Part shown: piece after piece, positions 1-52,220 of the stretch
Position numbering within the stretch: the stretch's first letter is position 1
Layout of the letters: each line of letters opens with the position of its first letter
IMG/VR virus record: IMGVR_UViG_3300014962_000011
Location: 1-52,220 of that record
Reading direction: 5' to 3' (one strand)
DNA: 52,220 bases
Source of the DNA: a virus
Program-made: the position numbers and the translations under genes
The notes under the pieces: model-generated
Told to the model about the DNA's origin: nothing
The model's database searches: none
Seen by the model: the letters and a program-made list of their open reading frames with translations, nothing else

Positions 1-291
1 GTACTAGGCAACGGACTGATAAAAACGGGTGCTCTCAAAACCTATGAGGATAGATTTTTCATGCAATGCGGTCTATACCGTAATAAGAACATCGAGGGGC
101 GTTTTGAGCTACATATCGACGTATTCTACCCGTCAGACCGTAGTGACCTAGATAATAGCTTAAAAGTTGTATTGGATTGCTTGCAGCAGGTAAAAGCCAT
201 TAAGAACGACAACAAGTGTGTGAAGATAGTAGCGCAGAAGTTTATCGACAAGAAGGAACCACGTATTGAATTCACAATAAAAGAAGTTTGA
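1..291 (+). CDS. rusA: RusA-like Holliday junction resolvase, 5' end missing
   Basis: The reading frame is open from base 1, so the start lies outside the window. RusA enzymes cut Holliday junctions during phage recombination and packaging. The motif SDLDNSLKVVLD with following IKND fits the RusA pattern of acidic residues and a lysine (D-x-D-N-x3-K, then D). About 96 codons are present, so perhaps 20-40 N-terminal residues are missing. The first methionine codon (61) lies inside the domain and is not the true start. It stands downstream of recT, the nuclease-translocase and DUF1064 when the genome is circularised, which suits a recombination role. Confidence 0.75.
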   Translation, partial: VLGNGLIKTGALKTYEDRFFMQCGLYRNKNIEGRFELHIDVFYPSDRSDLDNSLKVVLDCLQQVKAIKNDNKCVKIVAQKFIDKKEPRIEFTIKEV

Positions 292-293
292 CA

Positions 294-497
294 ATGAAAA
301 AGTACGCAACAGTTAAGCCAAACAAAGGTTGGCGCGGTAAGCTGACCGAAGGTAGGGAGTATGAAATACTGAAAACCGAAGCAGTGACGCCAGAGGAAAT
401 ATATCATACAGTTATCGACGATGAAGGACAAGATAGAATGTATAAAGCCAGCCGATTTACTGAACCAACATTATCTAAAACTAAAACTGAGTTATGA
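294..497 (+). CDS. Hypothetical early protein (67 aa)
   Basis: Family not recognised. It is a small basic, soluble protein with no membrane segment. The ATG at 294 is preferred over a TTG at 288. It starts 2 bases after the RusA stop and overlaps the next start by 4 bases (ATGA), so it belongs to the same early transcript. Confidence 0.6.
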   Translation: MKKYATVKPNKGWRGKLTEGREYEILKTEAVTPEEIYHTVIDDEGQDRMYKASRFTEPTLSKTKTEL

Positions 498-748
498 GCA
501 CGAAATGCACGGTGTTTGGGCAGCCGGATAAGCCCAGAGAGAGAAAGCCAATAGAATTACTCTTTGGCATTGAGACATCAGATACAGTCCCGTCTATATT
601 CCCTCCCGGGAATAATCCAAAACCTTACGACACCTATACACTAGTTGAGCGGGGCGGGAAGTACGACATAATAAGGGTATATAACGACAGCGACCCGCTT
701 AGAGGAATTACATACCTCGGCCACTGGAACGACGGATTTGTTGAATAA
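494..748 (+). CDS. Hypothetical early protein (84 aa)
   Basis: Not recognised. It begins by ATGA overlap with the preceding gene. The C-terminal half (YTLVERGGKYDIIRVYND) looks like a small beta-sheet domain; no motif identifies a function. It is part of the RusA-side cluster that would be absent from the homing-endonuclease form of the genome. Confidence 0.6.
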   Translation: MSTKCTVFGQPDKPRERKPIELLFGIETSDTVPSIFPPGNNPKPYDTYTLVERGGKYDIIRVYNDSDPLRGITYLGHWNDGFVE

Positions 749-764
749 GAGGAAAAACAGAGAT

Positions 765-977
765 ATGAAAATTACAAGACACAAAATGAGACCGTACGTA
801 GCCAGAACCTACGGTATAAGCGATAAATCATTCTGGCGATTTAAGCTGTCTTTGCGGGGATTAAGAAACCCATCCGCCGACAGGCGAAGAGGGCAGCACC
901 GGCCAGCTAAGGGCAAGCTGCTGCAAAAGTTTAGGAACCAAATTGAATACATCTGGCTTCACAAACAACCATTCTAA
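765..977 (+). CDS. Hypothetical basic early protein (70 aa)
   Basis: Not recognised. It is very rich in Arg and Lys (RRRGQHRPAKGK in the middle), which suggests binding to nucleic acid. The ATG at 765 is chosen over an in-frame TTG at 738 because an A-rich leader precedes it. Confidence 0.5.
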   Translation: MKITRHKMRPYVARTYGISDKSFWRFKLSLRGLRNPSADRRRGQHRPAKGKLLQKFRNQIEYIWLHKQPF

Positions 978-1048
978 CATGAACATCATCACAGACATCG
1001 ACTTCGAGGAAGGAGGCGGGTAAAAAAGGAACATTTAAAACACACAAT

Positions 1049-1288
1049 ATGGCAATGATCAATTTTAAAGCATCTGTTAACCAAAAGGGTTTTGAGTATT
1101 ACAACTACATAGTTGGCATAGCATTTAGCCAACTGCAAGAACACCCGGAAATGCTCAAAAAGATAGACATAACATCCGACCAGCTAAGGCAAGCCTCCGC
1201 CTGTAAAGATAAGATTAAGAAAGCAATTATAGAGGAAATGAAGAAAACGCGTGGCGCTAGGGTGGCTTGCCTTATGAAGGGAGAATAA
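1049..1288 (+). CDS. Hypothetical helical early protein (79 aa)
   Basis: Not recognised. It is predicted mostly helical with a lysine-rich C-terminal half (KDKIKKAIIEEMKK). It is the last gene before the 77-bp repeated sequence that links to the right end of the window. Confidence 0.6.
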   Translation: MAMINFKASVNQKGFEYYNYIVGIAFSQLQEHPEMLKKIDITSDQLRQASACKDKIKKAIIEEMKKTRGARVACLMKGE

Positions 1289-1291
1289 CAC

Positions 1292-1368
1292 ACAACCATT
1301 TTAACAACCATAACGAGAAAGTATGAAAAAAGTAACAACAGTAGCTCTACTGGCATTGAGCATGGCGA
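1292..1368 (+). repeat. 77-bp exact direct repeat, internal copy
   Basis: These 77 bases (leader plus first 15 codons of the lipoprotein gene) are identical to 52144-52220, the last bases of the window. The base before each copy differs (C versus A). A length of 77 equals a k-mer size commonly used by short-read assemblers, so this is most simply an assembly-graph overlap joining the right end to this point. Confidence 0.95.
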
Positions 1369-1697
1369 TTGTTGGGTGCGAAAAAATAAACAGGTATGCT
1401 GAACGAAGTAAAGAAATTGACAGTATATCGACCGATTTGCGCATGTGCCAAGCGGCAGAAAAATATTGGGAGGCGGCTTGGAATAACCAATTAAAGTATG
1501 ACGACAGCGCTTATGGGGAGCTGTATAGGGAATACCTATACCTTAAGGACACGGTCAACATGCTACGCAAACAAACAAAAATTGGACGTGCAAATGTCGT
1601 TTCTATTGGGCAACATGGCGGTACAACATCGGCTATTATCATAAATGGCGATAACCAAATAGGAAACCACAACACTCAGAACAACTACAGTAAATAA
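1323..1697 (+). CDS. Lipoprotein with Asn/Gly-rich tail
   Basis: A 124-aa protein. It begins with a basic N-terminus, a hydrophobic stretch and a lipobox AIVGC (Cys at residue 19), so it is likely lipidated and anchored in a cell membrane. The middle is helical. The C-terminus (VSIGQHGGTTSAIIINGD) has Gln/Gly/Asn spacing loosely like curlin or beta-helix repeats. Early-expressed phage lipoproteins often act in superinfection exclusion; that role is inferred here. A second, truncated copy of its start lies at 52175-52220. Confidence 0.75.
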   Translation: MKKVTTVALLALSMAIVGCEKINRYAERSKEIDSISTDLRMCQAAEKYWEAAWNNQLKYDDSAYGELYREYLYLKDTVNMLRKQTKIGRANVVSIGQHGGTTSAIIINGDNQIGNHNTQNNYSK

Positions 1698-1700
1698 AAA

Positions 1701-1720
1701 CAGCCCGTTGGCGCGGGCTG
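1701..1720. terminator. Hairpin after the lipoprotein gene
   Basis: CAGCCCG pairs with CGGGCTG over a 6-base loop. Five A precede it on the plus strand, so a U-run would follow only for minus-strand transcription. On the plus strand it may be a weak terminator or an mRNA end-protecting hairpin. Confidence 0.5.
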
Positions 1721-1831
1721 AATAAAATAAGGTAATCGGTTTACAACAATCACCACTACAAAATTAGTGATCTATGCACAGTATATCAACTTGCGTGCCA
1801 CGCGGCGCGTTACAAAAAGAGCTTAACATTT

Positions 1832-1864
1832 TTTTGGCTAGTTGGGGACAATTTCGTACATTCG
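1832..1864 (+). promoter_or_regulatory. Putative promoter of the HNH gene leader
   Basis: TTTTGG ending at 1837 and TACATTCG at 1857-1864 are separated by 19 bases, matching the Bacteroidota -33/-7 layout with one mismatch in the -7 element. Transcription would begin near 1871 and produce a leader of about 160 nt before the HNH start at 2032. Confidence 0.45.
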
Positions 1865-1993
1865 TAACTGAATCCGCGAAATTCAAACTTTACATTAATG
1901 CCCCAACTACATGGACTACATATCAATCAAAGATAAGGCTGGGGTTACTCCATTGGGGTTGTTTGTTTCTTCGCGGATTCAAGCACCCCAGCC
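1839..1993. repeat. Three interleaved perfect inverted repeats
   Basis: Perfect complementary arms are: TAGTTGGGG 1839-1847 with 1901-1909; GAATCCGCGAA 1870-1880 with 1970-1980; GGCTGGGGT 1937-1945 with 1985-1993. A fourth pair, AATTTCG 1850-1856 with 1877-1883, lies inside the first. The pairs cross each other, so a folded RNA would be pseudoknotted or would switch between forms. This accounts for most of the 334-base gap between the lipoprotein and HNH genes. A dyad CACTA/TAGTG also lies just upstream, near 1756-1771. Confidence 0.6.
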
Positions 1994-2031
1994 GCGCGTC
2001 CATACCTCAAGTAATCAAAAATCCGCGATAT

Positions 2032-2409
2032 ATGAGTACCTATTCAAAACTTCTACTCGATCCGAGGTGGCAGCGTAAGCGCCTCGACATTCTAAAACGG
2101 GACGATTTTACTTGCACGCTATGTACTGATAGCCGAACAACTTTACACGTTCACCATAAGGCTTATAAAGGCAACCCGTGGGATATTCCCGACGATCAGC
2201 TGCGCACTCTTTGCCATCATTGCCACGAGATCACACACCACCTGAAAAACCACACCATTCTTGCCATTAAAAAGCAACATAGCTGGAACGGCAAATGCTG
2301 GGAGGTTGTCGCATTTACCACAACTGATTTGATATTCCTCTACCTGTTCTTTACCAGCGACCAGATAGAGATTGTGAGTGTATTTTCTAACGATAAAATG
2401 GCAGCGTAG
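2032..2409 (+). CDS. HNH endonuclease
   Basis: A 125-aa protein with CTLC, then HVHHKAYKGNPWDIP and LCHHCHEITHH, the layout of an HNH nuclease with two zinc-binding Cys pairs. Such free-standing HNH proteins cut DNA as homing endonucleases or help packaging. The frame stays open upstream to an ATG at 1774, but that stretch has no protein-like character and covers the inverted repeats, so the ATG at 2032 is chosen. The C-terminal 40 residues are hydrophobic. It ends 2 bases before the replication initiator. Confidence 0.75.
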   Translation: MSTYSKLLLDPRWQRKRLDILKRDDFTCTLCTDSRTTLHVHHKAYKGNPWDIPDDQLRTLCHHCHEITHHLKNHTILAIKKQHSWNGKCWEVVAFTTTDLIFLYLFFTSDQIEIVSVFSNDKMAA

Positions 2410-2411
2410 GT

Positions 2412-3119
2412 ATGGCAAAGAGATTCACAGACACCGGGAAATGGAATAAGAAATTTATAAGGTCGCTTTCAAAGGACTACAAATTGCTTTGGTTGTTCAT
2501 TACAGACGAATGCGACACGGCTGGCATATGGGATGTTGACATAGATGTTGCCAGAATAAAGGCCGGAATAGAGGTTAATGAGGAAGATGCTTTGCTGTTT
2601 TTCAATGGTAAAGTAGTTGCAATAGACGGGGGGTCTAAATGGTTTATCCCTTCATTTATTGAGTTCCAATACGGCGAGTTGTCCGAAGGAAATAGGGCGC
2701 ACACAAAGGCAATATTGCAATTAAAGAAATTTAACCTACTCTCTAAGAACCTAAAAATTAAGCCCCTTACAAGCCCCTTACAAGGGGCCACGCAAGGGGG
2801 TAAGGCAGAGGAAGAGGATAAGGTAGAGGAAGAAGTAGTATTAGTAGGTGGCGAATTTGAAAATTTTAACAAGTGGGTTTCAGCTCATGCTCCGAGGGTT
2901 TTAGAAATGGAAGCGCCAATAACAGAATCTGAATATTTTTCTCTGGTTGCTGAGTTCCCAATAGACGTGATAAAAGAAATTTTATCCGCTATGCACAACC
3001 ATAAAAAGCTAACCAAAGACAATGTATCGGCAAACCTAACATTCAGGAACTGGGCAAGGCGCAGGGGCGTTAATCCGGCTTCACATTTACCAACGCATAA
3101 ACCTTCAGTGGCAGTATGA
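2412..3119 (+). CDS. DnaD-like replication initiator / helicase loader
   Basis: A 235-aa protein. The N-terminal domain (about 1-90) has the pattern KWNKKFIRSLSKDYKLLWLFI and DTAGIWDVD, seen in winged-helix replication initiators of Bacteroidota phages. An acidic linker (EEEDKVEEE, near 137) is followed by a helical C-terminal domain (about 150-225) of DnaD_2 type. It probably binds the phage origin and loads the helicase. It overlaps the primase-helicase start by 4 bases (ATGA), consistent with joint translation. The origin itself was not identified. Confidence 0.65.
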   Translation: MAKRFTDTGKWNKKFIRSLSKDYKLLWLFITDECDTAGIWDVDIDVARIKAGIEVNEEDALLFFNGKVVAIDGGSKWFIPSFIEFQYGELSEGNRAHTKAILQLKKFNLLSKNLKIKPLTSPLQGATQGGKAEEEDKVEEEVVLVGGEFENFNKWVSAHAPRVLEMEAPITESEYFSLVAEFPIDVIKEILSAMHNHKKLTKDNVSANLTFRNWARRRGVNPASHLPTHKPSVAV

Positions 3120-4987
3120 TAGATCAGGCATGCATACAGGAGATAAAGGACACTGCGAACGTCGTGGAGGTAGTCGGAAAGTTTGTAAACTTAAAGCCTC
3201 AAGGCGTTAATGTAGTTGGCTTGTGCCCATTTCACAACGAGAAAAGCCCATCTTTCAAAGTTTCAAAGACGAAAAACATATACAAGTGCTTTGGGTGTGG
3301 TGAATCAGGGGATAGTATAGAGTTCCTTATGAAGTCGCAAAGCATGTCCTATCTGGATGCTATACGATACTTGGCAGATATGTACAAAATAACAATTGTT
3401 GAGGAAAATGCACAGCCCAAAAAAACATACACTAAGCCGGTTTTTAGAGATGGTCAACTATCCGGCAAATACCTGAATTGGTTTAGTGAACGTGGAATAA
3501 CGCCAAATACCCTGCAGCAATTCAAAGTGACGCAAGCAATGGAGTGGATGCCTAAAGCCGGTGCGACGGTAGAAACAATCTGCTTTAACTACTTCGTTAA
3601 CGATACGCTTGTTAACATAAAGTACCGCGCAGAAAACAAAGATTTCAAGCTATCGAAAGATGCCGAATTGGTGTTCTATAATGCCGACAGCATGAAAGGG
3701 CGCGATTACGTGGTAATTACGGAGGGGGAGATCGATTGCCTGTCTGTATACCAATCCGGCGCGAAGTCCGTCATTTCGGTTCCTAATGGCGCAGCAAAGG
3801 GTGTTCAAAAGCTCGATTACCTAAACAACTGCTGGGATATGTTTTCAGATAAGACAAACATCATACTCATGGTGGATAACGACGGGCCCGGAATTAACCT
3901 TAGAGACGAACTAGCTAGGCGGTTTGGATATGACAGGTGTTTTAAGGTGGAGTACCCGTCCGACTGTAAGGATGCAAACGATGTGTTAGTAAAGCATGGA
4001 CCATTGAAGATAGCAGAAATGATAAAAAATGCATCTGAGTTCCCGATAGAAGGAGTTTTTTCAATGTCGGAAATGGTGGAAGATGTGAGGGCTTATTATA
4101 ACACTGGCTACCCGGTAGGTATAAAGGTAGGCATACCGGTTTTTGACGATCACCTTTCTTTTATGCTCGGGCAGTTCACTACGATTACCGGCATTCCAGG
4201 TTCCGGCAAAAGTGAGTTTGTGGACTACCTAATGAGCGAATCCGCAAAAAATCACAATTGGAGCTGGGGAGTTTGCAGTTTTGAAAATCAGCCATCTAGC
4301 CTACACGTTACCAAGATAATGGAAAAGTATGCCGGCAAAGCATTTTCTAAGCAGTTTAATGATGAAGATAGAATTAGCCCGGAAATGTTTGATAGAGCAA
4401 TAAACTTTGTTGATGCTCATTTCTACTTCATCAACATCAACAAAGTAGATGTTACACTCGAAGGGATATTGGAGAAAACGAAAGAGCTGGTGTTAAGGAA
4501 GGGCATAAAGGGGCTTTTAATAGATCCGTGGAACTACATAGAACATAAGGGAGCAAAAGGGCAGACGGAAACACAATACGTTAGCGAATGCCTAACTAAA
4601 ATAAAGGCTTTCGCGCTGACGCACGGCATACATATATTCCTAGTCGCGCACCCGCTTAAAATGCCTAAGACGGGCGGCAAATACGAAGTTCCTACACTAT
4701 ACAATATTTCCGGGTCTGCGCACTTTTTCAATAAGACGGATAACGGGCTTACCGTTTACCGCGACCTAGATACCAAAATAGTCGATGTGCATATACAGAA
4801 AGTGCGATATAGTTGGCTTGGCAAAATAGGCGTTGCTTCATTCCTGTACAATTTAACTACAAGGCAGTACGAGCCATTGCACCGGCAAAAGGATCCACCG
4901 GCGCAGGAAGTGCCGGATAAGGCAAACGCTGGCATAATACAGCAGCCGACACGCCCCCCCGCCTCATTCTGGAACGAACCAACATAA
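3116..4987 (+). CDS. Bifunctional DNA primase-helicase
   Basis: A 623-aa fusion like phage T7 gp4. The N-terminal CHC2 zinc finger uses Cys37, His40, Cys58 and Cys61. A Toprim domain follows (ITEGEID near residue 202; MVDNDGPG near 255). A RecA-type DnaB helicase domain fills the C-terminal half, with Walker A GIPGSGKS near 358. The protein would synthesise primers and unwind DNA at the phage fork. It is co-translated with the DnaD-like protein, and the two form the replication core. All key motifs look intact. Confidence 0.92.
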   Translation: MIDQACIQEIKDTANVVEVVGKFVNLKPQGVNVVGLCPFHNEKSPSFKVSKTKNIYKCFGCGESGDSIEFLMKSQSMSYLDAIRYLADMYKITIVEENAQPKKTYTKPVFRDGQLSGKYLNWFSERGITPNTLQQFKVTQAMEWMPKAGATVETICFNYFVNDTLVNIKYRAENKDFKLSKDAELVFYNADSMKGRDYVVITEGEIDCLSVYQSGAKSVISVPNGAAKGVQKLDYLNNCWDMFSDKTNIILMVDNDGPGINLRDELARRFGYDRCFKVEYPSDCKDANDVLVKHGPLKIAEMIKNASEFPIEGVFSMSEMVEDVRAYYNTGYPVGIKVGIPVFDDHLSFMLGQFTTITGIPGSGKSEFVDYLMSESAKNHNWSWGVCSFENQPSSLHVTKIMEKYAGKAFSKQFNDEDRISPEMFDRAINFVDAHFYFININKVDVTLEGILEKTKELVLRKGIKGLLIDPWNYIEHKGAKGQTETQYVSECLTKIKAFALTHGIHIFLVAHPLKMPKTGGKYEVPTLYNISGSAHFFNKTDNGLTVYRDLDTKIVDVHIQKVRYSWLGKIGVASFLYNLTTRQYEPLHRQKDPPAQEVPDKANAGIIQQPTRPPASFWNEPT

Positions 4988-5008
4988 CTAACCCCCCAAT
5001 TTAACGAT

Positions 5009-5236
5009 ATGAAAAACACAGCATTACAGACGGCCCTTACTCGGGTAAATGAGATACCACAGGGCATAAACTACGACGGAATAGATTTCGTCAGGAAAGA
5101 GGATGTAACAAAGATACTTGAATCACTCCTCCCCGTCGAGCGCCAGCAGATAGTTGATGCGTATAACCATGCATGGGAGAATGCAGACTTAGGAGAAACA
5201 GCAAACGATTACTTCACCCAAACATACGAGAAATGA
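5009..5236 (+). CDS. Hypothetical early protein (75 aa)
   Basis: Not recognised. It is acidic and helical, with a pattern (KEDVTKILESLL, then QIVDAYNHAW) often seen in small Bacteroidota phage proteins. It overlaps the next start as ATGA. Confidence 0.6.
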   Translation: MKNTALQTALTRVNEIPQGINYDGIDFVRKEDVTKILESLLPVERQQIVDAYNHAWENADLGETANDYFTQTYEK

Positions 5237-5451
5237 AAAACGAGACAATAGACTACAAAAAATATGTGCTAGATAAATTTCCTGACGCATTTATCTGCAA
5301 GTGTGCAGCATACGGAATACATGTGTTTTTTGGGCACAATAGCACGTATATAAGCGAATCGAGCGAGAGCGAAGAACAAGCATGGGAGAAAGCGCATAAT
5401 TACATTTTGAACAACAAAACCAACCAACATGAGCACTCTAACAAACTATGA
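5233..5451 (+). CDS. Small protein, paralogue of 11225-11440
   Basis: A 72-aa protein. Start at 5233 by ATGA overlap. It shares a pattern with the gene at 11225-11440: K-Y near the start, FPDAF/YPEAV, then a serine-containing stretch and AWEKAHNYI versus AWQEARENI. The two look like members of one family of unknown function. Confidence 0.6.
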   Translation: MKNETIDYKKYVLDKFPDAFICKCAAYGIHVFFGHNSTYISESSESEEQAWEKAHNYILNNKTNQHEHSNKL

Positions 5452-5830
5452 GCAAAGTTTAGGATTAAAGGAGATTGGATTTAACGAACCAACTCAAAAC
5501 CTTTTCTTTTTTGATTGCGACAACACCTATTTTATGGGCAGTAAAGAAGATTGGGCAGAAGATTTCAATAGCGACGCAAGCAATTGGAACGCATTAACAG
5601 ACCATATCTCCCGCCCCACGCTCAACACCGCCGCATACTGGCTAAGGGAGCATAAGGGCATTCACGTATCGGTACGGCCTATTTCCTGTGACTGGGAATA
5701 CACTATCTGGCAGTGTAAAAATGCTATGAGCTGGGAGCAGGTCGAGCAAGATATTTTTACTTCACACGACAAGGCGCTATCTGAGGGAATAACGCGCGCC
5801 ATCGCTTTAAAACAAAAGGAGGGAGTATGA
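5429..5830 (+). CDS. Conserved hypothetical phage protein (133 aa)
   Basis: The middle, RPTLNTAAYWLREHKGIHVSV, belongs to a pattern common in Bacteroidota phages and prophages (apparently a prediction-only family). Function unknown. It overlaps both neighbours in the operon (23 bases with the gene before, 4 with the one after). Confidence 0.65.
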   Translation: MSTLTNYEQSLGLKEIGFNEPTQNLFFFDCDNTYFMGSKEDWAEDFNSDASNWNALTDHISRPTLNTAAYWLREHKGIHVSVRPISCDWEYTIWQCKNAMSWEQVEQDIFTSHDKALSEGITRAIALKQKEGV

Positions 5831-6123
5831 AAAGGAACATAGTACAATCAGATGTTGTTTGGGCTACAATGTCCAATATTGACGAAACCAGATTGTCTAC
5901 ACACGGGTTTTACTCCAGAATAAGGTCGGGCTTGTTTGGCGAACAATATTACGGTAATGGCTCTTTATGCAACAAAAACTATGGCGTTAGCGAGGATGGC
6001 GAAACATTCTTGCCAATAACAAAAATTGATGCAGAGCCACTAAATGAGGAAACAGCATGTAAGCGATGTCTAAAAATATTCAATTCACTCAACCAAAACA
6101 CAAATCATGATACAGGGAAATGA
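5827..6123 (+). CDS. Hypothetical early protein with Cys pair (98 aa)
   Basis: Not recognised. C-terminal CKRCLKIF could be half of a zinc site; another Cys (LCNKNY) lies in the middle. It starts by ATGA overlap and overlaps the following gene by 17 bases. Confidence 0.55.
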   Translation: MKRNIVQSDVVWATMSNIDETRLSTHGFYSRIRSGLFGEQYYGNGSLCNKNYGVSEDGETFLPITKIDAEPLNEETACKRCLKIFNSLNQNTNHDTGK

Positions 6124-6511
6124 ACTGCGAATAGGCAATCTTGTTCAGGATGAACTAGGTATTGAAAAAATGTTGCGCGTTTACCGCATAGATGAAGCGG
6201 CAATAACCTGTGGCGATAAGGAATTTTCACACCCATATCTGCCTGAAACTTTAAAGCCAATCCCGCTCACGCCGGAGGTGCTGGAGAAATGTGGGTTTGG
6301 TGCGCGTAAATTCATTGAGATAGGCAAATACTCATACTTAGAAATTGACATGACCGTTGTTAACACAATAGGATATAGAGCAATCATTCAGTTAGAGGAA
6401 AATGACGAAGGTGTAATAGAGAGGTATTTTATGCCACACATCAAACACCTACACCAGCTCCAAAACCTCTACTACGCATTGACAGGCACCGAACTAACCA
6501 TCACCCTTTAA
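6107..6511 (+). CDS. Conserved hypothetical phage protein (134 aa)
   Basis: It matches a family common in Bacteroidota phages, recognisable from GNELRIGNLVQ at the N-terminus, IPLTPEVLEKCGF in the middle and HQLQNLYYALTGTEL at the C-terminus. Function is unknown in that family. It is predicted soluble, mixed alpha/beta. Confidence 0.75.
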   Translation: MIQGNELRIGNLVQDELGIEKMLRVYRIDEAAITCGDKEFSHPYLPETLKPIPLTPEVLEKCGFGARKFIEIGKYSYLEIDMTVVNTIGYRAIIQLEENDEGVIERYFMPHIKHLHQLQNLYYALTGTELTITL

Positions 6512-6520
6512 AACCACTGT

Positions 6521-6613
6521 ATGAGAAAGATGAATTATTACATACCAATAATTGCAATGGTTTCAATAGCTTTCATTGCGCTGTATTTACTGACTAAACA
6601 CAAACCTTTATGA
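6521..6613 (+). CDS. Single-span membrane miniprotein (30 aa)
   Basis: Translation gives one hydrophobic span (about residues 7-24) followed by KHKP. The stop overlaps the next lipoprotein start as ATGA, which supports translation. A small inner-membrane partner of the lipoprotein is possible. Confidence 0.5.
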   Translation: MRKMNYYIPIIAMVSIAFIALYLLTKHKPL

Positions 6614-6825
6614 GACACCTTACAACAACACTCCTCCTTGCGCTGATTTGCGCGGGGTGTGGGATTAATAAAAACGATAGCTTTTGGATTATCCAAAACA
6701 AAAGGACGAAAGATGCATGGGGGCGTTATTTACCTACTGGCATATGTCAATTCGACTTTAGCTACATACATACTACTCAAGATTCCTGCAACAAATACAA
6801 CATTGGCGACACGATAAAACACTGA
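6610..6825 (+). CDS. Small lipoprotein (71 aa)
   Basis: Signal peptide with lipobox ICAGC (Cys at residue 17). The mature part is about 54 residues, with two further Cys that could form a disulfide. It probably sits in the envelope. Together with the preceding membrane miniprotein it may alter the host surface or block superinfection (inference). Confidence 0.65.
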   Translation: MRHLTTTLLLALICAGCGINKNDSFWIIQNKRTKDAWGRYLPTGICQFDFSYIHTTQDSCNKYNIGDTIKH

Positions 6826-6829
6826 TACT

Positions 6830-7408
6830 ATGACAGCAGAACAGATTCTCGAAATATTTAACATAGAAGACTTACGCGACCTGCCAAATGCGGTATCGAG
6901 CCTTATTGATGGAGATGCCAAGATTAGATATGAGGCATATATAAAATTGATAGAAATAAACGGAGGTGATTTGTCAAAAGATTGGTTTCAGGAAATATAC
7001 GAAGGCGAGTTGTCGGAACGAAAGCAAAAGAAGCAGGATTTTACCCCAAACAGCGTAGGGCTTATTGCGTCATTACTGACCGGGAATAAGGGAATGCTAT
7101 ATGAGCCTACGGCTGGTAATGGATCTATGATAATATCCGATTGGTGGACTAGGTGCGGGAAGTCGAACCCGTGCCGATATTCTCCAGCCGAAAATATGGT
7201 CACCTGCTGGGAGTTGTCCAATAGATCAATACCGATATTACTACTCAACCTATCTATACGTGGTATTATGGGATATGTGTATCACGGCGATGTTTTAGAG
7301 CAAACAATAAAGGCAAAGTATGTGTTGCTAAACAGGAGCAATGACGCACTCGGTTTTTCTGAAATAATCAAAGATGTTAATAACAACCTTAAAATAGTAG
7401 AAATATGA
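6830..7408 (+). CDS. SAM-methyltransferase-like protein lacking catalytic motif
   Basis: A 192-aa protein. KKQDFTPNSVGLIASLL followed by LYEPTAGNGSMIISDWW (about residues 65-100) is the start and SAM-binding motif I of N6-adenine methyltransferases of the HsdM type. GDVLEQ fits a later strand. Where the catalytic N/D-P-P-Y/F should stand the sequence reads VLLNRSNDALGF, and the protein ends soon after. It may bind SAM or DNA without methylating, perhaps as an anti-restriction factor. It overlaps the recombinase by 4 bases. Confidence 0.7.
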   Translation: MTAEQILEIFNIEDLRDLPNAVSSLIDGDAKIRYEAYIKLIEINGGDLSKDWFQEIYEGELSERKQKKQDFTPNSVGLIASLLTGNKGMLYEPTAGNGSMIISDWWTRCGKSNPCRYSPAENMVTCWELSNRSIPILLLNLSIRGIMGYVYHGDVLEQTIKAKYVLLNRSNDALGFSEIIKDVNNNLKIVEI

Positions 7409-8316
7409 AATTCGAAGAACTGGCAATACAATTTGAAGCCTACAAAAAAAATTTCATCAAGAAGTCGGCAATGTCAGTTTATGTAAACTGCATTGCTTCT
7501 CATCTAGTGCCAGCATTTGGTGAACTTGAAGAGATAAGCGAACACCAAGTACAGGACTTTATATTATCGAAGATCAGCAGCGGCATGAGTCATAATTATG
7601 TGCGCGACTGCATAATGGTGTTAAAGCAAATATTGAAGTGGGGTAAGTCTCGCGCAATATATCCTTACAAAGAATTTGAGAATATTAAATATCCTGTAGA
7701 CCACTCTGTTAAAAAAATAAAGACATATACGTTAGCAGAGACTAAAAAGCTCATTAACTATCTAAAAGACAACCTAACATTTAGGAATCTTGGCATTTTA
7801 ATAGCTGCCAGCTCTGGCATGCGGGTTGGCGAGGTGTGTGCGCTTCAGTGGGGTGATATCGACTTGCAGGCGGGAATAATCACCATTCAGAGAAATATAC
7901 AACGTATATACCACCAGCGAGAAAGCAGGACTGAAATTATTATAGATACACCAAAAACCAAGTCATCACAGAGGCAGGTGCCTATAAGCCCGGATTTGAT
8001 GAAGATATTTAAAGCCCTAAAGTCCATCGCTAAGGACGATCATTATGTAGTTACCAACAGCGCTAAGCCGGAGGAGCCTCGCACCCACCGATCTTATATA
8101 GAGGATTTAGTAAAGATAATTGATATCCCATATTACGGGTATCACGTGCTACGACACACATTCGCAACTAGATGTATAGAGGCGGAGATAGATGTAAAGA
8201 CAGTTAGTGTGATGCTCGGGCATTCAGATGTTAGCATTACACTTAACACATACGTTCACCCTAGCGACGCACAGAAGAAGACGGCAATTAACAAACTATT
8301 CAAAACGCTCGGATAA
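7405..8316 (+). CDS. Tyrosine recombinase of the early operon
   Basis: A 303-aa protein. It has an N-terminal SAM-like core-binding domain (about 1-95) and a catalytic domain with the full set: Arg140 (SGMRVGEVCAL), Lys184 or 186 (TPKTKSS), His247 and Arg250 (HVLRHTF), His273 (LGHSD) and Tyr283 (NTYVH). It lacks the arm-binding domain of typical integrases and resembles XerC/D or the compact recombinases of mobile elements. The window has a second, integrase-type recombinase at 40969-42111, so this one may resolve multimers or move a cassette. Confidence 0.9.
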   Translation: MKFEELAIQFEAYKKNFIKKSAMSVYVNCIASHLVPAFGELEEISEHQVQDFILSKISSGMSHNYVRDCIMVLKQILKWGKSRAIYPYKEFENIKYPVDHSVKKIKTYTLAETKKLINYLKDNLTFRNLGILIAASSGMRVGEVCALQWGDIDLQAGIITIQRNIQRIYHQRESRTEIIIDTPKTKSSQRQVPISPDLMKIFKALKSIAKDDHYVVTNSAKPEEPRTHRSYIEDLVKIIDIPYYGYHVLRHTFATRCIEAEIDVKTVSVMLGHSDVSITLNTYVHPSDAQKKTAINKLFKTLG

Positions 8317-8741
8317 TGACAGTGACAAAAAGATGTCCAATATGTGGAGAGGTGAAGGAGATGTGTTGTTTTGACACCTACTACTGTAAGGCTAGGAAAC
8401 GCCATAGGCCACAAAACTATTGTAAGGCGTGTCAAAGGCCAGAAAAGAGAAAGCGAAGTTCTAAGTATTACGAAGAGCACAAAACAGAACGATTGGACTA
8501 TGCAAAAAAATATAGGCAAGATCCAAGCAATAAAGAGAAGCGGAGAGAGCTATCAAAAAAGTTTAAAACTAAGTATAGGGAGGATTTGCAAGACTGCTAT
8601 GTAAGAGATCGGCTACATCAAGAAAACGGGATATCCACCCATCAAGCAAAAGAAAATCCAGAATTGGTCGAAGCAAAGCGTCTACAAATTAAAATAAAGA
8701 GAAAAATAAAATCCATAAAAAATGAGCAACACAAAAAATAA
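8316..8741 (+). CDS. Zinc-ribbon protein, endonuclease-like (141 aa)
   Basis: N-terminal CPICGEVKEM and YCKACQRPEKRKRS form a two-CxxC zinc site, and the rest is Lys/Arg-rich and helical. The layout resembles small HNH/endonuclease VII-like phage proteins, but no clear catalytic His-Asn-His is visible. Probably binds DNA. The stop of the recombinase overlaps its start (TAATG). Confidence 0.6.
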   Translation: MTVTKRCPICGEVKEMCCFDTYYCKARKRHRPQNYCKACQRPEKRKRSSKYYEEHKTERLDYAKKYRQDPSNKEKRRELSKKFKTKYREDLQDCYVRDRLHQENGISTHQAKENPELVEAKRLQIKIKRKIKSIKNEQHKK

Positions 8742-8988
8742 ATTATCGGACTTAAACGATCATCTTTTTCTAGCACTGGAGCGACTAAACGATGATAGCC
8801 TGCCTCCAGAAAGAATACAAGAAGAGGTGTGTAGGGCTAGCGCAATAACTGGCGTAGCAGACAAAATAATTGCTAATGCCAAAGTCACCATAGACGCAAT
8901 GAAGCTAGTGGCTCACGGCGACGTTGATAAAATAGACTTGCCAGATAGCTTTCAACCTAAAAAGATTGAAAAACACAAAACCACCTAA
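8722..8988 (+). CDS. Conserved hypothetical phage protein (88 aa)
   Basis: LNDDSLPPERIQEEVCRASAI and ITGVADKIIANAKVTIDA form a two-helix pattern frequent in small Bacteroidota phage proteins of unknown function, often found near DNA metabolism genes. It overlaps the preceding gene by 20 bases. Confidence 0.6.
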   Translation: MSNTKNKLSDLNDHLFLALERLNDDSLPPERIQEEVCRASAITGVADKIIANAKVTIDAMKLVAHGDVDKIDLPDSFQPKKIEKHKTT

Positions 8989-8989
8989 C

Positions 8990-9322
8990 ATGCCACAAAC
9001 ACCAGAGTACATACGGGAGAGGGCGGACAATGTCGCCAATGAAATAGTTTGGGATGAATTAGGTCACCTATTCTCCAACAACAACGATGAAGCAGCAAAC
9101 GCAAAGGCTGCATGTGTGCAAGCAGCGATAAAAGGCGCTACCGACGAGCGCGAACTGTGGATGGAGTTTCACCAATGGGCCTATGATAATGAGTGGCGCA
9201 TGAGTACGCACCAATCAGGTATGTGGTATCATCCAAATACACCTTATATCTCGACGGAGCGTCTATTCAATTTATTCCTTCAACACAAAAACACAAAAGA
9301 CAAAAACGATCAAAATGGATAA
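8990..9322 (+). CDS. Hypothetical early protein (110 aa)
   Basis: Not recognised. The ATG at 8990, right after the previous stop, is chosen over a TTG at 8966. It is acidic and Trp-rich (ELWMEFHQWAYDNEW). It overlaps the next gene by 8 bases. Confidence 0.55.
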   Translation: MPQTPEYIRERADNVANEIVWDELGHLFSNNNDEAANAKAACVQAAIKGATDERELWMEFHQWAYDNEWRMSTHQSGMWYHPNTPYISTERLFNLFLQHKNTKDKNDQNG

Positions 9323-9812
9323 GAAAAAATGCACCTGCGATTTATGCAAAGAATATGACAAGCATAAATGGGATACAATAAAAGACTGTAAGTGCTTTTG
9401 CCATGAATCAGACGACGTATGCGGGCACGAATCATTGTGCTGCGAGTATCCTAACGGCAAGAAAAAGGACAACCCATATATCCGCGCAGAAAACGAAATA
9501 ACACTGTCCACCACAGACCTACCCACTCCCGATGTCCCCGACATGAATGTCGGAGAGATACCCGCCCACGTCAAAGCGGCGATAGATGGGGAGTACCCGT
9601 ATTGGGAGTATCGTGACCAGCCCATACAACAGGGAAAGGCGAACGCCCGAGTTGACCAGATACGCAAGGCTATGGAGAAGGGATACCAGATGGCGATGGG
9701 TGGCGATGACGCCTTCGATTCGCTCATGGAAGATATAGGGCTAGAGTTTTCAACGCACATGAAAGAGATGAAAGCAAAGTATAGTGTAACATTCAAAAAC
9801 AGGGAGAAATGA
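9315..9812 (+). CDS. Cys-rich zinc-binding hypothetical protein (165 aa)
   Basis: The first 50 residues contain nine Cys and several His (CTCDLCKEYDKH, then CKCFCHES and CGHESLCC), likely a zinc-binding domain. The remainder is soluble and helical, with PAHVKAAIDGEYPYWEYR in the middle. Function unknown. A long open frame on the opposite strand is a shadow of this gene. Confidence 0.6.
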   Translation: MDKKKCTCDLCKEYDKHKWDTIKDCKCFCHESDDVCGHESLCCEYPNGKKKDNPYIRAENEITLSTTDLPTPDVPDMNVGEIPAHVKAAIDGEYPYWEYRDQPIQQGKANARVDQIRKAMEKGYQMAMGGDDAFDSLMEDIGLEFSTHMKEMKAKYSVTFKNREK

Positions 9813-10042
9813 GCCAATATTTTAACTGGAAAGAGTACGGCACCGAAATAATCACGGGCGGCCCGAGAGAATATGCGACCGAGGCCAAACCTTATGTATC
9901 GGCTAAGCCTACAAGAAACAGAAACGAATACGCCCGCAACTATTACTACGCAAGGCGTGAAGAACTTAACGCAAAAGCAGCGCAAAGATACCATGACAAT
10001 AAGAGAGCAAAGGATATTGGAACTGCAAAGAAAGCAGCATAA
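9809..10042 (+). CDS. Hypothetical basic protein (77 aa)
   Basis: Not recognised. The C-terminal half (NEYARNYYYARREELNAKAA) is a basic helix. It starts by ATGA overlap and overlaps the next gene by 50 bases in another frame, so one of the two starts may be later. Confidence 0.5.
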   Translation: MSQYFNWKEYGTEIITGGPREYATEAKPYVSAKPTRNRNEYARNYYYARREELNAKAAQRYHDNKRAKDIGTAKKAA

Positions 10043-10220
10043 GCAGCCCAATTACAGCCACGAGGAAATATCTGACAGGCTAGAGCGCTGCGCGTTAAAG
10101 CTGCACATGCAGGAACACGTTTCGGCAAATGCTATGGGCAACAATCTAACCGCTGCGGATCGTGAGCACTTCAAAGACATACTGCTATTTATTGACAGCG
10201 TTAAAAAGAAAGCATCATAA
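9993..10220 (+). CDS. Hypothetical helical protein (75 aa)
   Basis: Not recognised. The ATG at 9993 is chosen; the frame is open further upstream but runs through the previous gene. Helical, soluble, with an Arg/Gln-rich N-terminus (TIREQRILELQRKQ). Confidence 0.5.
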   Translation: MTIREQRILELQRKQHKQPNYSHEEISDRLERCALKLHMQEHVSANAMGNNLTAADREHFKDILLFIDSVKKKAS

Positions 10221-10241
10221 TCACAAATAAAATTGAATGAA

Positions 10242-10427
10242 ATGAGTGTATATACCGTATTCTTTCGCGTAGGTGACAAGAAGCTAAAGAAAGATGTTAT
10301 CGCAGACACAGAGGAACAGGCTAAAAAGAAGATAATCGACAGCTTGCGATTCGACAGGGTTGAAATGTATGTTGTAAAGCCAGAGGATAAGGACTTTATC
10401 GATAAGCTAATGAGTATCTTTAGATAA
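10242..10427 (+). CDS. Hypothetical early protein (61 aa)
   Basis: Not recognised. Short beta-alpha-beta-like protein (SVYTVFFRV, then TEEQAKKKIIDSLRF, then RVEMYVVKPED). The ATG at 10242 is preferred to a TTG at 10233. It is the last gene before a hairpin and a new promoter. Confidence 0.55.
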   Translation: MSVYTVFFRVGDKKLKKDVIADTEEQAKKKIIDSLRFDRVEMYVVKPEDKDFIDKLMSIFR

Positions 10428-10428
10428 C

Positions 10429-10453
10429 CCCCTCCGAGTAGAGCAGGGAGGGG
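10429..10453 (+). terminator. Hairpin terminator before a new promoter
   Basis: CCCCTCC pairs with GGAGGGG across an 11-base loop directly after the stop of the preceding gene. It has no perfect U-run (AAAGAATATTTC follows). It separates two early transcription units. Confidence 0.5.
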
Positions 10454-10487
10454 AAAGAATATTTCTGAAAAATAATTTTTGAAATTG

Positions 10488-10518
10488 TTTGCAAATTCAA
10501 AATAAAGTTGTATCTTTG
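10488..10518 (+). promoter_or_regulatory. Early promoter, Bacteroidota consensus
   Basis: TTTG at 10488-10491 and TATCTTTG at 10511-10518 are 19 bases apart, an exact match to the Bacteroidota primary sigma consensus. It drives the gene at 10560 and those after it, and it is strong evidence for the host phylum. Confidence 0.85.
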
Positions 10519-10559
10519 TGTTATCAAAGCAATTCCGCCGAGATAAAAAACTGTCAAAA

Positions 10560-10958
10560 ATGAAAATCAAACAAAGTGTTTGGAATCAAATTAGAAAGAT
10601 AGCCACAGCAAAGATTGGCGGCTATCAAATGAGGCTGGAGCTTGGCCAACGAGCATTCAACAGAACAGAAGACGTACCCGCTGAACTTAGGGGCGAAGCC
10701 TACTACAATAGACTTCACGAACTAGACGACGAATGCGGGGATTTAAGCGATTTGATTGATTGGGCAACCGCTAAAGGAGTAGACTATGAGCTTATTGACG
10801 GTAAGTTGCTACTTGACTTCTATGTTTACGACAAAGAAGAGCTTCGGGATAATCTACTTATTGAATTTGATGAGCAAGGGGAGATAATACAGGCCTATCT
10901 CACTGGGAATATGGAAGATGATAAAATACGCAACTGGAAAGAAATTGCATCAGCATAA
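10560..10958 (+). CDS. Hypothetical protein from its own promoter (132 aa)
   Basis: Not recognised. The ATG at 10560 lies 41 bases after the -7 element; upstream in-frame codons overlap the promoter and cannot be coding. Acidic C-terminal half (DLSDLIDWATAKGVDYEL). Being first behind a strong promoter and followed by its own hairpin, it may be highly expressed, for example as a host-takeover or counter-defence protein (inference). Confidence 0.65.
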   Translation: MKIKQSVWNQIRKIATAKIGGYQMRLELGQRAFNRTEDVPAELRGEAYYNRLHELDDECGDLSDLIDWATAKGVDYELIDGKLLLDFYVYDKEELRDNLLIEFDEQGEIIQAYLTGNMEDDKIRNWKEIASA

Positions 10959-10994
10959 AGTCCCTGTTTCCTGACAGTTCAGGCTTAGAACTCA

Positions 10995-11019
10995 CCCCGC
11001 TCTGTTAATTCAGGCGGGG
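10995..11019 (+). terminator. GC-rich hairpin terminator
   Basis: CCCCGC pairs with GCGGGG over a 13-base loop, followed by CTTCT. A second small hairpin (CTGACAGTTCAG) lies just before. They close the unit that begins at the promoter near 10.5 kb. Confidence 0.55.
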
Positions 11020-11031
11020 CTTCTAGGTGAT

Positions 11032-11223
11032 ATGAAGAAACAAAAACCAACGCACGGTGGAGCGCGTGAAGGCGCAGGCAGGCCGACAGATGACCCAAAG
11101 ACCAAAACGATCCGCGTAACAGAAACAGAGCATAAACTAGTGAAGGGGTATCGTACCAGCGACCACAAATCAGAAATACTAAAGCTGGCAGGCGTAACCA
11201 CCCCCAAGCGTAAAACTAAATAG
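11032..11223 (+). CDS. Putative small DNA-binding protein (63 aa)
   Basis: The N-terminus THGGAREGAGRPTDD is the basic motif that opens many small phage and transposon regulators, and TIRVTETEHKLVKGY resembles the strand and helix of a ribbon-helix-helix or HTH fold. Possibly a transcription regulator, and a candidate for the protein that binds the late-promoter dyads (inference). Confidence 0.5.
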   Translation: MKKQKPTHGGAREGAGRPTDDPKTKTIRVTETEHKLVKGYRTSDHKSEILKLAGVTTPKRKTK

Positions 11224-11224
11224 A

Positions 11225-11440
11225 ATGAAAGCTAAAGACTTTGTAAAGAAACATTATCCCGAAGCTGTTGCAGTAAAGCAGAGATTTGTCGGCATTCACG
11301 AAAGATACACTGGCTACATGATAAATCTGTCGCCGCAATGGGAGCATTATGCAGATGCAAGAACCGAGGCGAAGGCGTGGCAGGAGGCAAGAGAAAACAT
11401 AGAGCACGATTTAAAACAGGGAAACAACTTTAAGGCATGA
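11225..11440 (+). CDS. Small protein, paralogue of 5233-5451
   Basis: A 71-aa protein. VKKHYPEAVAV near the start and EAKAWQEARENIEHDL near the end match the pattern of the gene at 5233-5451. Function unknown. Overlaps the next gene by 4 bases. Confidence 0.6.
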   Translation: MKAKDFVKKHYPEAVAVKQRFVGIHERYTGYMINLSPQWEHYADARTEAKAWQEARENIEHDLKQGNNFKA

Positions 11441-11700
11441 AAGCGGAAATGAAGTACAGGGCAGAACAATCGAACTACGAACTTAGCCTATCAAAAATGG
11501 CTGGGAAAAATATTGTTGACGTGATAGGCTATGTATCTACCGATTTTGGCGAAGATGCGCCTGTATTCAAAACAACTAGAGTGGTATTTGAAGATGGCCA
11601 ATTGGTTAGATTTCAGGGCGAGCATGACATTGCATATATACCAGCAAATGATGGCGCAGATTGGCTAAGTGTTGATTTCTTAAATTCCCTAAATGATTAA
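11437..11700 (+). CDS. Hypothetical early protein (87 aa)
   Basis: Not recognised. Predicted mostly beta-strand (NIVDVIGYVSTDFGED, then KTTRVVFEDGQLVRFQG). Soluble. It starts by ATGA overlap. Confidence 0.55.
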   Translation: MKAEMKYRAEQSNYELSLSKMAGKNIVDVIGYVSTDFGEDAPVFKTTRVVFEDGQLVRFQGEHDIAYIPANDGADWLSVDFLNSLND

Positions 11701-11702
11701 CC

Positions 11703-11918
11703 ATGACCAAGCTAAGCGACGCGCAGAAAGAGGTGATAAGGAAGATGCGGGAGGGGTATTTGGTTGTCGAAGATTTTTGGGGTGTCGTATGTGGATATTG
11801 GGACAGCAAGCGCATAAACAAGACTATTGATTGCCTAGAAAAAATAGGTGTCGTTTATAGGAAACAACATAGCAACATTTACACCCTCACCACTAAAGGC
11901 AAGAGCATAGAGTTATGA
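11703..11918 (+). CDS. Winged-helix-like small protein (71 aa)
   Basis: LSDAQKEVIRKMREGY, then NKTIDCLEKIGVVYRK and NIYTLTTKGKSIEL give helix, helix and a two-strand wing ending in TKGK, as in small winged-helix proteins. Probably binds DNA, possibly a regulator. It overlaps the next gene by 4 bases. Confidence 0.6.
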   Translation: MTKLSDAQKEVIRKMREGYLVVEDFWGVVCGYWDSKRINKTIDCLEKIGVVYRKQHSNIYTLTTKGKSIEL

Positions 11919-12079
11919 AAGCATACGGAGTAAGAAAGCGGGACGATGAGTGCTGTCCGGGGCATAGCAAATATCCGTTGCCGGGTAAGCCGCACGGTCG
12001 CAAAAGCAAGCAGCAGAAGGCGGCAGATAAATCGCGTAAGGCAAAAGTTCGACATGTTAAAATCGATATTGGGAATTAG
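11915..12079 (+). CDS. Small basic protein (54 aa)
   Basis: Start overlaps the previous stop as ATGA. The sequence is strongly basic (KPHGRKSKQQKAADKSRKAK) with an N-terminal Cys pair. Possibly binds nucleic acid. No family recognised. Confidence 0.5.
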   Translation: MKAYGVRKRDDECCPGHSKYPLPGKPHGRKSKQQKAADKSRKAKVRHVKIDIGN

Positions 12080-12106
12080 ATATCGCGTAAAGAACCAATC
12101 AGAGAG

Positions 12107-12271
12107 ATGAAAACGTTTATAATCACTGTTGTATTTTTCGCAATGTCAAGCTGCATGCTAGCGATTGCGATTAAGCTGTATCAATATCAAATATTGTGGA
12201 TGTCAGCGCCCTGTTTTGTCTTATCCTATCTGTTCGCAAGAATGTTTTGGGAATGGACAAAAGAGTTATAA
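12107..12271 (+). CDS. Two-span membrane miniprotein (54 aa)
   Basis: Two hydrophobic segments (about residues 4-22 and 29-46) and a short polar end (WEWTKEL). Last gene of the left plus-strand block, ending just before the convergent terminator. Function unknown. Confidence 0.5.
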   Translation: MKTFIITVVFFAMSSCMLAIAIKLYQYQILWMSAPCFVLSYLFARMFWEWTKEL

Positions 12272-12273
12272 CC

Positions 12274-12294
12274 AAAAACCCGCCGAAGCGGGTC
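12274..12294. terminator. Convergent terminator between early and late strands
   Basis: ACCCGC-CGAA-GCGGGT hairpin. On the minus strand it is followed by TTTTTGG, a clear intrinsic terminator for the late operon; on the plus strand it is followed by CTATTTA, weaker. It lies between the converging gene blocks. The rest of 12295-12383 has nothing else visible. Confidence 0.8.
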
Positions 12295-12383
12295 TATTTA
12301 GAAAGTACTGCCAAGTCAATCGACCTGATAGCAATTTCGAGTCGGAGCACCAAAGTTACACCCTCCCTACCTTACAGCCAAAA

Positions 12384-12608
12384 CTATTTGATAGCCCTTT
12401 TGCACCAGCCTTTGAGATACTTTATCTGCGACGGGTTGCGGTCAACAATGCCGATGTAGTACCGCACTTTCTCCACCTTGAATTTCGCGTTAAATAGAGC
12501 CGTTTTAAGGCTGTCGTTCTGCCTGCGGTATATCTTGCAGGAATCTACTGTTTGCGCCTGTAATGACTGGCTAATGACCAGCAAAGCAACTATAATCGCC
12601 CATCTCAT
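12384..12608 (-). CDS. Exported small protein of the lysis end (74 aa)
   Basis: Signal peptide ending SQSLQA followed by QTVDSC, so cleavage before Gln is expected. The mature part is about 55 residues with Cys and basic residues. It is the last late gene and overlaps the muramidase by 4 bases, so it probably helps host lysis in the periplasm; family unknown. Confidence 0.55.
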   Translation of the reverse strand: MRWAIIVALLVISQSLQAQTVDSCKIYRRQNDSLKTALFNAKFKVEKVRYYIGIVDRNPSQIKYLKGWCKRAIK

Positions 12609-13018
12609 ATGCTAAACCCGTTTACGTTGTTCAATGCGTCTAATGCCGTCTGGCTCATAATGCCCGTTTCTGGCAATCCTAGAGCCTTCTGGCAAAGTGT
12701 GATTGCTGGCTTCACCCCGGCGTTAACTGCGAAATTTGCGATACTAGACGCACTCTCCTGACTATCTATGCCATCGCACCAGCACCTATCCCAATAGTTT
12801 GCCTTGTAGAAGTTTTTGAGCAGTGGGATTTCTGACGGCGGGAGCACATCGCCCACCTTCAGGCCAAGTTCCTTTACTCTGGCAAATATCGGGCTGTTAG
12901 GGTTCGCTTTTTGAGATACCCCGGCAACGGTAAAACCGCCCCGGTCATTCTGATCGTTAGTTATCTTGTAACTTTCGTCCTTCATTAATTCGTCAAAAAA
13001 AGGTTTGAAGTCTGCCAT
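12605..13018 (-). CDS. Endolysin, GH108-type N-acetylmuramidase
   Basis: A 137-aa protein. The N-terminal Glu15 in KDESYKI corresponds to the catalytic Glu of the family (usually EGGY), followed by NDRGGFTVAGVSQ, the D-x-GG-x-T-x-x-G-x-S signature. The C-terminal part (ITLCQKALGLPETGIMS) matches the peptidoglycan-binding domain of these enzymes but is shorter than usual. No signal peptide, so it needs a holin for release. It cleaves the cell wall at the end of infection. The spanin and holin-like genes lie just upstream. Confidence 0.8.
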   Translation of the reverse strand: MADFKPFFDELMKDESYKITNDQNDRGGFTVAGVSQKANPNSPIFARVKELGLKVGDVLPPSEIPLLKNFYKANYWDRCWCDGIDSQESASSIANFAVNAGVKPAITLCQKALGLPETGIMSQTALDALNNVNGFSI

Positions 13019-13040
13019 TTGCGATTGTTTTGTATATTTT

Positions 13041-13598
13041 CTACACCCGTATTAACCCTAAATTGCACCCCCTCCAAATAATCAAGTCAACCGTGTGTTT
13101 TGTTTCTCCTGTTATTTTTGATATTTCATCACAAAGGCCATCTGGCGTCATGTTGTATGCGTTAGCAACCCTTACAAGCCACCTGTCTGGCTTCACGACA
13201 TTAAGTCCTAAGTTTTTAGCTAAGTGCCAACAAGTAATGTCGCCAATCCACGGCAAAGACTTTAGATATTCAACCTTATTTTCCGAGTTTTTATACTCTT
13301 CGAAAAGCCTTATGCTGCAATTCATTATGTGGTCGATAGCGGCAACTTTTCCTTTGTGATTAAATGCGGATGATGTCGATTTTCCATTACTCCACGCAGC
13401 ACGTATTTTGTCCCATATTTTTTGGGCAATCTGGTTTTTCATACCCGAATTTAGTATAACCCAAACCGCTTCGTTGGCAAAAATGTTATGGTCGCTACAT
13501 TGCTCTATGTTCCTAGACCAAGATATTTCGGCCTCATAGCCGCACGACGTCAGCGTTTCCGTTAACGCCTGAAACTGTATTTTGTCTAACAAATTCAC
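13041..13598 (-). CDS. HhH-GPD family DNA glycosylase
   Basis: A 185-aa protein. It has a helix-hairpin-helix motif, YLKSLPWIGDITCWHLA (about residues 111-127), followed by a likely catalytic Asp138 (VVKPDRW), the layout of base-excision glycosylases. The position held by the lyase Lys in OGG1 is Ile here, so it is probably a monofunctional glycosylase. It could repair phage DNA or remove unusual bases. It sits apart from replication genes, after the lysis genes, next to a noncoding RNA transcribed the other way. This suggests an accessory gene. Confidence 0.6.
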   Translation of the reverse strand: MNLLDKIQFQALTETLTSCGYEAEISWSRNIEQCSDHNIFANEAVWVILNSGMKNQIAQKIWDKIRAAWSNGKSTSSAFNHKGKVAAIDHIMNCSIRLFEEYKNSENKVEYLKSLPWIGDITCWHLAKNLGLNVVKPDRWLVRVANAYNMTPDGLCDEISKITGETKHTVDLIIWRGCNLGLIRV

Positions 13599-13609
13599 TT
13601 TATATACAG

Positions 13610-13632
13610 AGCAGCTTCACGGCTGCTTTTTT
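13610..13632 (+). terminator. Intrinsic terminator, plus strand
   Basis: AGCAGC-TTCACG-GCTGCT with six T. It lies 12 bases upstream of the glycosylase gene start and points against it. It would stop plus-strand readthrough before the small RNA promoter downstream. Confidence 0.7.
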
Positions 13633-13668
13633 GTTTTTATCTTATTCCTGCGTCTCTCATAATTTCGT

Positions 13669-13676
13669 TATCTTTG
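13669..13676 (+). promoter_or_regulatory. Promoter -7 element for a small RNA
   Basis: TATCTTTG matches TAnnTTTG exactly; the -33 region is weak. It is oriented against the surrounding late genes and faces a terminator about 100 bases away. Confidence 0.6.
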
Positions 13677-13681
13677 TGCCA

Positions 13682-13777
13682 GCGATTTGCTTTAATTGTC
13701 CCGCCTGAACAACGGGGGCCGAAAGTCTAGAAGTTTCACATACGGCGGTGGGGTGCTTGGCAACCTGCCGCTTTTTT
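13682..13777 (+). ncRNA. Candidate small RNA antisense to the lysis/glycosylase junction
   Basis: The segment starts just after a -7 element and ends in a strong terminator hairpin (GCGG at 13745-13748 with CCGC at 13768-13771, inner pairs TGC/GCA, then six T). An internal stem CCCG/CGGG is possible near 13700-13718. No open reading frame of note. It runs opposite to the late mRNA between the spanin group and the glycosylase, so it could regulate late transcripts by pairing. Start is approximate. Confidence 0.5.
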
Positions 13778-13868
13778 AATACCGTCTTTTCATCAACCTA
13801 CCAACCAGCAACACCAGCAGCGCACACGCTATCACGATATTGCCCTTGTCGTATGGGGTCATTACCAT
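13776..13868 (-). CDS. Membrane miniprotein of the lysis cassette (30 aa)
   Basis: It begins inside the spanin stop (ATGGTAA), typical of translational coupling. One hydrophobic span (about residues 10-23), then RLMKRRY, giving a positive cytoplasmic end. This is a holin-like or antiholin-like size and layout; the role is inferred. Its stop overlaps the terminator of the plus-strand small RNA. Confidence 0.5.
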   Translation of the reverse strand: MVMTPYDKGNIVIACALLVLLVGRLMKRRY

Positions 13869-14416
13869 TTCGGTTTAAAAAACTTCCAAACAAGTACCAG
13901 GATAACCAGCAGTAAGAGTATACCCCATGTCCATAGTGCTCTACCTCTCCATTTCCCTACTTTCTCTTTGTATTCGTCCCGCTCCCTATTAGCAGTAGCC
14001 ACATCACTCCGCAAAGCATCATTGTGCAGCGTAAGGGCGCGTATTCTGGCTTCATTCTCAGCGTGTATGGTGGTACTATCCAAAACCGTATCAACACGGT
14101 AAATAATGACCTGTGGCGGACACTTGATTTGTAGCTTGGTTTTAGTTGCTTCATCCCATGTCGCTTTAACAAAGCTGTCGCAGTCGGCCTCTACATAAAC
14201 GGTTTCTCCGGTCACGGTATCGGTCTTGCCCTGCTTCCATTTGATAACGCGCACTGTGTCTACCCTGTTAGGATACCATGACGCGCATTTCTCAGCTGGT
14301 ATAGCCTTTTTACGGGGGTTGTCGCTTGCCTCTAGCCGATCGTGGCCGCGTTCCATTTGCTTGGCAGGATTGCACGCTATAAGCGTAAGCAGTAGTATGT
14401 AGATTATGTGTTTCAT
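13862..14416 (-). CDS. Probable unimolecular spanin
   Basis: A 184-aa protein with a lipoprotein signal (LLLTLIAC, Cys15) and a C-terminal membrane span (ILLLLVILVLVW, ending KFFKPKW). Between them are a polar linker and a helical segment (near 120-155). Lipid anchor at one end and transmembrane helix at the other is the layout of u-spanins such as T1 gp11, which fuse inner and outer membranes during lysis. The start at 14416 overlaps the upstream stop (ATGA). A longer open frame to 14740 runs antisense-like through the upstream gene and is rejected. Confidence 0.75.
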   Translation of the reverse strand: MKHIIYILLLTLIACNPAKQMERGHDRLEASDNPRKKAIPAEKCASWYPNRVDTVRVIKWKQGKTDTVTGETVYVEADCDSFVKATWDEATKTKLQIKCPPQVIIYRVDTVLDSTTIHAENEARIRALTLHNDALRSDVATANRERDEYKEKVGKWRGRALWTWGILLLLVILVLVWKFFKPKW

Positions 14417-14892
14417 GCGTCTGGCTTTGGTTCGTCTTTGGGTTGCGGTGGCGGGGCTTGCCTGCTGAATATCCCGGCTATTTCTGTTGACTTCACGATA
14501 CCAAGCACCACGGCTGCATACAATAGCACATAGCCCAGCTGTGTAGTGTCCAATACCTGCTTTCTTACACAATGGTAAGTAAACGCGTAAAGCACCGCCA
14601 CGGTAGATATATACCCTATAAGCCTGAACCCACTTGGCGATGTTACGCCGTGCTTTGTCTCGGATAGGCACTTGCTCACAAAGTCCCATTTCCACACATT
14701 GAACGCAGTAAATGCCAGCCAGAACGCACCGAACAGGCACATACCAAGATAGCCCATACGGAGCGCGAATAAGCCTTTACCACCCCATTGTGCCGGGGCC
14801 TGCTGAATAAGGCTGTCCACGTCAGACGCGAACACAGAATTACCTATCAACATCAGACAGGCGAACAATAGTATTTTGTAGATTGGTTTCAT
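14413..14892 (-). CDS. Multispan membrane protein of the lysis cassette (159 aa)
   Basis: The N-terminal hydrophobic segment ends SVFA and looks like a signal peptide. Two or three further spans follow (near 45-65, 92-112 and 120-137), then a Pro-rich polar tail (APPPQPKDEPKP). It may be a holin or a holin partner. It is coupled by ATGA to the spanin gene. Confidence 0.6.
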   Translation of the reverse strand: MKPIYKILLFACLMLIGNSVFASDVDSLIQQAPAQWGGKGLFALRMGYLGMCLFGAFWLAFTAFNVWKWDFVSKCLSETKHGVTSPSGFRLIGYISTVAVLYAFTYHCVRKQVLDTTQLGYVLLYAAVVLGIVKSTEIAGIFSRQAPPPQPKDEPKPDA

Positions 14893-14893
14893 T

Positions 14894-15091
14894 TTACCTT
14901 CTCTTTAAAAATTTATATAGCTTATACCCATAGCTGATAAGCGCACACATACCCGCAATAGTTGCAAGCCACTTATTTACATCATCATGGGTCAAGGATG
15001 CTAAATAGCCGAAAAAAGCTGTCCCGCAAACTAGTATAAGGCTTTGTGCGCTCGGCCTCGGAATCTCATGTACAAACTCGTTAAAACTCAT
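14894..15091 (-). CDS. Putative holin (65 aa)
   Basis: Two hydrophobic helices (about 18-33 and 42-58) and a basic tail KLYKFLKRR. Size, two spans and charged C-terminus fit a class II-type holin, which would open the membrane for the muramidase. It overlaps the preceding gene by 4 bases. Confidence 0.6.
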   Translation of the reverse strand: MSFNEFVHEIPRPSAQSLILVCGTAFFGYLASLTHDDVNKWLATIAGMCALISYGYKLYKFLKRR

Positions 15092-15369
15092 TTCTTATTT
15101 ATTCTATCATAAACAAACGATATCAGTATTGCGAACCCATGCCATCCAGCTTTGGCCCATCCATACCCATAAGGCATATGATACAGGTCTACAAGCTCAC
15201 CACATGCCCACAAAAACGCAAGCAAAGTATACCAACGGCTCCGCAACAGAAATATCCATAGACACAGACTTATAAAGCTCAAATCCAGAAACAAATCACT
15301 TTGCAACCGCGAAGCCTCAAAACCCATCCATACGGATAAGCCCATTGCATATAGCAGCCAGTTACGCAT
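15088..15369 (-). CDS. Membrane protein, lysis cassette (93 aa)
   Basis: Three or four hydrophobic segments with aromatic residues. The ATG at 15369 (MRNWLLYAMG) is chosen over an upstream one at 15417, because it overlaps the upstream gene by only 8 bases. Function unknown; neighbour of the putative holin. Confidence 0.55.
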   Translation of the reverse strand: MRNWLLYAMGLSVWMGFEASRLQSDLFLDLSFISLCLWIFLLRSRWYTLLAFLWACGELVDLYHMPYGYGWAKAGWHGFAILISFVYDRINKK

Positions 15370-15736
15370 TAGTGGGTCTTGGTCTGCGAATATGTCCAAA
15401 TCCGAACGGCAACTCACATGGGCCGCCGTCCTCCGCCTTCACAGTATAGGTGTGCGTTACAGCTTCCTCCCCTTCACCCTCCGTCCACTGGCAAGTAATG
15501 TCCAGACGCTGCCCATACCTCTTTATCTTTTGTATCTCCGCCGGATCGCCATCGCTGTTATAAACAATCACGCTATCACCCAGCAGCCTACCCATTTCAG
15601 GCATAGTCAATGGGTTTGTCCACTGAACAGATACGTCATTTACATGCGTAACTATGTCGGTAAGAATATCGTGAAATTTGTCCGCCGGATATACGGCAAC
15701 ATGGTAATCTAATCTGATGCAATTGTTTGAGCACAT
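15362..15736 (-). CDS. Hypothetical late protein (124 aa)
   Basis: Not recognised. Soluble, with beta-rich sequence (DSVIVYNSDGDPAE, LDITCQW) and an N-terminal Cys cluster (CSNNC). No signal peptide. It lies between the exported tail-tip proteins and the lysis genes; possibly a small virion or fibre-associated protein. Confidence 0.5.
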   Translation of the reverse strand: MCSNNCIRLDYHVAVYPADKFHDILTDIVTHVNDVSVQWTNPLTMPEMGRLLGDSVIVYNSDGDPAEIQKIKRYGQRLDITCQWTEGEGEEAVTHTYTVKAEDGGPCELPFGFGHIRRPRPTNA

Positions 15737-15761
15737 AATCTTTGTTTTTATTGGTTAGTAA

Positions 15762-16472
15762 TTAATGAACCGGGACAATTTTTAAATAAGTACTGCCGCC
15801 GGTGGTTGTCTTGTATAGCGTATTTGATTCTGCACCATCTGCAATGGCCGCCGCGTCATCGTCATATTCCGGGACGCCAGGCAGATATATTGTGCCAGAT
15901 GTGATAGTGAGGTATGGTGTCGAGAAGGTAACGCCGCCGGGAGCAGTAAATGTTATGGCTTGACCCGACCCATCCATAAAAACGGTAGTGCCATTAACTG
16001 ATGTAGTAACTGCGGGTGTTACATTGTCCCACGCCGTCGTTGCACCTCCATACCCCGCGGTCGTAGTCTGAGCGTTAACATCTCCAAATAGAATACTTGT
16101 CGCCCCGGCAGCTATGTTTACACTGGTCGGGGCCGCACTCATTCCGCTACCCTCCTGAGCTGTTAGTATAAGGAATAGGCTATTTTGTATCGCTAACGCG
16201 TGCCCGTCACAGTCAACCGTTCTATCCCCCTCCAGCGTTCCGTCGCCTGTGTAGATTGTGGTGGAGCCGGAGCCGCCGTGTTCTGCGACATACGCCTGCA
16301 TTTCTGCCACAGTAGGAAACCAGCAAAGGGTGTCGCGCGTTCCGTTGGCATTTATCCTGATTTTAGCCCTTACAGGAACTTCGTATCCGCTTACGTTATC
16401 ATTAGCGCATGTCCCCTGCCCGAACGTTGTCGCGGCTGTTAGAAGAAAGAGTAGGGTTAGTAGGTGTTTCAT
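15762..16472 (-). CDS. Exported tail-fibre-like protein (236 aa)
   Basis: Signal peptide ends TTFG before QGTCAND, so processing before Gln is likely. The mature protein is rich in Thr, Gly and Ser; YTGDGTLEGDRTVDCDG resembles fibre motifs of Bacteroidota phages and prophages. Beta-rich. A fibre with an export signal is unusual, since virion parts are assembled in the cytoplasm. It may be a host-surface protein or added from outside the inner membrane. Confidence 0.55.
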   Translation of the reverse strand: MKHLLTLLFLLTAATTFGQGTCANDNVSGYEVPVRAKIRINANGTRDTLCWFPTVAEMQAYVAEHGGSGSTTIYTGDGTLEGDRTVDCDGHALAIQNSLFLILTAQEGSGMSAAPTSVNIAAGATSILFGDVNAQTTTAGYGGATTAWDNVTPAVTTSVNGTTVFMDGSGQAITFTAPGGVTFSTPYLTITSGTIYLPGVPEYDDDAAAIADGAESNTLYKTTTGGSTYLKIVPVH

Positions 16473-16484
16473 TGTTATGTCGAT

Positions 16485-17168
16485 TTAAAATAGTCCTGCA
16501 TTATATCCGTATGGCACACTATAAGTAAAAGGAGATGCCCCAAAGTTTGCTGAAACCTGAATACCAGGTTGTGCGTTGCTATCCCCAATGCCCCATGCTG
16601 CATATATGGTATTGCCCGAAAGCCCCGTGCTATAAGCCGCGCCAATTTTAGCGCTCCCGCTCCAAGGTATGCCCCCGCCAACCCAACCAGAAGAATTTCT
16701 GAAGTAGACAGCGCCATTATCCATATCCAACGCCACGCCAACAACCTCTCCATCTGTAAAGCCGGTGCCATATCCTTGCAACCCGGGCGGCGTGTGCCAC
16801 CTATCTCCAGTATAGTAGTACCCCCAGCCAGCATTGTTACCCCCAAGAAACTGATTGAGGTTAACGGTGCTGAGCGCTATGCCCACAAAACCATATGTAA
16901 CCCCGGTTGACCATACTATTTCCCAATACCATTTGCCGCTTGTTTCTCCAACGGTAGAGATGCCGCATCGGCTTAATCCTACTGGTACATTTACAACAAG
17001 GTCGCCCCCGCTAAGCGTTACGCTGCCACCCTGCTTTGCCGGGTCCCATGTAGAACAAACAGTGCATGTTGTTGCCGCCTGCACTTGTCCGAATGGTATA
17101 GGCGGCATGATCTGCGCATGGATCGACAGGCTAAACAATATTGCAAGTATGTATAGTATCCGTTTCAT
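16485..17168 (-). CDS. Exported SPRY-domain-like protein (227 aa)
   Basis: Signal peptide ends SIHA before QIMPP. The body has GKWYWEIVWSTGV, FVGIA and DGEVVGVALDMDNGAVYF, the strands of a SPRY/B30.2 fold, which binds proteins or sugars. Probably a receptor-binding or surface adhesin protein. Start overlaps the stop of the upstream gene by one base. The export signal is shared with both neighbours. Confidence 0.65.
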   Translation of the reverse strand: MKRILYILAILFSLSIHAQIMPPIPFGQVQAATTCTVCSTWDPAKQGGSVTLSGGDLVVNVPVGLSRCGISTVGETSGKWYWEIVWSTGVTYGFVGIALSTVNLNQFLGGNNAGWGYYYTGDRWHTPPGLQGYGTGFTDGEVVGVALDMDNGAVYFRNSSGWVGGGIPWSGSAKIGAAYSTGLSGNTIYAAWGIGDSNAQPGIQVSANFGASPFTYSVPYGYNAGLF

Positions 17169-18025
17169 TAGTGTTGTGTGTAGGTTGCGCCTTTTAGGTC
17201 AAAAAACGGGCCGCCGCTAGAGGTGCTATTATACATGTACTCTTCAGATTGAACCTGACCGGGCACAGTGCCTATAAAGTAACTGACGGCCCCTTGCTTG
17301 AAAATGCTGTTGTGCGCTATTACCCTGCTTGTGCCATTATCCTCATACGTGATAACCAGCAATTGACCATTCGCCCATGAACCCGAAGGGGCGGCAAATG
17401 TTACATTTCCCGATTGGGCGGTTATGAATACATATACGGGCTTGTTTATGTCAGCGCTGGTTGATGTTATAGTGTATGTTGAGGCTACTGATACGGACGT
17501 TGTGACCTGTGCTGAGTTAGATGCGGCTGTTATGTCGCCAAGTGTTGCAAACGTGTCTGTAAGCCCCGGCTTATTTGGTAGGTAAATAGATTCATTGCTT
17601 GATATTGCGGATGGCAGTATCGCTATTAGATTTGAGTTTGAGCGGCTTTTCATAAGCCATAGACCTACACCGCTGGTGTTAGTGAATTGCCAGATAGCCT
17701 CGCTGCTCCATGTGCCTGTAATGCCCGTACTATCAATTGCTACTTGTCTTCCTGAGCCTGAGCGACCGAAAGCCGTTTGATATGTTGTGCGCGCTCCGGC
17801 TGCACAAACCGCCTGCAAATCCCACAGGGTAAGATATTTACAAACGCTGTCGATGTTGCCGCCCACGTTAACAGGTGTCACACTATTGGGCGCAGTTTTT
17901 ATCGTTATGGTTGTGTTGTTGGTGCTGCGAAAATTGGTAAGCAGGGAGTTGGTCGTCTGTGCGATTGATGGCACACCCGCTATAACCAACAGTACGCACA
18001 ATATGCGTTTAAGGTAAGGGTACAT
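17168..18025 (-). CDS. Exported virion-region protein (285 aa)
   Basis: Signal peptide ends PSIA before QTTNSL. The body is rich in Thr/Ser/Asn, with NESIYLPNKPGLTDTFATL, a phrase common in fibre or tip proteins of Bacteroidota phages. First gene behind the late promoter with a TTTCC dyad at 18051-18079. Likely adhesion or tail tip; function not certain. Confidence 0.6.
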   Translation of the reverse strand: MYPYLKRILCVLLVIAGVPSIAQTTNSLLTNFRSTNNTTITIKTAPNSVTPVNVGGNIDSVCKYLTLWDLQAVCAAGARTTYQTAFGRSGSGRQVAIDSTGITGTWSSEAIWQFTNTSGVGLWLMKSRSNSNLIAILPSAISSNESIYLPNKPGLTDTFATLGDITAASNSAQVTTSVSVASTYTITSTSADINKPVYVFITAQSGNVTFAAPSGSWANGQLLVITYEDNGTSRVIAHNSIFKQGAVSYFIGTVPGQVQSEEYMYNSTSSGGPFFDLKGATYTQH

Positions 18026-18050
18026 AGTAGAAAGAGTTTATTCGGTTGAA

Positions 18051-18079
18051 CAAATGTAATACTTTCCACGAAACGGAAA
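18051..18079 (-). promoter_or_regulatory. Late promoter with TTTCC-N7-GGAAA dyad
   Basis: On the minus strand the dyad (18063-18079) is followed after 5 bases by TACATTTG (revcomp of 18051-18058), an exact -7 element. The dyad occupies the place where a -33 element would be expected, so an activator may replace it. A GTCC half-site follows at 18093-18096. Confidence 0.65.
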
Positions 18080-18095
18080 AAATCTATTTTTTGGA

Positions 18096-19115
18096 CTAAA
18101 CGAAAGCGCTGCTGAACTCAGAAGTGAATATCCGGGCGAATGGGTTGTCGCCGGGGTTCGCAATAGCGTTTTGGGATTCAGATACCAGGGCGATGGTCGT
18201 GCTGGCAAAAATCAGTGGAGCAATTTCGCTATCCTTTATCTTCCAAAGGTCGGAAAGGCTCGTTTGGCTTTGCGGGTTAAATACGATATATGGAAAGTCG
18301 TCTATGGTCAATTTATCCGCCAATAGCGCCTCAGTTATCATCTGGAGCATGTAGTAAGGTATTCCAATAGAAACCTCGCCTACTTTGAGCGTAAATGTGC
18401 TTACCTGATCGGTTTTTATCTGCACTTGGCTATATGACTGTTTGACATACCCCACATTGATAACCTTCGGCACGAATACGCTGACCAATGCCTCGCATCG
18501 TTGGTAAAACACCGCAGAGTATGGGTCTGAGTTGAATGGAAAATCGTTGTACCAGCCGCCGATAATGATGTTTTTACGGGCTACGTTGCTATTATAAGTG
18601 AAGGTGAATAGCATTGTGTCCGGGTGGTCTGTGGCTATATTCAGTGGCTCACTCCAATAGCTCAAAGTATCTTCGCCAGTCATTTCATTATCACATCGTA
18701 TGTAGTAAAATTCGCCGTCTACAATGTCCGTAAACGCTGATGGTGTAAATGAAAATAGATAGCTATTTAGCGGGTATGAAGTGCCCGTGCTTACCGCCGT
18801 CCATGTGTTCCCGGCAAGTGACTGGCCGCCCTTAAAATACGGCGCTACATTCAGGTCTATGGTGGATATTTCCTGCTGGTATTTATCACACAGATAGAGC
18901 TTTGCAATGCTGCTGCCACCCTGCACATGAACCATTATCGTTATTGTGTCATTAAGCCCTATTTTCTGGTAGTATTGCTGCGCTGGCTGCCAGTCCTGTA
19001 TAGTTAGCCCATACACCGCCTGACCTAGTATTTGCAGGCCTTTCGGCACGTCTCTATCACGGCTTATCTTCACCGAATTTGATAGCGGGAATATAGTTAT
19101 CCTCTGCGCAGGCAT
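18096..19115 (-). CDS. Tail tip / baseplate protein (339 aa)
   Basis: Not matched to a named family. Beta-rich (repeated strands such as ITIMVHVQ and LFTFTYNSN), no signal peptide. It follows the large tail protein in gene order (with the plus-strand pair between), as expected for a distal tail component. Its own promoter region has two dyads (19152-19170, 19236-19250). Confidence 0.55.
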   Translation of the reverse strand: MPAQRITIFPLSNSVKISRDRDVPKGLQILGQAVYGLTIQDWQPAQQYYQKIGLNDTITIMVHVQGGSSIAKLYLCDKYQQEISTIDLNVAPYFKGGQSLAGNTWTAVSTGTSYPLNSYLFSFTPSAFTDIVDGEFYYIRCDNEMTGEDTLSYWSEPLNIATDHPDTMLFTFTYNSNVARKNIIIGGWYNDFPFNSDPYSAVFYQRCEALVSVFVPKVINVGYVKQSYSQVQIKTDQVSTFTLKVGEVSIGIPYYMLQMITEALLADKLTIDDFPYIVFNPQSQTSLSDLWKIKDSEIAPLIFASTTIALVSESQNAIANPGDNPFARIFTSEFSSAFV

Positions 19116-19136
19116 TTAGAAAAGGGTTTGGTCTCA

Positions 19137-19170
19137 CGAAGATAGGAATTGTTTTCCAAAAAATGGAAAA
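19137..19170 (-). promoter_or_regulatory. Dyad TTTTCC-N7-GGAAAA with TATCTTCG
   Basis: Dyad at 19152-19170, the most symmetrical of the set. The nearest -7-like element is TATCTTCG (revcomp 19137-19144), 9 bases from the TTCC arm rather than 5. It lies immediately after a terminator and in front of the gene starting at 19115. Confidence 0.5.
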
Positions 19171-19189
19171 AGGACGGTAGAAACCGCCC
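19165..19189 (-). terminator. Intrinsic terminator, minus strand
   Basis: GGGCGGT-TTCT-ACCGTCC followed by TTTTT on the minus strand. It would stop transcripts from the promoter at 19223 after about 50 nt, just in front of the next promoter. Confidence 0.65.
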
Positions 19190-19222
19190 TAACCTATAAA
19201 ACCTATCATGAGTCAATCGGTG

Positions 19223-19250
19223 CAAAGATACTAAATTCCGGAAAATGGAA
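19223..19250 (-). promoter_or_regulatory. Late-type promoter with TTCC-N7-GGAA dyad
   Basis: Dyad 19236-19250, then 5 bases, then TATCTTTG (revcomp 19223-19230), an exact -7 element. Same geometry as the promoter at 18051-18079. Its transcript meets the terminator at 19165-19189 unless that is overcome. Confidence 0.65.
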
Positions 19251-19312
19251 AAGCCCAGCAAGTGCTTTTGCTGGGCTTGATGTTAGTTAGAGGCTAACGG
19301 TTGTATTAGGAG
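19251..19312 (-). ncRNA. Candidate very short RNA with terminator
   Basis: A TACCTTTG -7 element (revcomp 19317-19324) starts a stretch of about 60 bases with a small stem (GTTAG/CTAAC) and ends with AAGCCCAGCA / TGCTGGGCTT (19251-19260 with 19269-19278) followed by TTTTCC. Promoter plus terminator without an open frame suggests a small RNA. The upstream -33 element is weak. Confidence 0.4.
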
Positions 19313-19349
19313 GATACAAAGGTATGTTATTTATTTCAATTGCAAACAT

Positions 19350-19645
19350 AGGAGGGTTACTCCCTTGCAACCCCTATAAATAGAGTCCGAAGGCTTCCGC
19401 TGTTTGAATAGACTTGGCTATTTGCTCACAGCTTCCTGCTCTGTCTTACCTGTCGCCTCCCATGCGAGTGTTGAAGTTGTTACGGGAACTTTTGCAAGTC
19501 GTTAGTTGCCCCCTCTAAAGCATTGCTAACACTGGTTACTTCAACAATTCTTTCTGTTGTGCCAACCGGCCTGTGAAGGCTCTAAACACACAGTTTCTTA
19601 AGATCAAAGCTAAACTTTCATTTTGCAAATGAAGCACCATTTGCG
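19350..19645 (-). ncRNA. Candidate structured RNA of about 300 nt
   Basis: A minus-strand promoter (TTTG, 20 bases, TATGTTTG; revcomp of 19652-19683) and a second -7 match TAGCTTTG (19605-19612) lead into about 250 bases without a convincing protein. The strand contains complementary segments such as GTTGAAG/CTTCAAC and GGGTT/AACCC (19354-19373). No known RNA family was recognised. Ends are approximate. Confidence 0.35.
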
Positions 19646-19651
19646 CGGAGT

Positions 19652-19683
19652 CAAACATACTTAAGACCGCTTTACAGCACAAA
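19652..19683 (-). promoter_or_regulatory. Minus-strand promoter with full consensus
   Basis: Reading the minus strand, TTTG, then 20 bases, then TATGTTTG, which agrees with the Bacteroidota consensus. It lies about 540 bases upstream of the nearest minus-strand gene start (19115). Confidence 0.55.
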
Positions 19684-19726
19684 TTTACCACATATACAGC
19701 GCGTGCGCGCGATAATATGCAAAAAG

Positions 19727-19735
19727 TTATCCACA
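19727..19735 (+). other. DnaA-box consensus sequence
   Basis: TTATCCACA matches the DnaA box exactly and is followed by an AT-rich stretch. A single 9-mer match can occur by chance in a window this size, so an origin is only a possibility. Confidence 0.25.
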
Positions 19736-19778
19736 ATTTATATAGCTACCGTAAATTAATTTTTGGCCCGGCATTTGC

Positions 19779-19786
19779 TATATTTA
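19779..19786 (+). promoter_or_regulatory. Putative promoter of the plus-strand moron pair
   Basis: TATATTTA is one base from the -7 consensus; TTTTTGG lies 12 bases upstream, which is short. The start codon is at 19800. This region separates the pair from the late operon, so it can be expressed independently, for example in the prophage. Confidence 0.4.
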
Positions 19787-19799
19787 CAAAAATCACCTT

Positions 19800-20099
19800 A
19801 TGAGCAACGACGGTAAAATTCAATTCGGCGTGATAATGTTAGTGGTAGGCATAATCATTGGCATATACGCCTTTTTCTTTTTCGATGTAAGTGTATCATC
19901 ATACTATTCTAGCGGCACGGCTAATATGGACTTACTGAATCGGAGGACTTGCTTAATGATAGCGGCTGCCGCTCTATTTATTAGCGGGGCTGTTATGAGT
20001 TCATCCACAAATAATGATAGGCTTTATTCTATCGATGTAAAAATAGATACCATAACTTCAATTTTGACAAAGATTATATCAAACAAAAAAGAAGATTAA
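19800..20099 (+). CDS. Two-span membrane protein, moron (99 aa)
   Basis: Hydrophobic spans at about 9-28 and 50-66, then a polar helical tail (DRLYSIDVKIDTITSILTKI). It is encoded against the surrounding tail genes, with a lipoprotein 2 bases downstream. Such inserted gene pairs in temperate phages are often expressed from the prophage and protect the lysogen; that role is inferred. Confidence 0.6.
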   Translation: MSNDGKIQFGVIMLVVGIIIGIYAFFFFDVSVSSYYSSGTANMDLLNRRTCLMIAAAALFISGAVMSSSTNNDRLYSIDVKIDTITSILTKIISNKKED

Positions 20100-20101
20100 C
20101 C

Positions 20102-20569
20102 ATGAAAAAATTTCTCCTTTTATTCGTAATCATCGCGGCTGTGAGCTGCAATAAGAAAGATAACAAGCGCGCAACTACGCTATCGCTCACCGCTGCTGCC
20201 AGTGATATGGGTTTGCTGTTTGAGCATAAGTACGCTATGGTATTGTACAGCGGAAGTGGCATAATGGATGCTGATAGCATTACATTTCACGCTGACAGCA
20301 CTATAACGGAAAAGCTATACAACGACAGCTCACATACTTACGTAACGACCCCCACGGTAGATGTTCACCCGTCCGCAAGGAATAATACGGCAATTAGAAT
20401 TTCCAGACCAGCTACATCATCCGGCTTTGGATTGCTAAACAACTACACAGGGGATACTGTTAATTTTGCTTATGTAGGATTTTATACAAGCGGGCCTATA
20501 TTTAACATTGGCAATAAGGCTACATTGGGCATTATGCTATCTAACAACAAATACGCGATACTTTACTAA
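20102..20569 (+). CDS. Lipoprotein, moron (155 aa)
   Basis: Signal peptide with lipobox AAVSC (Cys16), followed by NKKDNK, a charged stretch typical of exported Bacteroidota lipoproteins. The rest is beta-rich. It forms a unit with the membrane protein before it and converges with the tail gene ending at 20566 (4-base overlap). Candidate surface-exclusion factor. Confidence 0.65.
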   Translation: MKKFLLLFVIIAAVSCNKKDNKRATTLSLTAAASDMGLLFEHKYAMVLYSGSGIMDADSITFHADSTITEKLYNDSSHTYVTTPTVDVHPSARNNTAIRISRPATSSGFGLLNNYTGDTVNFAYVGFYTSGPIFNIGNKATLGIMLSNNKYAILY

Positions 20570-23169
20570 ACCACAGTATCCGGCGTTATCCATCCATAAA
20601 ACTCCGTAGCTGATCCGTCAGCAACCTGCACCGCTTTGTAGATAAAGAACCTGTATTCTGTTGTGGTGTAGCCTACTTCTTTCCATAAAAAGCGCACATA
20701 CCCTTTTGGGTCATTGCCAAACAGCTCATACATATTTACCGGGTATTTAGAGCGCACGCGGATAATGCTGTCACCAAATAATCTATCCGGCAAATCACCA
20801 ATGCGTATGTCTGAAAATTCAGTGTATGGTGTTGCGGATGCCCCTACATCTAGGTTGCTGGATATGCCAACAGGCGTAAAGGGCTGGTTATTTAGCTGAA
20901 TAATAGTGTTGTTCCTAAAGGTCAGGTATTCGTCATCCATATTGCTCAACACACTGCGAATAATAGGGCCATTGCGATAGATATTTCTGCATGGCGATAG
21001 CGGTATGTTTATAGCTGTATCTGGATAATAAAGGCCCGCAACGTATGGAGCGGTTGCCGCTGTCGGGTCTGTGCTCTGTGCGTTGCTGTATTTTTTTATT
21101 GCGTATGCAAAGCCGCCTATCGGATTGTTTTCGGGGTCATAAATCTGCACCAACTTGCCATTAACCATAGCTGGCAACTCAAAAGACTGTTCACTTTCCA
21201 TGTACAGTGCGACAACCTTGTCATTTGCTGATGGCTTGCCCGCGTCATATACCGCCGTCACATTCTGCGTCACCTGCTGCTGACGAATGAACTCAGTTTC
21301 ATACATGCCACATACAATGCCTGTTTCCTGCATATCCATAGTACCAGGTACTGCGACAGCAGGGGTGTCAAACTCTTCCTCTGTATTAAATTCGTCAACC
21401 CCGAAATTACTGTTGGTATCAGCTCGATTATAACCGGCTTTAAGTTGCGCTCCTATACCATCCGTCATTTGCTGTATCTCAAATTCTGTTACATCATAAC
21501 CCAAATCAAGTATCATAGTATTTGGGAAGAAGTAGCCGAAATTTTCAATCCTGAATGTATCGCCTTCTATGGCTCCGGCGCACCCTGCAACAGTTTTGCA
21601 AAAGTTGAAAAGCTCGTTAAATGATATAGCCATATAGCTACGCCCTTGCAAATTCTGCAAGGTGTATGAAGATGTAAGCAATATATTAAACGGTACTACA
21701 TCAGCAACCGGCGCAGCTTCATCGTTGAACAGGTATTCGCTAAGCCCGGTATATGGCGTTGCAACTGGCACGGGGAATCCCCAATCATCTGACCGGGTTG
21801 TTGCCAACATTGGGACTATCTTTTGCAATACCTGATAAAGCCTATATCCCATAAAAACAGACGGGGGAAATGAGGGGGCTTGGATTGGTGTGCCGCTTGA
21901 CCCGCTGTCGTAGTTTGACAGGAAAGAAAATTGTAGGTTTGAAAACTCTAAATTTAACTGCGTTCCCTGCGCAATACCTGCGTCGTCATCGAATATTAGC
22001 GCAAATACATAAACCTTATTATAGCTTAGTGTAGTTGTAATTGTTTCAGATATTGTGCCTCCGGGGGTAGATGCGCCGGTTAAATACCATTTATAAATAG
22101 TGGTATATGTGTAGTTGCTTCCAGACATTACGGGTTTATCGTCGGTGCCTATTTCAAAAAGTACAAATCCCAAAAAAGGGTTTGTAGACGGTGCGGCGCC
22201 GGTAATCTCCATTGTACCAGGTATAGTAGCCTGTACCTGCACGGACATTTCTATACTGCCAGAACCCGTTGGCAATATATTTTTTAAACTAAACCTGTTT
22301 GTTGTATATGGCTTACTGTTGTTGTCTCCATTAAAATCCCGCTCGTTAGCTCCCGGCTGTGATGGAACCGGCCCCGGCTTATCGCTTCCATTCGCTTGAT
22401 TGCCAGTTATTAAAAATGGGGTTAGAATTGTATTGCCGACATAAGTGGTACTGCCGTCTTTTTGCACTGGCGTATACGGCGACAAATATGGAATTGTGTG
22501 ATACCCGTCATCAGGCGCGTCAAAATGCTTCCCATGATTAAATCCAAGCAACTCACGCCCATTTATCTGCGCATAAACCAAAGTGTCATCTGGCGTTGCA
22601 CTACTAATAAACGTCGCATTATACAGCAGCTTTATCCCCTCATGCACGCCAAACTTTGCATCTGTAAGCCAATCATCCAAATCGCTGTCATACGTCCAAT
22701 AGGGTATTTTGAACTTGGTATTGCCCCTTGCCTGTATCTGCTGTATCAACTCACTATCGAGGGTTGATATTTCCAGAATTTGATTCATCTGGTTATCGAG
22801 GTAGGTACGGAAATCCAACAACGTTTGATACCATATGTCATACTCAAAAGTTGATTCGTTCCATATCCATATTTTCAGGTTGCCATATCCGCGTATGCCT
22901 GCCTGACGGCGTATATACTGAATGATGGCCCGAGCATCTTTGCTAAATTTAAACGCTCCATTTGAAGACTGCGAGCGAAATACGCCCAAGTATTCCGGGT
23001 GCCGGTTCCACTCAATGTTGATAGTTTGCCAGTCCTGCGGTAACGTAGATAAATATGTCTTGGTGGTAGTTGTGGTTACAGACCATGTGGCGGATTGTTG
23101 CAACGTAGCAACATAGTAGTTGCCGTCACGATCCTGCAGGGTCATTTCAAATTGACTATTATATGCCAT
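20566..23169 (-). CDS. Large tail protein, probable tail-tip/Tal-like (867 aa)
   Basis: It follows the tape measure by 5 bases, the usual place for distal tail or tail-associated proteins. The N-terminal part (FEMTLQDRDGNYYVATL) and long beta-rich body fit a baseplate hub or host-specificity protein. No catalytic motif was recognised. Product name rests on position and size. Confidence 0.65.
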   Translation of the reverse strand: MAYNSQFEMTLQDRDGNYYVATLQQSATWSVTTTTTKTYLSTLPQDWQTINIEWNRHPEYLGVFRSQSSNGAFKFSKDARAIIQYIRRQAGIRGYGNLKIWIWNESTFEYDIWYQTLLDFRTYLDNQMNQILEISTLDSELIQQIQARGNTKFKIPYWTYDSDLDDWLTDAKFGVHEGIKLLYNATFISSATPDDTLVYAQINGRELLGFNHGKHFDAPDDGYHTIPYLSPYTPVQKDGSTTYVGNTILTPFLITGNQANGSDKPGPVPSQPGANERDFNGDNNSKPYTTNRFSLKNILPTGSGSIEMSVQVQATIPGTMEITGAAPSTNPFLGFVLFEIGTDDKPVMSGSNYTYTTIYKWYLTGASTPGGTISETITTTLSYNKVYVFALIFDDDAGIAQGTQLNLEFSNLQFSFLSNYDSGSSGTPIQAPSFPPSVFMGYRLYQVLQKIVPMLATTRSDDWGFPVPVATPYTGLSEYLFNDEAAPVADVVPFNILLTSSYTLQNLQGRSYMAISFNELFNFCKTVAGCAGAIEGDTFRIENFGYFFPNTMILDLGYDVTEFEIQQMTDGIGAQLKAGYNRADTNSNFGVDEFNTEEEFDTPAVAVPGTMDMQETGIVCGMYETEFIRQQQVTQNVTAVYDAGKPSANDKVVALYMESEQSFELPAMVNGKLVQIYDPENNPIGGFAYAIKKYSNAQSTDPTAATAPYVAGLYYPDTAINIPLSPCRNIYRNGPIIRSVLSNMDDEYLTFRNNTIIQLNNQPFTPVGISSNLDVGASATPYTEFSDIRIGDLPDRLFGDSIIRVRSKYPVNMYELFGNDPKGYVRFLWKEVGYTTTEYRFFIYKAVQVADGSATEFYGWITPDTVV

Positions 23170-23174
23170 AGGGT

Positions 23175-26100
23175 TTATCTTTTAACTCTGAACTGTAAAT
23201 TTTGCTGCGTCCTTACTGCGTCTACATATGCCTGTGAGACGTTGGGTATCTGTGGCCTGCTGCCATACATAGCCCTTACCATATCGTCGCCAACATCTTC
23301 AAACTTGTTGCCTATATACTTTGTAAGTTCCTTCATGATGGCTCCGTCATTTACCGGGTTGACCATAGGCTGGGTAATGAACATACGGGCCGCCGCCGCC
23401 TGTAAAATGCGGGTTGTTTCCTCTGCTGTATTGATTTTAGTACCAATAGGCATTTTATAAATACCCCTCTTTTCGGCTATGGTCATGCTGCCATCTGGTG
23501 CGGTCATAAGCTCTGCACCTTTTTCGCCCGCGACAAAGTGCTCTGTTGTAGTTGTACCGCCTTTGGCAAATTCGGGCAGTGGAGCGGATGCCGCCGCCGC
23601 ATATTGTACCGCTCCCGTGGCCGCCAGTAACGCCGCAATAGGCACAGCAACAGGGTAAGGAAAATCAACGAACGCCTTTATGATGGCAACGGCTGTATTT
23701 GCTATGATAGAGCTTTCTGCCGCCTGCTTTTGGGCTTTAGCCGCCTTCAATGCCAGCGCATTAGATTTAGCCTGCAATTCGGCTTCTTTTGCCTGTGCCT
23801 GAGCCAATACCTGCTGCTTTTCATTTGCCTTATCAATGGCATAACCCGTAGTAGCATCAATAGCCCTTAACTTTTGGTCTGTGTCATTGCGTAGTGTTTC
23901 CTGTTCGCGCTGGATTTGATTTTGCTCCGACTGTATTCTCTGCTGTGTAGCCTGTGCCTCCGCTTGTATTACTTCCTGAATGAGATTTACCGCCAAATCT
24001 CGGATATGGCGCATGTCATCTTCCTTCTTTCGCCTTATTGCGTCGTCACTATTTGCAATGGCCAGCTCATATTCCTTTTGTTGGCGAATTAGGTCATCGT
24101 ACACCTGCTGGCTCAATGCTACTTGCTTATCAGCTTCCTCTTTGTAGTCTGGAGATAATGGCCCGGATGCATTTTCTTTTGCCTTTTGCAATGCCGCCGC
24201 CGCGCCCGGAATCTGCTGATTCACCCCGTTTAGTCCTATTTGCGCCTGATTCCTATTGTTGCGCTGGTCTTCTATGAATGTTGCATAATCCCTCGTTGCG
24301 GAATTTCCGCCGCCCGACACGATTGATATGAGGCGCTCCAAATGGCCTATATCAGCATTGGTAGACAATGACCGTGTAGCTTCTATTACTTTTGCCGATA
24401 TCTTATTAAAATAATCCTCGGCTAGTTTTAATCTCTGCTTGTATGCATCCCGGTCAATTTGCTTCAATTTTTCGTCCTGCTGGCGCTGCGCCTCAATGAT
24501 CTGGTTGCTATCAGTTATGGTCGCTGCCATTCCCCGGAACTGCGCCTCTAAGGCTTCCTTTTTTGCTTTGGTTTGCAAGTCTATTGCCGCCGCCGATTGT
24601 TCATAGCTAGGAATGCCAAATGCAGCGTTGCTACTAGCTAAATCCGCAGCGCCTTGCAATAGTCCTACGCCGGTCTTTTGATTCCTGGAGTATTCATCTC
24701 GCGAAAATTCATATTCTGCGTTCTTGCGCTCCTGTTCGCCTATTGCCTTGAGCAGATTGAGTAATTTGTCGTAAGCCTGAATATTCTTATCAGTATAGCC
24801 TAGATTGTTTTCGTCTGTCACAGACAGCCTGTATATCTCTCGATTCTTACTGATTTCATCCGTTAAAGCCTTGTATTTCGCCCGGGTGTCTGCAACTATC
24901 TTGTCAACACTTGCTACATCCTCCTTCTCAGTCTCTTGGCGTAGTTGCTCCCGAGTAGCCGAAAGTTCCTTTTGCAGCTCTTTTTCTTTCTGATTCATTA
25001 GCCTGTTGCGATTTTCTACAAAGGCTACTATGGCATTCTGTGTGGCGGCTTCCGTTTCTGTTATCTGCTTTTCTATTGCCTTGCCGTCTGCAACATTCTG
25101 ATTTCTGATGTCATCTATTATCTTTTCTAAGTTCGTGCCAGCCTTAACTGCATCATTAAATTGCTTTTCTATGCCCTTAATTACCGATTCAGGTAGGTTG
25201 CCTTGCATTCGTAGGTATTTTGGCAAATTGGCCCTATCCCCCTCCGCATACGCAAGCGCAGAGCCAATATCCTGACTGATATCCAGCTTCTTTTTAAGTA
25301 GCTTTATTTCTGCCTCCCGGCGCTCGTTTCCTGCGTCCAATACCTCCTTTTCGTGCTCATAAACTGCGTCGTTTACAACTCCAATAGATTTTATCAATTC
25401 CTCTTTACGCTTCAGCCCATCTACCGTATTTGCTTCTATGGCTTTCAGTATTTCTACATTACTTATCGCAGCAAGATTCAGCGTTTTTTGTAACTCTTGA
25501 AGTTTTGTAACTTGGTCAATAACACTTTCAAATGCGGAGGAAAGATTTTTTGCCGCCTCAGCAGTTTTGTTTATACCTTCCTCTGTTTTAAATAGGTCTT
25601 TACCAAATATTTCAAAGGCGGCGTAAGCCAATACAAAAATGTTGGTAAAGTCAAAAAATGACGTTGCAAGTATCTTTAATGCTTTGCCGGTGCTCCCAAC
25701 CTCCGCCCTAAGTATCTTGAATTGGTCAAACAGCCCAGCGAAGTTGTTGGATAATGCCGATAGCCCGGTCTGTATCCCATTTGCAAATGCGGGCGCTTCA
25801 CGTATGAGCTGCGATAGGGCCAATGTTGCATTTTGGTACTGTCCTACTTTCCGCTGATGCCTGCCAACAGATTCCTCAATCTTCACTAGCTGGGTGTTCA
25901 TATCCCTAGCCTTAATAATGAATTTTTGAGCCTCTGCGCTGTCTACACCATACGCAGCCGCCAGCCGCATTGCCTCTTTGGCTGTATCGTTGTAGTTCTT
26001 CTTTAAAACCTCATATTCATCGTTTAGCTTACGCGCTTTTTCCTGTTCGCGCTGCAATAGCTTATCATTAAGATCCTTTTGCTTTTGCAGTTTAATGAGC

Positions 26101-26543
26101 TGCTGTATTTCCTCTGCTTTGGCTTTATTTCGCTCCCTAGTGTTTTTTATTTCTAATGCATCCGCCTTTGCGTTTTCTTGCTTCGCCTTAGCGCTCTGCA
26201 CCTCCACCTGCTCCAGTTGCTTCATCACGCCCACCAGATCCTTAGTGCTGCCATTGTGCTGCGCTTTTAATGCTGCTGCTCTCGCTTCAAGTTCATTGGC
26301 CTCCCGCGTAGCATTACCCAGCTTCAAAAGATTACCCTGAAGGTCTACAATGGTATTGCTGGCATTCTGAACCTGTTTCTGCCATTCGTTGATGTTGGTA
26401 ACTCCCTGTACATCGACCTTAAAGCTCAGAGCCTTAGAACTACCCTCGGCAATCTTGCCAACTACTTCGTCGATGGCCTTTAGCACTTTCGCTTTATCAG
26501 CCTCAATCTGCTCGACCCCAAATATTTTACTAATGTCCTCCAT
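23175..26543 (-). CDS. Tail tape measure protein (1122 aa)
   Basis: The longest gene in the window. Long coiled-coil stretches rich in Ala, Gln, Lys and Glu (near 90-250 and 480-900), hydrophobic segments near 290-310 and 965-1005, and a Gly-rich end (FAKGGTTTTEHFVAGEKG) are typical of siphovirus tape measures. It sets tail length (roughly 1.5 angstrom per residue, or about 170 nm) and enters the host with DNA. It overlaps the upstream gene by 14 bases. Confidence 0.9.
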   Translation of the reverse strand: MEDISKIFGVEQIEADKAKVLKAIDEVVGKIAEGSSKALSFKVDVQGVTNINEWQKQVQNASNTIVDLQGNLLKLGNATREANELEARAAALKAQHNGSTKDLVGVMKQLEQVEVQSAKAKQENAKADALEIKNTRERNKAKAEEIQQLIKLQKQKDLNDKLLQREQEKARKLNDEYEVLKKNYNDTAKEAMRLAAAYGVDSAEAQKFIIKARDMNTQLVKIEESVGRHQRKVGQYQNATLALSQLIREAPAFANGIQTGLSALSNNFAGLFDQFKILRAEVGSTGKALKILATSFFDFTNIFVLAYAAFEIFGKDLFKTEEGINKTAEAAKNLSSAFESVIDQVTKLQELQKTLNLAAISNVEILKAIEANTVDGLKRKEELIKSIGVVNDAVYEHEKEVLDAGNERREAEIKLLKKKLDISQDIGSALAYAEGDRANLPKYLRMQGNLPESVIKGIEKQFNDAVKAGTNLEKIIDDIRNQNVADGKAIEKQITETEAATQNAIVAFVENRNRLMNQKEKELQKELSATREQLRQETEKEDVASVDKIVADTRAKYKALTDEISKNREIYRLSVTDENNLGYTDKNIQAYDKLLNLLKAIGEQERKNAEYEFSRDEYSRNQKTGVGLLQGAADLASSNAAFGIPSYEQSAAAIDLQTKAKKEALEAQFRGMAATITDSNQIIEAQRQQDEKLKQIDRDAYKQRLKLAEDYFNKISAKVIEATRSLSTNADIGHLERLISIVSGGGNSATRDYATFIEDQRNNRNQAQIGLNGVNQQIPGAAAALQKAKENASGPLSPDYKEEADKQVALSQQVYDDLIRQQKEYELAIANSDDAIRRKKEDDMRHIRDLAVNLIQEVIQAEAQATQQRIQSEQNQIQREQETLRNDTDQKLRAIDATTGYAIDKANEKQQVLAQAQAKEAELQAKSNALALKAAKAQKQAAESSIIANTAVAIIKAFVDFPYPVAVPIAALLAATGAVQYAAAASAPLPEFAKGGTTTTEHFVAGEKGAELMTAPDGSMTIAEKRGIYKMPIGTKINTAEETTRILQAAAARMFITQPMVNPVNDGAIMKELTKYIGNKFEDVGDDMVRAMYGSRPQIPNVSQAYVDAVRTQQNLQFRVKR

Positions 26544-27138
26544 TGCGCGCTTTTTGTAACTGTAAATTATCCGCGTACTTCGCCAGCCTTTTCTCTGCGA
26601 CTGCCAGCTCCAGTACGCTCATTGTATTTATGCTGTATGCAACCCCTTCCACATGGTTTATGTCGAAAATCAGGTTAGTGATGGCTGCGTGTCTTTGCTC
26701 TTTGGTCTGCTTTGCTGTGGTGGTGTTCTTTTTCTCCCAATCTTCCAGCCTTTTAGTCAACCTGCTATATTTCAGGTCATACGACAATTCGCCGCGCCGT
26801 ATCATTTCTAAGTCATTATCCAGCGTTTCCGGTGTGTATTGGTATGGGTATAGCTTGCGTAGAATGTCGGCTATCCTATGGTCATATTGCAGGCTGATAG
26901 CCTCTGTAAGAACGGCGAGAACATTGCGGCGAACCTCTATAACGGTCATTTCAGTACCGATGCGCATCCGCTCGATCATTACCTCGTCACCCTTAGCCTC
27001 ATAGTATTGAGCTAAAAGGTCGTTAAGCCTGTTTTGTATCTCACGTGGCTCACCATCGCCTAGGCAGCTGTAATTTTCATAGATGGTGCATTGAATGAAG
27101 TCTTTGACCGTCCATTCAGATATAGAAGTAGGGTACAT
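26530..27138 (-). CDS. Probable tail assembly chaperone (202 aa)
   Basis: It lies directly upstream of the tape measure, where siphoviruses carry the assembly chaperone. Helical and charged, with TVKDFIQCTIYENYSCL near the start. No programmed frameshift extension was seen. Assignment rests on position. Confidence 0.5.
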   Translation of the reverse strand: MYPTSISEWTVKDFIQCTIYENYSCLGDGEPREIQNRLNDLLAQYYEAKGDEVMIERMRIGTEMTVIEVRRNVLAVLTEAISLQYDHRIADILRKLYPYQYTPETLDNDLEMIRRGELSYDLKYSRLTKRLEDWEKKNTTTAKQTKEQRHAAITNLIFDINHVEGVAYSINTMSVLELAVAEKRLAKYADNLQLQKARNGGH

Positions 27139-27149
27139 AGTGATAGTTT

Positions 27150-27593
27150 TTAGCTTAAAGCCCGGTCTATCTTGTTCACTACGCTGTCATGTATCGCCGG
27201 GAGTATCTTAGAGTTATTTTCAGGCGTAAGCGTGAATGCTTTATCGCCGTCTCGCTTCTTTAGGTAGAAGCTCTTTTTTTCACCCTCCTTAGTGGTTGCA
27301 GGGCTATCGAAGCCATATTGCCCATTTTCGACGGTAAGGGTCATTTCTGCGTGCATTTCCCCGGTAAGTTCATAATCTACCTGCCCGGACTTACCCATAC
27401 GCATTTTTCTGCGCCTGTATGCTTCCGTATAAGGGTGAAAAGGTTGCTCATTGCCCGTCACGTGTTCGGTCTTCTGCTGCTCATTCATCAGGGCAACGAG
27501 CTTATCCTTTTGTTCTGTCATGGCCCGCCCCACTACGTCGATAACGTCAACAGCATTTAGCTTGTCGTACATCTGTTTAGCGGTAAGGCCCAT
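27150..27593 (-). CDS. Virion morphogenesis / tail completion-like protein (147 aa)
   Basis: The sequence PFHPYTEAYRRRKMRMGKSG followed by YELTGEM resembles the 'WpplspaT...r...g...L..TG' pattern of phage morphogenesis and HK97 gp10-type proteins. Position between tail tube and chaperone fits. Function inferred. Confidence 0.5.
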   Translation of the reverse strand: MGLTAKQMYDKLNAVDVIDVVGRAMTEQKDKLVALMNEQQKTEHVTGNEQPFHPYTEAYRRRKMRMGKSGQVDYELTGEMHAEMTLTVENGQYGFDSPATTKEGEKKSFYLKKRDGDKAFTLTPENNSKILPAIHDSVVNKIDRALS

Positions 27594-27595
27594 AT

Positions 27596-27805
27596 CTATG
27601 CTTTTGGTTTGTCCTCAACAACGGGCGTAGCAGGTGCGGCTTTCTCTTTCTTGCCGTACTTAGCCCATGCGTCGTTCAGTTCTTCTTCGGTATGGCCGTT
27701 GTCCTTACCCCACTTAAAAAAGTCGTCTTTTTTTGTGTAGGATGCAACAAATTGAACATCCCAGCTTACGTTCTTCATGTGAAAATATTTTAACGGGGCA
27801 GGCAT
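27596..27805 (-). CDS. Small late protein (69 aa)
   Basis: Not recognised. FVASYTKKDDFFKWGKDNG and an Ala/Lys/Pro tail suggest a small soluble structural or chaperone protein. An internal ATG at 27778 is an alternative start. Confidence 0.5.
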   Translation of the reverse strand: MPAPLKYFHMKNVSWDVQFVASYTKKDDFFKWGKDNGHTEEELNDAWAKYGKKEKAAPATPVVEDKPKA

Positions 27806-27834
27806 ATTGCAGCCTGCGCCCGTAGGTGAAACAA

Positions 27835-28851
27835 TTAGAATGTGTGAACTGCTGCGTTAAAGCCGTTCTGTGTCAGGCTGCCTATTTCCACAACCACGTT
27901 GCAGTTAGGGATGATGCCATTCACCACCGATGGAGCCTGTAAGGTGAATTGTACCACATCACCAGATGTTGGCGCAGAAGACAGCACTATCTTAGCGTAC
28001 CAATATGTTTGATTGGACACTACTATGCTGCCACATGTGATGCTGGCTATGCTTGCCGCCGATGCGGTGGTTAGGTTGTAAGCCTTAAAGCAACCAGCAG
28101 TGAGCGCAGAAACATATGTCTGTATGAAGTCCGCGCTGTCGTCACCAAACTTTGCAGTAACCACGGCTGTTGTAGTGGTTGTAATGCTCAGTGGTGTACC
28201 CAGAACGCTAGATACGTCCTGCATTACCACATTTTGCAGCATAGCCACACTGTCAATGTCGTAGTTGGCCGCGTAATACCTTGCCCCCTCGTTGTACTGC
28301 GCGCGGTTCTTACCCTGCACAGTGAGCATATATTGGTTTGCGGTCTTATCGGTGGCGCGTTTTGCGTCCTTAACAAAGAACTGGTAGCGGCTAAACGCCT
28401 TAAGTCCACCAGCGCCGGTAGGATCTACGCAGCCCAGCCACGAACCATTGCTGTCAATGAAAAAGTAGTCATATTGCTGTGTGTTGTTGAAGCTCAACAT
28501 TTCCTGGTAGTTGCCCCAGTTGGACATGTACCTGAACTGGTATTTGGGAGCATACTTGAACACCTCTGTTTGCAGCACTCCGGTATCTTCGTTGGAAGCA
28601 TCCTTTGTCTGATCCTCAAAGGCATCAAGATTCATAAAGCCAAACCAGCGCGAAGGGCGACTATCAGCAATGAACTTGCCATTTACATACGTTGCAAACG
28701 TAGAAGGGTTAACCATCTGCGCAGCCGGTATGGTAGTGCCTGTTGGAACCATAGCAATGCCGCGAATAAGGCCCGGCTCCAGATAAGTTGATATTGCACC
28801 TGTATTCCCTATCTGGATAATCGGGTTAAGGTTGACATTTGTTTGTGCCAT
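27835..28851 (-). CDS. Probable major tail tube protein (338 aa)
   Basis: Beta-rich, Ala/Thr-rich, with no membrane segment. GSLTQNGFNAAVHTF at the C-terminus and size fit an abundant tube protein with a C-terminal Ig-like insertion (Ala/Ser/Thr region near 225-310). Placed after connector-type genes and before the tail assembly genes. Name rests on gene order. Confidence 0.5.
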   Translation of the reverse strand: MAQTNVNLNPIIQIGNTGAISTYLEPGLIRGIAMVPTGTTIPAAQMVNPSTFATYVNGKFIADSRPSRWFGFMNLDAFEDQTKDASNEDTGVLQTEVFKYAPKYQFRYMSNWGNYQEMLSFNNTQQYDYFFIDSNGSWLGCVDPTGAGGLKAFSRYQFFVKDAKRATDKTANQYMLTVQGKNRAQYNEGARYYAANYDIDSVAMLQNVVMQDVSSVLGTPLSITTTTTAVVTAKFGDDSADFIQTYVSALTAGCFKAYNLTTASAASIASITCGSIVVSNQTYWYAKIVLSSAPTSGDVVQFTLQAPSVVNGIIPNCNVVVEIGSLTQNGFNAAVHTF

Positions 28852-28863
28852 TTTTTGTAGAGT

Positions 28864-29496
28864 TTATTGGTTAAAAAGATTGTTGTTTTGCTGTTTTATT
28901 AACGGGTTATAGCGTAGTTCTAAGTCAATTCTAAAGCAGTATTTTGGGTGCATATCGTCGAGCAATGCCCTTAGTTTTTGTGCCCCACTGAACCGCTCCA
29001 GCACCTTGTCAATATCCCTGAAGGTGTCGTGGACCGTGAAGCCGTTGCCGTTGCTCTGAACGTAGTTGCGAACGTCATTGATACATACCTCGTCAAGCCT
29101 TTGCCCCTGCGCGTTTGTAATGCCGCCGGGCGTTATCTTCGACAGGTCAACAAAGAACAGCCATTGCAGGTAAGCGGTATCTTCATACTTGCCATATACG
29201 CCGGGGTCGCGCTTTTGCGGGTCTGACATAGCAAAGAATGACATAGCGCTCAATGTGTCCTGATAGAACAAACCGCCCTGTGCATTTACTCCGCCTCCGT
29301 CTACATACTGCCCCGTGGTTGGATCTAGGAACTCGGGGATATACCCGTCTTCGGTTTTGTTCCTGTATGCCCTGCCAAAGCAGTTGTAAGTGTCATCGGT
29401 TACACCCCAAAGCGATTTAGCCTTTCTGTACCATCGGTCTTGCAACCCCTGCACATAAAAGTCTATTCCTTGCAGTATGGGTACTTGGTAGTTCAT
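28864..29496 (-). CDS. Head-tail connector-like protein (210 aa)
   Basis: No named family recognised. Aromatic-rich, soluble; located between a 432-aa structural protein and the probable tail tube, the usual place of tail terminator or completion proteins. It shares one base with the upstream stop. Confidence 0.45.
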   Translation of the reverse strand: MNYQVPILQGIDFYVQGLQDRWYRKAKSLWGVTDDTYNCFGRAYRNKTEDGYIPEFLDPTTGQYVDGGGVNAQGGLFYQDTLSAMSFFAMSDPQKRDPGVYGKYEDTAYLQWLFFVDLSKITPGGITNAQGQRLDEVCINDVRNYVQSNGNGFTVHDTFRDIDKVLERFSGAQKLRALLDDMHPKYCFRIDLELRYNPLIKQQNNNLFNQ

Positions 29497-30794
29497 TATG
29501 CCGTGCCTACTTCTAGCGTTGATACTCTTTGCAATCCTTGCTTTGCCGTCCTGAGCGCGTCCTGCACACGATGTATTAGCCCGGTTGCCTTTGGCTTGTT
29601 TTCAAAGTAGTTGCCCGGTTGACCATTTAGTGCAATATTGAGCGCATCAAGTCCGCCTAAAGAATCAACTATGCGCTGAACCCCATTTGACCGGTACGAA
29701 AACTTGCAAAGCTCTATGACCTTGCAGGCCATCATAAGTCCGAATAATTCATCGAATAGGTGCGCGCTTTGCACGATGTTATTGGTGGCATCAATGAAAG
29801 TGCTGATTTCAAGATTCAGCCCGTACATAAGGTTGTTGGAGCCTATATTCGACCTGTTGAAATTACGCTCACCTGTCACGGGATCCGCCTGCTCATTTGC
29901 TGAAAAGGCAAGTACAGTAAGTGGGTGGAACCTATTATATCCGCATGGATAGTAAACAGCTTGCACATTTGGGTTTTCCTCCAAAATATCAGCTTGCCAA
30001 TACCCGAGATACCACCTGCCTCCCTTGTATTGCTCGGGAACCAGATTATTCAGTATAACTGTTTCTCCCAAATTGATAATGGTTTCCTCATATGCATTGC
30101 ACGTAACAGGAATGGTCATTATCGGGTTTAGGAAGAAGTCGTTATACAGATACAGGTTAAAGCTGATCGCCTCTGTGAAAAACAGGATAACACTGTTGAA
30201 CTTTACCCCATAATCCCCTTTGCCGATATATATCTTTAGTCCTACAAACTGATTGGAATTAGCCACAAGCTGCAAGGGCAGCGTAAGGTCATTGCGCCAA
30301 AAAGCCAGCTTTGCTTTATCTACTACCGGTGCGTTGCTGTAAACGGTATTTATCATTTCCAATGCGACAGACCTTTGCAGGTTGTCAAGATAGCTGGATA
30401 ATGTACCGCCTATTGGCTTCATAGCATCAAGCACCGTAGTATCGCATATGGGATGGAAGTCCTCGAAATATCGCTGACTGTCTGATATTAATCCCTGTGA
30501 CTTCCATAATACGCGATTCTTAACAGCGTTGTATACGTTGTTAAAGTTTATGCCATTTGTCAAAGAACGAATCGGCTCGACCGTTAGCTGGGCTGCTGTT
30601 GCATCACTGTCTACGGTGTAGACTATCTGCACATTACCCGCCGCTATCGCCGTTACTAATCCAGTAGAGGCGTTCACAGTAGCTATTGCGGTGTTTGTGC
30701 TGCTCCAAACACCTGCGGGCGTGGCGCTACTAAGGGTAGTCGTTGATCCTACCTTTAGTAGCGTTATTCCCGTTATAGGTGCAGGTATGGGCAT
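29496..30794 (-). CDS. Structural protein with N-terminal BIG2-like domain (432 aa)
   Basis: Residues about 8-72 (VWSSTNTAIATVNASTGLV, AAGNVQIVYTV) form a bacterial Ig-like group 2 domain, which phages use on capsids and tails to hold onto carbohydrates. The rest (about 80-432) is a phage-specific domain of unknown fold. Probably a connector or decoration protein; the Ig domain at the N-terminus is notable. Confidence 0.6.
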   Translation of the reverse strand: MPIPAPITGITLLKVGSTTTLSSATPAGVWSSTNTAIATVNASTGLVTAIAAGNVQIVYTVDSDATAAQLTVEPIRSLTNGINFNNVYNAVKNRVLWKSQGLISDSQRYFEDFHPICDTTVLDAMKPIGGTLSSYLDNLQRSVALEMINTVYSNAPVVDKAKLAFWRNDLTLPLQLVANSNQFVGLKIYIGKGDYGVKFNSVILFFTEAISFNLYLYNDFFLNPIMTIPVTCNAYEETIINLGETVILNNLVPEQYKGGRWYLGYWQADILEENPNVQAVYYPCGYNRFHPLTVLAFSANEQADPVTGERNFNRSNIGSNNLMYGLNLEISTFIDATNNIVQSAHLFDELFGLMMACKVIELCKFSYRSNGVQRIVDSLGGLDALNIALNGQPGNYFENKPKATGLIHRVQDALRTAKQGLQRVSTLEVGTA

Positions 30795-30797
30795 TGG

Positions 30798-31376
30798 TTA
30801 GTAAGCGGTGGTTTGTGTTGCCGTAAATGTTGCCGTGCAGGTGCCGGTAACTATCGCCCGCACCTGCTTGTACGGGAATATCTCAGCATCTTTCGGCAAA
30901 TACCAGTAGTAGTGAGTAGTCCCCGAACCGGTGAGGGTTGCAGAACTGCCCGAGCAGCCCGCACATGCTGTTGTATTGCCGGTGAGCGTTAGCCAGTTTT
31001 GACCGTCCCTACTGCCTTGTAGTACTGCTGTGCCGGCAAGCGTACCGGTCAGCGATGTTACACTAAAATCAAATAGCTTATCCACATTGCTGGAGTTGCT
31101 GAATTGGTAATAACCGGTATCGGTATTGTAGCCCAACGAATTAACTCGTGGCGCTTTCAGCGTGTCCGGGTGGCTGGAAGATACCGGCGTAACTGTGCCG
31201 AGCGTGATCGTAGCCTGATTACCGGTGGCGTAGCCTATTGAAAGGTATGTGCCGCCAGCATTTATGCCGCCGCGTGTTGCGCTCTGCGTTTGTGCCGGTG
31301 TTTTCGGAATAAATGTTTGCGCCTGTGCGCTGAAACATAAGGCTATAAAAGCCATGATTGCTATTATCTGCTTCAT
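30798..31376 (-). CDS. Exported protein in the head-gene block (192 aa)
   Basis: Signal peptide ends FSAQA followed by QTFIPK. The mature part is Thr/Gly/Ser-rich and beta-rich (TLAGTAVLQGSRDGQNWLTL), similar to discoidin- or fibre-like modules. It lies 6 bases after the major capsid gene, where a decoration protein would be expected, yet has an export signal. Confidence 0.55.
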   Translation of the reverse strand: MKQIIAIMAFIALCFSAQAQTFIPKTPAQTQSATRGGINAGGTYLSIGYATGNQATITLGTVTPVSSSHPDTLKAPRVNSLGYNTDTGYYQFSNSSNVDKLFDFSVTSLTGTLAGTAVLQGSRDGQNWLTLTGNTTACAGCSGSSATLTGSGTTHYYWYLPKDAEIFPYKQVRAIVTGTCTATFTATQTTAY

Positions 31377-31382
31377 TGTTGA

Positions 31383-32495
31383 TTAGGGTTTAAGAGCGAA
31401 GAAATAAATAGGTGTCTCATCGGCTGTCGACAGGTACTGCGTCACATAGGCGATGTAAAAACCTATCTGCCATTGTGTAACACTATCCTGTGTGTAACCA
31501 TGTCCGCCGCCGGTGGTTGTGTCTGCCTGCGTTCTCCATCCGTGAACCATGTACTCCATGCCGGGCACAGTATCGTCAGGAACCATGCCGTAACCACCTG
31601 CGTAGTCGTCGTAGTTACCTGACCCGTCGATGTACAGCTTAGGCATCCACGGAATGAATGCGAAGCTGTTTGATGGCATACAAAGAGCAACACCCTGGTC
31701 GTATCCGCCCACTATTGGAACATCACTATCGCCGAGGATAATATCCTCCCATATGTTACCCATATAGCCGCCTGTCTGCGGCGGTACGGGTGTTGCCTTT
31801 AGCTGGTAAGCGAGGTTGGTCGCGTTCTGCGTAGCCTGCGCCTGCTGGAACTCATACCCGCTTGGGCCTGCATACAGCTTTTGGTCTGCAAAAACATCAT
31901 ACTTAGAGTATCCGTACTTGTTCCAGCGCAGTGTGCTGGTCATAGCAGACCACGGAAGTGTCGCGTTGTTGCCAGATATTTCGTAAGTCTTTGTTATTGG
32001 GTCGAGGGTAGACATTGCAGCGTTTGTGCCGCGTGAGTTTACGCCGTTACGGCTTGCATAAAGCTGCTGGGTGAGCCATGTGCGCAGGCGTTCGCGTAGG
32101 TTACGCTGAGCCTGTGAAACTTCATTGCGGAACAGTTCGCCTTCGCTGAAAACGTTGTCCATCGCTTCAGTTTCGTTGAAGTAAAACTCTTCCGTGAAGG
32201 CTATCCACGTCAGTGTCTGTTGAGAAGAAGTACCGCCGATACCGGTATTGAACGCGGTCATCGCTGTACCATTTGTTGAAGGCTTACGATTTTTAACGTA
32301 GCCATAAACCGGCCTGTTTACCGATTGTTTGATCGCTGAAATGTTCTTAGCGTTCATCAGGAAGTCTTGGTTTTCAAGACCTACGTTGAGCACCTGCGTC
32401 TCAAGTTCGCGCAGTTCCGCTTTGTTGAACTCATCGCGCACAGGGCTTTGATAGGCTGCTAAGAGCGAATCGTAGTAGTTACTACTAGCTGGCAT
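31383..32495 (-). CDS. Major capsid protein (370 aa)
   Basis: Size, position after a scaffold-like gene and a dedicated promoter fit a major capsid protein. The N-terminus (AELRELETQVLNVGLENQDF) is helical and the middle has the mixed alpha/beta character of HK97-type folds. A leader of about 160 nt with a GGCGG/CCGCC stem precedes it. No direct sequence signature for HK97 was identified, so the call is moderately sure. Confidence 0.65.
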   Translation of the reverse strand: MPASSNYYDSLLAAYQSPVRDEFNKAELRELETQVLNVGLENQDFLMNAKNISAIKQSVNRPVYGYVKNRKPSTNGTAMTAFNTGIGGTSSQQTLTWIAFTEEFYFNETEAMDNVFSEGELFRNEVSQAQRNLRERLRTWLTQQLYASRNGVNSRGTNAAMSTLDPITKTYEISGNNATLPWSAMTSTLRWNKYGYSKYDVFADQKLYAGPSGYEFQQAQATQNATNLAYQLKATPVPPQTGGYMGNIWEDIILGDSDVPIVGGYDQGVALCMPSNSFAFIPWMPKLYIDGSGNYDDYAGGYGMVPDDTVPGMEYMVHGWRTQADTTTGGGHGYTQDSVTQWQIGFYIAYVTQYLSTADETPIYFFALKP

Positions 32496-32660
32496 TGTGT
32501 AAGAAATTGATAAGGTTAAAGAATTTGTTGTATTTCGCTAGACGGGCCTACAATGCCGCGCCTATGTAGCATATAGGGAACAACCCTAGTTCTTTTGTGG
32601 GCGGCAACAATCCGCCGGTGGGAGAAGTAACTGGAAGGATGCTAATTGCCAATTACGATG

Positions 32661-32712
32661 TAAAGATATTCCATTTTCTGGAATAACCAAATAATTCGTC
32701 CGAAAAATGGAA
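32661..32712 (-). promoter_or_regulatory. Capsid promoter with two TTCC-N7-GGAA dyads
   Basis: Dyads at 32669-32683 and 32698-32712 (second with one arm GTCC), 29 bases centre to centre. TATCTTTA (revcomp 32661-32668) abuts the first dyad. It lies upstream of the capsid gene, with a leader of about 155 nt that contains a CGGCGG/CCGCC hairpin (near 32608-32625). Confidence 0.6.
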
Positions 32713-32730
32713 AATATTTTTAGGCGAGAC

Positions 32731-33066
32731 TTATTTTAACAATTGCCGAAGCTGTTTATTTATGCCGGAAAATGTATCATTCATCTGATTTGACGCTACT
32801 ACGATAGATTCAGCGCAATTAATCACAGAATTTGCGATGGCTTTCACCTTTTGCGAGCGCACTAACTCCTGCGTTTGTTCGCCCACTATTGCTAATGCGG
32901 GCGCTCCTAATGGGTATCGTGGTATTGGCTGCGCGGCGATTGTTTGAATCTGATTCCGCGTGAATATTGCAAACAGTGCAGCCTTTGCTGTAAACTCATT
33001 TTGCGCCCGTTTCTTCAGGCGAAGCAGCTTGTGTCTGGTGTGATATTTACGCTCTCTTGGTGTCAT
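32731..33066 (-). CDS. Hypothetical late protein (111 aa)
   Basis: Not recognised. Very basic N-terminus (TPRERKYHTRHKLLRLKKRA), helical C-terminal half. The next gene upstream also begins TPR-LRKY, so the two may be related at their N-termini. Function unknown. Confidence 0.5.
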   Translation of the reverse strand: MTPRERKYHTRHKLLRLKKRAQNEFTAKAALFAIFTRNQIQTIAAQPIPRYPLGAPALAIVGEQTQELVRSQKVKAIANSVINCAESIVVASNQMNDTFSGINKQLRQLLK

Positions 33067-33082
33067 TATTTCATTTTAAATG

Positions 33083-33271
33083 CTATTTCTTGAGGTTTGA
33101 CCTATTTATATAAACCGATATTGCCATGAAAGAAGCCCAAGCGGGGAGGCAAAAGATTATCACCCACGGATTGTGATACACAATGGCGGATTGGGTGGCA
33201 TACACGGTGAGCGCAGCAGGCCCAGCGGCGGCCAATGAATAATGCAGATATTTGCGTAGTCGTGGTGTCAT
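33083..33271 (-). CDS. Two-span membrane protein (62 aa)
   Basis: Hydrophobic spans near 12-28 and 34-54, basic ends. A holin-like size and layout, but it lies among head genes. Overlaps the upstream gene by 4 bases. Confidence 0.5.
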   Translation of the reverse strand: MTPRLRKYLHYSLAAAGPAALTVYATQSAIVYHNPWVIIFCLPAWASFMAISVYINRSNLKK

Positions 33272-33483
33272 AGCTTATTAATTTCTTCAGGTGGAGTGAA
33301 TGCGAATTTTACGTCTGGCATTGGCTTTCCATAGTTAAACATCGGCAGGTCTTCAATATTTGCGTCGCGCCAAAAAGCCGCGCTCTCATAATCCTCAACT
33401 TCGACAGACCACTTAATCATTAATGCTTTCATTTCCTGAAAGTATGCATTCCATTCTTCTGGTGTTGTTGTGCATTGTGTCAT
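33268..33483 (-). CDS. Hypothetical late protein (71 aa)
   Basis: Not recognised. Acidic, Trp-containing (EEWNAYFQEMKALMIKW). The ATG at 33483 is preferred; one at 33504 would overlap the upstream gene by 7 bases. Confidence 0.5.
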   Translation of the reverse strand: MTQCTTTPEEWNAYFQEMKALMIKWSVEVEDYESAAFWRDANIEDLPMFNYGKPMPDVKFAFTPPEEINKL

Positions 33484-33497
33484 AACGAGAGTGAGGG

Positions 33498-33761
33498 TTA
33501 CCAACTAAATGTAAATGAATAAATGTTGCCAAAATTGTAATTGATGCCAGGCTTAGTATGTAGTTTCAATGTGCGTCTGCCGCTACGATCAAACATAATA
33601 CATGTTTCCTCTCCAAAATAGTTCTTTATCCTCTCTACATCAAAGTCGAATTTCACATCTGCCGGTATCTCATAAATGTAGTGTTCAGGATGCGATACAT
33701 AGCTCTTAAAATATGGCTTTAAGAACTCAATATCTACGTTTTCCTGCAATACATTTTCCAT
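33498..33761 (-). CDS. Hypothetical late protein (87 aa)
   Basis: Not recognised. Acidic alpha/beta protein (YIYEIPADVKFDFDVERI). The ATG at 33761 is chosen; a start at 33776 is possible. It follows the tRNA-like sequence by 28 bases. Confidence 0.5.
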   Translation of the reverse strand: MENVLQENVDIEFLKPYFKSYVSHPEHYIYEIPADVKFDFDVERIKNYFGEETCIMFDRSGRRTLKLHTKPGINYNFGNIYSFTFSW

Positions 33762-33789
33762 ACCCCAAATATACAAAAAAACACCCGAT

Positions 33790-33859
33790 TGGCCCCAGCA
33801 GGATTCGAACCTGTGACCTCCCGGTTATCCCGGTTGCTCTACCGCTGAGCTATGGGTTC
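33790..33859 (-). tRNA. Degenerate tRNA-like gene, Ile(GAT)-like, short anticodon loop
   Basis: D arm (GCTC AGCGGTA GAGC) and T arm (GG TTCGAAT CC) are clear. The acceptor stem has mismatches at positions 2-71 and 3-70. The anticodon arm reads CCGG-GATAA-CCGG: four pairs and a five-base loop, without U33. Inserting CT would restore CTGATAA, the usual tRNA-Ile(GAT) loop. Probably not a decoding tRNA as it stands; a pseudogene or a tRNA mimic. Confidence 0.5.
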
Positions 33860-33971
33860 ATCTACAAAACTCCGAACATTCGCAACAGAGGTGTAAGCAG
33901 ATTTATTACACTTATGAAATTGCTTTGATTGTGCCACGAATGCCGTCTTTACCGGGCGTTTTTGTTAGATA

Positions 33972-33979
33972 CAAATATA
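33972..33979 (-). promoter_or_regulatory. Putative -7 element upstream of tRNA-like gene
   Basis: TATATTTG on the minus strand, an exact TAnnTTTG match with weak -33. It lies about 110 bases before the tRNA-like sequence. The remaining bases between 33762 and 34031 hold no other visible gene. Confidence 0.4.
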
Positions 33980-34031
33980 CAAAAAGGCAGCCTAAAAAGA
34001 CCGCCTGTTCACCATAAAACATGAAAAAGAT

Positions 34032-34238
34032 TTAGTCCATTTGATGCACGTTATCCATGCTGTCGCGCGTCCATATAGCCGATTGGTAGTTGCCTACGTT
34101 CGGGCCTGTGCTGTGCGGGATTGAGTGCTCTATCGCAATAAGCTGTTCGCGAATATCTATCATTCGCGCTTTTGCAGAAAGTCTGGTATCGAACTGCAAA
34201 TCTTTATACTCATCCATCAATTCCTGATATGTTGCCAT
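34032..34238 (-). CDS. Hypothetical late protein between tRNAs (68 aa)
   Basis: Not recognised. Helical N-terminal half (YQELMDEYKDLQFDTRL). Starts 13 bases after the tRNA-Met 3' end. Confidence 0.5.
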   Translation of the reverse strand: MATYQELMDEYKDLQFDTRLSAKARMIDIREQLIAIEHSIPHSTGPNVGNYQSAIWTRDSMDNVHQMD

Positions 34239-34251
34239 AAAACCTATTTTG

Positions 34252-34323
34252 TAGCGGGAGGCGGGATCGAACCGCCGACCTATGGATTATGAGTCCATTG
34301 CGCTACCCCTGCGCTATCCCGCG
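34252..34323 (-). tRNA. tRNA-Met (CAT)
   Basis: A complete cloverleaf on the minus strand: acceptor CGCGGGA with TCCCGCT (first pair mismatched), D arm GCGC/GCGC, anticodon stem ATGGA/TCCAT with loop CTCATAA, T arm GGCGG/CCGCC. The 3' CCA is not encoded. The anticodon stem lacks the three G-C pairs of initiator tRNA, so it is elongator Met, or Ile2 if the C34 is modified to lysidine. Confidence 0.85.
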
Positions 34324-34328
34324 ATGTG

Positions 34329-34643
34329 TTAATATTCTATTTGTACGGTTTTGTCAATGCTGTCTGTGATTCGACTCCATCTAGGTATCAAGACGGTTTC
34401 GCGCGACCCACATCTAGCCATATACTTAAAAAAGGGACTGGGTGCGCAAGTATGGCGTATCATCCAAACTTTCATTTTTGTTCTCTCACTATAAAATCCA
34501 CCGCCGGTAGGATATTTCATTTCTTCCAATATTAAAGCTCCGCCCCTTTTGGTTAATACCTTGCCTTCGCAAAATAAAAACTCAGTTGTAGTGGGGAATA
34601 AAATCACTCCGCAGACAAACAAGAAAATTCTAATTGCTTTCAT
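34329..34643 (-). CDS. Exported small protein (104 aa)
   Basis: N-terminal hydrophobic segment (IRIFLFVCGVILFP) like a signal peptide or anchor; the mature part has several Cys. The ATG at 34643 is chosen over one at 34676. It ends 5 bases before tRNA-Met, so the tRNA is probably cut from the same transcript. Confidence 0.5.
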   Translation of the reverse strand: MKAIRIFLFVCGVILFPTTTEFLFCEGKVLTKRGGALILEEMKYPTGGGFYSERTKMKVWMIRHTCAPSPFFKYMARCGSRETVLIPRWSRITDSIDKTVQIEY

Positions 34644-34718
34644 AAAAATCCATTTAATCGTTAAATAAAACCCCACCCTGAGAACAAGGCGAGGTACTTA
34701 TCACCCCATGAAAAAAAC

Positions 34719-35591
34719 CTATGCTATCGTTTCGGCCCGTAGCCTGTTGAATAACTCCTGACGCTTGCGCGCCCAGCCTTCCGTCTTCCCCTTCTTTTCG
34801 ATAGGAAACTGCTTGTCAACCTCCTTTATAATGTCTTCGGTTGACTTGTATTTGCTCACCTTTGGCAATGCAGGGTTACGTACGCGCGGATCGTGTGTTA
34901 CCTTTGGGTCTTTGGGGTCTGTCGCTGGTGCAGCCTTTACCTTGTGCCACGACTTATATTTGTCCTTGCCGCGCTCCTGCTCCCATGCCTGTTGATACGG
35001 CAAGGTGTTTGCTTTTTCGTCTGCAACAAATTTTCCGGTAGACCTATCAAACAAACCCTCAACATCTCCATCCATCTTTATTTCGAAAGTGCGCTGAAGC
35101 CGGGCGATCCACTCATCTTCATCTAGCGCATCGGTCATGCCGTCAAAGAATAGCTTGCGGTACTTCTTTTCCGCTTTTAGCGCCTCTAGCTGTTGCTGGG
35201 CCGTTTGTATCTCTGTATTCTTTGAATCCACGGTCTTTTGCAGATCGGCGAACTTTGTTTCCCATTCCGCCGGTGTTACGCCCGCTTCTTTGACAGCCTT
35301 AGCCTTCATAGCCTCAACTATCTTCTTTGGGTCTTTTGCAGCCGCTCCGGTAAGGCCCAGCTCATACTCTGTATTCATGTTTCTGCACCATATTTCCTGC
35401 GCGTCCTTATCCTTGACGTAGCCCTTACGGATATTAGCCTCCAGCTCTGTATATCCCGCATCGTCATAGACGCGCAACGGCGGCAGCGTAATATCTACCT
35501 CGTCAGTGGCATCAAGCATTTCGGTGATTTGCTCGTCATTGTACTTTAGTGCTTTGAGCGCCTTTATCTGCGCTTCTCTTGAAAGTGGCAT
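34719..35591 (-). CDS. Probable scaffolding protein (290 aa)
   Basis: Charged and helical, with a long coiled coil near 105-150 (TVDSKNTEIQTAQQQLEALK) and a basic C-terminal segment. This is the usual make-up of phage scaffolding proteins, which guide capsid assembly and are then lost. It lies between portal and capsid genes, as expected. Confidence 0.6.
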   Translation of the reverse strand: MPLSREAQIKALKALKYNDEQITEMLDATDEVDITLPPLRVYDDAGYTELEANIRKGYVKDKDAQEIWCRNMNTEYELGLTGAAAKDPKKIVEAMKAKAVKEAGVTPAEWETKFADLQKTVDSKNTEIQTAQQQLEALKAEKKYRKLFFDGMTDALDEDEWIARLQRTFEIKMDGDVEGLFDRSTGKFVADEKANTLPYQQAWEQERGKDKYKSWHKVKAAPATDPKDPKVTHDPRVRNPALPKVSKYKSTEDIIKEVDKQFPIEKKGKTEGWARKRQELFNRLRAETIA

Positions 35592-35621
35592 AAGTGTTTG
35601 TTTTTATGTTATGGATGATGG

Positions 35622-36059
35622 TTACGCTTCTTTGGCAGTCTCAAATATAGGTTTGCCGTCCTTTTCGCCCACTATCTTCTTGTCAATGGAAATGTTCAGG
35701 CCGATAACCTTATATGTGCCGTCCGGATTGGTTACGCGCTCTTCTTTCCCGGTTTCCTCGTCAATCTCCGTCATAATAATGTCATTGGCCTTGTAGGTTT
35801 CGCCGCTCTTTACTTTGCCGGCCGGGAACCACCAAAGAACCATAGGATAGCCAAGCTCTGACGGATTTCGGTGATCCTGCGACCTGTTCAGCGCATCCAG
35901 TGTTGTTTGCATGTTTGGCATATTGCCGCGCTGAAGTTCCATTATCTGCACTGATTTAGTGACGGGGGCGCGCCGGCCAGGCTCCCGGTTAACTTTCACC
36001 AGGTACTTGTCGAAGCATTGTACATCCTTCGCATCGGGTGTGTTTGGTTTTCTGTTCAT
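35622..36059 (-). CDS. Hypothetical head-region protein (145 aa)
   Basis: Not recognised. Soluble, beta-rich C-terminal half (VIGLNISIDKKIVGEKDG). Between portal and scaffold, a place often used for head maturation or accessory proteins. Confidence 0.5.
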   Translation of the reverse strand: MNRKPNTPDAKDVQCFDKYLVKVNREPGRRAPVTKSVQIMELQRGNMPNMQTTLDALNRSQDHRNPSELGYPMVLWWFPAGKVKSGETYKANDIIMTEIDEETGKEERVTNPDGTYKVIGLNISIDKKIVGEKDGKPIFETAKEA

Positions 36060-36078
36060 AATTGTTTGTTTTGAAGAT

Positions 36079-38022
36079 TTATGATACTAATTGCATTTCC
36101 TGTGTTCCTACTTTTTGAAGGTCGGCGGTCGTATATCCAAATACTCCATCCATCCCACCACCGGACATTGTAACATTTCGGTCAACTATATCTGTGACCT
36201 TGAATATGCGCCCGTTATGGTCTGATTTCTGCTCCTTGCCGTGTATCACCCTCACTTCGTCGCCAATGTTTATAATTTCGCCGGTCGCAGTCATAAGTAA
36301 TGCGTCGTATTTTTTCATCTCAACATACCGGGTGGTTACATATTGGCGAAGTTTCTCACGTAGAATAACCGCTCCGCCTTCATCTGGCACACTGGCTATG
36401 TCGTAATCAGTAAGCGTGCTTGTCCACTCATCAAAGTACTTTTTCTCCATGCGCTCAGTGAGCGATAATTGCGGATCCGTCCAAATGGTTTCTACCGGTT
36501 CATGGACGAACGGCTCTACCTGCCTGAGTAGTTCCGCCTTACGATATAATTCCGGGTTGCCGTCGAACTTATTTTCGTTGTACTCTATCAATAGCGTGTC
36601 GAGTGTGTACATAGGCGCTTTGCCCTGCACCGCCTTCAGGTATCTTTCCCAAGTGGCATCAGGGCTTTCTATCATAAACCGGTCTCCGCATATAATTGCG
36701 CTACCTTGAAACTGATCGCGGTATTTATACCACGCGCAGGCATCTATGATAAACCGCTGTATCGACACCTTCCACTTTCCAAACAGGCGCAGGCGCTCAT
36801 GTTGTGGCTGTGTATTTAGCTGCGCCTCATAAGCCGTCTTTGAAGTATCGCCGCCACCGCCGCCCGAAGACTTCTGCCCGGCTATTAACGTCCTGTTTTG
36901 ACCCGCAGATTCTGTCACACCCCATGTCGTCAAGTAGAAGTACTGCTCCAGCGTCATGTTATTATCGTACATGAACTGCAAGGCTGCTATATCTGATTCT
37001 ATTCGGCCTAGCGGGGGGTGTGGTATGCTCTTATTCTCGTCATTTCGGTAATCTACTATTGCCACGTCAGCGGTGCGCAAGAAAGGCAGATAGCCTTTGC
37101 CGTGACACTCGGGGCAGTCCTGACCGTCTAACAATGCGTGTCCGTCGCATGTGGGGCACTTAAATTTCTGCATCCACTCTTTAGGGAATACATTTCGCCA
37201 ATATGCCCATGAATACAACGCCCTGTCTGTAAGCATGGCATCCAGCAGATTCAGCGATACAGATAATGGGCTTTCAAAATAGTTGTCTACACCCCATATG
37301 TCCGATATAATCATGCAAGGAACGTAACCAAATTCGTTAGGCACTTCACTTACCACGGTCATATTCTCATATGTAGTCCCGATGCTGCCTCGTGATCCGA
37401 TAGATACGATCCTATCTGCCACATCGTCTATCACCCTGTACACCTTGTTTCTTGGTGGTGTGTCTGCCGGGATAATACCAGCAGATATATACGCGCCTCT
37501 TTCCTCCTTTCCTATCTCAAATACTACGTATTCGAGCGCGCGCCCATTGTTCAGGTAGTCATAAACCTCATCTATACACCTAACCCTCGGGTATGGCTCA
37601 TCGTCTGAATTTATCTCTATTTGAATAAGTCCGTTCGGATCGTAGTCGTAGCGCATCTGCACTATATTCCTAATCCATTCGTCGAGTGGCAGCCCTTCGG
37701 TTATAGACTGTAAGAATATGCTAAAATCAGTTTGCAGGTCTTCGGGCAGGTTGATTTGCGTGAGACCGCCCTTTGCCGTGTATATCTTGTTTCGCGGGGC
37801 CATTACACGGTGAATAGTATCCCTATTAGACCGCATGAACTTAACGAGGGTGTCTTTTGTCCCCTCGCGCATGAACTCTTCTATATTTTCGACGTAATCC
37901 TCAACACCTTCACCGGTAAAGAACATGCGCAGCTTTTGATATTGCGCTTGCGCGGCCTTTATAAAGTCTATGTTTGGCCTGTTGGTTATAATATCCAGTA
38001 TCTCTTTATAGTCGAGGGTCAT
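36079..38022 (-). CDS. Portal protein with zinc-ribbon insertion (647 aa)
   Basis: Size and position after the terminase fit the portal, the ring through which DNA enters the head. Near residues 295-320 it has CPTCDGHALLDGQDCPECHG, a DnaJ-like two-CxxC zinc ribbon, which is also seen in portal-like proteins of other Bacteroidota phages. The long helical C-terminal half is consistent. Homology to a named portal family was not tested. Confidence 0.6.
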   Translation of the reverse strand: MTLDYKEILDIITNRPNIDFIKAAQAQYQKLRMFFTGEGVEDYVENIEEFMREGTKDTLVKFMRSNRDTIHRVMAPRNKIYTAKGGLTQINLPEDLQTDFSIFLQSITEGLPLDEWIRNIVQMRYDYDPNGLIQIEINSDDEPYPRVRCIDEVYDYLNNGRALEYVVFEIGKEERGAYISAGIIPADTPPRNKVYRVIDDVADRIVSIGSRGSIGTTYENMTVVSEVPNEFGYVPCMIISDIWGVDNYFESPLSVSLNLLDAMLTDRALYSWAYWRNVFPKEWMQKFKCPTCDGHALLDGQDCPECHGKGYLPFLRTADVAIVDYRNDENKSIPHPPLGRIESDIAALQFMYDNNMTLEQYFYLTTWGVTESAGQNRTLIAGQKSSGGGGGDTSKTAYEAQLNTQPQHERLRLFGKWKVSIQRFIIDACAWYKYRDQFQGSAIICGDRFMIESPDATWERYLKAVQGKAPMYTLDTLLIEYNENKFDGNPELYRKAELLRQVEPFVHEPVETIWTDPQLSLTERMEKKYFDEWTSTLTDYDIASVPDEGGAVILREKLRQYVTTRYVEMKKYDALLMTATGEIINIGDEVRVIHGKEQKSDHNGRIFKVTDIVDRNVTMSGGGMDGVFGYTTADLQKVGTQEMQLVS

Positions 38023-38040
38023 TATAGTAAGTGTTTGTTG

Positions 38041-38580
38041 TTACTGAATTATCTGGCTTACGGCTTTGCTGGTACGTTTTACCACGGCCTCAATCTCATT
38101 CTTCTGCTTAAACGTTGCATTGTTCCAAAAATCTTCAATAACCGCCATTTTGATAGGCGCTGAAATTTCCTGTAACTGCCGCTCTATTTCAAATGTGGCT
38201 TTGATCGTACCTATGGGGTCAAATTTTATTTTATTCAGTGCTGTTGCTCGAATCGTGCGGATAGCAAGCATTGACACCCCGGTATGCAGTTCGTGGAGCG
38301 GTTTTTGATTAAACTCAATAAATTCATTTATATTAAGGTTTAGCTCGAAGAAAGACATTTGATCTGAAATGCTCTTAAACGCACCATTAATTAGCCAAAG
38401 CTCTGCACTTTCCGGCAGCCTTATTTTTTCCACCTCTCTATCAAATATCGCCCTACAATCCGGGTGGTGAAAGATGGCGTTTAGCTTTTCTGGTGACATT
38501 ACGCCGGTAGCTGTCTTAGCTATGCCGGTTGTGTTGGCTGCTGTAATTGTGTTTTCTGCTGGTGTCATTGCGATTTCCAT
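38041..38580 (-). CDS. Hypothetical packaging-region protein (179 aa)
   Basis: Not recognised. The N-terminus is Thr/Ala-rich and low in complexity (ENTITAANTTGIAKTATG); the rest is helical. It stands between the large terminase and the portal. Confidence 0.5.
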   Translation of the reverse strand: MEIAMTPAENTITAANTTGIAKTATGVMSPEKLNAIFHHPDCRAIFDREVEKIRLPESAELWLINGAFKSISDQMSFFELNLNINEFIEFNQKPLHELHTGVSMLAIRTIRATALNKIKFDPIGTIKATFEIERQLQEISAPIKMAVIEDFWNNATFKQKNEIEAVVKRTSKAVSQIIQ

Positions 38581-38591
38581 ATGGGTGTGTT

Positions 38592-39995
38592 TTATCTGCG
38601 TAAATATGTGTTATAACCAAATCTTTGCCTTTGCTGTTGTGGGCCGCGTATTATGGTGCAGTCTGCTTCTTGCTTTATCTCGAAGTACATCATCATAATG
38701 AGCATATCCAGATAGTCGGGCGAACGCCCTAGTAATTCTTTCATTAACTCCTTTTTGACAATGCGCTTCTTTGTTTCATCTTTATCAACACTCTCGGCCT
38801 TCAATACGCCAACTTCTTCTATTATCCGTTCTTTCTGCTCTGTGGTGCATATCACCTTTATCCTTCGCTCATTTATCGCACTGGCAAGCTCATAGGCGCA
38901 CTCTGCTTTTATGTTGGCATATTCTGCCTTATTGATTGCAGATGCGCCGCCGTGAAACTCTTTTATTCCAGTCAGGTAACTACCTTCGCCCTTGCTGTCA
39001 GTACCACCTAAGAAGTTACCCAGACCATCACTATCGGCAACCGTTTGACTGCGCGGCACGGCTTCATTTGTCATCGTAGCCTGTAAGTCGCGCACAATGG
39101 ATTTGCCTGTACTTTTTGGCTGATCTATTGGTATTCTCACCACCATGCCGTCACGAACCCCGACTATGAACCTATCCCGGCCCTGCATCGCCAAATCGGC
39201 GCTTATGTACTTCTTGCCCGTCGGCTTCACATGCTCATTGGTGAACATGTCGCAGATAGCATCGTAGTCACATAGTACTGTGGGGTCGTCGTCGTATTCC
39301 CAGTTGCCGAACAAAAGGCGCTCTTTCTGGTTGCGCGATAATGTGCGCATCAGGTTTTCGAGGTATCCATCGGGAAGGCATTTGTTATCCTGCGGTAAGG
39401 CCTGAACAAAACGCTTCCACGGCTCCAGATTCTTATCCTTATGCTTGCGGTAGTATTCGCGGTACAGGTAATTCTTTGACGGGTTACAGGTCTGCAATAG
39501 CTTACCTTTTAGCTTGTACACATCGTTCTTCCACCTGCCTATGCTTGCCCCCAGGTTGTTGACAGCGTCTTCATCAAACTCTCCCGATTCCTCACACCAA
39601 CCGCGCGTCATTTGCATCGAGCCAAAACGCATATAAAGCGGATCGCTCGGCATGAACTCAGCAGCCAGCAGGTAAACAACAGATTTATTGTGCAGCACGA
39701 AGCAATTATCTTGCCCATTGTACTTATACATGCTCTGCTTGATACCCCATTTCTCGAATACCTCATACACTGACGGTATCGTAAACTTACGCAGGTCTGA
39801 CAGCGTAGTACGGGCAATGAAATAGTGCGTACCCGGATAGATAAACGCATCACCAAATATCAAAGAACATCCTAAAAATGATTTACCACTACCCTTGCTG
39901 CCACCATATGCTATATGTGAGACTTCGTCATTAAGCCAATGCCTGCACACTTCTTTTTGCTTGTCGTTGCCTTGCGTATTAAAGACCAGCTCCAT
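38592..39995 (-). CDS. terL: Terminase large subunit
   Basis: A 467-aa protein. ATPase domain: Walker A GGSKGSGKS (31-39) and a Walker B region RGWCEESGEF (131-140). Nuclease domain: Asp267 (SADLAMQGRD) and Asp321/323 (VADSDGLG), the RNase H-fold acidic residues. It cuts concatemers and pumps DNA into the head through the portal. It starts 1 base after the small subunit stop. Full length and intact. Confidence 0.92.
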   Translation of the reverse strand: MELVFNTQGNDKQKEVCRHWLNDEVSHIAYGGSKGSGKSFLGCSLIFGDAFIYPGTHYFIARTTLSDLRKFTIPSVYEVFEKWGIKQSMYKYNGQDNCFVLHNKSVVYLLAAEFMPSDPLYMRFGSMQMTRGWCEESGEFDEDAVNNLGASIGRWKNDVYKLKGKLLQTCNPSKNYLYREYYRKHKDKNLEPWKRFVQALPQDNKCLPDGYLENLMRTLSRNQKERLLFGNWEYDDDPTVLCDYDAICDMFTNEHVKPTGKKYISADLAMQGRDRFIVGVRDGMVVRIPIDQPKSTGKSIVRDLQATMTNEAVPRSQTVADSDGLGNFLGGTDSKGEGSYLTGIKEFHGGASAINKAEYANIKAECAYELASAINERRIKVICTTEQKERIIEEVGVLKAESVDKDETKKRIVKKELMKELLGRSPDYLDMLIMMMYFEIKQEADCTIIRGPQQQRQRFGYNTYLRR

Positions 39996-39996
39996 A

Positions 39997-40428
39997 CTAT
40001 TCTATTCGCATGCCTGTAACGGCAACATTCAATTCGCCCTCGTGCTTTATGTCCAGCTTATCGCCATACTTTTTAGGTGCCAGCTTTGACATAAGCCACT
40101 TACGAGCCTCTACGCGAAGTTTTGACCTGTTGGTTATCTCTTTATTCTCCTGCTCATAGGATTCCTCGCCCCTAACAATGGTCATCAAGTCATTACTCCC
40201 ATCGTCAGCAATATCGAGAATTTCATCGGCCATCAAATCCATCTGGTTTTCTTTCGCGCGCGTGTATCTGTCGCAGAGTTCTTTATCTTCTTTCAACCAA
40301 CGATAGAATGTAGCCCTATCTGGCATACCCTCCATGCTGCAAATAGACTTCAGCCCGAGAGTTGTAGTTTCTATCAGTTCGCATATTTGCTCAGCTTTTT
40401 CCTTGTTGTATTCGGTATTGGCTGCCAT
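39997..40428 (-). CDS. terS: Terminase small subunit
   Basis: A 143-aa protein. The N-terminal helix-turn-helix (TTTLGLKSICSMEG, then DRATFYRWLKED) and the C-terminal RKWLMSKLAPKKYGDK segment are typical of small terminases of this type. It recognises phage DNA and recruits the large subunit. First gene of the late operon. Confidence 0.88.
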   Translation of the reverse strand: MAANTEYNKEKAEQICELIETTTLGLKSICSMEGMPDRATFYRWLKEDKELCDRYTRAKENQMDLMADEILDIADDGSNDLMTIVRGEESYEQENKEITNRSKLRVEARKWLMSKLAPKKYGDKLDIKHEGELNVAVTGMRIE

Positions 40429-40533
40429 AACAAATCAGTTAATTAAAAATGCCCACATAGACATGAAGGGCGTGAGTTGTGAATCGGGTTATAAGGGGCT
40501 GCGTCTGGTGCAACAATGTTGCATTTGACAGTA

Positions 40534-40573
40534 CAATATTATGTAGGATATTTGTAATTTCCAAAATTCGGAA
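40534..40573 (-). promoter_or_regulatory. Terminase-operon promoter region with TTTCC-N7-GGAA dyad
   Basis: Dyad at 40558-40573 on the leader, with a GGAA half-site at 40589-40592, 19 bases on, as at 18 kb. The nearest -7-like sequence is TAATATTG (revcomp 40534-40541), one mismatch, 17 bases from the dyad, so the spacing differs from the other late promoters. Confidence 0.45.
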
Positions 40574-40616
40574 TAAAATCTTTAAAATGGAATATTTGCC
40601 ATAATTTGGACAAAAC

Positions 40617-40863
40617 CCACCTTGCGCCCTATCGGGCATCGTGAACCCCTCGATAACACATTGTGCCGGGCATGCTGCATAAAGCAGAACATTCCGACCT
40701 CAGTACCGGCGTTTTTAAGCTAATTTGGAAGTGGCGGCCCCACCCGTGAGCCTTGCAGTTCAGGACGTAGTGGGGCGAATGACGTCTGGAGGGTACGCGT
40801 ATGCCTGACTACTGCTTACTTGGCAATCTGGTATGAACAGGGTTATTAGGTAGTACAAAGTTA
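40617..40863 (-). promoter_or_regulatory. Noncoding region upstream of terminase with promoter
   Basis: TAACTTTG (revcomp 40856-40863) is an exact -7 element. About 230 bases of noncoding sequence follow on the minus strand, with small hairpins (CTGC/GCAG near 40672-40684; GCCC/GGGC near 40625-40636), then the dyad promoter. The stretch may be a leader or a small RNA. No gene of note is visible between 40429 and 40968. Confidence 0.4.
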
Positions 40864-40925
40864 GGGGAATTGGGTGGAAAGAATATATTACTTTACAACG
40901 TCTTGATTATCAATTGGGTGTGATT

Positions 40926-40941
40926 TGGGATAATTATCCCA
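40926..40941. repeat. Perfect 16-bp palindrome beside the integrase 3' end
   Basis: TGGGATAATTATCCCA, fully symmetrical, 28 bases past the integrase stop. A related GGGATAAT occurs at 42317-42324 near the other end of the integrase region. Possibly a protein-binding site or part of the attachment site. Confidence 0.5.
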
Positions 40942-40968
40942 TTCCTACAATCCCCCGAGCTTTTCAGA

Positions 40969-42111
40969 TTACCATTTGCTCATTGCATCGTCGAGGCGCT
41001 TTCCTTTTATCCTAAAGTATATTTCTGTGCTCGACCGCTTATTGTGCCCTAATAGCCGCTGAACTTCATCTATGCTCATGCCCAGCTCCGCACAACGCAT
41101 AGCAAATGAATGCCGGAATGAATGACTGCTTATGTCCTTCTTTGTGATCTCGGCAATCCCTATGAGTATTCCCAAAGCTTCATTAAATTCCTGGTTGGTG
41201 ATTTTGAGCGGCTTGTCTTTGATGTAGTCTACAACCTCTGAAATGTACTTGGTGAAAATGATGCTCACTATCTCCCCATTCTTTTGGGCATTTAGTACCA
41301 GCCTGCGCCCGCTGGCATCATGTATCACTTTCTTTGAGTAATCGAAATTTACAGCGTCGGAAAAGCGTAGCCCACTGTAACAGGAGAGTAGGGCATAGTA
41401 GCCAATCAGCCGGTTATGGTCTGTCATTGGCTTTGTCTTTACTGCGCTGTGGAAAGCCTGCATTTCAGCCCATTCGAGGTAGGCCGGTATTCCTTGCTTA
41501 TACTTGCCGGTGTCATAGTCTTTAAGTGGGTTCTTTTCAATAATGCCGCCAACTTTCAACGCGGTATTGCACATTGTCTTCATGAACTTAAATGACTTCC
41601 ACACCGTGTTATCATGATTGTGGAGCGTCTTACGCATGTAGTTCTCATAGCCCTGTAGCCACTTGTAGTTGATGTCTGAGAATAGCAGGGTAGGGGAGTG
41701 GGCTTTCATCTTTGTGATCTCGCTTTCATAGGTGCGTATCGTTTCTTTTGAGTACTTGGCGTTATCTATTTGCTCTGTAGCAAATGCATAGAAGTCGTGC
41801 TTGTTATCGGCTTTCAGCCCCATCATTCGGCGCCTAACATTATCCTCTGTAAATGCTATGCCTGCTTTCCTGTCTTCCTCAAATGCCGCTATAAGGTTGT
41901 GCTTTTCGTCCGATATTTCACGGTTGATGGCGTTGCCTGCAATGTTTTTTTTGGGGTCTACCTGTTCTTTTTTGCTGTCCCAGTGGCCGGGATTAACCTC
42001 TATGCCCAGATTTTTGAACAATCTTTTTTCGCCTTCGCATGGCAAAGTAACCTGCAAAGACAGCTTGCCACCATTGATGCACTTGATCTTTACCGTAGGT
42101 ATTTTTCTCAT
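40969..42111 (-). CDS. int: Phage integrase, tyrosine recombinase (380 aa)
   Basis: Three domains: an N-terminal arm-binding domain of the Bacteroidota type (about 1-95, containing LGIEVNPGHWD), a SAM-like core-binding domain (about 105-195) and a catalytic domain with Arg249 (SGLRFSDAV), Lys277, His330, Arg333 (HSFRHSF), His356 (LGHNKRS) and Tyr365 (EIYFRI). It lies between noncoding regions next to the CI repressor, the classic place for the integrase. Its arm-binding domain fits the repeats at 42120-42363. Confidence 0.92.
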   Translation of the reverse strand: MRKIPTVKIKCINGGKLSLQVTLPCEGEKRLFKNLGIEVNPGHWDSKKEQVDPKKNIAGNAINREISDEKHNLIAAFEEDRKAGIAFTEDNVRRRMMGLKADNKHDFYAFATEQIDNAKYSKETIRTYESEITKMKAHSPTLLFSDINYKWLQGYENYMRKTLHNHDNTVWKSFKFMKTMCNTALKVGGIIEKNPLKDYDTGKYKQGIPAYLEWAEMQAFHSAVKTKPMTDHNRLIGYYALLSCYSGLRFSDAVNFDYSKKVIHDASGRRLVLNAQKNGEIVSIIFTKYISEVVDYIKDKPLKITNQEFNEALGILIGIAEITKKDISSHSFRHSFAMRCAELGMSIDEVQRLLGHNKRSSTEIYFRIKGKRLDDAMSKW

Positions 42112-42177
42112 TGCGATTGCTATTGTGGTTTCTATTGCGAATTAACGCAATTAGTGTCATAAAACGACAACAATCGA

Positions 42178-42185
42178 CAAATATA
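42178..42185 (-). promoter_or_regulatory. Integrase promoter -7 element
   Basis: TATATTTG on the minus strand, exact TAnnTTTG, 67 bases before the integrase start. The -33 region overlaps the terminator that ends CI transcription. A dyad ATTGCG-N6-CGCAAT lies between promoter and gene (near 42135-42152). Confidence 0.5.
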
Positions 42186-42203
42186 AAAGTAGGTAGAAAC
42201 AAG

Positions 42204-42230
42204 AAGGGAAGCCGTTTGTGGCTTCCCTAT
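42204..42230 (-). terminator. Hairpin terminator between CI and integrase
   Basis: GGGAAGCC (42206-42213) pairs with GGCTTCCC (42220-42227) over a 6-base loop; on the minus strand TTCTTGTTTC follows. It would end CI transcription before the integrase promoter. Confidence 0.6.
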
Positions 42231-42323
42231 TGCATTTTAGGCTTTTCAGCTCTGCGGACTGGACGGGACTATCTATTTGTATTGTAAATGCCCTGTCTAT
42301 TGCGATTTTTATTGCGGGGATAA

Positions 42324-43019
42324 TCATTTTTGCCGCTGCATAATGCCACTATTCCTATTGCGTTTTATCATTCCGGTAATGTCGTAAATGTGTATCACAT
42401 CGGCAAAATCTATGTCGAATGGCGGGTAGAAATATTCCCCTTCCATTGGCCCGTTTATGTGCTTGAGGTTATTGTCGCTGACGCACTTAAAGCCTGTTCT
42501 ATCCTTGTTGTAGTATAGCCTCTTGAATAACCTGTTGCCCTTTGTTACCAGCAGATACGTTTCCCCCGGCTGTATGAACTTGTCGAGGTTCAAACGTATG
42601 CCTACAACACAGCCGGGAGGGTAGGCTGGTGTCATACTATTGCCATACACGATAAATGCGGCCTGACTGTCTTTTAGCAGATCGCCGACGTTGATATATT
42701 CCTGTTCAACGGGGGTGTCGCTATAATGCATTTCCATGTCTGTTCCTGCCATTGCTTCTCCTAGTATTGGTACGCGCCTTTCGTTGTGTGACGCTGGCGG
42801 CGTAGGGGTTTGTGGTGGTGGATTTTCTATTTCTTGTGTGAATTTTTCTAATTCAGGATAAGCAGCATTGATTTTAGAAAGCATTTTTGGGGAAATATTG
42901 CTCCCTGTTTTGTCAATATTCCTCAAATAGCCATTACTTAACCCGGCTTTTTGCTCAAATGCCGTGTTTGTAATGTTTTGATTTTCAATGAATTTGAAAA
43001 TACTTTCTATTTTTCTCAC
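42324..43019 (-). CDS. CI-type repressor with S24 peptidase domain
   Basis: A 231-aa protein. N-terminal HTH (about 1-60, with NTAFEQKAGLSNGYL), Pro-rich linker (67-76) and a LexA-like C-terminal domain with catalytic Ser128 (YGNSMTP) and Lys166 (LFKRLY). A candidate self-cleavage site is Ala91-Gly92 (GEAMAGTD). It keeps the prophage silent and may be cleaved upon DNA damage. Its start region contains one copy of the operator repeat (42996-43009), so it probably controls its own gene. Confidence 0.88.
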   Translation of the reverse strand: MRKIESIFKFIENQNITNTAFEQKAGLSNGYLRNIDKTGSNISPKMLSKINAAYPELEKFTQEIENPPPQTPTPPASHNERRVPILGEAMAGTDMEMHYSDTPVEQEYINVGDLLKDSQAAFIVYGNSMTPAYPPGCVVGIRLNLDKFIQPGETYLLVTKGNRLFKRLYYNKDRTGFKCVSDNNLKHINGPMEGEYFYPPFDIDFADVIHIYDITGMIKRNRNSGIMQRQK

Positions 43020-43062
43020 AATTTTTCTAATTTTTATTTGGTAATTAGAAAATACTTTCTAA
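42996..43062. promoter_or_regulatory. Operators of the lysis-lysogeny switch
   Basis: GAAAATACTTTCTA occurs twice, at 42996-43009 (inside the CI start) and 43048-43061. The second lies in a dyad TTAGAAA-ATAC-TTTCTAA (43045-43062) between the -33 and -7 elements of the cro promoter. A half-site TTTTTCTAA lies between. CI, or Cro, bound there would block the plus-strand promoter. Confidence 0.7.
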
Positions 43063-43067
43063 TTTTG
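43037..43067 (+). promoter_or_regulatory. Early rightward promoter (cro promoter)
   Basis: TTTG (43037-43040), 19 bases, TAATTTTG (43060-43067), an exact consensus layout. The gap holds the operator dyad. It drives the Cro-like gene and, through it, the whole right and left early blocks. Confidence 0.8.
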
Positions 43068-43088
43068 TGATGTCTTAATGAAATCGCA

Positions 43089-43313
43089 ATGAAATCACAG
43101 CAAAGTACAAAAATTCGCAAGTATCGCAAAGCGGTAAAGCTAACCCCCGCAGAAAAGCGTGCATTAAACGCTTTTGCCAAAGATTATAGCACCCAAGAAG
43201 AAGCCGCAGAGGCGATAGGAATAAAGGTTGGGGCATACGCACGAATCAAAGAACTAGGCCGGGGCAACTCTATCAACGTTGACAAAATACGTGAACGGAT
43301 TAAGGCCGCGTAG
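43089..43313 (+). CDS. Cro-like helix-turn-helix protein (74 aa)
   Basis: ALNAFAKDYSTQEEAAEAIG followed by GAYARIKELGRG is a HTH with the alternation of a Cro or CI N-terminal domain. It lies divergent from CI and directly behind the operators. It likely represses the CI promoter and turns on lytic growth. The following gap (43314-43405) holds nothing evident. Confidence 0.75.
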   Translation: MKSQQSTKIRKYRKAVKLTPAEKRALNAFAKDYSTQEEAAEAIGIKVGAYARIKELGRGNSINVDKIRERIKAA

Positions 43314-43405
43314 TGTTAAGCCATCAAAACATGGGCCACTCACACAGCACGTAGCCACTTTTTAACACCCACATATAGTTACCAAGCATAGTAAAACTTT
43401 TAACA

Positions 43406-43615
43406 ATGTCAAAGGTCATTCAAATATCACTGTCGGACTTCAATAAGCTGGTGAGCGATGCAGCCAAGAAGGAGGTGAAGCCCATCGGAGTTAGCAGGCG
43501 CAAAGCATTACAGGCTACCGGCATGACACCACGCGAGTTGCGCACCGCTGTGCAATACGACCCATCTATCAAGATTAGGAATAATCGTTACGACCTAAAT
43601 AAACTCACCGCCTAA
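43406..43615 (+). CDS. Small regulator-like protein (69 aa)
   Basis: VSRRKALQATGMTPRELRTAV has a helix-turn-helix feel, and the C-terminus ends in a short NNRYDLNKL strand, as in DNA-binding domains of the MerR or excisionase class. A candidate transcription activator for early or late genes; not proven. Confidence 0.5.
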   Translation: MSKVIQISLSDFNKLVSDAAKKEVKPIGVSRRKALQATGMTPRELRTAVQYDPSIKIRNNRYDLNKLTA

Positions 43616-43631
43616 CATTTAAAAACGAGTT

Positions 43632-43904
43632 ATGAAAAAGAAAAGCAATCCGAAATACAGGGACTTACTTAACGCTATCGTGGATTACGGAGCAGCAAAT
43701 ATTGTAGTCAAAAATTCAGAAAATAAAGTTTGTCACAACGTCAAGAAAATAGCCATTGCCAAAGCAGATTATTTGTGGGATGGAGACGATGATATTTCAG
43801 CCGTTCATACTCGAACTACATGGAGGAAAATAGGCTACACAAAAAATGAAATTTCCGCAATGGGTATTGCGATACCTAAAGGATCGATAATACTTGAGTT
43901 TTAA
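43632..43904 (+). CDS. Hypothetical early protein (90 aa)
   Basis: Not recognised. Soluble, basic N-terminus (KKKSNPKYRD), mixed alpha/beta (YGAANIVVKNSENKV). No motif identifies function. Confidence 0.5.
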   Translation: MKKKSNPKYRDLLNAIVDYGAANIVVKNSENKVCHNVKKIAIAKADYLWDGDDDISAVHTRTTWRKIGYTKNEISAMGIAIPKGSIILEF

Positions 43905-43968
43905 CCACCCACTCCCACTTCACCATTCAACCAAAAACAATTATTCACAATAAATAAAACAGCAAATC

Positions 43969-44151
43969 ATGAGACCAATTACAACATCAAAACAGAGATC
44001 CTGCTATGGCGAAGGCTTATGCTTCCAGCCAATGGCGCAAACATTCGACTTTTCTAAGGAGCCGGCCGAGCGGCAGCTTATTGCATCCTACAAGGAGCAG
44101 CTTGGCAAGTCAAAGAATCACAAGTTCAAGACGATACTAAAGGTATCATAG
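43969..44151 (+). CDS. Hypothetical early protein (60 aa)
   Basis: Not recognised. Small basic protein. A hairpin GCCCGT/ACGGGC lies downstream (near 44177-44200), before the next gene, and could be an attenuator. Confidence 0.45.
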   Translation: MRPITTSKQRSCYGEGLCFQPMAQTFDFSKEPAERQLIASYKEQLGKSKNHKFKTILKVS

Positions 44152-44233
44152 TTCACAACCACGCCAGAGCCAGCCCGTAGCCCACCAGCACGGGCCATTG
44201 GCGGCAAAACCATTCACCATTCAACCACCATAA

Positions 44234-44371
44234 ATGAAAAGCAAGAAACAGAAAGAGCCAGAGGGCTACGTGAGAGATTACTACGTCGGCAATGCGTTCC
44301 TAGTCGGGTTATGTATAGCTATGGCGTGGGCATTGATTAAAGCGGTTCAAAGCATCGGGCAATGGCACTAA
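44234..44371 (+). CDS. Single-span membrane miniprotein (45 aa)
   Basis: Charged start (KSKKQKEPEGYVRDYY), then a hydrophobic helix (AFLVGLCIAMAWALIKAV). Its stop overlaps the next small gene by 10 bases, supporting a translated cluster. Confidence 0.5.
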   Translation: MKSKKQKEPEGYVRDYYVGNAFLVGLCIAMAWALIKAVQSIGQWH

Positions 44372-44454
44372 GATACGAGCGTGCAATATACGCGATACTG
44401 GCTGCGAGCCTTACAACATTGATTGTTTACGAGTACTTAACATTTTTTGTATGA
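44362..44454 (+). CDS. Single-span membrane miniprotein (30 aa)
   Basis: Short basic start (ALRYERAIY), then a hydrophobic helix to the end (LAASLTTLIVYEYLTFFV). Ends as ATGA with the next gene. One of several early membrane miniproteins in this phage. Confidence 0.45.
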   Translation: MALRYERAIYAILAASLTTLIVYEYLTFFV

Positions 44455-44789
44455 AAAACATTTGGACACCCAAAGACATTGAAGCGGGAATGCTTATAAT
44501 AAGAGAGAGCAGCCCCAAAAAATCAACCAATCTTTCATTTGCCACTACGGTTACCTACAAAATAGGCTTTGGGCATTTTGGCGAAAAGGGAAAGAGCGAA
44601 AAGGGGTACGATACGGATCAGCAATATTGCAAGATAGCTGTATTTACTGATGGATTGGTATATCCTGTAGGATTTACCAAGCAAGACCTGTGCGATGCCT
44701 TAAACAAAGACGAAATCGGGTACAGGCCGCTCACTATCGATGAGGCTATATCACTCCTGGAGCACAGCAAAAGTCAGCTATTCTATTAA
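44451..44789 (+). CDS. Hypothetical early protein (112 aa)
   Basis: Not recognised. Beta-rich middle (TVTYKIGFGHFGEKG) and helical end (TIDEAISLLEHSKSQ). Soluble. Confidence 0.55.
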   Translation: MKNIWTPKDIEAGMLIIRESSPKKSTNLSFATTVTYKIGFGHFGEKGKSEKGYDTDQQYCKIAVFTDGLVYPVGFTKQDLCDALNKDEIGYRPLTIDEAISLLEHSKSQLFY

Positions 44790-44819
44790 CACTCACCCCA
44801 ACCAACTAACATTCATTTT

Positions 44820-45056
44820 ATGATACTCCAAGAAGCTATTGAAAAGCAAGTTGATATTCAGTGTGACAGCATGAAAGAACGTCGAGCTGTTGAGAAAATA
44901 CTTAAATCTAGCGGCGTTGAACTATGGGATGAATTTAGTAAGCATAACCTAACTATATCCCTGTACAATTCCCGCCGATACGACGTTGTGTCTGGAAGCG
45001 ATATCGGTATAACAGTTATCCCCGCCACCGCATTCATCACCTCAAACACGAAGTAA
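44820..45056 (+). CDS. Hypothetical protein, paralogue of 45270-45659
   Basis: A 78-aa protein. KQVDIQCDSMKERRAVEKIL and DIGITVIPATAFI align with QKVAIHCETEQQFLEISELL and DEGYTILPASDFL of the 45270 gene. Both share a strand-helix-strand pattern. Function unknown; a local duplication. Confidence 0.6.
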   Translation: MILQEAIEKQVDIQCDSMKERRAVEKILKSSGVELWDEFSKHNLTISLYNSRRYDVVSGSDIGITVIPATAFITSNTK

Positions 45057-45057
45057 C

Positions 45058-45273
45058 ATGGACAACACAAAGACAGGGGGCGCGGCGTTCCCGGTGCCAT
45101 ATCCTAATAGCGAACAAGGTATGCTACTCATTGACTATTTCGCAGCTAAGGCGATGCCATCCATAATAACCCGATCTATGGGATTGAAGGGCATAAAAGA
45201 AAGTAACATAGCGGCGGCAGCATACGAAATAGCCGCTGCCATGCTCAACGAACGTCAAAACTATATCAAATGA
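45058..45273 (+). CDS. Conserved phage protein (71 aa)
   Basis: GMLLIDYFAAKAMPSI and IAAAAYEIAAAML follow a pattern (GMTLRDYFAAKAM...) widespread in phages and prophages of many bacteria; function unknown. It separates the two paralogues on either side. Confidence 0.7.
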   Translation: MDNTKTGGAAFPVPYPNSEQGMLLIDYFAAKAMPSIITRSMGLKGIKESNIAAAAYEIAAAMLNERQNYIK

Positions 45274-45659
45274 AATCAATTCAATCAGTAATCGGCCAGA
45301 AGGTGGCGATACACTGCGAGACGGAGCAGCAGTTCCTTGAAATATCTGAGTTGCTAAAGTATGAGTGGGTATGGCCTTTAACCACGTACAATATGTTTAT
45401 GGAGTTCTCTGCTATCCGTTGCGACATGAAAAAATGTGGATATGTTGACGGCTACCGAGACGAAGGCTACACCATCCTCCCCGCGTCGGACTTTCTCGAC
45501 AAGAGCGATGTGGATGTGGCGGGCGCTATGAACACAATAGTAGACGGCTTAGGCAGGCTACATGAACTGCAAGAACCCGACAGCTACGCAAAGGCCCTCG
45601 CAACGAACTTGATTAATCAACTCCAAATCCTCAAACAACACTTAAAAAGCAAAATATGA
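45270..45659 (+). CDS. Hypothetical protein, paralogue of 44820-45056 (129 aa)
   Basis: The first 75 residues match the shorter paralogue. An extra helical tail (about 75-129) ends in NQLQILKQHLKSK. Overlaps both neighbours by 4 bases. Confidence 0.6.
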   Translation: MKSIQSVIGQKVAIHCETEQQFLEISELLKYEWVWPLTTYNMFMEFSAIRCDMKKCGYVDGYRDEGYTILPASDFLDKSDVDVAGAMNTIVDGLGRLHELQEPDSYAKALATNLINQLQILKQHLKSKI

Positions 45660-45928
45660 AAAGCAACACACTCAGCAAAATCGACAAGAAGCATTACACC
45701 TTATTAGGCGCAAAGCAGGACGAGCCACAAAACATATCATTCACCCATGCAGAGCTGCGCGAACATTCGCAGGTGAACCCCGGCAGGTGGCGAATAATGC
45801 ATGAGGCAGATAATCGCCGTGAGCGCCGTTCCTACCTGACAAAAAAGAACCGCAAAAGGTATCTGCGCGACTTTCCAAATCAAATAGATATACCCAAACG
45901 CATTGAGCACATAATATCACACAAATAA
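45656..45928 (+). CDS. Hypothetical basic protein (90 aa)
   Basis: Not recognised. Basic Arg-rich C-terminal half (RRERRSYLTKKNRKRYLRD); may bind nucleic acid. Confidence 0.5.
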   Translation: MKSNTLSKIDKKHYTLLGAKQDEPQNISFTHAELREHSQVNPGRWRIMHEADNRRERRSYLTKKNRKRYLRDFPNQIDIPKRIEHIISHK

Positions 45929-45936
45929 CCGCCGCC

Positions 45937-46359
45937 ATGAACGACCTGAAACAATCTATAATAGCCGACCTACACCACATACTGTACGGTCTGACGCTCC
46001 AAAGCGATAACGACAATTGGGACTTGCGTGTTGCTATGGCTAAGTGCATAATCAACCAGCACAATGTATACTTCAAAGACGACAGCGACGTAAAAGGCGC
46101 GGAATACTGGCAGAACGGGACAGATGCAAGCGAACATTTCTTTATGACCGCCGCTCCTGGAATCGTGCCGACAGTGACAGAATTTGAGCTGATGTGTGAA
46201 AACTACATGGATTGGCAGATGTGGAGTGATGTACAGGCAGTTAAGCCTATCGACCAAGCACTTGACCTATTCGGAGCACTCGGCAAGATACTGCGCCCTG
46301 AACCGACCGGAAACTACGAAGTAACAATGCTTGTTTCACCTGTTAAAAAAGTAGCGTGA
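45937..46359 (+). CDS. Hypothetical early protein (140 aa)
   Basis: Not recognised. Acidic and soluble, with a Trp-rich middle (NYMDWQMWSDVQ). Confidence 0.55.
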   Translation: MNDLKQSIIADLHHILYGLTLQSDNDNWDLRVAMAKCIINQHNVYFKDDSDVKGAEYWQNGTDASEHFFMTAAPGIVPTVTEFELMCENYMDWQMWSDVQAVKPIDQALDLFGALGKILRPEPTGNYEVTMLVSPVKKVA

Positions 46360-46360
46360 T

Positions 46361-46708
46361 ATGTGTAACACAAACTATAACACCGGACTTGCCAAATGGA
46401 CGCACGGCGAAGAAATGCGTGGTGACTGGCATAAGTACTTGGGGCCATGCCCGAAGTGTGGCTCCCCTACGTTTGACTATGGCGGCGGATGGAGGTGTCT
46501 AGCAATGTATTGCTTCAACAACGCATCAAATCCCGCCCCAAGTGTTGGGCCTACGCCTACATGGTGGAATAAAGGCATTCAAGTTGTTAGGGATGGTAAC
46601 GCATGGTGCGCTCACGGCGCTGACTTTCTAAATCTGCAAGAAAGCAACTGTGCTTTTGGGAGTACGCCGGATGAGGCCGTTAGTGAGTATTTAAAAATAG
46701 CAGCATGA
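46361..46708 (+). CDS. Zinc-ribbon hypothetical protein (115 aa)
   Basis: CPKCGSPTFDYGGGWRCLAMYC (about residues 30-51) is a zinc ribbon with two Cys pairs. The remainder contains WWNKGIQVVRDGNAWCA, a small beta-rich domain. May bind DNA. The stop overlaps the next miniprotein start. Confidence 0.6.
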   Translation: MCNTNYNTGLAKWTHGEEMRGDWHKYLGPCPKCGSPTFDYGGGWRCLAMYCFNNASNPAPSVGPTPTWWNKGIQVVRDGNAWCAHGADFLNLQESNCAFGSTPDEAVSEYLKIAA

Positions 46709-46785
46709 CACCCCTAATAATCCTCCCCGCTCTCCCGCTATTCTTATCAATCGCAATAGCAATTATTTGGCCTCCTAAAAAATAG
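46705..46785 (+). CDS. Membrane miniprotein (26 aa)
   Basis: Almost wholly hydrophobic (LIILPALPLFLSIAIAIIW) with a short basic end. Starts by ATGA overlap. Coding is likely but not certain because of its size. Confidence 0.4.
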   Translation: MTPLIILPALPLFLSIAIAIIWPPKK

Positions 46786-46789
46786 AGAA

Positions 46790-47095
46790 ATGAAGAAGAT
46801 AGAACTCAACCCGATACGCGAATGGGAAGAAAAGGACGGGAAGCGACTTACTGGCGGCATACGCCTCTACATAGGTAATCTGCACATTGGTACATGCCAC
46901 CCACGCAAAAACCTAGATGGAGACATTCAAAAGTACGATTTCATTTCAATGATGCCGGATGTCACATACCATATGAGCACAAAGAAAAAGACGATGGAAG
47001 AAATAAAGACAGAGGTAGAAGTGTCATTTAAGGAACTAGGAGCAAAAGTATTCAAGACAATTAGAACATTAACCCCATTAAAGCAAAAACAATGA
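46790..47095 (+). CDS. Hypothetical early protein (101 aa)
   Basis: Not recognised. IREWEEKDGKRLTGGIRLYI is followed by a beta-rich middle and a charged helix (TMEEIKTEVEVSFKELGAK). Ends by 4-base overlap with the next reading frame. Confidence 0.5.
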   Translation: MKKIELNPIREWEEKDGKRLTGGIRLYIGNLHIGTCHPRKNLDGDIQKYDFISMMPDVTYHMSTKKKTMEEIKTEVEVSFKELGAKVFKTIRTLTPLKQKQ

Positions 47096-47399
47096 AAGTA
47101 TACATCTCAGGTAAGATTTCCGGCATGAACCAATCAGAGGCTGAACAGATTTTTGAAAGCATGGAGCAAAAGACAGGGGTTTCTATAACGCCTACACTCC
47201 TTACAACAGGCTATTCAGCAAGCTATTTTATTCGGGTGGCGCAGTGTCTTTCAAAAAGGATATAGCGCCTGAATTTAAATCGAAGGCGTGGCCATATTGC
47301 CGCGCCCTTATGAGCAGCTTTGAGCCTAAACATGAAGATAAAGAGGCTGTTTGCGCTATGCTCATGTCTGAACTATTAGAAATAACAACTCCCGCCTAA
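47092..47399 (+). pseudogene. Frameshifted DUF4406-like / FEPKHEDKEAVCA-type gene
   Basis: The first frame (47092-47265) begins KVYISGKISGM, the start of DUF4406 proteins, but stops after 57 codons. From about 47170 the second frame encodes NAYTPYNRLF, then KSKAWPYCRALMSSFEPKHE and AVCAMLMSELLE to 47399, a pattern of another small phage protein family, with no start codon of its own. One lost or gained base near the GGGG run at about 47175 would join the frames. Deletion fusion, sequencing error or recoding are possible. Confidence 0.5.
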
Positions 47400-47428
47400 C
47401 CGCGTAATTATAAAATAAAGAGAAAGAT

Positions 47429-47647
47429 ATGAACACAAACAGACTAATAGGCGTTGGTAAAGACGCAAACGCGCTAACAATAGTAGGCGCTGAAATATCC
47501 ATAGAGCAATTTATGAGGCACGGGGAACAGCATTGGGGTATGGCTGTTCAAATATCCAAGTACTCGCTAGACGATGTTCTATTGGGTCTACTGGAAGACT
47601 ATGACATAGATGTAATAATTAAAAACCTTAAACAGCTAAACTCATAG
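47429..47647 (+). CDS. Hypothetical early protein (72 aa)
   Basis: Not recognised. Soluble alpha/beta protein, acidic C-terminus (DDVLLGLLEDYDIDVII). Confidence 0.5.
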   Translation: MNTNRLIGVGKDANALTIVGAEISIEQFMRHGEQHWGMAVQISKYSLDDVLLGLLEDYDIDVIIKNLKQLNS

Positions 47648-47649
47648 CC

Positions 47650-47760
47650 ATGAAGCTCCACATCGCCGCACTCCCGTACCCAAAGAGCCCGAAACGCCGG
47701 GTAAAACGAAACCTGCTGTTAGCGTTTTATGCAGCTTTGAACAACATCAATAAACAGTAA
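47650..47760 (+). CDS. Small basic protein (36 aa)
   Basis: Very basic (YPKSPKRRVKRNLLL), followed by a short helix. Starts 2 bases after the previous stop. Possible nucleic-acid binding; coding status moderate. Confidence 0.4.
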   Translation: MKLHIAALPYPKSPKRRVKRNLLLAFYAALNNINKQ

Positions 47761-47764
47761 AAAC

Positions 47765-47983
47765 ATGATACTAGCAAAAGACGCAAAGCGTAACGCCGAA
47801 AACTTTAGTTCGCAGTCTGAATTGGATGAAATATACCAACAGATAGAGCGCATATCGCTTCATGGCGTAACATTCTTGTACTCCGGAAAGTACCTGATAG
47901 AATCGGACATAAAAGCGCTGGAAAGCAACGGGTACACCATAAGAATATCCGAAGTAAACAAATGCCACAGAATAGAGTGGTAA
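47765..47983 (+). CDS. Hypothetical early protein (72 aa)
   Basis: Not recognised. Helical N-terminal half (AKDAKRNAENFSSQSELDEI) and beta C-terminal half (YTIRISEVNKCHRIEW). Confidence 0.5.
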   Translation: MILAKDAKRNAENFSSQSELDEIYQQIERISLHGVTFLYSGKYLIESDIKALESNGYTIRISEVNKCHRIEW

Positions 47984-48011
47984 TCACTTTTCATCAATAA
48001 ACAGTAAGAGT

Positions 48012-48863
48012 ATGAGCAACACAACACAAGTACAGAAAAAAACAGGCATCGCAGCCATATCAGAATACCTTAACGGCGGAGCGGTAGCTAAGAAGTTTGA
48101 AAGCATGATGGGCAAGCGGTCAACGCAGTTCATTACAAGCGTAATGCACGTTTGCGCCAACAATGAGCTATTAAAGAACGCCCTGCCCGAAACGGTCTAC
48201 CAAGCGGCAGCAGTAGCAGCTACGCTGGATCTGCCAATCAACAACAACCTGGGGTTTGCCTACATTATCCCTTACAAGGAAAAGCGCGAAGACGAACAAG
48301 GGCGCACCTATGATGTAGTAGTAGCTCAATTCCAGATGGGTTACAAGGGATTTATTCAACTGGCACAGCGTAGCGGTCAATTCAAGTACATAGGGGCAAG
48401 CCCTATATTCGAGGGGCAGCTAATAGAAAACAACCCGCTTACCGGCAACATCTTCGACTTTTCCAAAAAGAAGTCCGACACCGTAATAGGCTATGCAGCC
48501 GGATTCGTCCTTCTCAATGGCTTTGACACCACATTTTACATGCCGGTTGAAAAAATACACGCTCACGCCAAAAGGTACTCAAAGACCTATGAGAACAAAA
48601 ACGGTCGCTGGAAGCTGGACTTTGAAGGCATGGCAACCAAGACGGTTATTAAGTTGCTCCTGTCCAAATACGCCCCGCTATCAGTAGAAACAATCCAAAG
48701 CGCGGTAATGTTCGACCAAGCCACCATAAAGGACTTTGAGACAAAAGAAGTTGAGTACACGGACGCGGTAGAGGTGGAGCAGCACGTATTGGATGCTGTA
48801 AACATCGACAAAAAAGCAGTAGAAGCGGCAAAAACATCACAGCCAGAATTAAACATGCCATAA
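48012..48863 (+). CDS. recT: RecT-family single-strand annealing protein
   Basis: A 283-aa protein. The RecT core is clear: FITSVMHVCANNELLKNA, then AAAVAATLDLPINNNLGFAYIIPY and the conserved FQMGYKGFIQLAQRSGQF (about residues 102-120). It anneals single-stranded DNA for phage recombination. The C-terminal tail is acidic and Lys-rich, usual for regulation by partner proteins. The nuclease-translocase starts 1 base after it, so they are very probably partners. Confidence 0.92.
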   Translation: MSNTTQVQKKTGIAAISEYLNGGAVAKKFESMMGKRSTQFITSVMHVCANNELLKNALPETVYQAAAVAATLDLPINNNLGFAYIIPYKEKREDEQGRTYDVVVAQFQMGYKGFIQLAQRSGQFKYIGASPIFEGQLIENNPLTGNIFDFSKKKSDTVIGYAAGFVLLNGFDTTFYMPVEKIHAHAKRYSKTYENKNGRWKLDFEGMATKTVIKLLLSKYAPLSVETIQSAVMFDQATIKDFETKEVEYTDAVEVEQHVLDAVNIDKKAVEAAKTSQPELNMP

Positions 48864-48864
48864 C

Positions 48865-50967
48865 ATGAGCCAGTACAAAGAATATACCCCCGAGCAGGTT
48901 GAAGGTCTGGTAAGCCAGTTCCTTGTAAGCAGTTGGAGCTTTTCCCGCGTGTCAACGTTTGCGCGAAATGAAAAGGCTTTCGAGATGCAATACATCTTTA
49001 ACGTAGCCGCAAAGCTGTCGGCAACCACCATAGCGGGGCAGGCATACCACGCGGCGGTAGAGGCGTATTTCTTTAACCGCAAACGGGGGCATACGCTGGC
49101 GCTGGCAGACTTGGAAATTGTTTCTTTCAACTACATAGATGAAGTAAAGGCTAACCGATGGAAGATACAGAAAACAACGCCAACCATTGACGAATGCAGG
49201 GCTAAGGCTACGCAGTTGGCTACTATGCTGGTCAGGAACTTCTTCGCGGAAATATCGACCTATGAGGAAGATATAAAGGAGATAATAGATGTTGAGGTGA
49301 AATGCGAGGAGTTCCTGACCATTAATGGGGTAGACGTACCGCTGCCATGCCATGCGCGTATCGACCTAGTGGTAAGGACGAAAAGCGACCGTGTGGCGAT
49401 TGTTGACCATAAAAGCCGGTCCGGATATACATCAGACGATGAAATAGCAATGTCCATAGGCAGGCAGGCAATAACCTACATAAAGAGCTATGAGGCTAAG
49501 ACCGGGCAGCCAGTAGATGAAGTTTGGTTTATAGAGAATAAAACATCTATGAACAAAGACAAGTCACCACAGCTTAAAGCCTTTAAGATTGTGCTCGACG
49601 CTGATACCCGCAAGCTATACGAATCCCTGCTTTATGAGCCACTACGCCGCATGATAACAGCCGTAAACGACCCGGATTATGTGTACATGATGAACGACAC
49701 AGACAACTATGTAGACCGGGCCGAAATGTACGACTTCTGGGCGCGTACCATGATAAGCGAGGTTGACGACTTCAATGTAGACACGAGCAAGCGCGACCTA
49801 ATAACCAAGCGTCTGCGAAAAATACGGGACGCATCCGCGCCAATGGTAAGCCCACAGGTAATAAAACAGTTCAAAGAAAACGCAGCATCATTCATTCAAT
49901 ACGATTTAAGCCATACTAATATGACACCAAGCGAAAAGATAGAGCACGTACTACGCAGCTTTGGCATTATTGCCCGAGTCGCCCACCAGATGCAGGGATA
50001 TTCCAGCGATACATTCTTACTTGAAGTGTCCGCCGGGGTGCAAATATCCTCCATGAAAAAACACAGGCTGGACATTGCCAACGCCCTCGACGTTTCAAAC
50101 GTCCGTTTCTCTGAAAACCTTGTAATGCATGAAGGGAAGTCTTACATATCTGTAGACTTTTCAAAGAAGCGCGACCGGGATTTGATTTTCGACGAATCAG
50201 CTTTGGTTGGTCGCAGGTTGCCGCTGGGTAAGGATAATTTCGGTAATACCGTTGTGTGGGACTTGGATAACCACGCCACCCCTCATATGTTGATATGCGG
50301 GCAGACGGGTAGCGGCAAAAGTGTTAGCATACAATCAACTATTGAGTATGCGATACAATCCGGGATTGACAATATTATCATTCTCGATCCAAAATTCGAG
50401 TTCACAGATTATAATGACGTGCTGGGCATAACTGTAGTTAATGAAATTCTCGCCATAGAAAAGGAAATGGCAAAGCTGGTAGAGTACATGAATGAGCTAG
50501 TTCGCACAGGACGCAAAGAACCCACGCTTGTTGTGTTTGATGAGTTCGCGGACGCAGTGGCACAGTCGCGTAAAGGCAAAGAGCTGGACATAATGGAAAT
50601 GGTTCAGACCGGCACATATAAGAATGGTGCGCCAAAAATGGACTTAAAGAAAACAGGAGAACTTAAATCACTAGAGGAAAACCTACGCATACTGCTGCAA
50701 AAAGGACGCTCGTCTGGATTCAGGATAATAGCCGCTACGCAGCGTGCATCGGTTAAGGTAATCACAGGAGACGCAAAGGTGAATTTCCCTGTACAGGTTT
50801 GTTTCCGCGTACCAAAAGAGGCGGACAGCCGGGTAGTACTTGACGAAGCCGGGGCCGAATCATTAGCCGGCATGGGTGACGGGCTTATCAAGTCACCAGA
50901 GTACACGGAAACGGTTCGATTCCAGGCATACTACAAACCAAAGACTAACAAGGTAAAAGCCGCCTAA
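48865..50967 (+). CDS. PD-(D/E)XK nuclease fused to FtsK/HerA-type DNA translocase
   Basis: A 700-aa protein. N-terminal RecB-like nuclease domain (about 20-270): GQAYHAAVE (His62), HARIDLVV (Asp167), IVDHKS (Asp181, Lys183) and the QAITY motif (Gln201). C-terminal FtsK/SpoIIIE-like ATPase (about 440-695): Walker A GQTGSGKS near 479, Walker B VVFDEFAD near 555, and IIAATQRAS near 622. The middle (about 300-435) resembles the beta-domain of FtsK-type proteins. Expected to bind DNA ends, move along DNA and cut, supplying RecT with single strands. Uncommon fusion; function inferred. Confidence 0.85.
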   Translation: MSQYKEYTPEQVEGLVSQFLVSSWSFSRVSTFARNEKAFEMQYIFNVAAKLSATTIAGQAYHAAVEAYFFNRKRGHTLALADLEIVSFNYIDEVKANRWKIQKTTPTIDECRAKATQLATMLVRNFFAEISTYEEDIKEIIDVEVKCEEFLTINGVDVPLPCHARIDLVVRTKSDRVAIVDHKSRSGYTSDDEIAMSIGRQAITYIKSYEAKTGQPVDEVWFIENKTSMNKDKSPQLKAFKIVLDADTRKLYESLLYEPLRRMITAVNDPDYVYMMNDTDNYVDRAEMYDFWARTMISEVDDFNVDTSKRDLITKRLRKIRDASAPMVSPQVIKQFKENAASFIQYDLSHTNMTPSEKIEHVLRSFGIIARVAHQMQGYSSDTFLLEVSAGVQISSMKKHRLDIANALDVSNVRFSENLVMHEGKSYISVDFSKKRDRDLIFDESALVGRRLPLGKDNFGNTVVWDLDNHATPHMLICGQTGSGKSVSIQSTIEYAIQSGIDNIIILDPKFEFTDYNDVLGITVVNEILAIEKEMAKLVEYMNELVRTGRKEPTLVVFDEFADAVAQSRKGKELDIMEMVQTGTYKNGAPKMDLKKTGELKSLEENLRILLQKGRSSGFRIIAATQRASVKVITGDAKVNFPVQVCFRVPKEADSRVVLDEAGAESLAGMGDGLIKSPEYTETVRFQAYYKPKTNKVKAA

Positions 50968-50970
50968 ATT

Positions 50971-51234
50971 ATGACAGTCACAATCCACGGTATAGACTAC
51001 GAATGCAGCCCTGAGCTGGCAGAGGTTGTAAAGCAGCTTTATGACGAAGGGGTGCGCCTGAACCAGCAGGTAGAAACTATGGTGCAGACCATTGCAAACT
51101 ACCAGATGAAGAATGAAACAGCGGTGGCGCACCCTACAAGGGAAACGAGGTTACAGGTGTGGAAGGCTAAGAAGCAGCTATTGGAGTTGATACCAAAGAA
51201 CAAGATTGAGCAATTACAATTTTTCAGAGCATAA
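50971..51234 (+). CDS. Hypothetical recombination-operon protein (87 aa)
   Basis: Not recognised. Helical, with SPELAEVVKQLYDEGVRLN and a charged C-terminus (WKAKKQLLELIPKNK). Located 3 bases after the nuclease-translocase, so it may be its accessory factor. Confidence 0.55.
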   Translation: MTVTIHGIDYECSPELAEVVKQLYDEGVRLNQQVETMVQTIANYQMKNETAVAHPTRETRLQVWKAKKQLLELIPKNKIEQLQFFRA

Positions 51235-51264
51235 ACCCACCCCACTCTCAGAAAAGATACAGGT

Positions 51265-51576
51265 ATGAAGCAACACAAATTCAAAGCACAGCGAACAGAA
51301 ATAGACGGGATAAAGTTTGCCAGCAAGAAAGAGGCTAATAGGTATGTGATACTAAAGCTAATGGATAAACAGGGGTATATACGAAACCTACGCCTGCAAG
51401 TCCCATACGATCTGAATCCCGGCGGCGCGTTCAAATATCGCTACTTCGCTGACTTTGTTTATGAGCAGGGTAATGATACGATTGTCGAGGATTGCAAGGG
51501 GTATTTAACAAGAGAGTACAAAAAGAAACGCGCTTTGATGCTAAAGATACACAACATAAAAATAAAGGAGGTATAG
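51265..51576 (+). CDS. DUF1064 endonuclease-like protein (103 aa)
   Basis: QHKFKAQRTEIDGIKFASKK then EANRYVILKL, followed by RYFADFVY and IVEDCKGYLT, the E, D and E-x-K residues of a PD-(D/E)XK-type nuclease. DUF1064 proteins are common in phage recombination blocks and may act as resolvase-like or packaging nucleases. Next to RusA in many phages. Confidence 0.75.
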   Translation: MKQHKFKAQRTEIDGIKFASKKEANRYVILKLMDKQGYIRNLRLQVPYDLNPGGAFKYRYFADFVYEQGNDTIVEDCKGYLTREYKKKRALMLKIHNIKIKEV

Positions 51577-51577
51577 T

Positions 51578-52144
51578 GTGGAAATTATTTCATGGAAGCC
51601 GGTAGTAGGCTATGAAGGATTGTACGAAGTGAGCGACATGGGACGCGTGCGCAGCCTACATAAGAATACAAAGTCATCTAAGGTTGCTGGCAACATAATG
51701 CGTTTACACGCAAAACCAAAAGGGTATTTAGGAGTATCGCTTAGTAAGAATGGAAAGGTGTCCACTAAAATGGTGCATAGAATTGTCGCTATTGCGTTTA
51801 TATCCAACCCGTTTGGCAAGTTGACAGTAAACCACAAAGATGCAGACAAGCAAAACAACAGAGTAGATAACCTAGAGTGGGCTACGCAGTTAGAAAATGT
51901 CCAGCACGCTCGTGCTTTGGGGTTACAGCCGCCCATGTCCCCAAACTGTTGGGCTGCATCTACAAAAGCTATATCCAAAAAGGTGAGCATGTATTCAATT
52001 TCTGGAGATTATATCAGATCATTCCCTAGTACGCACGAAGCTTTCCGAGTTACAGGAATTTCTCAAACCGGAATATCGAAAATATGCCGTAATAAGATTA
52101 AAAATCCTACTAGGTATGTTTTCAAATACGACAACAAGCATTAA
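51578..52144 (+). CDS. NUMOD4-HNH homing endonuclease (188 aa)
   Basis: N-terminal NUMOD4 (WKPVVGYEGLYEVSDMGRVR), central HNH (TVNHKDADKQNNRVDNLEWAT), C-terminal NUMOD1-like DNA-binding motif (ISGDYIRSFPSTHEAFRVTG). GTG start 1 base after the DUF1064 stop. A free-standing homing endonuclease that cuts alleles lacking it. In the circular form it takes the place occupied by rusA and four small genes in the left end of the window. Confidence 0.85.
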   Translation: MEIISWKPVVGYEGLYEVSDMGRVRSLHKNTKSSKVAGNIMRLHAKPKGYLGVSLSKNGKVSTKMVHRIVAIAFISNPFGKLTVNHKDADKQNNRVDNLEWATQLENVQHARALGLQPPMSPNCWAASTKAISKKVSMYSISGDYIRSFPSTHEAFRVTGISQTGISKICRNKIKNPTRYVFKYDNKH

Positions 52145-52220
52145 CAACCATTTTAACAACCATAACGAGAAAGTATGAAAAAAGTAACAACAGTAGCTCT
52201 ACTGGCATTGAGCATGGCGA
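52144..52220 (+). repeat. 77-bp exact direct repeat, terminal copy
   Basis: Identical to 1292-1368 over its full length and cut off by the window end, so the true identity may run further. Supports joining the right end to position 1292 in a circle of 50,852 bp. Confidence 0.95.
52175..52220 (+). CDS. Start of lipoprotein gene, cut by window end
   Basis: The first 15 codons are the same as those of the lipoprotein at 1323. It is either the same gene reached again around the circle or a true second copy. Confidence 0.7.
   Translation, partial: MKKVTTVALLALSMA

Follow-up and report, generated by a model that had tools for sequence, protein, structure and literature searches.

An inverted repeat at the late promoters of a temperate Bacteroidota phage, candidate site of a late-gene regulator

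Temperate phages usually control their late genes by means of an activator or an antiterminator. In systems of the P2 Ogr and Mu C type, one phage protein binds dyads located at several late promoters. Lambdoid CI and Cro operators are tandem dyads of 15-17 bp placed over core promoter elements, and their specificity varies among related phages. Open-literature searches found no described late-gene control or late promoter system for the temperate phages of the Bacteroidota, one of the major phyla of gut and soil bacteria. In phage GIL01, the small phage protein gp6 is an activator acting on a dyad at -43.5 of the late promoter (PMC6182141).

The DNA analysed here (hereafter the window) is the virus record IMGVR_UViG_3300014962_000011, 52,220 bases long, and belongs to a temperate phage of Bacteroidota bacteria. 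It resembles GIL01 (PMC6182141) in being temperate, in having a late-promoter palindrome that overlaps the -35 region and, putatively, in the binding of this palindrome by a small DNA-binding protein of the phage. The gp6 system differs by its single promoter, its LexA homologue and its Bacillus host, whereas in the window a 15-bp TTCC-N7-GGAA dyad is found at about five promoters of the Bacteroidota type and at several distances. Late dyads at multiple promoters are shared with P2 Ogr and Mu C, but the site sequences differ, and scans of window proteins against Pfam or PHROGs found no member of the Ogr/C-type activator family. Tandem dyads over promoters are also a feature of the CI/Cro operators; in the window, however, they lie at late promoters and the early operator is a separate sequence.

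From the sequence comparisons described below we infer, with a probability of roughly one in two, that the dyads are bound by a dimeric regulator, encoded by the phage, which would control all the late units together and would most likely activate them. The set of late-promoter sites, together with the equivalents in relatives, offers a direct starting point for identifying the regulator and for recognising late transcription units in sequence data. Moreover, if the site controls induction, it would bear on how such prophages stay silent.

Gene layout and dyads of the window

Early and replication genes are on the plus strand, an integrase gene is also present, and the late genes run on the minus strand from the terminase small subunit gene (terS, 40428) down to 12605 (Table 1). 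The capsid protein is 37% identical to the annotated major capsid protein of phage Pan5, and a small helix-turn-helix gene faces the gene of the CI-like repressor. Besides the integrase (40969-42111), a second tyrosine-recombinase gene is found in the early operon (7405-8316). Two plus-strand genes (19800-20569), one of them lipoprotein-like, lie within the minus-strand late region and are possibly lysogenic (moron) genes.

All six dyads of the original prediction were found at their places, every one with a spacer of 7 bases; their arms, 11 bp apart centre to centre, form an inverted repeat with a spacing of one helical turn. According to the gene calls made for this analysis, the exact motif occurs five times in 5,003 bp of intergenic DNA and once in about 47.2 kb of coding DNA (Fisher p = 4e-5), while a first-order model of intergenic DNA gives an expectation of 0.07 intergenic copies. 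In none of 1000 simulations did any dyad with at least two G/C per arm and a spacer of 3-12 reach five. The dyads had been described as exclusively intergenic, which is true of these five exact copies but not of a further exact match at 18241-18255, within the ORF 18096-19115, with poor flanks and a score of 10.2 bits. The other intergenic gaps of the window contain no exact dyad. Counts that tolerate one mismatch show no enrichment over the whole window (17 sites against 18 expected); it is the exact copies that are concentrated between genes.

The dyads are very probably non-accidental: they are enriched and associated with promoters. A chance or compositional artefact devoid of function is hardly credible; it would agree with the flat one-mismatch count and with a scan of all viral contigs for the dyad followed after 5 bp by TAnnTTTG, where the 109 matches are about what chance is estimated to give, but it has against it the exact intergenic count, the independent coincidence with promoters and a tandem pair at the capsid promoter of a related phage locus, L020. 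Of the viral-contig matches examined, only two were intergenic, neither clearly late.

Six sites of the window and two of L020 were combined into a matrix, which revealed a strong additional site, 40597-40611, missed by the original prediction; none of 40 simulated windows had any site scoring as high. At 16 bits or more, seven places were found in 1.51 Mb of other phage loci and seven in the 52-kb window, six of the latter having served to build the matrix. The terS promoter may therefore hold three sites 19 bp apart. The middle one (40578) owes its support to its spacing, about two scores like its own are expected by chance per 52 kb, and weak neighbours of this kind could be chance.

Table 1. 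Coordinates of the dyads, predicted promoters, hairpins and genes of the window, with the dyads of two Sphingobacterium prophages
Feature	Position	Strand	Remarks
Dyad at terS promoter	40559..40573	-	right arm contains the -33 TTTG
Weak dyad-like site	40578..40592	-	10.4 bits; 19 bp from the 40559 dyad
Third tandem site, terS promoter (candidate)	40597..40611	-	18.2 bits; GTCC-N7-GGCA on the minus strand; outside the matrix training set
Capsid dyad, one arm GTCC	32698..32712	-	6 bp upstream of the capsid promoter -33
Capsid dyad	32669..32683	-	fills the -33/-7 spacer; 24.2 bits
Dyad	19236..19250	-	5 bp upstream of perfect TATCTTTG (19230-19223)
Dyad	19154..19168	-	9 bp upstream of TATCTTCG (19144-19137), promoter of gene 18096-19115
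Dyad	18064..18078	-	5 bp upstream of perfect TACATTTG (18058-18051), promoter of 17168-18025
Weak dyad-like site	18082..18096	-	9.8 bits; 18 bp upstream of the 18064 dyad
Predicted terS promoter	40534..40565	-	TTTG-N20-TAATATTG
Predicted major capsid promoter	32661..32691	-	TTTG-N19-TATCTTTA; -33 and -7 conserved in six relatives
Terminator-like hairpin	19171..19190	-	between the 19236 promoter and the 19154 dyad
Terminator-like hairpin	19251..19278	-	ends directly before the 19236 dyad
Different dyad TTAGAAAATACTTTCTAA (TTAGAAA-N4-TTTCTAA type)	43045..43062		spacer of the early cro-side promoter 43037-43067
S24-type CI-like repressor	42324..43019	-	S24 family
Terminase small subunit (terS)	39997..40428	-	phrog_1482, 1.5e-41; first gene past the 40559 promoter
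Major capsid protein	31383..32495	-	phrog_7231; first gene past the 32669/32698 sites
Gene after the 19154/19236 sites	18096..19115	-	without family match; presumed structural, from its place
Gene downstream of the 18064 site	17168..18025	-	without family match; presumed structural, from its place
GCTA-N7-TAGC dyads	L027 9488, 13734; L047 7074, 11502		terS and protease promoters

Late promoters and placement of the dyads

A promoter scan (TTTG-N18-21-TAnnTTTG with at most one mismatch), run without regard to the dyads, predicted minus-strand promoters at 40565, 32691, 19252 and 18082. Each is on a dyad, and four of the five exact intergenic dyads coincide with such independently predicted Bacteroidota promoters. 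In fact, the terS, capsid, 19252 and 18082 promoters fit the primary-sigma Bacteroidota type with no more than one mismatch, whereas that at 19154 does not, and every predicted late unit starts with at least one dyad. A gap of 5 bases from the dyad to a perfect TAnnTTTG, also part of the original prediction, is correct at 18064 and 19236, where the -33 element is TTTT; a perfect -33 and a perfect -7 occur together in no late promoter of the window. TAnnTTTG has been placed at -12 to -5, and mapped Flavobacterium promoters show little conservation of the -33 element (PMC6847099), so that a missing TTTG is weak evidence for an activator.

The dyads are centred near -20 and -49 at the capsid promoter, -25 at 18064 and 19236, -29 at 19154 and -37 at terS, with the 40597 site further upstream. 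Their position is thus variable, some being in the spacer between -33 and -7, some over the -33 and one upstream of it, at 0, 5, 5, 9, 17 and 29 bp from the -7 element; no window site is downstream of any -7.

If the regulator is an activator, it would be made from the early operon and would bind, as a dimer, one or more of the 15-bp sites that overlap the -33 region or lie shortly before it, the tandem copies being spaced by 17-19 or 29 bp. It could then help the host polymerase carrying the primary Bacteroidota sigma factor to start at the late promoters, each of which falls short of the full consensus. Activation is favoured because a constant place upstream of an intact -33 is seen in three phage groups, because the tandem copies run upstream, and because the late promoters are imperfect and the usual logic of temperate phages points the same way. 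Against it count the sites 32669, 18064, 19236 and 19154, which are in, or overlap, the -33/-7 spacer, the classical place for a repressor, and among which is the best-scoring site of the window; the varying distances to the -7 element count against it too.

A serious possibility, though short of an even chance, is that the dyads serve as operators for a repressor which the phage encodes in addition to CI and which would keep near-consensus late promoters shut, in the lysogen or early in infection, by covering their -33/-7 region. At all five promoters the dyads either occupy the spacer or reach over the -33 region, and the sites 18064, 19236 and 32669 suit repression equally well; moreover, the phage's own early promoter carries another dyad in just such a spacer. 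A repressor agrees less well with the lack of sites downstream of a -7 element, with dyads of the relatives L020, L021 and L054 that are wholly upstream of an intact -33, with tandem copies that extend upstream, and with the activator or antiterminator habit of temperate phages.

The two terminator-like hairpins at 19171-19350 alternate with minus-strand promoters predicted at 19346 and 19252, and two transcripts of about 50-70 nt between tail genes are thus predicted; they have no Rfam match.

The early control region and the candidate proteins

That the dyads mark a site for a regulator of late genes is well supported by their enrichment, their position at late units, the core promoters, the L020 group and the replacement dyads of L021 and L054. 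The accompanying contrast, early promoters with TTTG and no dyad, was wrong: the early promoter at 43037, TTTG-N19-TAATTTTG, has TTTG and, within its spacer, a different dyad (TTAGAAA-N4-TTTCTAA), a probable CI/Cro operator. In the CI control region GAAAATACTTTCTA is present twice, at 42996-43009 and within the spacer of the early promoter, whereas TTCC-N7-GGAA is absent from the CI/cro control region. Since that region carries another repeat, CI is unlikely to be the protein that binds the late dyads. A matrix site near the start of the CI gene (42984) would suit the S24/CI-like repressor as binder, but it scores a weak 13.2 bits, 0.55 matches of at least 13 bits being expected by chance per window; overall, operators of CI are quite improbable. 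A search for CI homologues returned one 39% relative, without a TTCC dyad.

None of the small DNA-binding proteins proposed as the regulator (11032, 11703 and 43406) could be linked to the dyad. Among 50,697 phage records, 11703 and 43406 had no match and 11032 had three marginal ones only; the protein at 43089 also had no homologue among phage records. Folds predicted from single sequences show a winged-helix-like order of elements for 11703 (pLDDT 72) and a helix-turn-helix-like arrangement for 43406 (pLDDT 78), neither with a significant structural match; with moderate confidence, the former looks like a winged-helix and the latter like a helix-turn-helix protein.

Dyads of related phages and of host genomes

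The relatives are mostly fragments. The L020 group, whose TerL and capsid proteins are respectively 69% and 29% identical to those of the window, shares the motif: in L020 and its near relatives the capsid gene is preceded by two exact copies at a distance of 17 bp from each other. Seven aligned capsid promoters (the window and six relatives) keep TTTG-N19/21-TAnnTTT(A/G), and in four of these phages (the window, with its 32698 site, L020, L021 and L054) a dyad, different in sequence between phages, ends 6-9 bp upstream of the capsid TTTG; no such dyad was seen at the capsid promoter of L023, L053 and L055. The closer relatives L021 and L054 have TTAG-N6-CTAA, 6-9 bp upstream of TTTG, at both their capsid and terS promoters (the near copy at the L054 capsid promoter has one mismatch). 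A class I/II activator of the gp6 kind would be expected to bind at a constant distance, which the 6-9 bp at these promoters would suit; other window sites are in the spacer. The exact motif was not found at the syntenic terS and capsid promoters of the closest capsid/portal relatives (L021, L023, L053-L055 and L281), a kind of absence that the original prediction had named as counting against it; the L020 group does have the motif, and L021 and L054 have other dyads instead. The L021 sites 2345/2362, considered as terS-syntenic, were rejected because some 390 bp separate them from terS and they stand at what may be a different promoter.

In the Sphingobacterium prophages L027 and L047, GCTA-N7-TAGC overlaps or abuts the -7 element at the terS and protease promoters, an arrangement that speaks for a repressor. 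A screen that covered 131 loci besides the window placed the window first, with TTCC-N7-GGAA at four promoter regions distant from one another, and L027 next; only these two had one dyad (arms with at least two G/C) at three or more promoter regions per contig, as against 0/100 shuffles. A position that is kept while the sequence changes favours a phage-specific dimeric late regulator. It is a tentative and rather doubtful extension of this view that temperate Bacteroidota phages share one layout, in which a dyad would be kept at a set place of the terS and capsid promoters, its sequence and the specificity of the regulator changing from phage to phage (TTCC-N7-GGAA, TTAG-N6-CTAA, GCTA-N7-TAGC), and would be recognised by small late regulators of a family not yet described.

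A host regulator as the binding protein is unlikely. In its favour, the motif is common to the window and the L020 group, yet between the window and the G001/G002 fragments no non-structural gene in common, and hence no candidate for a common regulator, could be recognised; G001, which represents L020, is only 29 kb long, however, so that such a regulator may be encoded beyond its ends. Across 247 genomes of the phylum, the dyad precedes TAnnTTTG by 4-6 bp about 54 times, only modestly above the roughly 37 of a reversed control, and a toxin-antitoxin operator accounts for part of this difference. Furthermore, no host regulon emerged from the matches sampled in about 247-254 Bacteroidota genomes, and other phages have other dyads at the same place.

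In three Bacteroidota genomes (L272, L273 and L277), HigB-like toxin genes have promoters with GTTCCC-N5-GGGAAC a few bp upstream of TATATTTG, the setting expected for an autorepressor, and in this respect they favour a repressor for the window dyads as well. Both kinds of site present TTCC-N7-GGAA a few bp before TAnnTTTG; the HigB-type operators differ by their arms (GTTCCC/GGGAAC) and by the host HigB-like gene downstream, and the window yielded no recognisable relative of HigA.

A repressor-like layout is also present in L096 (4200-6390), where three promoters that precede TerL have GGTAT-N8-ATACC in or beside their -33/-7 spacer. The noncoding stretch between the integrase gene and terS of the window (40618-40770) is 68% identical over 155 bases to L281 788-928, likewise upstream of terS, and its folding is no better than that of shuffles; the L281 portal is 72% identical to that of the window. 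A tRNA-Met (cat) gene is found in the late region of the window (34251-34323) and of L023 (9665-9739), in both cases between the packaging genes and the capsid gene, and a second tRNA-like gene of the window (33790-33859) was detected by Rfam only.

Follow-up and report, generated by a model that had tools for sequence, protein, structure and literature searches.

In lambda Red (exonuclease and Red-beta) and in RecE-RecT, a nuclease and an annealing protein are encoded together, as they are at the loci described here, where a nuclease-FtsK translocase fusion (hereafter the fusion) accompanies a single-strand annealing protein (SSAP). Annealing proteins require a 3'-ended single strand. Red-beta of lambda binds the exonuclease through its C-terminal domain (about 8 uM; PMC7496540), and double-strand recombination depends on this domain (PMC7496540, PMC5052646). 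The exonuclease of lambda works as a trimer, independently of ATP and without a motor, whereas the fusion carries an FtsK motor, and docking in lambda uses a folded domain, whereas for the fusion system we propose a 5–10 residue tail carried by unrelated annealing proteins.

NurA-HerA relies on a ring translocase, of the FtsK/HerA class, that drives duplex into a nuclease so that a 3' tail remains (PMC9960219). The preliminary description of this DNA had assigned RecBCD and AddAB to bacteria and a separate nuclease and motor (NurA, HerA) to archaea; the second assignment was too narrow, as separate NurA-HerA resection pairs are also found in bacteria (Deinococcus, PMC9960219), so the combination of a nuclease with an FtsK/HerA motor has a bacterial precedent. 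The archaeal and Deinococcus systems resemble the fusion in joining a nuclease to an FtsK/HerA-class double-strand DNA translocase, HerA being hexameric. NurA-HerA, however, consists of two proteins in a 2:6 complex, with a NurA-type nuclease and a HerA motor, whereas the fusion is a single phage-borne chain with a RecB-type nuclease, an FtsK alpha domain and motor, and an annealing protein as its partner. With a RecB-type nuclease and an FtsK-type motor on one chain, the fusion is not a NurA-HerA member, but its mode of work is comparable.

RecBCD, AddAB, AdnAB and Dna2 likewise couple a nuclease of the RecB class to a motor, but the motors they use are single-strand helicases of the SF1 type rather than ring-forming double-strand translocases; the motor of the fusion is of the FtsK type, which sets it apart from RecBCD and AddAB. 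With FtsK/SpoIIIE proteins, including phage FtsK-like proteins (phrog_1358), the fusion has in common the alpha and motor domains and Walker A/B, but it has neither a membrane part nor a gamma domain and is joined to a nuclease.

The recT-fusion locus

The window, a 52,220-nucleotide stretch of viral DNA (IMG/VR record IMGVR_UViG_3300014962_000011), carries the following features:

48012..48863, plus strand: recT-type SSAP, 283 aa (PF03837, TIGR00616, phrog_148)
48822..48860, plus strand: RecT C-terminal tail EAAKTSQPELNMP-COOH, a putative docking peptide, with an L/M-Pro ending common to ten SSAP families
48865..50967, plus strand: nuclease-FtsK translocase fusion, 700 aa, one chain in about 110 loci
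48931..49566, plus strand: RecB-type PD-(D/E)XK nuclease domain, aa 23-234 (PF12705; Foldseek Dna2/AdnA/ACE1), with H62, E144, D167, D181-x-K183, Q201 and Y205
49921..50934, plus strand: FtsK alpha domain and motor, aa 353-690 (PF17854, PF01580, phmmer, Foldseek), with Walker A GQTGSGKS (479-486), Walker B D559-E560 and QR 626-627
50971..51234, plus strand: small 87-aa protein downstream of the fusion (DUF7689-like; weak, E 0.007, below cut-off)
51265..51576, plus strand: DUF1064/phage Holliday-junction-resolvase-like protein (PF06356 1e-15, phrog_190 1e-27)

The annealing protein is a clear RecT (PF03837, E 4e-39; TIGR00616, E 5e-51; phrog_148, E 4e-66), and the resolvase-like gene belongs to the same recombination cassette as recT and the fusion. 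The preliminary description had placed a RecB-type nuclease and an FtsK-like motor on one 700-aa chain, coupled to recT by a 1-base gap, and both points were borne out: recT ends at 48863 and the fusion begins at 48865, and each half was recovered by profile and by structure. For the N-terminal half, PDDEXK_1 (PF12705) matched residues 23-234 (E 6e-13) with 49.7 bits against a cut-off of 22, which identifies a RecB-type nuclease; phage exonuclease profiles also matched. For the C-terminal half, FtsK_alpha (PF17854; residues 353-431, E 2e-6) and FtsK_SpoIIIE (PF01580; residues 453-544, E 3e-10) both scored above cut-off, and E. coli FtsK (2ius) was found by phmmer (E 3e-28), giving the alpha domain plus RecA-like motor with Walker A/B that defines FtsK/SpoIIIE. 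The full-chain structure prediction (alignment of 32 sequences) was confident (mean pLDDT 86.7, pTM 0.50), with a weak linker at about 325-350, and Foldseek matched its two halves to FtsK motors (6t8o, 2ius; E about 1e-24) and to the RecB-type nucleases Dna2, ACE1 and AdnA (E 1e-9 to 1e-7). The chain starts with the nuclease and ends ten residues past the motor. As both the DNA-reading gamma domain and the N-terminal membrane part of cellular FtsK are absent from it, the fusion is an FtsK-motor protein and not a cellular FtsK. A beta-hairpin insert follows Walker B (window 50587-50661, fusion aa 575-599) in most relatives; this optional feature, missing in loci L001, L007, L008 and L018, is a possible strand-separating pin or regulatory element.

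A packaging role for the motor, as in a phage terminase, was rejected, as the window holds a separate terminase-like gene (38592-39995, minus strand, weak PF03237 match). A gene for a NUMOD4-HNH homing-type endonuclease adjoins the recombination cassette (window 51578-52144).

Conservation of the fusion and exchange of its partner

Scans of viral contigs and species genomes recovered full-length relatives of the fusion at 37–71% identity, and removal of duplicates left 114 loci, of which 106 are full length. Both halves remain joined in about 110 related loci from Bacteroidota phages and prophages, and no split version was found among these relatives. Incomplete copies are limited to truncations at contig ends, the frame-broken L011 and the intein-bearing L110. 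Around related annealing proteins (~400 loci), the nuclease and motor profiles either co-occur or are both absent, the exception being the broken copy. D167, D181, K183, Q201, K485 (Walker A) and E560 (Walker B) are invariant across the 106 full-length fusions, and H62, E144, Y205 and D559 (Walker B) each vary in one of them; the nuclease residues named beforehand (His62, Asp167, Asp181, Lys183 and Gln201) had thus been placed correctly, are intact and are conserved in 105–106 of the 106. Since about 110 loci keep the fusion, with conserved active-site residues, its sequences mark a real family, far beyond a chance or assembly fusion.

Named hosts are Bacteroidota (Chitinophaga, Flavihumibacter, Flavobacterium, Chryseobacterium, Pedobacter, Tenacibaculum, Dysgonomonas, Prevotella and others), apart from one locus from Puniceicoccaceae; the labels Sedimentibacter and Ruminococcus, given to metagenome-assembled genomes at two loci, are probably binning noise. 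The listed phage FtsK-like matches align to the motor half only, and in five gut-phage FtsK-like examples a nuclease half of this type was absent. The intein of L110 (L110:3784-6687), with an HNH domain inside (PF14890, 6e-13; PF13392, 2e-9), splits Walker A precisely (GATG/C...HN/SGKS), which points to an essential P-loop.

The gene directly upstream of the fusion is mostly coupled to it at -4 to +3 bases, and this adjacency of annealing-protein and nuclease genes is that of a two-component phage recombinase. The link to recombination proposed for the window's RecT therefore stood, as the relatives nearly always lie beside an annealing protein, but RecT is only one of about ten families, with a common tail, that occupy the position. 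Partners matched RecT (three PHROG types), ERF (PF04404), Rad52/Rad22 (PF04098) and a Sak4-like P-loop ATPase (PF13479, phrog_1366); the others are phrog_3657, the largest group (35 loci), and three unannotated families (L005-type, L021 and L060). Profile-profile comparison of the SSAP families gave no confident relation between their bodies; the alignment of phrog_3657 with RecT was weak and confined to the C-terminal ends. The predicted structure of phrog_3657 (pLDDT 84) gave no significant PDB match in Foldseek, and its putative annealing role is read from gene position and tail. In L022, L082 and L119, no recognised SSAP lay in the stretch around the fusion that was examined.

Partners have been exchanged repeatedly. 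Mapped onto a FastTree phylogeny of the fusions, partner family switches no fewer than 34 times (shuffled mean 61, minimum possible 9), and the RecT-linked fusion of the window branches among fusions linked to Sak4. L066 and L068 show the sharpest such swap: their fusions are 98.6% identical and their flanks about 92–98% identical, the SSAP gene is wholly replaced (phrog_3657 versus RecT), and both unrelated SSAPs end in Met-Pro. In both of these near-identical phages, an open reading frame matching a T4 gp5-type trimerisation domain holds an in-frame array of 24-bp tandem repeats, whose copy number differs between them (34 copies at L068:2108-2931, fewer at L066:2516-2811).

The C-terminal tail of fusion-linked annealing proteins

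Whatever their family, fusion-linked SSAPs end roughly in [KQ]-x-hydrophobic-[DEN]-[L/M]-Pro-COOH. Across 101 non-redundant proteins from ten families (the damaged genes of L018, whose SSAP tail appears to have been lost, and L143 were left out), Leu or Met occupies -2 in 100 and 80 terminate in Pro, about a fifth having L, M, K, A, Y or S in that place; most carry a hydrophobic residue or Pro at -4 and D, E or N at -3. Genome loci collected separately (L121-L153) show the [LM]P end in 23/29, with Leu at -2 in the other six. When five SSAP families were scanned regardless of the fusion, the [LM]P ending was found in 30 of 35 proteins with a fusion against 3 of 272 without (Fisher p 4.7e-33), the with-fusion contigs overlapping the discovery set; the five exceptions end in LL, LM or LY. 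The last tail residue may also covary with the fusion, a suggestive pattern confined to two clades. The SSAP of L132 is a natural chimera of an L005-type core and a 77-aa C-terminal module that is 70% identical to that of unrelated phrog_3657-type SSAPs, whose fusions are the nearest relatives of the L132 fusion; the C-terminal module therefore moves between unrelated bodies and travels with the fusion.

We considered two ways in which this ending could arise other than by contact with the fusion. First, the tail could bind a host factor, such as the sliding clamp or a different receptor for SSB-like tails, leaving the fusion as a physically uncoupled exonuclease. Some tails do match a clamp-like pattern (Q-x-x-hydrophobic-x-[LM]), and nearby phage SSBs end in DLPF, close to the tail, so that a host or SSB-related receptor is conceivable. 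Q at -7, however, occurs in only 29/101 fusion-linked SSAPs, and same-family SSAPs without a fusion lack the tail, both in those at least 60% identical to the query (0/23) and in a set, with many distant members, drawn from Bacteroidota genomes and Flavobacterium phage FL-1 (0/23). A host receptor, weakened by these fusion-free controls, is thus an unlikely explanation.

Second, the ending could be a nucleotide-level by-product, a ATGCCATGA-like overlap with the fusion start codon that is carried along when SSAP genes recombine close to the junction. Overlaps of 4 or 1 bases prevail among the gene pairs, the SSAP genes end most often in CCA-TGA, and the DNA shared after the L066/L068 swap starts within the last codons, all of which would fit. 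The tail is nonetheless present across gaps of 29 to 1589 bases (spacers of 29–196 bp, 523 bp in L020, and 1589 bp with several genes in L026), Leu is encoded by TTA, TTG, CTG, CTT, CTC and CTA and Pro by all four of its codons, Leu is the only one-step neighbour of Met that occurs at -2, and Pro ends only 2/58 of the fusion-free SSAPs that have the -4 overlap. Given those overlapping fusion-free SSAPs and the codon variety, we rejected this reading, which is largely refuted and highly improbable.

Co-occurrence instead suggests that the binding partner of the tail may be the fusion itself.

In L020, an HNH-like gene with a NUMOD4-type look (L020:5477-6004) lies between the SSAP and the fusion, and the SSAP retains its tail, KMEMP. 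An SSB-like protein (L022:1605-2054) and a small open reading frame (L119:6123-6380) of fusion-bearing phages end in DLPF and NLPF, resembling the SSAP tail, and the SSAP of L034 ends in NNLPFDLPS, both forms together. That an SSB ending in DLPF and an SSAP ending in DLP use a common pocket, as suggested for Red-beta, is a guess.

A proposed resection-annealing machine

We consider it probable that the fusion and its tail-docked SSAP form a two-component phage recombinase that resects and then anneals DNA ends. The fusion would be the constant half, acting at double-strand DNA ends: its FtsK-type motor would pull duplex in as the RecB-type nuclease joined to it strips away one strand and exposes the other, presumably degrading the 5' strand in an ATP-driven reaction and leaving the 3' tail that annealing requires. 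The upstream annealing protein, tethered through its short C-terminal peptide, would coat the new single strand and then anneal it. Because recognition would rest on the tail and not on the body, unrelated annealing proteins could be exchanged on one machine. By analogy, the fusion may be a one-chain counterpart of NurA-HerA that replaces lambda exonuclease. We lean slightly towards the more specific form of this model, in which one nuclease-translocase accepts SSAPs of any fold through a hydrophobic-x-[L/M]-Pro-COOH plug and a one-chain ring, possibly a hexamer, resects while pumping. The sequences themselves establish the fused architecture with its intact active sites, the near-constant pairing with an annealing protein, the exchange of partners and the association of the tail with the fusion; ATP-driven resection, its polarity, a hexamer and binding of the tail to the fusion are inferences.

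Other activities of the same two domains were weighed against resection. Branch migration, end bridging or concatemer handling by the motor, with the nuclease as a structure-specific endonuclease and not an end-resecting exonuclease, would suit the resolvase-like gene adjoining the fusion, and FtsK-type rings travel on intact duplex; such a role would be redundant with the separate resolvase, though, and RecB/Dna2/AdnA as well as phage exonuclease profiles match the nuclease, so we regard it as quite unlikely. Degradation of DNA from the host or a competitor, serving nucleotide supply or exclusion, would make the adjacency to the SSAP a matter of early-gene clustering. A nuclease with a translocase would serve processive breakdown well, and the motor is similar to defence-system ATPases (mad8, SspH), but the neighbour is nearly always an SSAP, often translationally coupled, and the shared tail implies a functional link between the two proteins; the removal of host DNA raised in the preliminary description gained no specific support, and we consider this reading very unlikely. 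End resection would be the most economical function for the fusion.

An annealing protein with a nuclease is a known kind of system. The one-chain RecB-nuclease/FtsK motor and the tail common to unrelated annealing proteins appear new, no description of either having been found in the open-access library searched, which lacks most subscription journals; the swappable partner is also new relative to NurA-HerA. If the model is true, a one-chain RecB-nuclease/FtsK resection machine joins RecBCD, AddAB and NurA-HerA, and homologous recombination has a family-independent docking code, which would explain how coupling to the nuclease survives when phages trade one annealing protein for an unrelated one. 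The short peptide could then be grafted onto other annealing proteins, a direct benefit to recombineering in Bacteroidota, where moving annealing proteins from one host to another is a practical difficulty, and the unstudied phage families phrog_3657, L005-type, L021 and L060 would stand out as likely annealing proteins.

Mycobacteriophage WXIN offers a further case of a phage FtsK motor beside a DNA-end protein: its stand-alone FtsK-like translocase (L036:3983-6361) almost adjoins a Ku-domain gene.
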